The notes below the pieces were generated by a model. The model did not search any database. It saw nothing but the letters and a program-made list of their open reading frames with translations, and was not told where the DNA came from. Position numbers and translations under genes: made by a program. Shown here piece by piece: positions 1 to 36,513 of a stretch of 36,513 nucleotides of DNA. How positions within the stretch are numbered: position 1 is the first letter of the stretch; every line of letters starts with the position of its first letter. The stretch covers positions 1 to 36,513 of the forward strand of contig DWZA01000033.1 of the NCBI GenBank assembly GCA_019118365.1, written 5' to 3'. The DNA is from Candidatus Lachnoclostridium stercoravium. Its GTDB lineage: Bacteria; Bacillota; Clostridia; Lachnospirales; Lachnospiraceae.

Positions 1-1104
1 CGCGTCGCAAAGCGGGAAAATAATAATAAAAGGGCGTATCTGTACGTGGATCCGCTCCAGGGAAAGCATATGCCGGTTTCTCCCGGCCAGTCTCTGGAAC
101 TGTTTGCAGAGCTTGCAAAAAAAGCGGAGGAAAAATATAAAGACGAATCTCTTCTGATCGTCGGGTTTGCTGAAACTGCTACCGCCATTGGATCGGCCGC
201 GGCGTACTATGGAAAAAACGCGGCTTATTACATGAATACCACCAGGGAAGATATACCGGGAGCAGAATATTTCTTTTTTACAGAATCCCACAGCCACGCC
301 ACAGAACAGAGGCTGGTTGTAAACGGACTGGAACAGGTCCTTTCCAAAGCAGACAGGATCGTTTTCGCGGAGGACGAGGTGACCACAGGAAATACCATTG
401 AAAAGCTGATCTTCAGGCTGAAGGCCAGGTATCCGGACAGAAAGCTGGCTTTTGGGATCCTTTCTATTTTAAACAGCATGGAGGAAGAACGGCTTTCACA
501 GCTGGAGAGTCAGGGGATCTCCTGTACTTTTGTCCGCAGGATCCCGCAGCAGTACCGGATCGGAGAGATCGAACGATATCAGTATGAGCCGTTAAAGACA
601 GAGCCGGCCATATGGGAAGGCGCCCCGGCTCCATGCCTTCCGATCGGAAACCGCTGGGATTCCAGGATCGTCTGCGATACGGATACTTTGCGGAAAAAAA
701 GCCGGGCGTTTGCAGCGGAGGCCCTGGAAAAGCTTCCGATCCTGTCAAATACCGGAAAAATACTTATCCTGGGAACTGAAGAGTTTATGTTTCCAGGAAT
801 GCTTTTGGGACAGGCTCTTGAAAAGAAGTATCCGGGCATGACAGTAAGATTCCACGCTACAACCAGAAGTCCCATAGAGGTAAGCCTGGACAGCAGATAT
901 CCCCTCCATAGCAGGGAACCGCTGGAAAGTCTGTATGAAAAAGGGCGGCGGACCTTTATCTATGATCTGGACCGCTATGATCAGGTGATCGTCGCGACCG
1001 ACGCGCAAAATATAAACGAAGAAGGAAAGCGCAGCCTGACAGGAGCGCTGAGAGCCTGTGGAAATACACATATCACATTTGTGGAATGGAGGGATCAGCC
1101 CTGA
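1..1104 (+). CDS. Phosphoribosyltransferase with TRSP domain, Ter-associated type (5'-truncated by window edge)
   Basis: The reading frame is open from the first base (RVAKRENNNKRAYLYV then DPLQGKHMPVSPG), so the GTG at 46 is probably not the start and the true start lies outside the window. A PRPP-binding-like loop (FAEDEVTTGNT) lies around positions 364-400. The C-terminal third carries the TTRSP motif that names the TRSP domain found after this class of orotate-PRTase-like enzymes. In the published Ter-system analyses, such PRTases occur with a StiP/PELOTA protein, ATP-grasp, HAD and HpcH-type aldolase genes and are predicted to make a nucleoside-like metabolite. The next gene is that StiP partner, overlapping by one base, so the pair is translationally coupled. 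The family call is strong. The reaction it catalyses is not established. Confidence 0.85.
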   Translation, partial: RVAKRENNNKRAYLYVDPLQGKHMPVSPGQSLELFAELAKKAEEKYKDESLLIVGFAETATAIGSAAAYYGKNAAYYMNTTREDIPGAEYFFFTESHSHATEQRLVVNGLEQVLSKADRIVFAEDEVTTGNTIEKLIFRLKARYPDRKLAFGILSILNSMEEERLSQLESQGISCTFVRRIPQQYRIGEIERYQYEPLKTEPAIWEGAPAPCLPIGNRWDSRIVCDTDTLRKKSRAFAAEALEKLPILSNTGKILILGTEEFMFPGMLLGQALEKKYPGMTVRFHATTRSPIEVSLDSRYPLHSREPLESLYEKGRRTFIYDLDRYDQVIVATDAQNINEEGKRSLTGALRACGNTHITFVEWRDQP

Positions 1105-2183
1105 TGAAGAGCAGTTACTCAGAAGAGGATGTAAAGATCCTTTTAAAGGATATTTCCGGGCTGGTAGAACCGCTTCCTGCAAGCGTACGGGAAAAGAAGA
1201 TCCAGAGCGGGACTCATTACTGCGAAATGCTCCCTCTGGAATATAAGCCGTCGGAAAAATACATGGAAGCTTATGAAAACGCCCTGAAGCATTATTCCGG
1301 AGCAACGGCGCAGGCGGCGGGCATACTGGCGGAAAAACTCTATGAGAAAAAAGGAGACGGCCTGACGCTAGTTTCCCTGGCGCGGGCAGGGATTCCCATC
1401 GGGATCCTGATCCGCCGCTATCTGAAAAATAAATATCACGCGGATATCAGGCATTATGCCATATCCATTATCCGGGGACGGGGAATTGATAAAAACGCCC
1501 TGGATTATATTTTACAGCGCCACAAACCAGAAGATATCCAGTTTGTGGACGGCTGGATCGGGAAAGGAGCGATCCTGGGGCAGCTTAAGGAAGCTTTGAA
1601 AGAATATCCAAAATTGGATAATAGTCTGGCTGTGATCTCCGACCCGGCATGTCTGACAGAGCTGTGCGGGACCCATGAGGACATCCTGATCCCGTCCTCT
1701 TGTCTGAACGCGGTAGTCACCGGTCTGATCAGCAGGACATTTTTACGGGACGATATTATCGGGCCAAAGGATTTTCACGGGGCGGCTTATTACCCGGAGC
1801 TGGCTTCGGAAGACCTGTCGGAGCAGTTCCTTCAGGCGATCGAAGAGAAGTTTGTATATGACCGCGGCGATATAAAGGAGAGGGTCCCTGCAGAAAGCGG
1901 GGCAGGGGCCGGGATAAACGGCTTTGCCATAGCAAAGAAGATCGCCGGGGCATACGGCGTAAAGGATATCAATTTTATCAAACCAGGGATCGGAGAGACT
2001 ACAAGAGTCCTTTTGCGCCGGATACCCTGGAAGGTGATCGTAAACGAAAGATACGCCCAGGCAGAGGAGCTGAAGCATATCTATCAGCTGGCAGAGGAAA
2101 AGGGCGTTTCCTGCGAGATCAGCCAGGTGGATCTTGGGAATTATAAGGTGTGCGGGATCATTAAAAAAATGGCGGACGTCTGA
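1104..2183 (+). CDS. StiP/PRTase-like protein with C-terminal PELOTA RNA-binding domain
   Basis: The N-terminal two thirds match the StiP (formerly PRTase_1) family seen in Ter-linked biosynthetic clusters: SGTHYCEMLPLEY near the start, then LVSLARAGIPIGILIRR, then a Cys-containing stretch (SDPACLTELCGTHEDILIPSSCLN). The C-terminal ~90 residues (GIGETTRVLLRR to VDLGNYKVCGIIKK) resemble the PELOTA RNA-binding fold. I chose ATG 1104, which overlaps the TGA of the previous gene and has GGAGGG at 1088-1094. An in-frame ATG at 1086 would lie on top of that ribosome site. The protein is about 359 aa. It is called a cysteine protease in some databases and a phosphoribosyltransferase in others. Its role in making a Ter-linked metabolite is inference from gene neighbourhoods. 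Confidence 0.82.
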   Translation: MKSSYSEEDVKILLKDISGLVEPLPASVREKKIQSGTHYCEMLPLEYKPSEKYMEAYENALKHYSGATAQAAGILAEKLYEKKGDGLTLVSLARAGIPIGILIRRYLKNKYHADIRHYAISIIRGRGIDKNALDYILQRHKPEDIQFVDGWIGKGAILGQLKEALKEYPKLDNSLAVISDPACLTELCGTHEDILIPSSCLNAVVTGLISRTFLRDDIIGPKDFHGAAYYPELASEDLSEQFLQAIEEKFVYDRGDIKERVPAESGAGAGINGFAIAKKIAGAYGVKDINFIKPGIGETTRVLLRRIPWKVIVNERYAQAEELKHIYQLAEEKGVSCEISQVDLGNYKVCGIIKKMADV

Positions 2184-2216
2184 GCGGACGCCAGGGAAGA
2201 AAAGGGGATAAAAGAG

Positions 2217-2816
2217 ATGAGATCGGAAATGAAAAAAACAAGGCGAAAAGGATTATACGCGCTGCTTCTGGCCATAGCTATGTTTGCAATGGTAAGTTTG
2301 GCGGCGTGCTCAGGAACGGAGGAAGAAACGGAACCTGCTCAGAGCGTAGAGCAGACCCAGGAAACAGACGGCGAAGAGGCAGCTGAGGCGGCGGAAGCAG
2401 GAACAGAGGCAGCGGAATCGGAAATAGAGGCGGCTCAGGAAGAGGCTTCAGAGGCTGAAGAAGAAACTGTCCAGGCTGAAGAAGCCGGAGCTGATGAAAC
2501 CACAGGAAACGCTGAAGAAGAGACAGACGGGGCGGAAGCTTCAAAAGAGATGGAAACAGAGGCGCCGGAGTCTGAAGAAGCTCAGCCGGCAGTGACGGCA
2601 GTAACAGAAGCAGTTGAGCCGGAAACTGAGACGGCTGCAGACGAAGGCAGTCAGACACAGGTAACATATATCCTGAATACGAATACGAAAAAGTTCCATC
2701 TGCCAGGCTGCTCTTCCGTAGACAGCATGAAAGACAGCAACCGGGAGGATGTGAACTGGAGCCGGGACGCGGTGATCGATGCAGGCTATGTTCCCTGCAA
2801 ACGCTGCAATCCATAA
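2217..2816 (+). CDS. Lipoprotein with Glu/Ala-rich linker and Ada-like Cys metal-binding domain
   Basis: The protein has 199 aa. A basic start, a hydrophobic segment and a lipobox (SLAAC, Cys31) indicate a lipoprotein anchored on the outer face of the membrane. Residues about 32-145 are a low-complexity linker of Glu, Ala and Thr. The C-terminal ~50 residues (YILNTNTKKFHLPGCSSV ... GYVPCKRCNP) form the small Cys/His module common at the ends of Firmicutes surface proteins and related to the Ada zinc-binding fold. Likely ligands are the His and Cys of FHLPGC and the two Cys of CKRC. AAGGGG at 2202-2207 supports ATG 2217. It follows the StiP gene by 33 bases and could be co-transcribed. Its function is unknown. 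Confidence 0.78.
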   Translation: MRSEMKKTRRKGLYALLLAIAMFAMVSLAACSGTEEETEPAQSVEQTQETDGEEAAEAAEAGTEAAESEIEAAQEEASEAEEETVQAEEAGADETTGNAEEETDGAEASKEMETEAPESEEAQPAVTAVTEAVEPETETAADEGSQTQVTYILNTNTKKFHLPGCSSVDSMKDSNREDVNWSRDAVIDAGYVPCKRCNP

Positions 2817-2824
2817 AGACAGAA

Positions 2825-2848
2825 TAACAGTTCAGTCCTGAGCTGTTA
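2825..2848. repeat. Short palindromic GTTCAG element (site 1)
   Basis: TAACAGTTCAG at 2825-2835 faces CTGAGCTGTTA at 2838-2848, an 11-base inverted repeat with one G-T wobble and almost no loop. It lies in the convergent spacer after the lipoprotein gene. No T-tract follows on the plus strand, so it is not an obvious terminator. It shares its arm motif with the other dispersed elements of the window. Confidence 0.65.
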
Positions 2849-2885
2849 CAAAACAAAGCCTGGCCGACAAGTACGGCTCCTGATA

Positions 2886-2932
2886 CAAAAACTCTTCTTC
2901 CGGCGGTAAGATATCATTTCTTACCGCCGGAA
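2886..2932 (-). terminator. Intrinsic terminator of thrH-like gene
   Basis: TTCCGGCGGTAAGA (2898-2911) and TCTTACCGCCGGAA (2919-2932) form a perfect 14-bp stem with a 7-base loop. Read on the minus strand, the stem is followed after a few bases by a run of five T, as expected for the 3' end of the minus-strand gene. The plus-strand side is A-rich, not T-rich. Confidence 0.75.
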
Positions 2933-2982
2933 ATCTAAAAATAAAAATCCCGTCCGTACCGATGCCTGTTTCTGAGATCGGA

Positions 2983-3591
2983 TCAGTCCGCGACAGCCTG
3001 TTTGAAAGCAGCCAGCAGCTCCTCATATGTTTCATATGCGGGGATCTGGGGGAAATCCGCTTTGATCTGATCCGTGGTGCGGAAGAGGAAACCAGCCTTT
3101 CCAGCCTGGATCATATCCAGATCATTGTAGCTGTCTCCGGCGGCCACAGTTTCAAAGCCAATGGACTGGAGCGCTCTTACAGTAGAAAGCTTGGACTGTT
3201 GGATGCGCATGCGAAAGCCTGTGATCTCGCCATCTGGAGCCACTTCCAGCGAATTGCAGAACAAAGTGGGCCATCCCAGCTTCTTCATAAGAGGGGAAGC
3301 AAACTGAGTAAAGGTATCGCTGATGATGATCACCTGGCAGATGGAGCGCAGCTCGTCTAAAAATTCTTTTGCACCCGGCAGGGGATCGATCCCGGCGATC
3401 GTCTCCTGGATCTCTTTTAATCCAAGTCCGTGCTCCTTAAGGATGCCCAGACGCCACTTCATCAGCTTATCATAATCCGGTTCGTCCCTGGTAGTGCGTT
3501 TCAGTTCCGGGATACCGCTTGCCTGGGAAAACGCGATCCAGATCTCAGGGACAAGAACGCCTTCCAGGTCTAAACATACGATCTTCTGCAT
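2983..3591 (-). CDS. thrH: HAD-family phosphoserine phosphatase / homoserine phosphotransferase, ThrH-like
   Basis: The 202-aa product begins MQKIVCLDLEGVLVPEIW, the characteristic ThrH start: nucleophile Asp8 and Glu10 in HAD motif I. Motif II is IIISDTF and motif IV is GDSYNDLDM. ThrH of Pseudomonas is about the same length; it dephosphorylates phosphoserine and can transfer the phosphate to homoserine. I chose ATG 3591, which has a GGAG box just upstream. The longer frame to 3639 would add 16 non-conserved residues. The gene stands alone on the minus strand, with its own promoter and terminator. Phosphoserine phosphatase is the safer activity; the homoserine transfer is inferred from the family. 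Confidence 0.85.
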   Translation of the reverse strand: MQKIVCLDLEGVLVPEIWIAFSQASGIPELKRTTRDEPDYDKLMKWRLGILKEHGLGLKEIQETIAGIDPLPGAKEFLDELRSICQVIIISDTFTQFASPLMKKLGWPTLFCNSLEVAPDGEITGFRMRIQQSKLSTVRALQSIGFETVAAGDSYNDLDMIQAGKAGFLFRTTDQIKADFPQIPAYETYEELLAAFKQAVAD

Positions 3592-3652
3592 AATAATCTC
3601 CTTTGTCTTTGGCAATGCCGCGCCTGCGGCGTGAGCCATTAGTCTTATCTCT

Positions 3653-3680
3653 ATTTTATATGGGATTTTTCACTTGTCAA
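3653..3680 (-). promoter_or_regulatory. Promoter of thrH-like gene
   Basis: On the minus strand TTGACA (3675-3680) is followed after 16 bases by TAAAAT (3653-3658). The start codon lies about 60 bases downstream. A small GCCGC/GCGGC hairpin sits in the leader near 3615-3630. Confidence 0.65.
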
Positions 3681-3765
3681 TCTATTTAAAAAAGAGCTTT
3701 TAAACTGCCTGTAAAACGGCTGTTCTGATCTGCCTTTCTTTATGGAAAATCCGCCGGATTTCCTA

Positions 3766-3794
3766 TTGCCTGTTTTGGGAAAAATCGCTATAAT
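3766..3794 (+). promoter_or_regulatory. Promoter of tetR-family gene
   Basis: TTGCCT (3766-3771) and TATAAT (3789-3794) are separated by 17 bases. It diverges from the thrH promoter. The leader to the regulator start is about 125 bases. No clear operator palindrome was recognised. Confidence 0.65.
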
Positions 3795-3925
3795 AGAACG
3801 TGTCTGCGAATGCAGGCACATTCGTTTTTATAGGAAATGCGTTCCCATGAAAGGAAACGCTCCGCCAGGACCGCATTGCAGCGGATAAGAAGATGCCGCA
3901 GAGGTCCGCCGCAGCAGGAGAAAGG

Positions 3926-4567
3926 ATGGAATTTATTATGCCGAAAGCATCTCTGGAGCTGACCGCAAGAAGAGAGAAGGAGATCGTCGATGCTTGCGAG
4001 AAGATCTACCGGGCAAAGGGATTTTACGGCGTTACGATCAAAGAGATCAGTACAGAAACCAGCTTTACAAGGCCGGCGATCTATAATTATTTTGAAACAA
4101 AAGACGAGATCCTTCTGGCGCTTCTCATTCGGGAATATGAAAAGATGTGCGAGGGACTGAAAGAGGTAAAAGAAAGAGCGGCTCTTTTTGAAAAGAAAGA
4201 GCTGGCGGAGGCTCTCGCCCAGGTGCTGGAAGAGAGGGAACTTCTTCTTCGGATTCAGAGCATGGATCTGTTTCAGATCGAGATAAACAGCAGGATCGAA
4301 CGGCTGGCGGATTTTAAAAAGCGATACCGCTGCGCCTCGGATGCGCTGGAGGAGATCCTGTGCCTTTACAGCAGCTCTGCTTCCGCACAGGAGCGCAGGG
4401 ATTGCTGCATGACATTTTTTGCTTTTATGTTTGGAATCTATCCATTCGCATTCCATACAGAGAAGCAGCGGAAAGCCATGGAGATGGCGGGAATGCCAAA
4501 CAGGGAGACTTCCATTTACAGGATGGTTTATAACTGCCTTATGAAACTGCTCCCGGAGAAGACATAA
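3926..4567 (+). CDS. TetR/AcrR-family transcriptional regulator
   Basis: The N-terminal half is a TetR helix-turn-helix: IVDACEKIYRAKGFYGVTIK, then EISTETSFTRPAIYNYFETK, then the DEILLALL helix. The C-terminal half is a divergent ligand and dimer domain of the type often seen next to lipoprotein or transporter genes in Lachnospiraceae. Two starts are plausible: ATG 3926 (AGGAG at 3916-3920) and ATG 3938 (AAAGGA at 3921-3926). The second begins MPKASLEL, the more usual family start. The gene has its own promoter at 3766 and is followed after 58 bases by a DUF3298-type lipoprotein, which may be its target or co-transcribed. The ligand is unknown. Confidence 0.85.
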   Translation: MEFIMPKASLELTARREKEIVDACEKIYRAKGFYGVTIKEISTETSFTRPAIYNYFETKDEILLALLIREYEKMCEGLKEVKERAALFEKKELAEALAQVLEERELLLRIQSMDLFQIEINSRIERLADFKKRYRCASDALEEILCLYSSSASAQERRDCCMTFFAFMFGIYPFAFHTEKQRKAMEMAGMPNRETSIYRMVYNCLMKLLPEKT

Positions 4568-4625
4568 AAACACTTCAGAATGCCGTTATTAAAGAGAAAA
4601 ATCACACAAAACAAAGAGGTGGATC

Positions 4626-6299
4626 ATGGATAAAAGACAGATGGGAAAATGGAGAAAAATGCCTGCAGCATGGCTGATGATCCTGCTTCTTATGGGCTGC
4701 TCTTCTTCACCAGAGGATAGCGAGGCTTTCGAAGCCGACGGATCAGTGTCAGAGGCAGAGACGGAAAGCAGTATAGAAGAGGAAGAGACAGAAGAAGAGA
4801 ACGCAGAAGAAATGCAGGAAGAGGAAACGGAGAAAGAAGACCGGGAGGAAGAGACGCAGGAAACGGACCTGGAGGAGGCGCAGGAGGCTGGCAATGCTGT
4901 GCTTCATCCGGTATTGGAAAAGGAATGGTCATCGGTATACGCGGAAGGCTCTTCTAACCTTCTCTGCGAAGGAGGATTTTCCCGGATCGGCCTTCGGGAT
5001 CCTGGATATGAAGAGCTGAAGGCTTCTCTGACTTCCTATAACGAAGAGAAAAACAGAATAGTGGAGGACGAGATGGCCAGGATGGAACAGGAGGCCAGAG
5101 CGCTGATGGCGGGTTCGCCGTATCCGCCGGCCGGCTTCAGCGTGGGATATACGGCGCAGATCGAGCGGGCGGACGACAGGATCTTTTCTTTTATGGAACA
5201 ATCCTCCATCTATACGGGAGGAGCTCACGGAAGCGAGACGATTACCGGATATGCATTTGACAGCCAGACGGGAGAAAGGCTGGAGCTTTCCGATGTGGTT
5301 TCAGATATGGACGGTCTTTACGAGTATTTGATCCGATTTCTCAGGGCAGATCCTTTTTACAGGGAAAATCTTTATGAAGAGTGGGAAGATACTGTAGGAA
5401 AGAAAGTGTACCAGGAGACGGAGGACGGATATACCTATTCGCTTCAATGGGCCCTTGCGGAGGATGGGATAAAGATATATTTCAGTCCCGATGAGATCGG
5501 ACCGTCGGTCATGGGGCCTGTGACGGTCAGGATCCATTATGATGAGGAGCTTCTGGGGGTTGCGCCGCAGTATTTCCCGGTAAAGGAAAAGAGCGTATGG
5601 AAACTTGGAGCCTATGAGGAGCTGGCGATGGACGTGGATCAGGATGGAATGATCGAGAGTGTCAGCTACAGAAACACTTCCGGGCAGAATGGAATAGATC
5701 AGATCTATACGGTCAATGTGGACGGCCAGGCCGTGGAGATCAACTGTACCTATGGGATCACAAACGCATATGTCATGAAGAACGGGCAGGGAAAGGCTTA
5801 TTTTTACGCAGACTGCCAGAGTGATAATGACTACCATTACCTGAACATCATCGACCTGACGGAGCTTAAGGAAAGTGGAGAAAATACAAATGCTCCCACC
5901 TTTTCCCATGCTTTTTACGATGACGTGCCTGTAGATGCCTCTTCATTTGCACTTTCCTCCAGAGGAGATCTCTTTTCCACCGTTCCTGTCAGCAGGCAGT
6001 ATTACGTGGGAGAAGACGGAAAGCCTCAGACGGATGAGAGCGAATATACGGTCGACCGCCTGGAGGTGACCGCTCTTCAGGATGTTCCCGCGTTGACAGG
6101 AAGCAGCTTTGAAAAAGAGGCGGTGGTTCCCGCCGGGACAAAACTTTATGTGATATCCACAGATGAAACGTCCTGCGTAACAGCGGAAACAGAAGAAGGA
6201 GTGAAATACCGTTTTGAAGTAAACGGGGAGCAGTGGCCTCACACTATTGATGGAACCGATATTACGGAGCTGTTTGACGGCCTGATCTTCGCCGGCTGA
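4626..6299 (+). CDS. Acidic lipoprotein with DUF3298 (RsiV/PdaC-like) domain
   Basis: The 557-aa product has a lipobox (LLLMGC, Cys25) and a Glu/Ser-rich linker to about residue 85. The next part matches the DUF4163/DUF3298 fold of RsiV and PdaC: a helical stretch with Glu and Arg, then SSIYTGGAHGSETITGYAFD and TGERLELSDVVSD. The remaining ~240 residues contain a DVDQDGMIESV segment, like a calcium-binding or VCBS loop, with no family I can name. RsiV-type domains bind lysozyme in anti-sigma factors and PdaC deacetylates peptidoglycan; neither activity is shown here. GAGGTGG before ATG 4626 supports the start. It probably shares transcription with the TetR gene. Confidence 0.75.
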   Translation: MDKRQMGKWRKMPAAWLMILLLMGCSSSPEDSEAFEADGSVSEAETESSIEEEETEEENAEEMQEEETEKEDREEETQETDLEEAQEAGNAVLHPVLEKEWSSVYAEGSSNLLCEGGFSRIGLRDPGYEELKASLTSYNEEKNRIVEDEMARMEQEARALMAGSPYPPAGFSVGYTAQIERADDRIFSFMEQSSIYTGGAHGSETITGYAFDSQTGERLELSDVVSDMDGLYEYLIRFLRADPFYRENLYEEWEDTVGKKVYQETEDGYTYSLQWALAEDGIKIYFSPDEIGPSVMGPVTVRIHYDEELLGVAPQYFPVKEKSVWKLGAYEELAMDVDQDGMIESVSYRNTSGQNGIDQIYTVNVDGQAVEINCTYGITNAYVMKNGQGKAYFYADCQSDNDYHYLNIIDLTELKESGENTNAPTFSHAFYDDVPVDASSFALSSRGDLFSTVPVSRQYYVGEDGKPQTDESEYTVDRLEVTALQDVPALTGSSFEKEAVVPAGTKLYVISTDETSCVTAETEEGVKYRFEVNGEQWPHTIDGTDITELFDGLIFAG

Positions 6300-6459
6300 C
6301 GCGCAGATGGATCATGCAGAAATAACTGGAATAATCGCTTTGTCTGTGATATGATGAGACTGAGGCTGAAGGAGCGAGAAGACCAGGAAAAAGGTCTGGA
6401 GCCGCTTTTTTGGCCGGAGCATGACGAGGTATCGGAATGTAAGAAAGAAGGTGGACGAT

Positions 6460-6747
6460 ATGAGAGTATGCAGAAAGATGATCACAGCGGCGGCTGTTGT
6501 CTGCGTGGTCGCAGCCTGCTCTATGTTTCCGGCTTTTGCCCATGGACACTGCAGGGATGGAGCCAGCTACAGGTATCCGGTCTGCACAGAAGAGGGCTGC
6601 CAGGAAACAGGACGCCATATACACGACGGAAAAACATACTGCGGTTATGACCATGAACGCGGCTACTGCGACGGGTCCTGCCCGTATTACGAGAGCGGCG
6701 CGCAGGGAGGCGGCCATCATCACAGAGGCGGCTGCCACAGAGGATGA
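6460..6747 (+). CDS. Small secreted Cys/His-rich protein
   Basis: The 95-aa protein starts at ATG 6460, with AAGGTGG at 6447-6453. An upstream in-frame ATG at 6421 lacks such a site. A signal peptide (MRVCRKMITAAAVVCVVAAC) ends near SMFPAFA, leaving a mature peptide that begins HGHCRDG. The mature part is dominated by Cys, His, Gly and Tyr: YPVCTEEGCQETGRHIHDG, KTYCGYDHERGYCDGSCP, and a C-terminal GGGHHHRGGCHRG. The Cys/His spacing suggests metal binding or disulfides. I do not recognise a named family. It follows the DUF3298 gene by 160 bases, and a hairpin at 6814-6859 could end the transcript. Confidence 0.7.
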   Translation: MRVCRKMITAAAVVCVVAACSMFPAFAHGHCRDGASYRYPVCTEEGCQETGRHIHDGKTYCGYDHERGYCDGSCPYYESGAQGGGHHHRGGCHRG

Positions 6748-6813
6748 TGACCAGTTGATACAGCCGGCGCATGCTGCCGGATGCTCTGTAAAGAAACAGG
6801 GGGCGGAAGAAAG

Positions 6814-6859
6814 CCTGGTATGGGCATTCTCCCACCTCCTGTTTTTGATGCCAGGTTTT
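6814..6859 (+). terminator. Probable terminator of the small Cys/His-rich gene
   Basis: CCTGGTAT (6814-6821) pairs with ATGCCAGG (6848-6855), allowing one G-T, and is followed by TTTT. An inner TGGG/CCCA hairpin lies in the loop. The T-tract is short, so strength is uncertain. Confidence 0.5.
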
Positions 6860-6901
6860 ACGCTATGAAGCGGCGTTTTCCAGAACTTTTCCAGAAAATA
6901 C

Positions 6902-6960
6902 GTATCAGTTCAGCCGTGTATCTTCCCTCCAGCACAGAATGTGCCGTCCGGAACTGTTAC
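6902..6960. repeat. Palindromic GTTCAG element, type A (site 2)
   Basis: The ends GTATCAGTTC (6902-6911) and GAACTGTTAC (6951-6960) are inverted copies with one mismatch. The interior, read on the minus strand (GCACATTCTGTGCTGGAGGG onward, then AAGATACACGGCTGAACTG), is nearly identical to plus-strand sequence at 30000-30037. The two copies lie 23 kb apart in spacers and in opposite orientation. Confidence 0.75.
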
Positions 6961-6994
6961 TATCATATATCTTGGCGCACGGCTGAACCGTTAC
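6951..6994. repeat. Palindromic GTTCAG element, type B (site 3), overlapping a gene end
   Basis: It shares its left end GAACTGTTAC with the type A element and ends GGCTGAACCGTTAC (6981-6994). About 35 bases from 6962 match 20230-20264 with only two differences. The stop codon and the last nine or ten codons of the minus-strand flavodoxin/ferredoxin gene lie inside it. Confidence 0.75.
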
Positions 6995-7742
6995 AAAAAT
7001 ACTGGTTTTCTCTTCTGTTTTTCAGCCGTTCGGTAAATGCGGACGCGAACGCGCGGTAGTCTTCCGTATCCATATTTTTTGCATGAGCCGGACAGTTTCT
7101 TATGCAGCGGAAACAGGAAAGGCAGGCGTCGGAAATGGTCCGGCAGTCTTTATCAATGGCCTGTACCGGGCAGTTTTTCACGCAGAGGCCGCATTTGACA
7201 CAAGCTTCGGAAGTAAGAGGACGGAACTTCCCGCCGTGGCCGCCGTCTTTATAGGGGCGGTTCCCAGGGATCTGGACTTCCGGAAGATCCCCGGTCCTGG
7301 AAGCTGCCTTTGCGGCAAAATCCCGGTCCTGGGCAAGATCGTTTTCATCTGGACGTGAAGTCTGGATCTCTCCATATGTATGGCGCCCCACTAAAGCTGC
7401 GGCTCCGTTTACGGTAAAGCCCTGTCCTTTGGCCAGGTCAGCCAGCTCTAAAAGGGCGTCGTCAAAATCCCGGTTTCCATAGGTGACTACTGCGATGCAC
7501 GGAGTATGATCTCCTGTAAAAGCCAGGAAACGCTCCCTGGCCACAGCGGGGATCCGCCCGCCGTATACCGGCGCTCCGAAGATCACCAGGTCGTCAGGTC
7601 CAAACCTATGTGGTTTTGGATCAGGACAGACCGTTAAGTCGATCGTTTCTTTTAAAATTCCGGCAGCTTCTGCCATAGCTTCCAATGATTTTTTCGTATT
7701 GCCTGTTGGAGAAAAAAAGGCGATGGTTACGTTTTTTTTCAA
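6963..7742 (-). CDS. EFR1-type protein: flavodoxin-like domain plus 2[4Fe-4S] ferredoxin
   Basis: The 259-aa protein has an N-terminal flavodoxin-like domain with the FMN phosphate-loop motif FSPTGNTKK (residues 10-18) and FGAPVYGGRIP (55-64). The C-terminal part has two ferredoxin clusters, CVKCGLCVKNCP (181-192) and CLSCFRCIRNCP (207-218), each suited to one [4Fe-4S] centre. It is a cytoplasmic electron carrier or oxidoreductase of unknown partner. The start is TTG 7742, preceded by GAGGAGG with 8-base spacing. A longer ATG frame to 7847 would run through a palindromic leader and lacks conservation. The last residues (NGSAVRQDI) are encoded by a dispersed repeat, so the original C-terminus may have been replaced. 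Confidence 0.85.
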   Translation of the reverse strand: MKKNVTIAFFSPTGNTKKSLEAMAEAAGILKETIDLTVCPDPKPHRFGPDDLVIFGAPVYGGRIPAVARERFLAFTGDHTPCIAVVTYGNRDFDDALLELADLAKGQGFTVNGAAALVGRHTYGEIQTSRPDENDLAQDRDFAAKAASRTGDLPEVQIPGNRPYKDGGHGGKFRPLTSEACVKCGLCVKNCPVQAIDKDCRTISDACLSCFRCIRNCPAHAKNMDTEDYRAFASAFTERLKNRRENQYFCNGSAVRQDI

Positions 7743-7778
7743 GATCTTAACCTCCTCGATATTTTTGGCGATTGCAGC

Positions 7779-7829
7779 TTTCCTGATATTTTGTAACTGT
7801 TCAGGACGGAACAGTCTGATATCAGGAAA
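7779..7829 (-). promoter_or_regulatory. Nested palindrome in the EFR1 gene leader (contains GTTCAG element, site 4)
   Basis: TTTCCTGATAT (7779-7789) and ATATCAGGAAA (7819-7829) form an 11-bp outer stem. Inside it ACTGTTC (7796-7802) and GAACAGT (7809-7815) form a second stem with the loop AGGACG. It lies 37 bases upstream of the TTG start, so on RNA it could fold just before the ribosome site. No T-tract follows. Confidence 0.6.
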
Positions 7830-7935
7830 AAACAATCGATCCCCCACATCATTTTATCACATAACAGTATAGATAGGAACCAGAATATGCATGGCCCGGA
7901 AGCTCCTATTTGCTCTTCAAATTACGAAAAATCTA

Positions 7936-7964
7936 TTGACGCTTTCCGGCTCCGTTGTTATAAT
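7936..7964 (+). promoter_or_regulatory. Strong promoter for the 8072 gene
   Basis: TTGACG (7936-7941) and TATAAT (7959-7964) have a 17-base spacer. The leader of about 100 bases contains a CCAGGA/TCCTGG hairpin at about 7988-8013. The promoter probably also serves the GGDEF gene. Confidence 0.75.
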
Positions 7965-8071
7965 TTTTATATAAATCCAGCCGTTTCCAGGATGCGGACA
8001 GGCATCTTCCTGGGAGCGGCGTTTCTATACGCAAAGAGCAGATTGCAAAGATTGGAGTGTACGGAAATTAA

Positions 8072-8383
8072 ATGCAGAAGAAAAGTGAGAAAACGATAAA
8101 AAACAACGACAACCGCATGATCATGGGGCTTGTTCTCATGTGCCTGATGCTTGCCATGGGGATCTTCGTGGCCGTAGTCGCCCTGAATCAGAAAGAAAGG
8201 GAAATCACAAGGCTCGAAGAGGAGATCGGCCGGCTTGAACAGGAGATCAGCAGCATGGGAGAGGGAAGGCAGGCAGAGAGCAGCTGTCAGGAAAGCCTGT
8301 CAGCCGTTGAACAGCGGATCGCTTTTTCTGAGGGACAGTTTTCCGGCTATGATTTATATTTTATGCCCTGGAAGGGGATGTAA
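8072..8383 (+). CDS. Small membrane-anchored coiled-coil protein
   Basis: The 103-aa product has a basic N-terminus, one transmembrane helix (about residues 17-39, IMGLVLMCLMLAMGIFVAVV) and then a heptad-like coiled coil (KEREITRLEEEIGRLEQEIS). A short tail ends FSGYDLYFMPWKGM. The size and layout recall FtsL/DivIC-type septum proteins, but I see no sequence match and do not assign that role. The ribosome site for ATG 8072 is weak (GGAA at 8063-8066). It follows a strong promoter and lies 85 bases upstream of a diguanylate cyclase gene, so both may be co-transcribed. Confidence 0.65.
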   Translation: MQKKSEKTIKNNDNRMIMGLVLMCLMLAMGIFVAVVALNQKEREITRLEEEIGRLEQEISSMGEGRQAESSCQESLSAVEQRIAFSEGQFSGYDLYFMPWKGM

Positions 8384-8468
8384 AGAGGCTGGGAACGCCT
8401 GAAAGATCAGCAGCATTCTGACACCGACAGGACGCCAGTGGACGGAAATGGATTCGGGGGAAGAGCAT

Positions 8469-9734
8469 ATGGAGGAAAAACTGAGAAATATCCTGGATAA
8501 TATCCGGGTCAACGTATATGTAACGGACGTATATACACATCAGATCATCTATATGAACCAGGAGATGAAAAAGAACTGCGGCGAGGATAAGCCGGAGGGA
8601 AAGATATGCTGGAAGATTTTCCATAAAGAACAGGAGAGAATGTGCGATTACTGCAAGATCCCGCAGCTTTTGCAGCAGCAGGAGGAAGATCCGGTGATCT
8701 GCTGGAGAAGGGTCAGCGAGAAGAACGGGCGGATGTATGAGCGGTATGACAGCCTGATCCAGTGGGACGGCCGTCTGGTCCATCTGCAGCAGTGCTATGA
8801 CATTACAGAACAGGCCAGGATAGAGGAACAGGCTTCCAGGGACTGGCTCTGCTCCGTATGGAACAGAGGGACGGGGAAGCAGATGCTGGCTCAATGCCTG
8901 GAAAAGATGGAAGAAGACGGCCATACGTACACAGCAGTCCTGCTGGATGTGGACAATCTGAAGGGCGTCAACGACAGTTACGGGCACAATGAAGGAGATT
9001 TCCTTCTGAAAAATATCTGTCAGGTCCTTCAGGCTTCTATCAGAGAGAATGATTTTATGTTCCGCCTGAGCGGTGATGAATTTGTCCTTGTGCTTAGAGA
9101 TGTTGGAAAGCAGGAAGGTATCCAGCTGATGGAAACATGGAGAAAAGAAACGGAAAAGCTGCAGAGCCAGCTGGGCAAACCGTATGAATTTTCCTTTTCC
9201 TTCGGCGTTTGCCACACAAAAGAAGACCATATCCAGGACGTGGCTGCGCTGATCGCGAAAGCTGACGAACGGATGTATGAAGAAAAGCTGGAAAGAAGGA
9301 AACGTTACCTTGCGGACGAGAAATACAGTAGGCAGTTTCAGGACCTGGACAGCACGGCCCGCAGGGATTTCGAGTATCCGTCGGAGCTTCTTTACGACGC
9401 GCTGTCCGGCTGTATGGACGATACGATCTTCATCTGTAATGTAAAGACGAAGCTGTTCCGCTATCCGGCTCCCTTCGTGGAAGAATTCGGCCTTCCTGGC
9501 GAGATCATAGAAAAACCGGTCCAGTGCTGGAGAAATACCATCCATCCGGACGATTGGAACAGATTCTATATGGCGTATATGGAGATCAAAGAAAAGAGAA
9601 AAGATACCATGTCCGTAGAAATGCGGATCAGAAATAAAAGCGGAGTATACGTACCCCTGTCCGTCAGAGGGCGGATGGCCTGCGGGCAGGACGGGACGCC
9701 GGGGCTGTTTGCGGGGATCATCAAAAAATTGTGA
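8469..9734 (+). CDS. Diguanylate cyclase with PAS-GGDEF-PAS layout
   Basis: The protein has about 421 aa and no membrane segment. Residues about 1-115 resemble a PAS sensor (NILDNIRVNVYVTDVYTHQI) with Cys residues (GKICWKIFH, MCDYCKIP) of the kind seen in related cyclases. The central GGDEF domain has VLLDVDNLKGVNDSYGHNEGD and the active site RLSGDEF; SGDEF is an accepted variant. REND five residues upstream fits the inhibitory I-site (RxxD), implying product feedback by c-di-GMP. A second PAS-like domain (residues about 310-420, IHPDDWNRF) follows. I chose ATG 8469, which has GGGGGA upstream; ATG 8448 lacks a site. The signal sensed is unknown. Confidence 0.88.
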   Translation: MEEKLRNILDNIRVNVYVTDVYTHQIIYMNQEMKKNCGEDKPEGKICWKIFHKEQERMCDYCKIPQLLQQQEEDPVICWRRVSEKNGRMYERYDSLIQWDGRLVHLQQCYDITEQARIEEQASRDWLCSVWNRGTGKQMLAQCLEKMEEDGHTYTAVLLDVDNLKGVNDSYGHNEGDFLLKNICQVLQASIRENDFMFRLSGDEFVLVLRDVGKQEGIQLMETWRKETEKLQSQLGKPYEFSFSFGVCHTKEDHIQDVAALIAKADERMYEEKLERRKRYLADEKYSRQFQDLDSTARRDFEYPSELLYDALSGCMDDTIFICNVKTKLFRYPAPFVEEFGLPGEIIEKPVQCWRNTIHPDDWNRFYMAYMEIKEKRKDTMSVEMRIRNKSGVYVPLSVRGRMACGQDGTPGLFAGIIKKL

Positions 9735-9742
9735 GCAGGGAA

Positions 9743-9893
9743 AACCGTTCAGACGTGGTCTTCTTGCCAGCGCAGGGCGCTGGCAAGAAGCCGGGAAAGT
9801 TATCCCTATGCAGAAAAATAAGGGAGAAGTCGCAAAGGAAAGCCAGCTTTCCCTGCTCCTTTCCCCTATTTTTCTGCGCACGTCTGAACGGTT
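9743..9893. repeat. Large nested palindromic element with GTTCAG ends (site 5)
   Basis: AACCGTTCAGACGTG (9743-9757) and its exact inverse (9879-9893) make 15-bp terminal inverted repeats. Inside are a perfect 14-bp hairpin (9760-9773 with 9777-9790, loop AGG) and a 15-bp stem with one mismatch (9810-9824 with 9863-9877). The latter encloses GGAAAGC/GCTTTCC (9837-9843, 9846-9852). The folded RNA would be a closed multibranch structure of 151 nt. No ORF is inside. It sits after the GGDEF gene. Confidence 0.7.
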
Positions 9894-9934
9894 GGGCGTA
9901 ATAAAAGTTTTAGGGAATTGTCAGGATTTCTGTA

Positions 9935-9963
9935 TTGATGGACGGCGGCGCTTTTGATAAACT
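9935..9963 (+). promoter_or_regulatory. Possible promoter of the GH25 lysozyme gene
   Basis: TTGATG (9935-9940) and TAAACT (9958-9963) are 17 bases apart, 80 bases before the start codon. The -10 box matches at four of six positions. Confidence 0.4.
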
Positions 9964-10043
9964 GGACGGGTAGGACAAAAAGGAACGGCGGCGCGGGATC
10001 TCTGCGCTGCTGCAGACAGTGAAAGGATCAGAGATAAAAGCTT

Positions 10044-11849
10044 ATGAAATACAGAAAACGGATAATGGCGGCAGCTGCGGCGGGATTTATGGGGCTTTCT
10101 ATTATGTACGCTCCTGGGATCTCCTATGCGGCGGAAGTGTGGGAGATGGAAGACGGAGCATACCGGATGGCGGACGGGACGGCGATCACAGGAGCCATCG
10201 CCAGAGGGATCGACGTATCCCACTGGCAGCAGACGATCGACTGGGATCAGGTGGCGGCGGACGACGTGTCTTTCGTTATGCTGGGAACGAGATATCAGGG
10301 GAAGGAGGATCCCCGGTTTGATTATAATGCTACAGAGGCCCATAAGAGAGGGATCAAGCTGGGAGCCTATATCTATTCGTATGCGACTTCTGTAGAAGAG
10401 GCGGAAGCAGAGGCGGATTTTATCCTGGATCTGGTGAAGGATTACCCTATTTCATTCCCTATCGCTTTTGATGCGGAGGATGCCGGGACGTTGGGCACCC
10501 TTTCTCCGTCCCAGGTCAGCGATGTGATCAATGCGTTCTGCAAAAAGATCGAAGATGCGGGATATCACCCGATGGTATATTCCAATGAATACTGGATGAA
10601 CAATAAGATCGACCAGTCGAAGCTTGACTACGACGTATGGATCGCCCGTTACAACGTCATGCATACATATCGGGATCCGGCCATGTGGCAGGCTACCAGC
10701 ACAGGCTCTGTCAACGGGATCTCTGGCAACGTGGATATTGACTTTTTGTATAAGGACTTTTCCCAGGTGATCCCTGCCGATACATGGAGGACCATAGGAG
10801 AAAAGACTTACTATTATAAAGATTATACCATGCAGAAGTCTACGTGGATCGACGACGGGGACGGCTGGTATTACATGGACAGCGAAGGAAGCCCGTCAAA
10901 AGGCTGGCTGGCTATTTCCGGGGAAGATTACTATCTGGATGACGAGACAGGAAAGATGGTGACCGGCTGGAAAGAGCTGAACGGAGATCATTACTATTTT
11001 AAGGATTCCGGAGCAATGGCTACGGGCTGGCGAGATATTGACGGAGCCTGGTATTATATGGACGATGAAGGAAAGAGACAGACTGGCTGGCAGGAGATCG
11101 GCGGAGAAGATTACTATCTGGAGCATGACGGAAAGATGGTAACTGGCTGGGAGCTGCTGGACGGGGACTACTACTACTTTGATCCGTCCGGAGCCATGGC
11201 TGCAGGCTGGCAGAAGATCAGCGACGTCTGGTATTATCTGGGCAGCGATGGAAAGATGGACACCGGCTGGCAGGAGATCGAGGGAGAGCGCTATTATCTG
11301 GAAGGCTCCGGAGCTATGGTGACCGGCTGGCAGACCATCGACGGCAACCGGTATTTCTTCAACCAGTCCGGCGAGATGAAGACTGGCTGGCAGAATATTG
11401 ACGGAGCCTGGTATTACATGAACCAGAACGGCCATATGCAGACCGGCTGGGAAGAGATCGGCGGAACCTGGTATTATATGGATGAAAATGGCCGAATGAT
11501 GACCGGCTGGCAGGAGATCGGCGGAGTCTGGTACTATCTGGATGGAAGCGGAGCTATGGCGACCGGCTGGCAGGAGATCGGCGGCGCGCTGTATTATCTG
11601 GACGAGAGCGGAGCTATGGCTGCGGACCGTGAGCTTGAATATAATGGCGAGCGGTATTATGCCGGAGCGAACGGAGCCTGCACGAAGGTTATGGAAGAAG
11701 GACAGGAAGGCCAGCAGGGTATGGAAGGACAGGGCCAGGAAAGCCTGGAAGCAGCAGACAATACAGAGACAGTTCCGCCAGCAGGCCAGACCGGGGAACA
11801 GGATCCCTCCCAGTCCGGCCAGGCTGCAGGACCTGGAGCAGGATTATAA
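10044..11849 (+). CDS. Secreted GH25 lysozyme with C-terminal cell-wall-binding repeats
   Basis: The 601-aa protein has a signal peptide (cleavage near SYA/AEV, residue 29). Its GH25 muramidase domain (about 53-245) carries the motifs GIDVSHWQ (Asp57) and FDAEDAG (Asp143, Glu145), the acidic residues used to cleave the MurNAc-GlcNAc bond. It is followed by about 14 choline-binding-type repeats of 20 residues, most of the form GWQEIGGxWYYLDxSGxMxT. The last unit (DRELEYNGERYYAGANGACT) is degenerate. A Gln/Gly/Glu-rich tail ends the protein. Whether the repeats bind choline or another wall glycan is unknown. It is likely a cell-wall remodelling or lytic enzyme at the cell surface. Confidence 0.92.
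   Translation: MKYRKRIMAAAAAGFMGLSIMYAPGISYAAEVWEMEDGAYRMADGTAITGAIARGIDVSHWQQTIDWDQVAADDVSFVMLGTRYQGKEDPRFDYNATEAHKRGIKLGAYIYSYATSVEEAEAEADFILDLVKDYPISFPIAFDAEDAGTLGTLSPSQVSDVINAFCKKIEDAGYHPMVYSNEYWMNNKIDQSKLDYDVWIARYNVMHTYRDPAMWQATSTGSVNGISGNVDIDFLYKDFSQVIPADTWRTIGEKTYYYKDYTMQKSTWIDDGDGWYYMDSEGSPSKGWLAISGEDYYLDDETGKMVTGWKELNGDHYYFKDSGAMATGWRDIDGAWYYMDDEGKRQTGWQEIGGEDYYLEHDGKMVTGWELLDGDYYYFDPSGAMAAGWQKISDVWYYLGSDGKMDTGWQEIEGERYYLEGSGAMVTGWQTIDGNRYFFNQSGEMKTGWQNIDGAWYYMNQNGHMQTGWEEIGGTWYYMDENGRMMTGWQEIGGVWYYLDGSGAMATGWQEIGGALYYLDESGAMAADRELEYNGERYYAGANGACTKVMEEGQEGQQGMEGQGQESLEAADNTETVPPAGQTGEQDPSQSGQAAGPGAGL
10860..11635 (+). repeat. 60-bp tandem repeat coding for the lysozyme wall-binding units
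   Basis: The sequence has a clear 60-base period, with GGCTGG near the same phase of nearly every unit. Each unit encodes one 20-residue repeat; one unit is 63 bases. Adjacent units such as those around 11260, 11500 and 11560 are very similar, so copy number could change by recombination. Confidence 0.85.
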
Positions 11850-11878
11850 GATAAGACAAGTTTCGTTAAATATAAGTT

Positions 11879-11929
11879 AAAAAATCCCTTTCGAAGACGG
11901 ATGTTTGAAGTTTTCGAGGGGATTTTTTT
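11879..11929 (+). terminator. Intrinsic terminator after the lysozyme gene
   Basis: AAAAATCCC with a following TTCGA pairs with TTCGAGGGGATTTTTTT across a short loop, ending in seven T. It lies 30 bases after the lysozyme stop. Confidence 0.75.
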
Positions 11930-12045
11930 GTGATTTCAGAGAAAATTTTTGGAAGAGACTCTAAAATTGTGTGTAAATTACCGTGGCTTTGTCAATTTGA
12001 CGGGAAAGTATTTCCGTGGAGAGAAAAATCTATCCAACATGAACA

Positions 12046-12074
12046 TTGACATTAATTTAACGATTCTATATACT
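12046..12074 (+). promoter_or_regulatory. Promoter of xfp
   Basis: TTGACA (12046-12051) and TATACT (12069-12074) have a 17-base spacer. The predicted leader is about 55 bases. A consensus -35 box fits a highly expressed gene. Confidence 0.75.
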
Positions 12075-12134
12075 GATATCGTCAATAAAATAACAATTAT
12101 AGCAAGACAAGGATTATCACTAAGGAGGACTTGA

Positions 12135-14522
12135 ATGAACAGCACAAACATTTGTGAAGAAAAGCAGCCGCTTACAGATGCCTATCTTGAAAAGATGAAC
12201 AGGTATTGGAACGCGGCAAACTACCTCGCAGCAGGCCAGCTTTATCTGCTGGACAACCCGCTTTTAAAGCAGCCCCTTACAATGGATAACGTAAAGAAGA
12301 AAATTGTAGGGCATTGGGGAACTGTACCGGGACAGAACTTTGTTTATACGCATTTAAACCGCGCTATCAAGAAATATGATCTGGATATGATCCTGATCTC
12401 CGGCCCAGGACACGGCGGAAACTTCTTCGTTGCAAACGCTTACCTTGAGGGTACATACAGCGAAGTATATCCAAACATCAGCCGCGATGAAGAAGGTATG
12501 AAGAAACTGTTTAAGCAGTTCTCATTCCCAGGCGGAATCTCCAGCCACGTGGCTCCTGAAACACCAGGTTCTATCAACGAAGGCGGCGAGCTTGGATACT
12601 CCATCGCTCATTCCTTTGGCGCCGTTTTAGATAATCCTGACTTGATCGCAGCCTGCGTTGTAGGCGACGGCGAAGCAGAAACAGGCCCGTTAGCTACATC
12701 CTGGCAGAGCAATAAATTCTTAAATCCGGCAAACGACGGTGCGGTTCTTCCGATCTTACACCTGAACGGATATAAGATCAGCAACCCGACGATCTTTGCA
12801 CGTATGTCCCATGAGGAGATCGAGAGCTTCTTTAAGGGCTGCGGCTGGAAGCCTTATTTTGTAGAAGGCGACGAGCCAATGGCTATGCACAGAAAGATGG
12901 CAGAGACTCTGGACGTTGTTATCGAAGAGATCAAAGAGATCCAGAGAAAGGCAAGAGAAGAAGGCTGCAAAGAGCGTCCAGTATGGCCGATGATCGTTCT
13001 TCGCACACCAAAGGGCTGGACTGGTCCAAAGGTAGTTGACGGAAAGCAGATCGAAGGTTCCTTCCGCGCTCATCAGGTGCCGATCACCATGGAAGAGCCA
13101 GGACATCTGGAGCTCCTGAAGAACTGGCTGGAAAGCTACCATCCGGAAGAGCTGTTTGATGAGAACGGCCGTCTGATCCCAGAGCTGGAAGCATTAACTC
13201 CAACCGGCGATCACAGGATCGCAGCAAATCCACATGCAAACGGCGGACTTCTCCTGCGCGACCTGCGCCTTCCGGACTTCCGTCAGTATGCGGTCAACGT
13301 TCCGAAGCCAGGCAGCGTAGAGGCTCAGGATATGATCGAACTGGGCGGATTTGTACGCGACATCTTCAAATTAAACGAAGAAAGCAAGAACTTCCGTATC
13401 TTCGGACCGGACGAGACGATGTCCAACCGTCTTGGAAAGGTATTTGAAGCTACAAACCGTGACTGGAACGAAGACATTTATGAGTCTGACGAGTTCCTTG
13501 CAAACGACGGACGCGTTATGGACAGTATGCTGAGCGAGCATATGTGCGAAGGCTGGCTGGAAGGCTACCTGCTTACAGGACGTCACGGATTCTTCGCAAG
13601 CTATGAGGCATTTATCCGTATCGTAGATTCTATGGCAGCTCAGCACGCAAAATGGCTGAAGGTTTGCAACCAGCTTCCGTGGAGACATAAGATCGCTTCC
13701 CTGAACCTGATCCTGTCCTCCAACGTATGGCAGCAGGACCACAACGGATTTACGCATCAGGACCCAGGCTTCCTGGATCATATCGCAAATAAGAAAGCAG
13801 ACGTTGTCCGCATGTATCTGCCGCCGGATGCAAACTGCTTATTATCCTGCTTCGATCACTGCATCCGCAGCAAGAACTATGTAAATGTTCTTGTTACAAG
13901 CAAGCATCCGCGTCAGCAGTGGCTGACTATGGAGCAGGCGGTTAAGCACTGCACCCAGGGTGTAGGTATCTGGGAGTGGGCAAGCAACGACCAGGGCCAG
14001 GAGCCGGATGTGGTTATGGCATGCTGCGGCGATACGCCAACTCTTGAGACACTGGCAGCAGTTACCATCCTTCGCGAGGCAATGCCGGAGATCAAGATTC
14101 GCGTGATCAACGTAGTCGACCTGATGAAGCTGGAGTCCCATACAAAGCATCCGCACGGATTAACCGATGAGGAATACGATGCTCTGTTTACAAAGGACAA
14201 ACCGATCATCTTCGCATTCCATGGATATCCAACGCTGATCCACGAGCTGACCTACCAGAGAGCGAACAGAAACCTGTCTGTTCACGGATATCTGGAGGAA
14301 GGTACGATCACAACTCCATTCGATATGCGTGTTCAGAATGAGATCGACCGTTTCCACCTGGTAAAGGATGTTCTGATCCATCTTCCTCAGCTTGGAAACC
14401 GCGGCGCTTACCTGATCCAGAAGATGAACGACAAGCTGGTTGAGCATAAGCAGTACATCAGCGAAGTTGGTCTGGATCTTCCGGAGATCCGCGACTGGCA
14501 GTGGAAGCTTCCAGAAGAATAA
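12135..14522 (+). CDS. xfp: Xylulose-5-phosphate/fructose-6-phosphate phosphoketolase
   Basis: The 795-aa protein is full length for the family. It is a thiamine-diphosphate enzyme splitting xylulose 5-phosphate (and often fructose 6-phosphate) with phosphate into acetyl phosphate plus glyceraldehyde 3-phosphate or erythrose 4-phosphate. Recognisable motifs include [57 protein letters not shown] and the ThDP/Mg motif [14 protein letters not shown] (residues 177-190). A perfect AAGGAGG lies 6 bases before ATG 12135. Its codon choice (many AAG, GTT and CGT/CGC codons) differs from its neighbours and suggests high expression. It stands alone, between its promoter and the terminator at 14644. Dual substrate use is inferred from the family. 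Confidence 0.95.
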
Positions 14523-14535
14523 TAATAGATAATAA

Positions 14536-14627
14536 CCGTTCAGAACGGCGGGAAAGCAGGGACAAAACCAGGCGTTAAGCTTGCTTATAAGCATGGGTTT
14601 GTCCCTGCTTTCACATCGGATGAACGG
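14536..14627. repeat. Palindromic GTTCAG element with long stem after xfp (site 6)
   Basis: CCGTTCA (14536-14542) and TGAACGG (14621-14627) form the outer arms. Inside, GAAAGCAGGGACAAA (14552-14566) pairs perfectly with TTTGTCCCTGCTTTC (14598-14612). It begins 13 bases after the xfp stop. The architecture, outer GTTCA arms around a strong hairpin, matches the element at 9743. Confidence 0.7.
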
Positions 14628-14643
14628 CGGGAGATCTGATATG

Positions 14644-14700
14644 GAATCCAGCAAGACGTGCTGACAGCGGGTTTTGCTGGATTCTTGTTTTATTACTTTT
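14644..14700 (+). terminator. Intrinsic terminator of xfp
   Basis: GAATCCAGCAA (14644-14654) pairs perfectly with TTGCTGGATTC (14674-14684) and is followed by TTGTTTTATTACTTTT. Confidence 0.8.
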
Positions 14701-14715
14701 AACTTTTAAAAGCTA

Positions 14716-14744
14716 TTGACTGGAAATTATTTCAAGGGTATAAT
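14716..14744 (+). promoter_or_regulatory. Strong promoter of the nik-lar leader
   Basis: TTGACT (14716-14721) and TATAAT (14739-14744) are spaced by 17 bases. No second promoter of comparable quality is visible before the nikA-like gene at 15018, so this is the likely start of the whole nik-lar transcript. Confidence 0.75.
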
Positions 14745-14750
14745 AAAAAA

Positions 14751-14920
14751 GTTTTCAGCAGAAGCTGAAGAAAGGTTCAGAAGAACCTGGGCTAGGAGCT
14801 ACAGAGACTTATTTAAATCGTTCAGGACGGCATACCTTCTTGAACGGTTATAAATTATAAGGGAACGCCAGAAGGCGGCAGGCAGTCCAGCAGGACAGCC
14901 GCCATTGGCGTTCCTTTTTT
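14751..14920 (+). ncRNA. Structured leader or small RNA ending in an intrinsic terminator, before the nik-lar operon
   Basis: From the predicted start the RNA can form TTCAGC-AGAA-GCTGAA (14753-14768) and AGGTTC-AGAA-GAACCT (about 14774-14789). A GTTCAG-element hairpin follows with CGTTCA (14819-14824) and TGAACG (14841-14846). Then comes a compound stem: GGAACGCCA (14862-14870) with TGGCGTTCC (14906-14914), enclosing GGCGGC/GCCGCC and GTCC/GGAC, ending in TTTTTT (14915-14920). The terminator lies about 100 bases before the nikA-like start, so it must be read through for operon expression. It does not match any riboswitch consensus I can recall, including NiCo. Confidence 0.55.
14819..14846. 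repeat. Palindromic GTTCAG element inside the nik-lar leader (site 7)
   Basis: CGTTCA (14819-14824) and TGAACG (14841-14846) are inverted arms around a 16-base core (GGACGGCATACCTTCT). Wider flanks (AAATCGTTCAGGACGG and TTGAACGGTTATAA) match the arm motifs of the dispersed family. Confidence 0.6.
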
Positions 14921-15017
14921 CGCAGTAACCGGCAAAGACGCGCCAAAGACGCGCCTTGCCGGATCAGCCGTTTCACATGGACGGCGGCAACATGATGAAG
15001 ACAGATCGAGGGAAGTA

Positions 15018-16670
15018 ATGAAGAAGATAAAATGGAAAACAGGGAGAGCGGCGGCAGCCGCGATGATTCTTTTTGCTGTGGCAGGCATGACGGCCTGCGG
15101 ACAGGGAAGCCAGGAGGAAAGCAGGCCGGCAGCCGGACAGACGGAAAGACCGGAAAAGAAAAATTCCGTGACTGTGGTAATGGGACCGACCTCAGAGCCG
15201 GCGGCCGGATTTGACCCGGCTTATGGCTGGGGAGCCGGAGAGCACGTTCATGAACCGCTGATCCAGAGCACGCTGACTGTGACGGAGCCGGATCTGACGA
15301 TCGGATACGATCTGGCGACGGATGTGGAGGTCAGCGGCGACGGTATGGTCTGGACGGTAACGATCCGGGACGACGTGTATTTTACAGACGGAGAACAGCT
15401 GACAGCAGAGGATGTGGCTTTTACTTACAATACCTTAAAAAATACCAGTTCAGTCAACGATTTTACCATGCTGAAAGAGGCGAAAGCTCTGGATGATGTG
15501 ACAGTGGAATTTCACATGGAGCGCCCTTATTCCATATGGCCGTACACTATGGCAGTTACCGGGATCGTTCCGGAGCATGCCTATGGAAACGATTACGGCT
15601 CTCATCCTATCGGATCCGGCCGGTATATGCTGGAGCAGTGGGATAAGGGGCAGCAGGTGATCCTTAAGGCCAACCCGGATTACTACGGCGAGGCTCCCAA
15701 TATGGAAGAAGTGATCATTTTATTTATGGAAGAGGACGCGGCTTATGCGGCGGTACAGGCCGGTCAGGCGGACGTGGCTTATACGGCGGCTACTTATGCG
15801 GGGCAGACAGTGTCCGGGTATGAGCTGGCGGCGTTCCCTACAGTAGATAACCGGGGATTTAACCTCCCTGCGATCCCGGCAGGGGAGACAGGAGAAGACG
15901 GGATCCCTTTGGGCAACGACTTTACCTGTGACGTCAATGTGAGGCGGGCGATCAACCTGGCCATTGACCGGGAAGAGATGATCGAAAACGTATTAAACGG
16001 ATACGGCACTCCGGCTTACAGTGTTTGCGACAAGATGCCCTGGTATAATCCTGCGGCGGAGATCTCCTGCGACCGGGAAGAAGCCGCCAGGCTGCTAAAC
16101 GAGGCCGGATGGACGGTGGGAGAAGATGGGATTCGGGAAAAAAACGGGGTAAAGGCAGGTTTTAAGCTGCTTTACCCTGCTGGAGATTCAGTCCGTCAGG
16201 CGCTGTCTGCCGATACGGCAAACCAGCTGAGAGAAGTGGGAATCCAGGTGGATATCCAGGGAACAGACTGGGATACCGCTTATGATATGGCGCAGTCGGA
16301 ACCTTTGATGTGGGGCTGGGGCGCTCATACGCCTATGGAACTTTACAATATTTACCATTCTTCCGGAAACGGCGGATACGCCAGATATTCTCCTTACCGC
16401 AATGAAACGGTGGACAGCTATATGGATCAGGCCCTGGCGTGTACGGATCTGGAGGAATCTTATGAACTGTGGAAAAAAGCGCAGTGGGACGGAAAAACCG
16501 GCATCATCCAGGAAGGAGATATCCCCTGGATCTGGCTGGTAAACGCAGACCATTTATACTGGGTCAGAGACGGGCTTACGGTCGCTGAACAGAAGATCCA
16601 TCCTCACGGCCACGGCTGGTCGATCGTAAACAACGTGGATCAGTGGAGCTGGTCAGAGACTGCACAGTAA
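15018..16670 (+). CDS. ABC importer substrate-binding lipoprotein, nickel/peptide (SBP_bac_5) family
   Basis: The 550-aa protein has a signal peptide and lipobox (VAGMTAC, Cys27). The mature part is a family-5 solute-binding protein: GPTSEPAAGFDPAYGWG, VWTVTIRDDVYFTDGEQLTAEDVAFTYN and PIGSGRYMLEQWDKGQQVILKANPDYYGE are typical. The C-terminal segment IHPHGHGWSIVNN carries closely spaced His residues that could touch a metal. The family covers oligopeptides, opines and nickel chelates. Nickel is favoured because the same operon ends with larB-larC-larE. GAGGG just before ATG 15018 supports the start. It is NikA-like by role, but the sequence alone does not prove the ligand. Confidence 0.88.
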   Translation: MKKIKWKTGRAAAAAMILFAVAGMTACGQGSQEESRPAAGQTERPEKKNSVTVVMGPTSEPAAGFDPAYGWGAGEHVHEPLIQSTLTVTEPDLTIGYDLATDVEVSGDGMVWTVTIRDDVYFTDGEQLTAEDVAFTYNTLKNTSSVNDFTMLKEAKALDDVTVEFHMERPYSIWPYTMAVTGIVPEHAYGNDYGSHPIGSGRYMLEQWDKGQQVILKANPDYYGEAPNMEEVIILFMEEDAAYAAVQAGQADVAYTAATYAGQTVSGYELAAFPTVDNRGFNLPAIPAGETGEDGIPLGNDFTCDVNVRRAINLAIDREEMIENVLNGYGTPAYSVCDKMPWYNPAAEISCDREEAARLLNEAGWTVGEDGIREKNGVKAGFKLLYPAGDSVRQALSADTANQLREVGIQVDIQGTDWDTAYDMAQSEPLMWGWGAHTPMELYNIYHSSGNGGYARYSPYRNETVDSYMDQALACTDLEESYELWKKAQWDGKTGIIQEGDIPWIWLVNADHLYWVRDGLTVAEQKIHPHGHGWSIVNNVDQWSWSETAQ

Positions 16671-16722
16671 ACGAACATGCCGCTTGCAGCGGCATCACCA
16701 TATAGGAAAGGAAGCTGAAAGT

Positions 16723-17760
16723 TTGAAGAGAGAGGAAAAATTTCCTGTTTTGAAAAAAGAGGGGCAGTGGAGAGCGTTCGGGCTTTTTGCAGGAAAACAG
16801 ATCGTCCGGATGGCGGCGCTCCTGTTTCTTGTAAGCATTGCGGCGTTTTTCCTCCTGTCCATTTCTCCGGTAGACCCGCTGAAAACCAATGTGGGACAGG
16901 CGGCTCTCGGCTCCATGACGGACGAGCAGATCGCGAAGCTGGAACAGTACTGGGGCGTTGGCGTTCCCATGACGGAGCGGTTCCTTTCATGGGCCGGAGA
17001 TCTTTTAAGGGGAGATATGGGGATCTCTCTTCTCTACCGCAGGCCGGTGATCCAGGTGATCGGGGAGAAGCTTTCCAATTCTCTGTGGCTTATGGCCGCA
17101 GCCTGGCTGCTGTCCGGAACTGCCGGCTTCCTTCTGGGGATCCTGGCAGGAAAAAAACGAGGCGGTCTTCTGGACCGCTTTGTGACAGGATATTCGCTGG
17201 TAATGGCCAGCACGCCGGCTTTCTGGATCGCCATGGTGCTCTTGATGGTATTTGCGGTCTGGCTGAAAATACTGCCGGTGGGATTTAGCATCCCCGTGGG
17301 GATGAGCGCGGAGGAAGCCGGGATCGGAGAACGGATCGTCCACGCGATTCTTCCGGCCGCCGCCTTAAGCCTGACCGGGATCTCCAATATCGCCCTTCAG
17401 ACAAGAGAAAAGATGGTGGAAGTGATGGAAAGCGATTACGTTCTCTTTGCAAGGGCAAGAGGTGACTCGGAACGGTCGATCGTCTGGCGGCACGGCATCC
17501 GCAATGTGGCCCTTCCCGCCCTCACCCTTCAGTTCGCTTCGGTCAGCGAGATCTTTGGCGGATCGGTCCTGGTGGAGCAGGTATTTTCTTATCCGGGCCT
17601 GGGACAGGCGGCGATCGCCGCAGGCCTTGGAAGCGACGTTCCCCTTCTGCTGGGGATCACCATCATCAGCGCGGCGATCGTATTTGCTGGAAATACGGCC
17701 GCCAGCCTGCTGTACGGGATCGTTGACCCAAGGATCCGGAGAGGAGGGAGAAAAGGATGA
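16723..17760 (+). CDS. ABC importer permease, NikB/DppB type
   Basis: The 345-aa permease has an N-terminal helix (IVRMAALLFLVSIAAFFLLS), then VDPL, and several further membrane segments. The cytoplasmic EAA-type loop (MESDYVLFARARGDSERSIVWRHGIRNVALPAL) contacts the ATPase. I chose TTG 16723, which follows AGGAAAGGAAG by 9 bases. Another TTG at 16684 would lie too close to the upstream stop and has no clear site. The stop overlaps the next gene by four bases (ATGA), so the two permeases are translationally coupled. It pairs with the next gene to form the transmembrane channel. Confidence 0.88.
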   Translation: MKREEKFPVLKKEGQWRAFGLFAGKQIVRMAALLFLVSIAAFFLLSISPVDPLKTNVGQAALGSMTDEQIAKLEQYWGVGVPMTERFLSWAGDLLRGDMGISLLYRRPVIQVIGEKLSNSLWLMAAAWLLSGTAGFLLGILAGKKRGGLLDRFVTGYSLVMASTPAFWIAMVLLMVFAVWLKILPVGFSIPVGMSAEEAGIGERIVHAILPAAALSLTGISNIALQTREKMVEVMESDYVLFARARGDSERSIVWRHGIRNVALPALTLQFASVSEIFGGSVLVEQVFSYPGLGQAAIAAGLGSDVPLLLGITIISAAIVFAGNTAASLLYGIVDPRIRRGGRKG

Positions 17761-18575
17761 AAAACAGAAGGCTCACAACGGTGATCCTGATGGCTGTGGC
17801 TCTGGTCTTTTTATCAGCAGTGACCGCATCAGGATATTTCTGGAAGGAAGCGGCCCTTGCGACTGATTTTTCCAGAAAAGACCTTTCCCCTTCCATTGCC
17901 TTTCTTTTTGGCACAGACTGGATGGGCAGGGATATGTTTGTGCGGACGATCGTCGGATTGTCCTTAAGCATCCGTATCGGGCTTTTAACCGCTGCGGCCA
18001 GCGCGGTCCTGGCATTTCTTATGGGAACAGCGGCTGCGGTTATGGGGAAAAAGACGGACAGCCTTATCTGCGGCCTGATCGATGTGATCATGGGGATCCC
18101 CCATATCCTTCTTCTGATCCTGATCTCTTATGCCTGCGGACGGGGATTCTGGGGAGTGGTGGTCGGCGTTTCCCTGACCCACTGGACGTCGCTGGCGCGG
18201 CTGATCCGGGGCGAGGTGCTCCAGCTGAAAGAGAGCAATTACATCCGGATCGCAGAGAGGCTTGGCCACAGCCGATGGTACATCGCGTTCCGCCACATGG
18301 CGCCCTGCCTTTTCCCTCAGTTTGCAGTGGGGCTGGTCCTTTTGTTCCCTCATGCGATCCTCCACGAAGCCAGTATAACCTTCCTGGGCTTCGGCCTTTC
18401 TCCGGAGCAGCCGGCGATCGGAGTGATCCTGTCAGAAAGCATGCAGTATCTGGCTATGGGAAAATGGTGGCTGGCCCTGTTTCCGGGGATCCTGCTGTTA
18501 GTCACTGTCCTGATGTTCCATTTCATCGGACAGGGGCTCGTAAGGCTGGTAAATCCGGGAAGCGCCCAGGAGTAA
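17757..18575 (+). CDS. ABC importer permease, NikC/DppC type
   Basis: The 272-aa second permease has the typical DppC/NikC layout: one N-terminal helix, then the periplasmic-side stretch FLFGTDWMGRDMFVRTIVG, five further helices and an EAA-type loop (LKESNYIRIAERLGHSRWYIAFRHMAPCL). HFLGTDxxGRD is a hallmark of the family, here FLFGTDWMGRD. The start overlaps the previous stop. It is somewhat shorter than many homologues at the N-terminus but shows no break. Confidence 0.88.
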   Translation: MKNRRLTTVILMAVALVFLSAVTASGYFWKEAALATDFSRKDLSPSIAFLFGTDWMGRDMFVRTIVGLSLSIRIGLLTAAASAVLAFLMGTAAAVMGKKTDSLICGLIDVIMGIPHILLLILISYACGRGFWGVVVGVSLTHWTSLARLIRGEVLQLKESNYIRIAERLGHSRWYIAFRHMAPCLFPQFAVGLVLLFPHAILHEASITFLGFGLSPEQPAIGVILSESMQYLAMGKWWLALFPGILLLVTVLMFHFIGQGLVRLVNPGSAQE

Positions 18576-18587
18576 GGAGGACGGCAT

Positions 18588-19538
18588 ATGGATAAAACAA
18601 TAGAAAAACAGGGGGTTCCGCTGCTGGAAGTAAGAAATCTCTCGGTTTCCTTCACCCAGTACCAGGGCCTTTTTGGAAGGACCAGGCTGGAAGCCATCAA
18701 AAGCCTGAATGTGACGGTAAAAAAAGGCGAGATCACGGCGGTGATCGGTTCCAGCGGATCCGGAAAAAGCCTTCTGGCTCACAGCATACTGGGACTTTTG
18801 CCATATAACGCATCTTCCGGCGGAGAGATTCTTTTTCAGGGCAGCCTTCTTACGGAAAAACGGAAGAAAGACCTGCGGGGAAAGGAGATCGTGCTGGTCC
18901 CTCAGAGCGTTTCCTATCTGGATCCTCTGATGAAGGTGGGAAATCAGATAAGAAACGGAAGAAATGACCAGGAATGGAAGGAAAAGGAACAGGCGGTCTT
19001 AAAGCGGTACGGTCTGGGAGAAGAGACAGAGCAGCTGTATCCCTTTGAACTTTCCGGCGGCATGGCCAGGCGGATCCTGATCTCAACGGCAGTAATGGGA
19101 ACTCCGCAGCTGGTGATCGCCGACGAACCTACGCCAGGGCTGCATATCGAGGCGGCAAAACGGGTGCTGGGCCATTTCCGGGAGATCGCGGACGATGGGG
19201 CGGGAGTGCTTTTGATCACTCACGATCTGGAACTGGCGCTGGAAGTGGCTGATTCTATCGCAGTCCTTTATGCGGGGATCACAGTGGAAGAAGGACGAAA
19301 AGAAGATTTTAAAGACGAAAAATATCTGCGCCATCCATATACAAAAGCCCTGTACCGAGCCATGCCGGAGCATGGATTTTATTCCCTGCCGGGAAACCAG
19401 CCTTATGCAAAAGACAAGATCGCAGGCTGCCCCTACAGACCCAGATGCCCGTTCGCCGCGGAAGAATGTAAAGGCAGCATACAAGGAAGGCAGCTAAACG
19501 GCGGCTATGTGCGCTGCGTCCGGGCCGGGGAGGTGTAA
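18588..19538 (+). CDS. ABC importer ATPase, NikD/DppD type
   Basis: The 316-aa ATPase has Walker A GSSGSGKS (residues 54-61), Q-loop VPQSVSYLDPL, signature LSGGMARR, Walker B LVIADEPT and the switch His in LLITHDLE. The C-terminal extension AGCPYRPRCPFAAEEC is the conserved Cys motif of oligopeptide/nickel transporter ATPases. GGAGG at 18576-18580 precedes ATG 18588. It energises the importer together with the next gene product. Confidence 0.9.
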   Translation: MDKTIEKQGVPLLEVRNLSVSFTQYQGLFGRTRLEAIKSLNVTVKKGEITAVIGSSGSGKSLLAHSILGLLPYNASSGGEILFQGSLLTEKRKKDLRGKEIVLVPQSVSYLDPLMKVGNQIRNGRNDQEWKEKEQAVLKRYGLGEETEQLYPFELSGGMARRILISTAVMGTPQLVIADEPTPGLHIEAAKRVLGHFREIADDGAGVLLITHDLELALEVADSIAVLYAGITVEEGRKEDFKDEKYLRHPYTKALYRAMPEHGFYSLPGNQPYAKDKIAGCPYRPRCPFAAEECKGSIQGRQLNGGYVRCVRAGEV

Positions 19539-19541
19539 ACG

Positions 19542-20150
19542 ATGAAGCTGGAAGGAAAAAATATCACATTTCAGTATGATAACGGAAACCGGAAAATATT
19601 AAATAAATTTTCAATCTCTGTAGAAAGCGGGGAACGGGTAGGCCTGACGGCGCCCAGCGGTTTTGGAAAGACTACCTGCTGCAAGATCCTGGCAGGCTAT
19701 GAAAAGCCGGACAGCGGGGAAGTGCTGCTGGACGGAAAGCTTCTCAGCCAGTGGAAAGGATATTGTCCAGTGCAGATGATCTGGCAGCATCCGGAGCTTT
19801 CTGTCAATCCCAGGAGGAAGATGAGGACCGTTCTGGAGGAAGGCGACGAAGTGGATGAAAGGATCATAGAGGGGCTTGGGATCGAAAGAGACTGGGAGAC
19901 GCGGTATCCCTTCGAACTGTCTGGAGGAGAGCTGCAGAGGTTCTGTATCGCCAGGGCTCTGGGAAAACGGACGAAGATCCTTCTTGCAGACGAGATCACG
20001 ACTATGCTGGATCTTCTGACACAGAGCCAGATATGGAAGTTCCTCTTAGAAGAAGCAGAACGGAGGCAGTTAGGGCTTTTGGTAGTCAGCCACTCGGAAG
20101 GCCTGTTAAAACAGGTCTGCACCAGGATCGTGAACTTAGAACACGTCTGA
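19542..20150 (+). CDS. ABC importer ATPase, NikE/DppF type (short)
   Basis: The 202-aa ATPase has Walker A APSGFGKTT, signature LSGGELQRF, Walker B ILLADEIT and a switch His (VVSHSEGLL). It ends soon after the H-loop and lacks the C-terminal extension present in its partner, which is common for NikE-type subunits. The ribosome site GGGGAGG lies in the end of the previous gene, three bases separate the two genes, and both are in one operon. ADEIT in place of ADEPT is a normal variant. Confidence 0.88.
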   Translation: MKLEGKNITFQYDNGNRKILNKFSISVESGERVGLTAPSGFGKTTCCKILAGYEKPDSGEVLLDGKLLSQWKGYCPVQMIWQHPELSVNPRRKMRTVLEEGDEVDERIIEGLGIERDWETRYPFELSGGELQRFCIARALGKRTKILLADEITTMLDLLTQSQIWKFLLEEAERRQLGLLVVSHSEGLLKQVCTRIVNLEHV

Positions 20151-20213
20151 GATACGGCGCAGGCTTCGAGCGCAGCCGTCTGGGACGGTTTATGAAAATC
20201 ATGGAAAGGGAAA

Positions 20214-20262
20214 GTGACAGTTCAACTGTATCATATATCCTGGCGCACGGCTGAACTGTTAC
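20214..20262. repeat. Palindromic GTTCAG element, type B, inside the nik-lar operon (site 8)
   Basis: GTGACAGTTCA (20214-20224) and TGAACTGTTAC (20252-20262) are inverted ends with one mismatch. The interior ATCATATATCCTGGCGCACG matches site 3 near 6962 with one difference. It fills the 122-base gap between the NikE-type gene and larB and supplies sequence right up to the larB ribosome site (AAGGG). No T-tract follows, so read-through is expected. Confidence 0.75.
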
Positions 20263-20272
20263 AAGGGAAAAA

Positions 20273-21025
20273 ATGGACACACGGGAATTGTTGAAAATGG
20301 TATCGGAAGGGCGGATGTCTGTGGACGACGCGGAGAAAGAACTGAAAGATCTTCCCTATAAGGATTTGGGATACGCCAAGCTGGATCTGCACAGGAAGCT
20401 GCGCTCCGGTTTTCCGGAAACCGTCTTCTGCCAGGGAAAGCCGGATGAATTTCTGGCAAAGATCTTTCAGACCTTATATGAGAAAAATGGAGAAGTCCTG
20501 GGAACGAGAGCTTCCAAAGAGCAGTATGAGCTGGTGAAAAGCATCCTGCCTCAGGCAGTCTACGATCCGGTTTCCAGGATCGTTAAAATAGAAGAAAAAA
20601 ATAAAGAAAGGCAGGGCTGCATCGCGGTCTGCACTGGAGGAACGGCGGATATCCCTGTGGCGGAAGAAGCCGCTCAGACGGCAGAATTTTTCGGAACCTA
20701 TGCAGAACGGATCTACGACGTAGGCGTGGCGGGGATCCACCGGCTTTTAAGCCAGAGAGAGCGGATCCAGAAGGCGAACTGCGTAATAGCTGTAGCCGGT
20801 ATGGAAGGAGCTCTTGGCACGGTGATCGCTGGCCTGGTGGAAAATCCGGTGATCGCAGTTCCTACGTCCGTCGGCTATGGGGCGAATTTCGGCGGGTTAT
20901 CCGCGCTGCTGACCATGATCAACTCCTGCGCCAACGGCATATCAGTGGTAAATATTGACAACGGCTACGGAGCCGGCTATCTGGCGACCCAGATCAACCG
21001 CCTGGCCGCGTCTGAAACAAAATAA
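20273..21025 (+). CDS. larB: LarB, pyridinium-3,5-biscarboxylic acid mononucleotide synthase
   Basis: The 250-aa protein carries the PurE-like carboxylase domain of LarB in its C-terminal two thirds: VCTGGTADIPVAEEAAQTAEFFG, YDVGVAGIHRLLS, GMEGALGTVIAGLVENPVIAVPTSVGYG. The N-terminal ~80 residues are the usual LarB helical part. LarB carboxylates and hydrolyses nicotinic acid adenine dinucleotide, the first step of nickel-pincer nucleotide synthesis. ATG 20273 follows AAGGG. It opens the lar part of the operon; larC starts 21 bases after it. Confidence 0.95.
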   Translation: MDTRELLKMVSEGRMSVDDAEKELKDLPYKDLGYAKLDLHRKLRSGFPETVFCQGKPDEFLAKIFQTLYEKNGEVLGTRASKEQYELVKSILPQAVYDPVSRIVKIEEKNKERQGCIAVCTGGTADIPVAEEAAQTAEFFGTYAERIYDVGVAGIHRLLSQRERIQKANCVIAVAGMEGALGTVIAGLVENPVIAVPTSVGYGANFGGLSALLTMINSCANGISVVNIDNGYGAGYLATQINRLAASETK

Positions 21026-21046
21026 GAGCATAGAGGAGAGAGGAAT

Positions 21047-22465
21047 ATGAACGGAACAAAGGAGAGAATCTTATATCTGGAGTGTAATTCCGGGATCAGC
21101 GGAGACATGACCGTAGGAGCGCTGCTGGATCTGGGAGCAGATAAAGACAGGCTGGTACAGGCTTTGGACAGCATGAAGGTGGACGGCTACCATCTCCATT
21201 TCGGACGTAAGGCAAAATGTGGGATCGACGCATTTGATTTTGACGTCCATCTGGAGGAAGAAGATCATGATCACCACCATCACGGCCATGAGGAAGGCCA
21301 TGATCATCATCACCACGACCATGAGGAAGGCCGTGATCATCATCACCACGGCCACGAAGAGGGACATGACCACGATCACCACGGCCACGAAGAGGATCAT
21401 GATCATGACCATCACCACGGCCATGAGGAAGACCATGATCACCACCACAGCCACGAAGACGGCCATCACCATCATCATGCCCACAGGGGACTTAGAGAGG
21501 TCACAGAGATCATTGACCGGATGGAAGAAAAAGATTCCGTAAAAGCAATGGCGAAAAAAATGTTTGACATTGTCGCAGAGGCTGAGTCAAAGGCCCACGG
21601 CATTCCGGCAGAAGAGGTCCATTTCCATGAAGTAGGAGCTGTCGATTCCATCATAGATATCGTCAGCACAGCGGTGCTGATGGACGACCTTCAGGTGGAT
21701 AAGGTGATCGTTTCCCCCCTTGCGGAAGGCCACGGCTATGTCCGCTGCCAGCATGGGGTGATGCCGGTTCCGGTGCCGGCTACCGCGAATATCGCCCAGT
21801 CCTGCGGCCTGATCTTAAAGGCCACAGACAATGAGGGAGAAATGGTGACTCCTACGGGAGCGGCTATCGCGGCGGCTTATCACTGCGGGGAGAAGCTTCC
21901 GGCACAGTACCGCATAATAAAAACAGGGCTGGGAGCGGGAAACAAAGATTTCAAACAGGCCAACGTCTTAAGAGCCATGATCCTGGAACCAGTCCGGGAA
22001 GAGGAGAAGAAAGACGCCGGATGGGGCGGACAGGAAACCCTTTGGGTCATGGAGACAAATGTGGACGACTGCTCCGGAGAAGCTCTGGGATATACCATGG
22101 AACGGCTGTTTAAGCTGGGAGCGGCGGACGCCTGGTTTGTTCCGGCGTTTATGAAAAAGAACCGTCCGGCCTATGTGCTCCGCGTACTCTGCACTGCGGA
22201 TAAGATCGAGGCAATGGAAGACGAGATCTTCGCTTCTACCACAACCATCGGGATCCGCCGTTATCCGGTGGAACGCACGGTCCTGACAAGGAGAAAAGAG
22301 CGGATCGCCACAGAGTATGGCGAAATAGACGTAAAAGTCTGCAGCCGGGGAGATAAGACCTACTGCTATCCGGAATATGAAAGTGTAAAAAAGATCTGTG
22401 AAGAACAGGGGATCGGCTATGAGGAAGCTTACCACCTGGCAAGAAAAGCGGCAGAGGAAAAATAG
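21047..22465 (+). CDS. larC: LarC, nickel insertion protein of NPN cofactor synthesis, with His-rich insert
   Basis: The 472-aa protein is LarC in a single uninterrupted frame. In Lactobacillus plantarum larC is read by a programmed frameshift as LarC1 and LarC2; here no shift is needed. Motifs include LYLECNSGISGDMTVGALLD at the start, HEVGAVDSIIDIVSTAVLMD, VPATANI, VTPTGAAIAAAYHC and METNVDDCSGEALGYTME. Residues 74-146 are a His/Asp/Glu/Gly insert with 39 His, built from an 11-residue repeat. LarC inserts nickel into the pincer ligand using CTP. The insert probably stores or channels nickel. AGGAGAGAGG before ATG 21047 supports the start. Confidence 0.95.
   Translation: MNGTKERILYLECNSGISGDMTVGALLDLGADKDRLVQALDSMKVDGYHLHFGRKAKCGIDAFDFDVHLEEEDHDHHHHGHEEGHDHHHHDHEEGRDHHHHGHEEGHDHDHHGHEEDHDHDHHHGHEEDHDHHHSHEDGHHHHHAHRGLREVTEIIDRMEEKDSVKAMAKKMFDIVAEAESKAHGIPAEEVHFHEVGAVDSIIDIVSTAVLMDDLQVDKVIVSPLAEGHGYVRCQHGVMPVPVPATANIAQSCGLILKATDNEGEMVTPTGAAIAAAYHCGEKLPAQYRIIKTGLGAGNKDFKQANVLRAMILEPVREEEKKDAGWGGQETLWVMETNVDDCSGEALGYTMERLFKLGAADAWFVPAFMKKNRPAYVLRVLCTADKIEAMEDEIFASTTTIGIRRYPVERTVLTRRKERIATEYGEIDVKVCSRGDKTYCYPEYESVKKICEEQGIGYEEAYHLARKAAEEK
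21266..21482 (+). repeat. Degenerate ~33-bp tandem repeat coding for the LarC His-rich segment
   Basis: Units centred on CATGATCATCATCACCACG and CATGAGGAAGGC recur about six times, encoding HDHHHHGHEEG-like 11-mers. Third-position changes separate the units, so they are not freshly duplicated. Confidence 0.8.
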
Positions 22466-22480
22466 CAGGAGCAAGACCTT

Positions 22481-23299
22481 ATGGATTTTGAAAATAAAAA
22501 GAAAAACCTTCAGGCGATGATGGACAGGCTGGCAAAAGAGGACATTTTCCTGGCATTCTCCGGAGGAGTGGACAGCAGCCTGCTTTTAAAGCTGGCCTGC
22601 GACAGCGTGAAAAAGACAGGGAAGCAGGTATATGCGGTGATGTTCGCCACCAGGCTCCATCCCGCCTGCGACCAGGAGAACGCAGAGAAGGTAGCAAAGG
22701 AACTGGGAGGAACCTATGTGGTTCTGAAGGTGGACGAGTTAGAGCAGGAAGAGATCCGGAAAAATCCGCCGGACCGCTGCTACCTCTGTAAAAGATATCT
22801 GTTCTCCCAGTTAAAAGCATTTGGAGAAGAAAAAAATGGGACAGTCTTTCTGGACGGGACAAACGCAGACGACTTGACCGTATACCGGCCGGGATTAAAA
22901 GCTTTAAAAGAGCTTGGCATCATAAGCCCCCTGGCAGAGTGCGCCATGACAAAGGAGGAAGTCCGCCGCATGGCTTCCGGATACGGCATATCCTCCGCCG
23001 GCAGGCCGTCCACCCCCTGCATGGCTACCAGGCTGCCTTACGGCGCAGAACTGGATCATGACGTTCTGGAAAAGATCGAAAAAGGAGAAGAACTGATCCG
23101 GGACAGGATCTCTGGAAACGTCAGGCTGCGGCTTCATGGAGACGTGGCCCGGATCGAAATAGACAAAGAGCGCTTCCAGGAATTTCTGGAAAAAGACGAC
23201 GATATCATAAACGGCCTAAAAAAACTGGGCTTCCTTTATATCACTTTAGATATGGAAGGATTCCGCAGCGGAAGCATGGACGTCAGGCAGATCCGCTGA
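22481..23299 (+). CDS. larE: LarE, sulfur insertase of NPN cofactor synthesis
   Basis: The 272-aa PP-loop protein has the ATP motif AFSGGVDSSLLLK (residues 25-37), DRCYLCKR (Cys100, Cys103) and GRPSTPCMATRLPYG (Cys180). LarE adenylates the pyridinium dicarboxylate and adds sulfur. In L. plantarum the Cys equivalent to Cys180 is sacrificed. A group of LarE enzymes, known from Thermotoga, instead binds a [4Fe-4S] cluster through three Cys; the CxxC plus Cys180 here fit that group. AGGAG at 22467-22471 precedes ATG 22481. It is the last gene of the operon; no convincing terminator was seen after it. Confidence 0.93.
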   Translation: MDFENKKKNLQAMMDRLAKEDIFLAFSGGVDSSLLLKLACDSVKKTGKQVYAVMFATRLHPACDQENAEKVAKELGGTYVVLKVDELEQEEIRKNPPDRCYLCKRYLFSQLKAFGEEKNGTVFLDGTNADDLTVYRPGLKALKELGIISPLAECAMTKEEVRRMASGYGISSAGRPSTPCMATRLPYGAELDHDVLEKIEKGEELIRDRISGNVRLRLHGDVARIEIDKERFQEFLEKDDDIINGLKKLGFLYITLDMEGFRSGSMDVRQIR

Positions 23300-23363
23300 C
23301 TGACGGCAGTCCGGTCCTTTATGGAACTGCTACAGTTGTATCTGGATCCTGCGGAAAATCCGA

Positions 23364-23392
23364 TTGACAAGAAGAGGCGCTTGTGATATAGT
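23364..23392 (+). promoter_or_regulatory. Promoter of rpsO
   Basis: TTGACA (23364-23369) and TATAGT (23387-23392) with 17-base spacing. It lies 65 bases after the larE stop and 99 bases before the rpsO start. Confidence 0.75.
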
Positions 23393-23407
23393 CTAGAACG
23401 TATGAAT

Positions 23408-23468
23408 CAACCGCCGGTACCCAGTTTCACGGAGTCTCCGACCAGAAGCCTGGTATACGGTAAGCTTT
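23408..23468 (+). promoter_or_regulatory. Structured rpsO leader, probable S15 autoregulatory RNA
   Basis: An outer ACCG/CGGT stem and a GTACCCAG/CTGGTATAC stem enclose a CGGA/TCCG hairpin (near 23431-23443). Ribosomal protein S15 is known to bind a leader in several bacteria, including Firmicutes, to repress its own translation. Assignment here rests on position and foldability only. Confidence 0.5.
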
Positions 23469-23490
23469 TAATTTAAAGGAGGAAATCACA

Positions 23491-23757
23491 ATGATCTCTA
23501 AGGAAAAGAAGTCTGCGATCATCGCAGAATACGGAAGAAAGCCTGGGGACACAGGTTCACCGGAAGTACAGATCGCGATTTTAACTGCAAGGATCGCTGA
23601 GCTCACAGAGCACTTAAAGAAGAACCAGAAGGATCATCATTCCAGACGTGGTCTTCTGAAGATGGTAGGACAGAGACGTGGCCTTTTAAACTACTTAAAG
23701 GAGAACGATCTGGAAGGCTACCGTGCACTGATCGAGAAGTTAGGAATCAGAAAATAA
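23491..23757 (+). CDS. rpsO: Ribosomal protein S15
   Basis: The 88-aa product is a full-length S15: [21 protein letters not shown], then [29 protein letters not shown]15 binds the central domain of 16S rRNA early in small-subunit assembly. AAAGGAGG lies 8 bases before ATG 23491. The rpsO-pnp order is conserved widely in bacteria. It has its own promoter and leader. Confidence 0.97.
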
Positions 23758-23767
23758 TATGCAGTTT

Positions 23768-23790
23768 AGGGTGGAGCGTCCCTCCACCCT
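23768..23790 (+). terminator. Hairpin after rpsO (possible partial terminator)
   Basis: AGGGTGGAG (23768-23776) pairs with CTCCACCCT (23782-23790). The following TATTGTTG is only weakly T-rich, so it may allow read-through into pnp. Confidence 0.55.
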
Positions 23791-23810
23791 ATTGTTGCGT
23801 ATTAGGAAAA

Positions 23811-23833
23811 CAGTTCAGGACGCTGTCCTGAAC
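23811..23833. repeat. Palindromic GTTCAG element between rpsO and pnp (site 9)
   Basis: GTTCAGGAC (23813-23821) and GTCCTGAAC (23825-23833) form a perfect 9-bp stem with a three-base loop. The flanks AACA and AACTG extend resemblance to the dispersed family. Confidence 0.65.
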
Positions 23834-23880
23834 AACTGCTATTTAAGTAAAAACCACAGCGCTTCAAAGCAGAGGAGCAA

Positions 23881-23937
23881 ACCGAGATTACTGAAGAACC
23901 TGGGAATAAGGGTTCCAGGCTGTTCAGTGGTTTCGGT
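23881..23937 (+). promoter_or_regulatory. Long hairpin in the pnp leader
   Basis: ACCGA/TCGGT (23881-23885, 23933-23937), ACTGAA/TTCAGT (23890-23895, 23923-23928) and CCTGGGAA/TTCCAGG (23899-23906, 23913-23919) stack into one long hairpin about 50 bases before pnp. In E. coli a pnp leader hairpin is cut by RNase III and used in PNPase autoregulation; a similar role here is inference. Confidence 0.5.
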
Positions 23938-23986
23938 ATCTTCTGTCTTTGAAAGAGCCAGAATGATAATTTAAGGAGAAAGAAAA

Positions 23987-26098
23987 ATGTATAAGAGTTT
24001 TTCAATGGAACTGGCCGGCCGGACTCTGACCGTAGATGTTGGAAGAGTAGCGGCACAGGCAAACGGAGCTGCATTTATGCACTATGGCGATACCGTTATT
24101 TTATCTACCGCGACAGCATCCGATAAGCCAAGGGAAGGGATCGATTTCTTCCCGCTGAGCGTAGAATACGAGGAGAAGATGTACGCAGTAGGAAAGATCC
24201 CAGGAGGGTTCAATAAGAGAGAAGGAAAGGCTTCTGAGAACGCCATCCTTACCTCACGCGTGATCGACCGTCCGATGCGTCCTCTGTTCCCGAAGGACTA
24301 CAGAAACGACGTTACCCTGGACAATCTGGTCATGAGCGTGGATCCGGATTGCAGCCCGGAACTTACAGCTATGCTTGGCTCTTCCATCGCTACCTGCATT
24401 TCCGATATCCCATTTGACGGCCCCTGCGCGGCTACTCAGGTAGGTATGATCGACGGAGAATTTATCATCAACCCGACAAGCGCTCAGAAAAAGGTTTCTG
24501 ATATGGCCCTGACCGTAGCTTCCACCAGGGAAAAGGTCATCATGATCGAGGCTGGCGCCAATGAAGTGCCGGAGCAGGTGATGATCGATGCGATCTTTAA
24601 AGCGCACGAAGTGAACCAGGAGATCATCCGCTTTATCGACGGTATCGTAGCAGAATGCGGCAAGGAAAAGCATTCTTACGAGAGCTTTGCAGTGCCGGAA
24701 GAGCTGTTTGCAGCTATTAAGGAGATCGTTACTCCAGAAGAGATGGAGGAAGCGGTATTTACAGATGATAAGCAGACAAGAGAAGCCAACATCGCCGCGA
24801 TCACAGAAAAGCTGGAAGAGGCTTTTGCTGAAAACGAAGAATGGCTGCCTCTGTTAGGAGACGCTATTTACCAGTATGAGAAAAAGACCGTCCGCAAGAT
24901 GATCTTAAAAGACCACAAGCGTCCTGACGGCCGCCAGATCACAGAGATCCGTCCGCTGGCAGCAGAGATCGACATCCTTCCAAGAGTTCATGGATCCGGT
25001 ATGTTCACAAGAGGACAGACCCAGATCTTAAACGCATGTACCCTGGCTCCGCTGTCTGAGGCTCAGAAGCTGGACGGACTGGATGAAAACGAGACTTCCA
25101 AGAGATATATGCATCATTATAACTTCCCGTCCTACTCTGTAGGCGAGACAAAACCGTCCAGAGGTCCGGGACGCCGCGAGATCGGCCATGGCGCTCTGGC
25201 AGAGAGGGCGCTGATCCCGGTACTTCCAAGCGAAGAGGAGTTCCCGTATGCGATCCGTACCGTATCTGAGACAATGGAATCCAACGGTTCCACATCCCAG
25301 GCCAGCATCTGCGCATCCACGCTTTCCCTTATGGCGGCAGGCGTTCCGATCAAGGCTCCGGTAGCAGGTATTTCCTGCGGACTTGTAACCGGCGATACAG
25401 ACGATGATTATATCGTTCTTACGGACATTCAGGGCCTGGAAGATTTCTTCGGAGATATGGACTTTAAGGTAGGCGGAACCCATAAGGGCATTACCTCCAT
25501 CCAGATGGATATCAAGATCCACGGCCTGACAAGACCGATCATCGAAGAGGCTATCGCAAGGACAAGGGAAGCAAGGATCTACATCCTTGACGAGATCATG
25601 AAGCCAGTGATCGCAGAGCCCAGAAAAGAACTGAGCAAGTACGCTCCGAAGATCCGCCAGATCATGATCGATCCGGCTAAGATCGGCGACGTAGTTGGAA
25701 AACAGGGCAAGGTGATCAACAAGATCATCGAGGAGACAGGCGTTAAGATCGATATCACAGACGACGGAGCAGTAAACGTATGCGGCACCGACGCAGCGAT
25801 GATCGACAAAGCTCTGGAGATCATCCACAATATCGTTACAGACGTAGAACCAGGTATGGTCATGAGCGGAAAAGTAGTGCGCATCATGAACTTCGGCGCA
25901 TTTGTAGAACTGGCTCCGAACAAAGACGGTATGGTTCACATTTCCAAGCTGTCTGAAAAGAGAGTTGGAAAGGTAGAAGACGTAGTCAATATCGGCGACG
26001 AAGTAACCGTAAAGGTCATCGAAGTGGACCGCATGGGCAGGATCAACCTGAGCATGAAGCCATCCGACCTGAATCCGGAAGCAAATAAGAAAAACTGA
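23987..26098 (+). CDS. pnp: Polynucleotide phosphorylase
   Basis: The 703-aa full-length PNPase has two RNase PH domains (about 10-145 and 315-460; FFPLSVEYEEKMYAVGKIPGGF and THKGITSIQMDIKI are typical). A KH domain (MIDPAKIGDVVGKQGKVINK) and a C-terminal S1 domain (SGKVVRIMNFGAFVELAPNK) follow. It degrades RNA 3' to 5' with phosphate as a trimeric ring. AAGGAG precedes ATG 23987. Its stop codon lies inside a CTGAACTGTTAC motif of the dispersed repeat family. The codon use is that of a well-expressed gene. Confidence 0.97.
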   Translation: MYKSFSMELAGRTLTVDVGRVAAQANGAAFMHYGDTVILSTATASDKPREGIDFFPLSVEYEEKMYAVGKIPGGFNKREGKASENAILTSRVIDRPMRPLFPKDYRNDVTLDNLVMSVDPDCSPELTAMLGSSIATCISDIPFDGPCAATQVGMIDGEFIINPTSAQKKVSDMALTVASTREKVIMIEAGANEVPEQVMIDAIFKAHEVNQEIIRFIDGIVAECGKEKHSYESFAVPEELFAAIKEIVTPEEMEEAVFTDDKQTREANIAAITEKLEEAFAENEEWLPLLGDAIYQYEKKTVRKMILKDHKRPDGRQITEIRPLAAEIDILPRVHGSGMFTRGQTQILNACTLAPLSEAQKLDGLDENETSKRYMHHYNFPSYSVGETKPSRGPGRREIGHGALAERALIPVLPSEEEFPYAIRTVSETMESNGSTSQASICASTLSLMAAGVPIKAPVAGISCGLVTGDTDDDYIVLTDIQGLEDFFGDMDFKVGGTHKGITSIQMDIKIHGLTRPIIEEAIARTREARIYILDEIMKPVIAEPRKELSKYAPKIRQIMIDPAKIGDVVGKQGKVINKIIEETGVKIDITDDGAVNVCGTDAAMIDKALEIIHNIVTDVEPGMVMSGKVVRIMNFGAFVELAPNKDGMVHISKLSEKRVGKVEDVVNIGDEVTVKVIEVDRMGRINLSMKPSDLNPEANKKN

Positions 26099-26106
26099 AC
26101 TGTTAC
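26095..26106. repeat. Single GTTCAG-family arm at the pnp stop codon (site 10)
   Basis: CTGAACTGTTAC covers the TGA of pnp. No opposite arm was found nearby, so this is a half-site that could be chance or a remnant. Confidence 0.4.
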
Positions 26107-26134
26107 CTAAATAGAAATACGACGATCAGAAAGG

Positions 26135-26175
26135 GATCCTTTCGATGCAAAGACAGCATCGGAAGGATCTTTTTT
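26135..26175 (+). terminator. Intrinsic terminator of pnp
   Basis: GATCCTTTCGATGC (26135-26148) pairs with GCATCGGAAGGATC (26156-26169), one G-T, followed by TTTTTT. Confidence 0.88.
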
Positions 26176-26228
26176 ATTCCATAGGAAAGACTGTATTGAT
26201 TTTAAATGAAAAAGTATCGCCTTTCCTA

Positions 26229-26256
26229 TTGACGGATTTTGAGACAATTGTAATAA
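26229..26256 (+). promoter_or_regulatory. Possible promoter of the M14 peptidase operon
   Basis: TTGACG (26229-26234) and TAATAA (26251-26256) are spaced by 16 bases. The -10 box is only a partial match. The predicted leader is about 65 bases. Confidence 0.45.
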
Positions 26257-26325
26257 AAGCGTAATGGCATTTCTCTGTAAAATGTGGTAATGTATATACC
26301 ATAGACTACAAAGAGGAGACAATTT

Positions 26326-27447
26326 ATGAGATATGACCGATTGGCGCTGGCTCTCGCGGCAGCGATGAGCCTGACCTGTTTCGCCCCGGTATGCGCGCTG
26401 GCGCAGGGGCCCGGCGACGCCCTGATGCAGGCGGAAGAAGCGGCCTCTGAGGCGGCTGCCCAGGATCCGGATGATATTTCTTTAAAAGAATCTGCCAACC
26501 CGGCGGTGAAGCCGGTGATGCTCTATACGTACGATCAGATGGTTCATGATATCGGCATCCTGCAGGGAAGATACGGGAACCGGATGAGAGTGGGAAGCTT
26601 CGGCACGTCCTTAGACGGCCGGACGCTGTATGAGATCACTATCGGAAATCCGAATGCGGGAAAGCATGTGATGATCCAGGCAGGGATCCATGGAAGGGAA
26701 TATATGACGCCCCTTCTGGTGATGAAGCAGCTGGAGACGGCCCTGGAATTTGCCGATACGGCGAATTACAAGGGCGAGCCTTTAAAAGATATGCTGGAAG
26801 AAGTCCAGGTGCATTTCCTTCCCATGGTGAATCCGGACGGGGTATGCATAAGCCAGATGGGCTTTGAGGGACTGCGCTCCTATGATCTTCGTCAGATCAT
26901 GGAAGAAGGATACGAGAAAGACCTGGAGGAGGAGCGGACGGACACGACCCTTGATAAGTACGTCCTTTACTGTAAAGGGAATGGACGAGGCGTGGATTTA
27001 AATATCAATTTCCCGGCCGGCTGGGAGGATATCACCACATCCCCCGGCCATGCGTCTTATACCGGATATAAGGGGGAGCGTCCTGCTTCCGAGCCGGAGA
27101 CGAAAGGGCTGATGGCTCTGGCGAACAGGTATCACTGGGCGGCGACAGTCAGCTACCATTCTCAGGGAGAAGTGATCTACTGGGACTTCCCGGAGAATAA
27201 AGTAAGGGAAGCTTCAAAAGAACTGGCGGAAGAGCTGGCCAGTATAAGCGGATATACGCTTTTGGAATCCAACGGCAAAGGCGGCTTTAAGGATTGGATG
27301 CAGGTAAAGGACGACCCGGCTCCCAGCGTTACAGTAGAGACGGGAGCGGCGGAGTGCCCGATGCCATTTTCCCAGTGGGAAAATGTCTGGACAAAGAACA
27401 GGAGCGGCTGGGCGGCGGCCCTGTATTACGCCTTTCACAAAGGATAA
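26326..27447 (+). CDS. Secreted M14-family zinc carboxypeptidase-like protein
   Basis: The 373-aa protein has a signal peptide (LALALAAAMSLTCFAPVCALA). The M14 fold carries zinc ligands His122 and Glu125 (AGIHGREYMTP) and His278 (VSYHSQG), with catalytic Glu339 (SVTVETGA). The usual substrate-carboxylate motif DLNRNF reads DLNINFP (residues 224-230), so the Arg is Ile. Loss of that Arg is also seen in gamma-D-glutamyl-diamino-acid peptidases, which cut peptidoglycan stems, and this is the likelier activity. AGAGGAG precedes ATG 26326. The next gene, an ABC ATPase, starts 13 bases after the stop, so the peptidase leads an operon. Confidence 0.87.
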   Translation: MRYDRLALALAAAMSLTCFAPVCALAQGPGDALMQAEEAASEAAAQDPDDISLKESANPAVKPVMLYTYDQMVHDIGILQGRYGNRMRVGSFGTSLDGRTLYEITIGNPNAGKHVMIQAGIHGREYMTPLLVMKQLETALEFADTANYKGEPLKDMLEEVQVHFLPMVNPDGVCISQMGFEGLRSYDLRQIMEEGYEKDLEEERTDTTLDKYVLYCKGNGRGVDLNINFPAGWEDITTSPGHASYTGYKGERPASEPETKGLMALANRYHWAATVSYHSQGEVIYWDFPENKVREASKELAEELASISGYTLLESNGKGGFKDWMQVKDDPAPSVTVETGAAECPMPFSQWENVWTKNRSGWAAALYYAFHKG

Positions 27448-27460
27448 GGAGGCGAACAGT

Positions 27461-28135
27461 ATGGTAGAAGCAGCTGGGATCCGCAAAAGCTATTCCAGAG
27501 GGAAGAAAGTCCTGAAGGAGATCTCGTTTTATGCCAGGCCGGGAGAATGTGTCGGCATCGTAGGAGAGAACGGCTGCGGGAAGACCACGCTGTTATCCAT
27601 TCTTGCCGGGACATTGAAGGCAGACGGCGGAAGCCTGAAGTATTTTGGCGAAGAAGTCCTTGGAGACAGGAAAGCGATCCGCCGGCAGGTGGCGTATGTG
27701 CCTCAGGAAAATCCTCTGATGGAGGAGCTTTCTGTGAGGGATAACCTGCTTTTGTGGTATCAGGGAAGGCGGGCGGCTATGAAAAGAGATCTGCAGAACG
27801 GCCCGGCCTTTATGCTGGGGCTTTCCGGCCACGAAAGGGAGACCGCGGGAAAGCTTTCCGGCGGCATGAAAAAACGCCTTTCCATCGCCTGTTCCCTGGC
27901 AGGCCACGGCAGGATCCTGATCATGGATGAGCCAGGGGCGGCTCTGGATCTTTTGTGCAAAGAAGAGATACGGAGATATCTGGAAGCATACCGGAAGGGA
28001 GGAGGGATCGTGATCCTCACTTCCCACGACCTGATGGAGCTTCAGATGTGCTCCAGGATATACATTATGAAAGACGGAAGGCTTACTGAGCTGGAGAAAG
28101 ATTTTCCCCTGGAACAGTTAGCCGGACGATTATGA
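27461..28135 (+). CDS. ABC transporter ATPase
   Basis: The 224-aa ATPase has Walker A GENGCGKT (residues 35-42), Q-loop YVPQENPLMEELSVRDNL, signature LSGGMKKR (132-139), Walker B ILIMDEPG and the switch His in LTSHDL. Its type is that of CcmA/DrrA-like exporters working with ABC-2 permeases, and two such permease genes lie at 30067 and 31262. AAGGAGG at 27446-27452 fixes ATG 27461; the frame extends further upstream but overlaps the peptidase gene. The D-loop region reads DEPGAALD, a normal variant. The substrate is unknown. Confidence 0.88.
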   Translation: MVEAAGIRKSYSRGKKVLKEISFYARPGECVGIVGENGCGKTTLLSILAGTLKADGGSLKYFGEEVLGDRKAIRRQVAYVPQENPLMEELSVRDNLLLWYQGRRAAMKRDLQNGPAFMLGLSGHERETAGKLSGGMKKRLSIACSLAGHGRILIMDEPGAALDLLCKEEIRRYLEAYRKGGGIVILTSHDLMELQMCSRIYIMKDGRLTELEKDFPLEQLAGRL

Positions 28136-28154
28136 TAAAGGAGGAAAGTGTATT

Positions 28155-29981
28155 ATGAAAAGATGTCCATTTTGCAACGCAGAGATGAACGATGACGCGG
28201 TCTTCTGTCCAAACTGCGGGAATAGTGTGGAGCAGTATAGTTCTCAGGGGCAATACGATCCTCAGGGTCAGTACGGCTCTCAGGGCCAGTATGGTTCCCA
28301 GGGCCAGTACGGTTCCCAGGGCCAGTATGGTTCTCAGGCTCCTTATCCTTCCCAGGCGCCGCAGCCGAAAAGGGGAGTTGGAAAGCTGATCATCGGAGGC
28401 GTAGTGATCGCGGCTGTAGCGGCAGTGGGAATCTTTGCAGGAGTGAAGCTGCTGGGAAAGGATCCCAAGGACGTGGTGATCGATGCTTTTAAAGATGCAT
28501 TCGCCAGCGACGAGGCGACCCCGGCAGAAGAAGTCTTTGGCTGGAACGCGATCATGGAGAAATCCATGAAGGAAAATATGGAAGGCACATTCAGCCTGGC
28601 TCTGGACGAGTGCAGCGATTCTACGGTGAATATGTTCGCAGGCACGGAGATCGCTTCTTTCAGCCAGAGCGACGTGGCCAATAAAAAAGCATACGGGGAA
28701 TTCGGGCTTAAGCTGGCTGGTATGGATCTGATCAGCATGGAGGTCTACGCGGATCAGGAAAAGATCGCTGCGGCGATCCCGGAATTGAGCGAGAAGGTCT
28801 TTACTTTAGACTATGCCAACGACCTGGAAGGGCAGATCCAGTCTTCGCCGTTTGCGGGACCGGCGCTGGAAGAAGCGGGCATTGATGCGTCTTCTGCCGC
28901 AGTGCTGAAGGATTATATGGATTATATCTGGTCCTTCTACGATACAGAGGGAGAGAGGCCCTTTGATATTCAGGCGCTCTGGACCCGTTATAAAGAGGGA
29001 AGTCAGGCGATCGACAATTTCAAGGCAGCTATGACAGTAGAAAAGACCGACAGCCAGGAATTTACGGTAAATGGAGAGACAGCAAAGTGCAAAGGCTATG
29101 AAGTTGTCATCCCTCAGCAGGCGCTGATCGATTTTGTGGAAACGACGTCAGATTTCTTTATGAAAGACGAAAGCCTGAAAAACGACGTGCTGGAATATCT
29201 TTCCCAGATCGTAGCCATGAGCGGCGGCGTTAGCACCTACGGTATGAGCGCGGAGGAGATGCAGGAAGAGGCGTGGACCCAGATGGAAGAATGGACGGAC
29301 AGCCTGATCTCCGCTATGGAAGAGTCTATGGAGGATATCTCCATGACCGTTTATGTGGATAAGAAAGGCCAGCTGGCTGCCATCGAAGGCGAAACCACGC
29401 TTACCGTTAACGACGTGACCTGTGATATCACTCTGGATGCGAAGTTCCTTGGCGGAAGCTATCCGACCCAGAATGCTGAAGTACACATCGAGCTGGAAGC
29501 TGACGACACGGTAATAATAGATATCGTAAAAGAAGGCGAGTATACTGATGCGGTGCTTTCCAGCGCGGCAGACATGACGATGGAAGAAGGCGGAGAGACG
29601 CTTACAGTCTCCTATGAGGCGGAGTATGACAGACAGACTGGAGACTACACTCTGAGCCTGGCGGCAGGAGTCGGCGTAGACGAGGGACGCATTGACATTG
29701 AAGGCGCAGTATCAGATCTGGTTCCAGGAGAATCCTTTGACATTGCAATGGATCGGATCAGCGTGAAATGGGCAGGCGAAGAAGTGGCGGTCCTTTCTGG
29801 AAACTACTCCCTGCAGCCGATGGAAGGCGAAGTAACTATGCCGGAAGGCGAAGAGATGGACGTTCTGGCGGCTACGGAAGGAGACTGGAACGAGGTTGGC
29901 GTGGAGATGAACGCCAACGTCCAGCAGCTGCTCGAAACGTTCCGCGGGATCATCGTCCAAACGATACCTTATATGTATTAA
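28155..29981 (+). CDS. Zinc-ribbon membrane protein with large extracytoplasmic domain
   Basis: The 608-aa protein begins with a zinc ribbon (Cys4, Cys7, Cys18, Cys21: CPFCNAEM...FCPNCG). A QGQYGS repeat linker (residues 30-62, coded by near-identical 18-base units) and one transmembrane helix (about 77-101) follow. The remaining ~500 residues lie outside the cell. They contain helical and beta-like segments rich in Asp, Glu and Ser, with a DUF-like pattern I cannot name. The zinc ribbon would sit in the cytoplasm. AAAGGAGG lies before ATG 28155, 19 bases after the ATPase gene. Its place between the ATPase and permeases suggests a partner or sensor of the exporter; that is inference. Confidence 0.78.
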   Translation: MKRCPFCNAEMNDDAVFCPNCGNSVEQYSSQGQYDPQGQYGSQGQYGSQGQYGSQGQYGSQAPYPSQAPQPKRGVGKLIIGGVVIAAVAAVGIFAGVKLLGKDPKDVVIDAFKDAFASDEATPAEEVFGWNAIMEKSMKENMEGTFSLALDECSDSTVNMFAGTEIASFSQSDVANKKAYGEFGLKLAGMDLISMEVYADQEKIAAAIPELSEKVFTLDYANDLEGQIQSSPFAGPALEEAGIDASSAAVLKDYMDYIWSFYDTEGERPFDIQALWTRYKEGSQAIDNFKAAMTVEKTDSQEFTVNGETAKCKGYEVVIPQQALIDFVETTSDFFMKDESLKNDVLEYLSQIVAMSGGVSTYGMSAEEMQEEAWTQMEEWTDSLISAMEESMEDISMTVYVDKKGQLAAIEGETTLTVNDVTCDITLDAKFLGGSYPTQNAEVHIELEADDTVIIDIVKEGEYTDAVLSSAADMTMEEGGETLTVSYEAEYDRQTGDYTLSLAAGVGVDEGRIDIEGAVSDLVPGESFDIAMDRISVKWAGEEVAVLSGNYSLQPMEGEVTMPEGEEMDVLAATEGDWNEVGVEMNANVQQLLETFRGIIVQTIPYMY

Positions 29982-29989
29982 GGACAGGG

Positions 29990-30042
29990 CTTCCCTTCAG
30001 CACATTCTGTGCTGGAGGGAAGATACATGGCTGAACTGTTGC
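29990..30042. repeat. Palindromic GTTCAG element, type A, before the permease genes (site 11)
   Basis: CTTCCCTTCAGCAC (29990-30003) pairs with GTGCTGGAGGGAAG (30009-30022) around ATTCT, with one G-T. GGCTGAACTGTTGC follows (30029-30042). The right half matches the reverse of the element at 6902-6945. The left GTTCAG arm is missing here. No T-tract follows. Confidence 0.7.
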
Positions 30043-30066
30043 GATTTTGGATAAAGGGGAAGAATT

Positions 30067-31269
30067 ATGGCAGCGTTCACTTACTGCAGAATGGAATTTA
30101 AGCGGGCGTTGAGGATTTTTCCGACATTTATAGGAGGAGCAGTTGTGCTGGCTTTGTTGCTTGGCACAATTGCTCTTTTAGCAGGAAAAGTTCTTTACGG
30201 AGAGGAGGCTCTGGAACGGATCAAGGCCGGAGTAGTCCTTCCTGCGGATGATAAAGTGGCGAAACAGGCTATGGACATGTTAAGTTCCATGGACAGCGTG
30301 GAAAGCATCTGCGATTTCCTCTATATGGACGAAGAGGAAGGAAGGAAACGCCTGGAAGAGGGAGAATTGTCGGTCCTTCTGATCGTACCGGAAAATTTTA
30401 TCCAGGGAGTTATGGACGGGAGCAATCGGCCGGTGCGGGTGGTCTTGTCTGAGAACGCGGGGATCGAGGCCAGAGCTTTCCGTGAAATGGCGGATGCCGG
30501 GAGCAGGACCCTAAGCGCGGCCCAGGCGGCGATCTACGGGGCGGACGAATGGCTTTCTGTATCAGGAAGAAGCGGGGAGATACCTCAGGCGGAAGCGGAT
30601 CTGAACCGCTTTTACTTAAGATATGCCCTTGACAGGGAGATCTATTTCAGAGAAAGAACAGTTTCGGCAGTGGGGGATCTGACCACAGGAGAACATTTTG
30701 CCATATGCTTCCTTGTGATGTTCCTGATCCTGGGAGGGATCCCGTTATCCGGCTATTTCTGCTGCGGAAAAAGGACGTTTTACCAGAAACTGAAGGCCCT
30801 GGGTATCGGAGAGGGGATCGGCGCTGCCTGCGAGATCCTGGCCGTCGCTTTTCTCTATGGGCTGGCGGTTACGGTCCTGACGGCCGCAGCTTCTCTGGCC
30901 ATACCGCCGGTAAAAGAGACGGTTCTCCGTATCTCCTGGTCAGGTTTTGGAGGGATCCTTCTGGTATTTCTGGCAGCGGCGGCAATGATCTCTGCTGTTT
31001 ATGAACTGTGCGGAAGCAGGATGAGCGGCATGATGGCCATCTTTTTAGGCGGTATGGTGATGCTGTTTCTTTCCGGGGGGATCCTGCCGTCTGCATTTCT
31101 TCCAGAAAGTCTTCGCCAGGTTGGCGGATTGCTTCCGGGAACCTGCATGATACAGGGAATGGAGCGGGCGGTATATGCGCAGTGGGGCGCTGCAGACACA
31201 GGGAGGATGGCGGCTGTCATCTTCGTTTCCTGGGTCCTGGCGGCGTCAGGAAGGAGGCTCCATGAGTGA
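30067..31269 (+). CDS. ABC-2 type permease (first subunit)
   Basis: The 400-aa protein has an N-terminal helix (FIGGAVVLALLLGTIALLAG), an extracytoplasmic domain of about 150 residues and then six C-terminal helices, the typical ABC-2 exporter layout. The C-terminal part includes HFAICFLVMFLILGGIPLSG and the LFLSGGILPSAFLP reentrant segment. AAAGGGGAAG precedes ATG 30067. The next permease gene overlaps it by eight bases, so the two are likely coupled and form a heterodimer with the 27461 ATPase. Confidence 0.82.
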   Translation: MAAFTYCRMEFKRALRIFPTFIGGAVVLALLLGTIALLAGKVLYGEEALERIKAGVVLPADDKVAKQAMDMLSSMDSVESICDFLYMDEEEGRKRLEEGELSVLLIVPENFIQGVMDGSNRPVRVVLSENAGIEARAFREMADAGSRTLSAAQAAIYGADEWLSVSGRSGEIPQAEADLNRFYLRYALDREIYFRERTVSAVGDLTTGEHFAICFLVMFLILGGIPLSGYFCCGKRTFYQKLKALGIGEGIGAACEILAVAFLYGLAVTVLTAAASLAIPPVKETVLRISWSGFGGILLVFLAAAAMISAVYELCGSRMSGMMAIFLGGMVMLFLSGGILPSAFLPESLRQVGGLLPGTCMIQGMERAVYAQWGAADTGRMAAVIFVSWVLAASGRRLHE

Positions 31270-32296
31270 CGGGATCATATGGTTTGTGCTTTCCTGTAAA
31301 AGACAGCTGAAAAAGATATCGTTTTTCGTGATCCTTTTCATGATCCCCATTCTTCTGACGGCGGTTTCCGGGATGGAGCAGGCAGAGTCGGAGGGCATAA
31401 GGATCGCCCTTTATGGAACCAAGGGACTTGGAATGGAAACAGCAGAAAAGCTGGAAAGCTTTTCCGGCGCCTTCTCCTTTTATATGGCAGAGTCAGAGGA
31501 ACAGCTGAAGCAGGATGTGGAGACCGGCAGGGCGGAATGCGGATATGTGTTCCCGGATGATCTGGAAGAGAGGATGAAGGAAAATGATTTCCGCCGTTGT
31601 ATCCAGATCTATTCCTCGCCGTCTTCTGTCCTCGGCCCTTTGACAGAGGAAGTGGTCTTTTCCGCTATGATAGAGGAATACAGCCCCAGGGTCCTTTCCG
31701 ATTATGGGGAGAGTCTGGGTTGGGATACAGAAGAAACCCGCAGGCTTTATGAAAAATATCTGTCCAACGGGAGCACATTTTCTTTTGAATATGAATCGGC
31801 GTCAGGAGGCGCGGCAGAGGAAAATACGTTTTCTATGACCTTTCCCGGAAGAGGGATCGGAGCGGTCCTTCTCTTTATTACCGGGATCTTCGCAGCTTCC
31901 GGACTGGCGGAAGATGAAAAAAAGGGATTATTTCTGAGTATCTCCCAGAGCAAACGGTGGAAGTATTGTTTTCTGGGGATCCTGGCGCCTGTTTTGATGG
32001 AAAGCGCGGCTTTGCTCGTTTCCCTCTGCATGACTGGCGCCGCGCTGGACGGAGCCTGCGGCCTGGGGAAAGAGGCGGCTGCGCTGGCGGTATATGGATC
32101 AGCGATCGCCGCATTCTGCACTGCCTTAAAAGGTATTTTGAAAACACCGGAGGCTCTGATCGGCAGCGTGCCCTTTTTTATGATCGGCAGCCTGGCCCTG
32201 TGCCCAGTGTTTATCGACGCCGGACGGTGGATCCCGGCGTTAGACCAGGCCGGCAAGCTATTTTTGCCCTATTATTACCTGCATTTCTTCGGGTAG
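31262..32296 (+). CDS. ABC-2 type permease (second subunit)
   Basis: The 344-aa protein has the same overall plan as its neighbour: one N-terminal helix (ISFFVILFMIPILLTAVSG), a soluble middle domain and several C-terminal helices (GIGAVLLFITGIFAASGLAE, ILAPVLMESAALLVSLCMTG). I chose ATG 31262, which overlaps the previous stop; the frame is open further upstream but that part reads across the first permease. The last helix ends at FFG, shortly before the stop. It is probably the last gene of the operon, with a terminator at 32399. Confidence 0.8.
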   Translation: MSDGIIWFVLSCKRQLKKISFFVILFMIPILLTAVSGMEQAESEGIRIALYGTKGLGMETAEKLESFSGAFSFYMAESEEQLKQDVETGRAECGYVFPDDLEERMKENDFRRCIQIYSSPSSVLGPLTEEVVFSAMIEEYSPRVLSDYGESLGWDTEETRRLYEKYLSNGSTFSFEYESASGGAAEENTFSMTFPGRGIGAVLLFITGIFAASGLAEDEKKGLFLSISQSKRWKYCFLGILAPVLMESAALLVSLCMTGAALDGACGLGKEAAALAVYGSAIAAFCTALKGILKTPEALIGSVPFFMIGSLALCPVFIDAGRWIPALDQAGKLFLPYYYLHFFG

Positions 32297-32398
32297 AAGG
32301 ACGGCTTCTGGAGTTTTTGGGGAAGGATCGTCCAGTTTGAATCTTTGGTACGGCCGGCAAAGGCCATTTTAGGGTTTTCTGGCCGTAGGAATTGGCGG

Positions 32399-32426
32399 CC
32401 TTTACCCCCTGGGAAAGGATTTTTTG
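32399..32426 (+). terminator. Probable terminator of the ABC-2 operon
   Basis: CCTTTACCC pairs with GGGAAAGG with one mismatch, followed by ATTTTTTG. It lies about 100 bases after the permease stop. Confidence 0.6.
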
Positions 32427-32454
32427 TATTTTGATCCGTACTTTTAGATATACA

Positions 32455-32597
32455 GTACCCCTGAAATCTTATTTTTCGCATACAGAGCCGTACCAACGGG
32501 TAAAAAGTACGGCTGAGAATGGAGATTTCGGGACTAGAGTGGTACTATGGATTAAAAGGTACGGCTGAGAATAGGAATTTCAGGTTTAGAGTGGTAC
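32455..32597. repeat. Cluster of three ~39-bp GTAC-ended repeats
   Basis: Unit 1 (32455-32494) is inverted; units 2 (32507-32545) and 3 (32559-32597) are direct copies. All begin or end with GTACGGCT and share an ATTTC core and an AGTGGTAC end (units 2 and 3). Each unit is bounded by GTAC on both sides. No ORF lies inside. They sit between the ABC-2 operon terminator and the gltX promoter. Confidence 0.7.
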
Positions 32598-32632
32598 CTG
32601 CGGTCCAGCATGAATTTCAGGAAGGAAATATA

Positions 32633-32661
32633 TTGAGTTTTCCCCCCCATAAGCGTATAAT
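32633..32661 (+). promoter_or_regulatory. Promoter of gltX
   Basis: TTGAGT (32633-32638) and TATAAT (32656-32661) with 17-base spacing. The leader to gltX would be about 217 bases. Confidence 0.7.
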
Positions 32662-32667
32662 GTGCAC

Positions 32668-32884
32668 GTAGGCACAAAGCGGTGCAGAAAGAGGTAAAGA
32701 AAAATCGGTGTATGCTTGCATACAAACAGATTTTTCTTTGGCTTTTTCTATAGGGCGAGAGCCCGTGAGCGAGCAAACGATAGTTTGCGAGCCGGCGCCG
32801 CTGTATCACAGAGCGAAGCCTGTGACCGGGCAGCCGCAGTTTGCGAGCCAGCACCGCCATACAATAAACATAGGAGTGAAGATC
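32668..32884 (+). promoter_or_regulatory. Structured gltX leader with internal direct repeat
   Basis: The leader contains a hairpin AAAAATC/GATTTTT with inner GTATGC/GCATAC (32700-32735), followed by a T-rich stretch. Next come GCAAAC-GATA-GTTTGC (32773-32788) and TCACAG/CTGTGA (32806-32825). A 20-base sequence AGTTTGCGAGCCGGCGCCGC (32782-32801) recurs at 32838-32857 with two changes. A frame in this stretch is open and in phase with gltX, but it has no ribosome site. No T-box was recognised. Confidence 0.5.
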
Positions 32885-34333
32885 ATGAAAGTTAGAACAA
32901 GGTATGCACCAAGCCCTACCGGCAGGATGCATGTGGGAAATTTAAGGACAGCGTTATATGCGTATCTGATCGCAAAGCATGAAGGAGGAGATTTCATCCT
33001 CCGCATCGAGGACACAGATCAGGAGCGTTATGTAGAGGGCGCTGTAGATATTATATACAGAACATTGGAAGACACCGGCTTAAAGCATGACGAGGGCCCG
33101 GACAAGGACGGCGGCGTAGGCCCTTATGTACAGAGCGAACGCCAGGCGGCAGGGATCTATCTGGAGTATGCGAAGAAGCTGATCGAAAAGGGAGAAGCCT
33201 ATTACTGCTTCTGCACTCCGGAACGTCTGGAGAGCCTGCGGAAAACAGTAAACGGCGAAGAGATCATGGTCTATGACAAGCATTGTCTCCATCTCTCAAA
33301 AGAAGAAGTAGAAGCCAACTTAAAGGCCGGGATCCCTTACGTGATCCGTCAGAACAACCCTACCGAAGGAACGACCACGTTCCACGACGAGATCTATGGG
33401 GATATTACGGTAGATAACTCCGAACTGGACGATATGGTCCTGATCAAATCCGACGGTTATCCCACCTACAACTTCGCCAATGTGGTAGACGATCATCTGA
33501 TGGGCATCACCCATGTGGTAAGGGGCAACGAATATCTGTCGTCCTCTCCCAAATATAACCGCCTTTACGAAGCCTTTGGCTGGGAAGTGCCGGTTTACGT
33601 ACACTGCCCGCTGATCACCAATGAAGAGCATAAGAAGCTGTCTAAGAGAAGCGGCCATTCTTCCTACGAAGATCTGATCGAGCAGGGTTTCCTTTCCGAG
33701 GCAGTTGTGAATTACGTCGCCCTTCTGGGATGGTCCCCGGAAGACAACCGGGAGATCTTTTCTCTGGAAGAGATGGTAAAAGAATTTGATTATCACAGAA
33801 TGAGCAAATCCCCGGCTGTATTTGACATGACGAAGCTGAAATGGATGAACGGGGAATATATGAAAGCTATGGATTTCGACCGGTTCTACGAGATGGCCGA
33901 GCCTTATATCAGGAAAGTGATCACCAGGGATCTGGATCTGAAGAAGATCGCCGCTATGGTAAAGACCAGGATCGAGATCTTCCCGGATATCGAGGGACAT
34001 ATCGACTTCTTCCAGGAACTGCCGGAATATGACAAGTCCATGTACGCTCATAAGAAGATGAAGACAACAGAGGAAAATTCTCTGGTTACTTTAAAAGAAA
34101 CTCTGCCTCTTCTGGAAGCCCAGGAGGATTACAGCAACGACGCCCTTTACGAGACTCTGTCAAAATATGTGGCGGAAAAAGGCGTTAAGACCGGTTTTGT
34201 TATGTGGCCGCTGCGCACCGCCCTTTCCGGAAAACAGATGACTCCGGCAGGTGCTACCGAGATCATGGAAGTGCTGGGCAAGGAAGAGTCCCTAAACAGG
34301 ATCCGCAAAGGGATCGCCATGCTGGAAGCATAA
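32885..34333 (+). CDS. gltX: Glutamyl-tRNA synthetase
   Basis: The 482-aa class I synthetase has the HIGH-type signature [19 protein letters not shown] (residues 4-22), [13 protein letters not shown], and the KMSKS-type loop KKLSKRSG. The length is normal for bacterial GluRS. It charges tRNA-Glu and in many Firmicutes also tRNA-Gln for later amidation; which applies here is not visible. GGAGTGA before ATG 32885 fixes the start; the frame is open for another 177 bases upstream through the structured leader. The following helicase gene starts five bases after its stop. Confidence 0.96.
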
Positions 34334-34338
34334 AGCCT

Positions 34339-36336
34339 ATGGCGTTTAACGAAGCACAGAAAGCGGCCGTCATGCATAAAGACGGACCGATGATGGTTCT
34401 GGCAGGTCCGGGATCGGGGAAGACGACAGTCATCACCTACCGGATCCGCCAGCTGATCCGGGAATATGGCGTAGATCCCGGCAATATCCTGGTGATCACA
34501 TTCACCAGGGCAGCGGCCAGAGAGATGAAAGCCAGGTTTGACCGGCTCACCGAAGGCAGCTTTTTTCCCGTCTCTTTCGGCACATTCCACAGCATTTTCT
34601 TCCGCATTTTGAAATACGCTTATCACTATGAAGCGGGAGATATCATCCGGGAAGAAGAGCGGATCCAGTTTATAAAAGACATGATCCGGCGCCTGGAGCT
34701 GGACGTGGAGGACGAGGCAGAATTCATTTCTTCCGTATTAGGGGAGATCGGCACAGTCAAAGGCGGCATGATCGACCTGAAATACTATTATTCTAAAAAC
34801 TGTTCCGAAGAGATTTTCAAAAAACTGTATGAAGGCTATGAGGATTCCCTGCGCAGGGCCAGAAAAATCGATTTTGACGACATGCTGGCCATGTGCTGGG
34901 AATTGTTTACCCAGAGAAAGGATATCCTTTCCGCTTGGCAGAAGAAATACAAATACATTCTCATTGATGAGTTTCAGGACATCAACCGCGTCCAGTACGA
35001 GGTGATCCGGATGATGGCGCTGCCGGAAAACAATCTCTTTATCGTAGGAGACGACGACCAGTCCATTTACCGGTTCCGGGGTGCCAAGCCGGAGATCATG
35101 CTGGGCTTTGAAAAAGACTATCCGGACGCTGAGAGAGTGCTTTTAAATATCAATTACCGGTCTACAAAACATATCGTTGAAGCGGCTTCCAGGCTGATCG
35201 GCTGCAATAAAGAGCGTTTTAAAAAAGAGATCCTTTCTCAGAAGGGGGAGGGAAAGCCGGTCATCACAAAGATCTGGAAAGATCCAAAGGAAGAAACCAT
35301 CGGGATCATCAAAGATATCCACGATTACGTCCAGGCGGGCTGCAGCCTCTCAGACCTGGCTGTCCTCTACCGCACCAACCTGGAACCAAGGCTTCTGGTA
35401 GAACGGCTGATGGAATATAATATACCATTTACCATGCGGGATTCCCTTCCCAATCTTTACGAGCACTGGATCTCCAGAAATATCATTTCCTATATCCAGG
35501 TAGCCCTGGGAAATAGGGAGAGGCAGAAGGTGCTGGAGATCATCAACCGTCCCAAGCGGTACGTGAGCCGGGACGCTCTGGAAGATCCGGTGGTTTCCTG
35601 GGAAAAAGTCAAATCCTTTTACCAGGATAAAGGATGGATGGTAGAACGGATCGAACAGCTGGAATACGATCTGCAGATGATCGCCGGGATGAGTCCTGTA
35701 GCCGCAGTCAATTACATACGAAAAGGAGCGGGCTACGACGAATACCTGAAGGAATACGCTCAGTTTCGCAGAATGAAGCCGGAAGAACTGATCGAGCTTG
35801 CCGACCAGCTTCAGGAAAGCGCATCCGGATATAAGACTTTCGACGCCTGGTTCGCCCATATGGAAGAGTATAAAGAGCAGCTTCAGATTCAGGCCGCCTC
35901 AAGAGACAGGGACAGGAGCCAGGAAGAGGCGGTTTCCCTCATGACCATGCACAGTTCCAAAGGCCTGGAATTTAAAGTAGTCTTTATCCTGGACGCCAAC
36001 GAAGGCATCACGCCTCACAGAAAGGCAGTTTTGGATGCAGATCTGGAGGAAGAAAGGCGGCTCTTTTATGTGGCGATGACAAGGGCAAAGGCGCGCCTCC
36101 ACGTCTACGGCGTGACGGAGCGGTATGGAAAAAAACAGGATATTTCCCGGTTTATCATGGAGTACGACCAGGGAGAACATTCAGACAGGAAAGGTGATAA
36201 AAACGATGGAAAAAGGGCTGATCCACATTTACTGCGGAAACGGAAAGGGCAAGACGACCGCAGCTCTGGGGCTGGCCGTCCGGGCGGCGGGACGGGGAAA
36301 AAAGGTGCTGATCGTCCGCTTCCTAAAAAACGATGA
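34339..36336 (+). CDS. UvrD/PcrA-like superfamily 1 ATP-dependent helicase
   Basis: The 665-aa protein carries all SF1A motifs: Walker A LAGPGSGKTTVITYRI (residues 21-36), ITFTRAAAREMK, LIDEFQDINR, VGDDDQSIYRFRGA, LNINYRST, LMTMHSSKGLEFKVVF and RRLFYVAMTRAKARLHV. It likely unwinds DNA in repair or replication restart. It is a little shorter than typical PcrA (about 720-750 aa). It begins five bases after gltX, so is coupled to it. The last ~43 codons overlap the next gene out of frame, an unusually long overlap; the C-terminal tail (from about DRKGDKNDGK on) is basic and looks unlike the rest. A lost stop codon or frameshift near 36190 is possible. Confidence 0.9.
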   Translation: MAFNEAQKAAVMHKDGPMMVLAGPGSGKTTVITYRIRQLIREYGVDPGNILVITFTRAAAREMKARFDRLTEGSFFPVSFGTFHSIFFRILKYAYHYEAGDIIREEERIQFIKDMIRRLELDVEDEAEFISSVLGEIGTVKGGMIDLKYYYSKNCSEEIFKKLYEGYEDSLRRARKIDFDDMLAMCWELFTQRKDILSAWQKKYKYILIDEFQDINRVQYEVIRMMALPENNLFIVGDDDQSIYRFRGAKPEIMLGFEKDYPDAERVLLNINYRSTKHIVEAASRLIGCNKERFKKEILSQKGEGKPVITKIWKDPKEETIGIIKDIHDYVQAGCSLSDLAVLYRTNLEPRLLVERLMEYNIPFTMRDSLPNLYEHWISRNIISYIQVALGNRERQKVLEIINRPKRYVSRDALEDPVVSWEKVKSFYQDKGWMVERIEQLEYDLQMIAGMSPVAAVNYIRKGAGYDEYLKEYAQFRRMKPEELIELADQLQESASGYKTFDAWFAHMEEYKEQLQIQAASRDRDRSQEEAVSLMTMHSSKGLEFKVVFILDANEGITPHRKAVLDADLEEERRLFYVAMTRAKARLHVYGVTERYGKKQDISRFIMEYDQGEHSDRKGDKNDGKRADPHLLRKRKGQDDRSSGAGRPGGGTGKKGADRPLPKKR

Positions 36337-36513
36337 TTCCGGGGAGGTGCCGGTATTGAAAAACATACCGGGGATCACTCTCATCCCATGTGAGAAAACT
36401 TTTGGCTTTGTATTTCAGATGAATGAAGAAGAAAAGAAAGAAGCCGCCCTCTGGTACCAGTCGCTTTTAGAAAGGGCGCTGGATCAGGCGGTATCAGGAA
36501 ACTACGACCTCCT
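36206..36513 (+). CDS. Cob(I)alamin adenosyltransferase, BtuR/CobO type (3'-truncated by window edge)
   Basis: The first 102 codons are present. MEKGLIHIYCGNGKGKTTAALGLAVRAAGRGKKV is the N-terminus of BtuR/CobO, with the P-loop GNGKGKTT; RFLKNDDSGEVPVL follows. This enzyme transfers an adenosyl group from ATP to cob(I)alamin or corrinoids. AGGAAAGGTG at 36187-36196 precedes ATG 36206, and TGATAA in the same frame sits just before it. The gene overlaps the helicase frame by 131 bases. The family is common in anaerobes, some of which use it outside full cobalamin synthesis. Confidence 0.88.
   Translation, partial: MEKGLIHIYCGNGKGKTTAALGLAVRAAGRGKKVLIVRFLKNDDSGEVPVLKNIPGITLIPCEKTFGFVFQMNEEEKKEAALWYQSLLERALDQAVSGNYDL

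Follow-up and report, generated by a model that had tools for sequence, protein, structure and literature searches.

The dispersed palindromes of the window, by which we mean the whole 36,513-nucleotide stretch of Candidatus Lachnoclostridium stercoravium DNA analyzed here, are very probably MITEs with the ends of the ISBst12 group of IS66 and 8-bp target duplications, likely moved in trans by a transposase of that group. The full-size element is 155 bp long, and its ends, GTAACNGTTCAG, are the arms of the repeated palindromes. Three lines of evidence taken together lead to this assignment: the ends, the 8-bp duplication, and IS66 genes lying beside such ends in genomes of the same family. A transposon group can thus be named for a high-copy palindrome family that the earlier note could not connect with any described one; the name applies to the ends, as a published description of these MITEs themselves was not found in the literature searched.

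All sites at which the earlier note had placed a dispersed palindrome family were present. Allowing one mismatch at most, AACNGTTCAG occurs at 25 sites in the window, 10 of them exact, against 5.66 expected, and none of 100 shuffles reached 25. The window contains the following elements:

2824..2849, no strand assigned: arms-only element, 26 bp, flanks AAGACAGA / AAAACAAA equal at 6 of 8 positions
6902..6994, + strand: shortened type-1 element, 93 bp, flanks GAAAATAC / AAAAATAC equal at 7 of 8 positions
7793..7816, + strand: short remnant with type-2 left end GTAACTGTTCAG and degenerate right arm
9741..9895, + strand: full-length 155-bp element of a third body type, diverged, with a predicted stem and three arms
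14532..14625, − strand: truncated element of type 2, 86% identical across 93 bp
14814..14851, + strand: short type-2 remnant with both arms, the left one degenerate
20214..20262, + strand: internally shortened type-1 element, 49 bp, with perfect 8-bp duplication AAGGGAAA
23807..23839, + strand: arms-only remnant, right arm degenerate
26095..26106, − strand: single end CTGAACTGTTAC, lying across the stop codon that closes ORF 23987-26098
29988..30042, − strand: truncated type-1 element consisting of the medium arm and one end, 96% over 53 bp

Several of the original divisions had to be redrawn. Positions 6902 and 6951, counted as two of ten sites, belong to one 93-bp element (6902-6994), which combines a left end and medium arm, an internal type-2-like end and a type-1 right end; the remaining sites stand, including the half-site across the stop codon at 26095. 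The 'type A' and 'type B' bodies do recur but are not distinct, being the medium arm and the 3' half of the long arm with the right end, respectively, of the same 155-bp element. Inverted arms are found at the listed sites, degenerate on the right at 7793 and 23807 and on the left at 14814. The elements at 2824-2849 and 23807-23839 are arms-only; 14532-14625 and 14814-14851 are pieces of a second body type, and 9741-9895 represents a third. The predicted arms of this last element measure 36, 14 and 68 nt, and its flanks contain no clear target duplication. The remnant at 7793..7816 matches type 2 at 90% over 21 bp (E 0.036), and dispersed copies of the 14532..14625 stretch occur in G001, a genome of the same genus.

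In the 3.0-Mb genome, TAACNGTTCAG has 243 matches and the reversed control pattern none, and a model built from 11 copies finds at least 149. Within a sample of 386,845 bp, made up of the window and 20 stretches picked for many hits, 65 of the 75 AACNGTTCAG sites are not in any called ORF, even though such ORFs cover 87.9% of the bases; six scrambled motifs gave 0–4 sites each in the same sequence. Since the stretches used for the copy survey and alignment were selected in this way, their densities do not stand for genome averages. With 243 matches against 0 and 65 of 75 sites outside ORFs, the motif is neither at chance level nor equally frequent in coding regions, so the outcome that the earlier note had named as fatal to its proposal did not occur. 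For gene context we dropped three of 45 end-pairs (two that exceed 200 bp and a false one at window position 26003), which are still within the 45 of the duplication count below. All but one of the resulting 42 elements lie outside any ORF of at least 150 aa, and after removal of that one and of two without classifiable neighbors, 30 of 39 are located between co-directional genes and 1 between convergent genes. The class counts are similar for gaps in the background, of which 178 are tandem, 28 divergent and 27 convergent. The elements are short, with terminal inverted repeats, and exist as many similar, mostly intergenic copies, as expected of MITEs.

Target duplications of 8 bp, a further mark of MITEs, are found both in this genome and in its relatives. 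In 26 of 45 end-pairs, at least 6 of the 8 flank positions match, compared with 0.87 pairs expected from swapped flanks, and flank identity peaks at exactly 8 bp (0.66, versus 0.29–0.43 at lengths of 5–7 and 9–12). The other 19 pairs agree at 5 positions or fewer, among them three 101-bp copies with 2–3 of 8. Of 37 elements from six related genomes, 30 are flanked by sequences equal at 7–8 of 8 positions; these 30 and the 18 elements of this genome in the same range have AT-rich duplications (23–26% GC). The many copies with near-perfect duplications are likely young. One type-2 copy has inserted into a type-1 copy, flanked by ATATGATA / ATATGGTA. The element at 20214 lies between copies of AAGGGAAA at 20206-20213 and 20263-20270 and ends 10 bp upstream of the ATG at 20273; when filled and empty sites were compared, as had been proposed, it was absent from the orthologous spot in all six same-genus genomes examined, a set to which G006 and G007 do not belong. 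Inverted repeats, duplications, nesting and this absence bear out the MITE half of the original 'REP/MITE-like' description.

The ends resemble those of described transposons. ISDge4, a member of the ISBst12 group with ends GTAACTGCTCAGCA / GTGACTACTCAGCA, generated an 8-bp repeat at a new insertion observed in the laboratory, which that study calls a first report of active transposition in this group (PMC12898284, 2026). The ends of ISDge4 (GTAACTGCTCAG; PMC12898284) and of ISGst1 (GTAACTATTCAG) are similar to GTAACNGTTCAG, and the 8-bp duplication is common to them. From its single ORF and its ends, we read ISGst1 as a probable member of the ISBst12 group. Annotated plasmid relatives were searched without presupposing an end sequence (95 found, 15 listed, 6 examined), and five of the six have GTAACT... 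ends and duplications matching at 8 of 8 positions; in 9 of the 10 ends of these five, GTAAC at the start is combined with AG at positions 11–12, a pattern that GTAACNGTTCAG fits. The elements share the 8-bp duplication with the ISBst12 group, whose members measured here are ~1.45–2.4 kb with one IS66 transposase ORF, whereas the elements are 26–202 bp and too short for a gene, which makes them derivatives of the group rather than members.

A transposase with matching ends, which the earlier note had suggested looking for, was found in related genomes but not in the genome itself. In G037, the left end of an IS, GTAACAGTTCAGCCTTGCGGC, is followed by an IS66-type N-terminus, and one end of the MITEs in the same genome reads GTAACAGTTCAGCCATGCGGC. 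A contig end truncates this IS gene, and only the left end was recovered; the first 73–76 bp recur at six further contig ends, and the N-terminus scored 21.1 against DUF6444, below the Pfam cut-off of 27. Of 12 genomes matched by the G037 protein, nine have an end with at most one mismatch near the locus, and G119, G191 and G103 have none within it. G149 contains a PF03050-bearing element (E 1.7e-25) of 2,358 bp with ends GTTACTGTTCA and a perfect 8-bp duplication, and G022 a 1,824-bp IS66 element with ends GTATCTGTTCAG / GTAACTGTTCAG, its flanks agreeing at only 2 of 8 positions. Searches of the incomplete own genome with PF03050, the G037 N-terminus and PF20042 found no IS66/ISBst12-type gene, PF03050 was not found in the MITE-rich genomes G001, G005, G033, G034, G010 and G037, and no MITE-rich genome yielded a complete IS with both ends and a duplication. 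Within a single genome, MITEs and an autonomous element were seen to share ends in G037, for the left IS end only. Failure to find the gene counts against the reading, if weakly, since the assemblies are in fragments and contigs break at repeated IS. Other candidate partners were rejected: among 37 PF03050 loci, where flanks were often too short, paired GTAACNGTTCAG-like ends outside the gene occurred in G022 only; the right end of the pair at L066 lies inside the transposase gene; the G059 left end, used as a probe for a shared IS, gave besides itself short, weak matches; and the ends of a contig-end repeat in G034 are unrelated. The transposase probably recognizes GTAACNGTTCAG and acts in trans, and it was probably once present in this genome or now lies in an unassembled stretch. 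The short forms (26–101 bp) probably arose by deletions inside the palindrome; one of them, a 101-bp form, retains nothing but outer stem and long arm and seems then to have multiplied by itself.

Six related genomes contain private MITEs of 141–202 bp with ends like those of the GTAACNGTTCAG elements, and most of their bodies show no similarity. A predicted stem with three arms, the shortest in the middle, was obtained for 29 of 31 elements in relatives (120–240 bp, at most two end mismatches, five or more of the 8 duplication bases), and five of six MITE-bearing genomes examined have their own version of this cloverleaf. The ends, the size range and the cloverleaf layout seem to have been kept while every host lineage evolved a MITE body of its own. 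The predicted folds of ten representatives are more stable than those of shuffled sequences (z −5.7 to −11.4), with the 12 conserved end bases inside an outer stem of 16–20 bp; the G046 representative has four arms, and a 173-bp variant of the own genome has three with an enlarged middle one (39 nt). Covariation was detected in 41 of 56 pairs of alignment A2, which includes two 101-bp palindromes in both orientations. The recurring RNA fold considered in the earlier note is confirmed as an observation at the level of prediction; it belongs to the mobile element and does not prove an RNA function.

The cloverleaf shape may be selected, or it may be kept by template switching. In the latter case, replication copies one arm onto the other and mimics compensatory evolution, a mechanism described in PMC8794818, and the fold would be unselected; we consider this plausible, at somewhat less than an even chance. 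Inverted loops are the expected mark of such copying: of 42 readable medium-arm loops, 25 are GAA and 8 its reverse complement TTC, the inversion being seen on two different arm sequences, and the long-arm tip is inverted in 2 of 71 copies (4 before the second-orientation 101-bp palindromes were removed). Template switching accounts for the pairing inside each arm; it does not account for the three-arm layout with its shortest arm in the center, nor for sizes that stay at 141–202 bp. More tentatively, the cloverleaf itself may be inherited and selected, defining an IS66-borne MITE superfamily whose body is free to turn over. The stem, the short middle arm and the two longer arms would then be kept as the body sequence changes, and a folded single strand, formed in replication or as a transcript, would be required if the element is to move or be tolerated. 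Sets of private MITEs that are alike in ends and layout but unlike in body offer a natural test between selection for shape and template switching.

That the elements now serve mainly as host RNA parts, acting in mRNA processing, stability or attenuation, with mobility only in their history, appears unlikely. The fold stability and covariation would suit such a role, as would positions adjoining starts and stops and the prevalence of co-directional neighbors, and transcription within UTRs is common among the bcr-type repeats of Bacillus cereus (PMC3446304). However, the context classes resemble background gaps, six relatives lack the element at the only position compared, many copies with near-perfect duplications are likely young, and bodies are dissimilar in most relatives. 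Rfam 15 likewise gave no match to an element: none to any curated family in the window at gathering scores, and at E up to 0.1, across seven element loci from seven genomes, only a tRNA and, overlapping it, a hit below threshold, neither of them within an element.

Elements of the REP/REPIN kind, mobilized by a TnpA-REP (RAYT) tyrosine transposase, would also be palindromic, dispersed and intergenic, yet this origin is very improbable, as the ends and duplications speak against it. REPs are 20–40 bp stem-loops tagged at one end with GTAG or CGTC, the GTAG ones being tied to RAYT (PMC3733652), whereas the elements here measure 155 bp at full size, make 8-bp duplications, and have IS66-type ends with GTAAC inside the stem and no GTAG tag outside it. 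The REP half of the original description, with its link to IS200, is thus not supported by these findings, and it is IS66-type (DDE) transposase genes that carry matching ends. Intrinsic terminators or chance palindromes, suggested by hairpins beside stop codons, are scarcely credible given a single element of 39 between convergent genes, the long conserved ends and the absence of control matches.

The nearest described relatives are bcr1-type MITEs and ISDge4/ISGst1. We take bcr1 to be of similar size (~155 bp) but to differ in its ends and host group, and we know of no link between bcr1 and IS66. Like the elements here, bcr-type repeats are high-copy and intergenic, and they are MITE-like in structure and function (PMC3446304). 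Other bacterial MITEs compared with named IS are MITEPsy1 and MITEPsy2 of Pseudomonas syringae and MITECca01 of Cardinium (PMC3189936, PMC9769881). Transposition of MITEPsy1 has been observed, with a 4-nt duplication and ISPsy2-like ends (PMC3189936), as opposed to 8 bp and IS66-type ends here, and the available parts of these descriptions do not mention a cloverleaf. The elements deserve annotation, since they can break assemblies, create a target duplication immediately before a start codon (20214) and provide a stop codon (26095). Searches of phages and plasmids gave no copy of the type-1 element at E 1e-5; three viral-contig matches to the 17-bp end represent one similar stretch with no second end and look like chance. 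The genome contigs searched yielded one match, an end standing by itself in a Lachnospiraceae MAG.

Every one of the palindromes with GTTCAG arms claimed by the earlier note, at least ten, was found at its site. At one mismatch or fewer, the window holds 25 AACNGTTCAG sites against 5.66 expected from dinucleotide shuffles, and in the whole genome TAACNGTTCAG is found 243 times, with no occurrence of the reversed pattern. In a sample of 386,845 bases, consisting of the window and 20 stretches of the same genome picked as hit-rich, 65 of the 75 AACNGTTCAG sites fall in sequence not called as ORF, while ORFs cover 87.9% of the bases; six scrambled motifs occur 0–4 times each in the same sample.

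A spacing of 142 bp pairs many of the end sites and thereby delimits a 155-bp element, GTAACAGTTCAG…CTGAACTGTTAC. The alignment of eleven full copies yields a predicted fold of an outer stem with three arms, and a covariance model built from them has at least 149 matches in this genome, a lower bound with 150 of 2,135 candidates scored. The element has at least three body types here, and the two bodies described earlier as types A and B are two parts of one element. The copies in the window are:

9741-9895: full copy of type 3, the sole full copy
6902-6994, 20214-20262 and 29988-30042: shortened type-1 copies
14532-14625, 14814-14851 and 7793-7816: type-2 pieces
2824-2849, 23807-23839 and 26095-26106: arms-only remnants or single ends

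A 101-bp form with the long arm as the sole arm on its outer stem recurs in the genome, with at least seven matches of 101–102 bp spanning the whole model among the matches listed. Three copies with a common body (L159:8953-9053, L164:3534-3634 and L165:18718-18818) form a shortened subfamily; their flanks are equal at just 2–3 of 8 positions, so that this form, if self-moving, moved long ago.

Judged by its sequence signature, the palindromic element is a transposon. Flank agreement of 45 end-pairs from the sampled stretches peaks at exactly 8 bp, with a mean identity of 0.66 compared to 0.29–0.43 at other lengths, and at least 6 of the 8 positions are equal in 26 of these pairs, against 0.87 expected from flanks taken from different elements. 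In loci from six relatives, two in the same genus and four in the same family, 7 or 8 of the 8 duplication bases are equal in 30 of 37 elements. One type-2 copy is nested within a type-1 copy and flanked by an 8-bp duplication with 7 of 8 positions equal; the uninterrupted type-1 copies therefore represent its paralogous empty site. Target sites are AT-rich (23–26% GC versus 51% for the window). At 20214, even the 49-bp form is flanked by a perfect target duplication, AAGGGAAA, directly ahead of the point where ORF 20273-21025 starts; all six same-genus genomes examined lack such a palindrome in the orthologous spacer, these spacers being too diverged to reveal the exact empty site. Across 20206-20270, this duplication places a purine-rich, ribosome-site-like stretch on either side of the element, and the downstream gene may thus retain its ribosome site.

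Nearly all elements (41 of 42) fall outside ORFs of at least 150 aa. Their neighbours are co-directional genes in 30 cases, divergent in 8 and convergent in 1, classes that are near background except that the convergent one is rarer; so few elements between convergent genes argue against a terminator role.

We take GTAA ends with 8-bp duplications to point to IS66, and three IS66 loci with GTAA ends and perfect 8-bp duplications were found in same-family genomes, their end sequence differing from that of the element. In the MITE-rich G037, the IS end GTAACAGTTCAGCCTTGCGGC is followed by an ORF whose N-terminus is of IS66 type. Six other contig ends carry the first 73–76 bp of this IS, the pattern expected if a repeated IS breaks the assembly, and one end of the G037 MITEs is identical to the IS end at all but one of 21 bases. 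Relatives of the G037 protein occur in 12 of 299 genomes, and in 9 of these 12 the surrounding loci have ends within one mismatch of GTAACNGTTCAG, for which our own arithmetic gives a chance expectation of about 0.05 per locus. G022 has a 487-aa IS66 transposase enclosed by both ends, and a 2,358-bp element in G149 matches the transposase profile PF03050 and is flanked by a perfect 8-bp duplication.

For a check beyond these genomes, we took six annotated plasmid genes whose products are 27–30% identical to the G149 transposase and scanned their surroundings for inverted ends of any sequence accompanied by an 8-bp duplication. Duplications matching at 8 of 8 positions were present in five, every one with ends GTAACT…:

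ISGst1: ends GTAACTATTCAG, 8/8 duplication
Planococcus plasmid: ends GTAACTACTTAG, 8/8 duplication
Deinococcus plasmid: ends GTAACTGCTCAG, 8/8 duplication
Nostoc plasmid: ends GTAACTGCCCAG, 8/8 duplication
Octadecabacter plasmid: ends GTAACTCCCAAG, 8/8 duplication

The same scan gave no such ends for the sixth relative, from Pseudanabaena. PMC12898284 describes ISDge4, assigned to the ISBst12 group, with ends GTAACTGCTCAGCA / GTGACTACTCAGCA and an 8-bp repeat produced by a laboratory insertion. Together with the plasmid ends, this places the ends and duplication of our element, on sequence grounds, in the ISBst12 group. Searches of its own genome with PF03050, the G037 N-terminus and PF20042 returned no IS66-type gene; such an IS may be unassembled, as the assembly is 94.5% complete in 109 contigs, or may have been lost, and we infer that the elements are mobilised in trans. 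In the portions available of open-licence full texts on IS66, ISBst12, MITEs, cloverleaf and Clostridia/Lachnospiraceae, we found no description of such elements.

Left ends of ISBst12 type (L134:1955-2504, L071:3000-3193 and L145:3971-4094) carry TTATCCAC / GTGGATAA words resembling DnaA boxes, beside a AAATTTTTTT run. In G276 (L289:1223-2507), the N-terminal part of an ISBst12-type transposase gene is divided between two frames, and an ORF that looks Cas2-like by eye follows immediately. Another repeat, with ends TGTAAACGGCAAGTAC..., lies at several contig ends of G034 (L128-L133) and is probably a different IS.

Other genomes contain MITEs with ends equal to those of the element and private bodies (G001, 153 bp; G005, 186–187 bp; G033, 141–142 bp; G037, 173–174 bp; G046, 202 bp; G059, 174 bp). 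The G001 body is related to the body types found here, and those of the other five match neither these, nor G001, nor each other (E up to 0.01); by eye, G037 and G046 have short motifs in common. An outer stem with exactly three arms is predicted for 9 of 10 representatives, compared to 8–21 of 100 end-preserving shuffles, and for 29 of 31 full-size elements of relatives, both exceptions coming from G046. In all 29, the shortest arm (12–20 nt) is the middle one, and a 173-bp variant in the genome under study is predicted to retain three arms with the middle one enlarged. Within the family including G001, 41 of 56 pairs changed on both sides, versus 22.3 in shuffled and 10–22 in slid controls, in an alignment that was fitted to the model and hence biased towards it, with two palindromes entered twice.

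Selection for shape would account for the constant layout, a reading that we regard as possible, if rather unlikely. As a competing explanation, template switching between arms can restore complementarity, as described in PMC8794818. Loop inversion, a mark expected of this process, is present in the copies: of 42 readable medium-arm loops, found on two arm sequences, 25 have GAA and 8 have TTC, its reverse complement, and the long-arm tip is inverted in 2 of 71. Template switching alone would not account for the presence of three arms or for their constant order.

The window holds other repeats. In ORF 10044-11849, 60-bp tandem repeats (10860-11609) encode GW..YYL-type motifs, which resemble cell-wall-binding repeats. 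In ORF 21047-22465, 33-bp repeats (21254-21489) encode a histidine-rich stretch like those of metal-binding proteins, and in ORF 28155-29981, 18-bp repeats (28233-28358) encode QYGSQG-like units.
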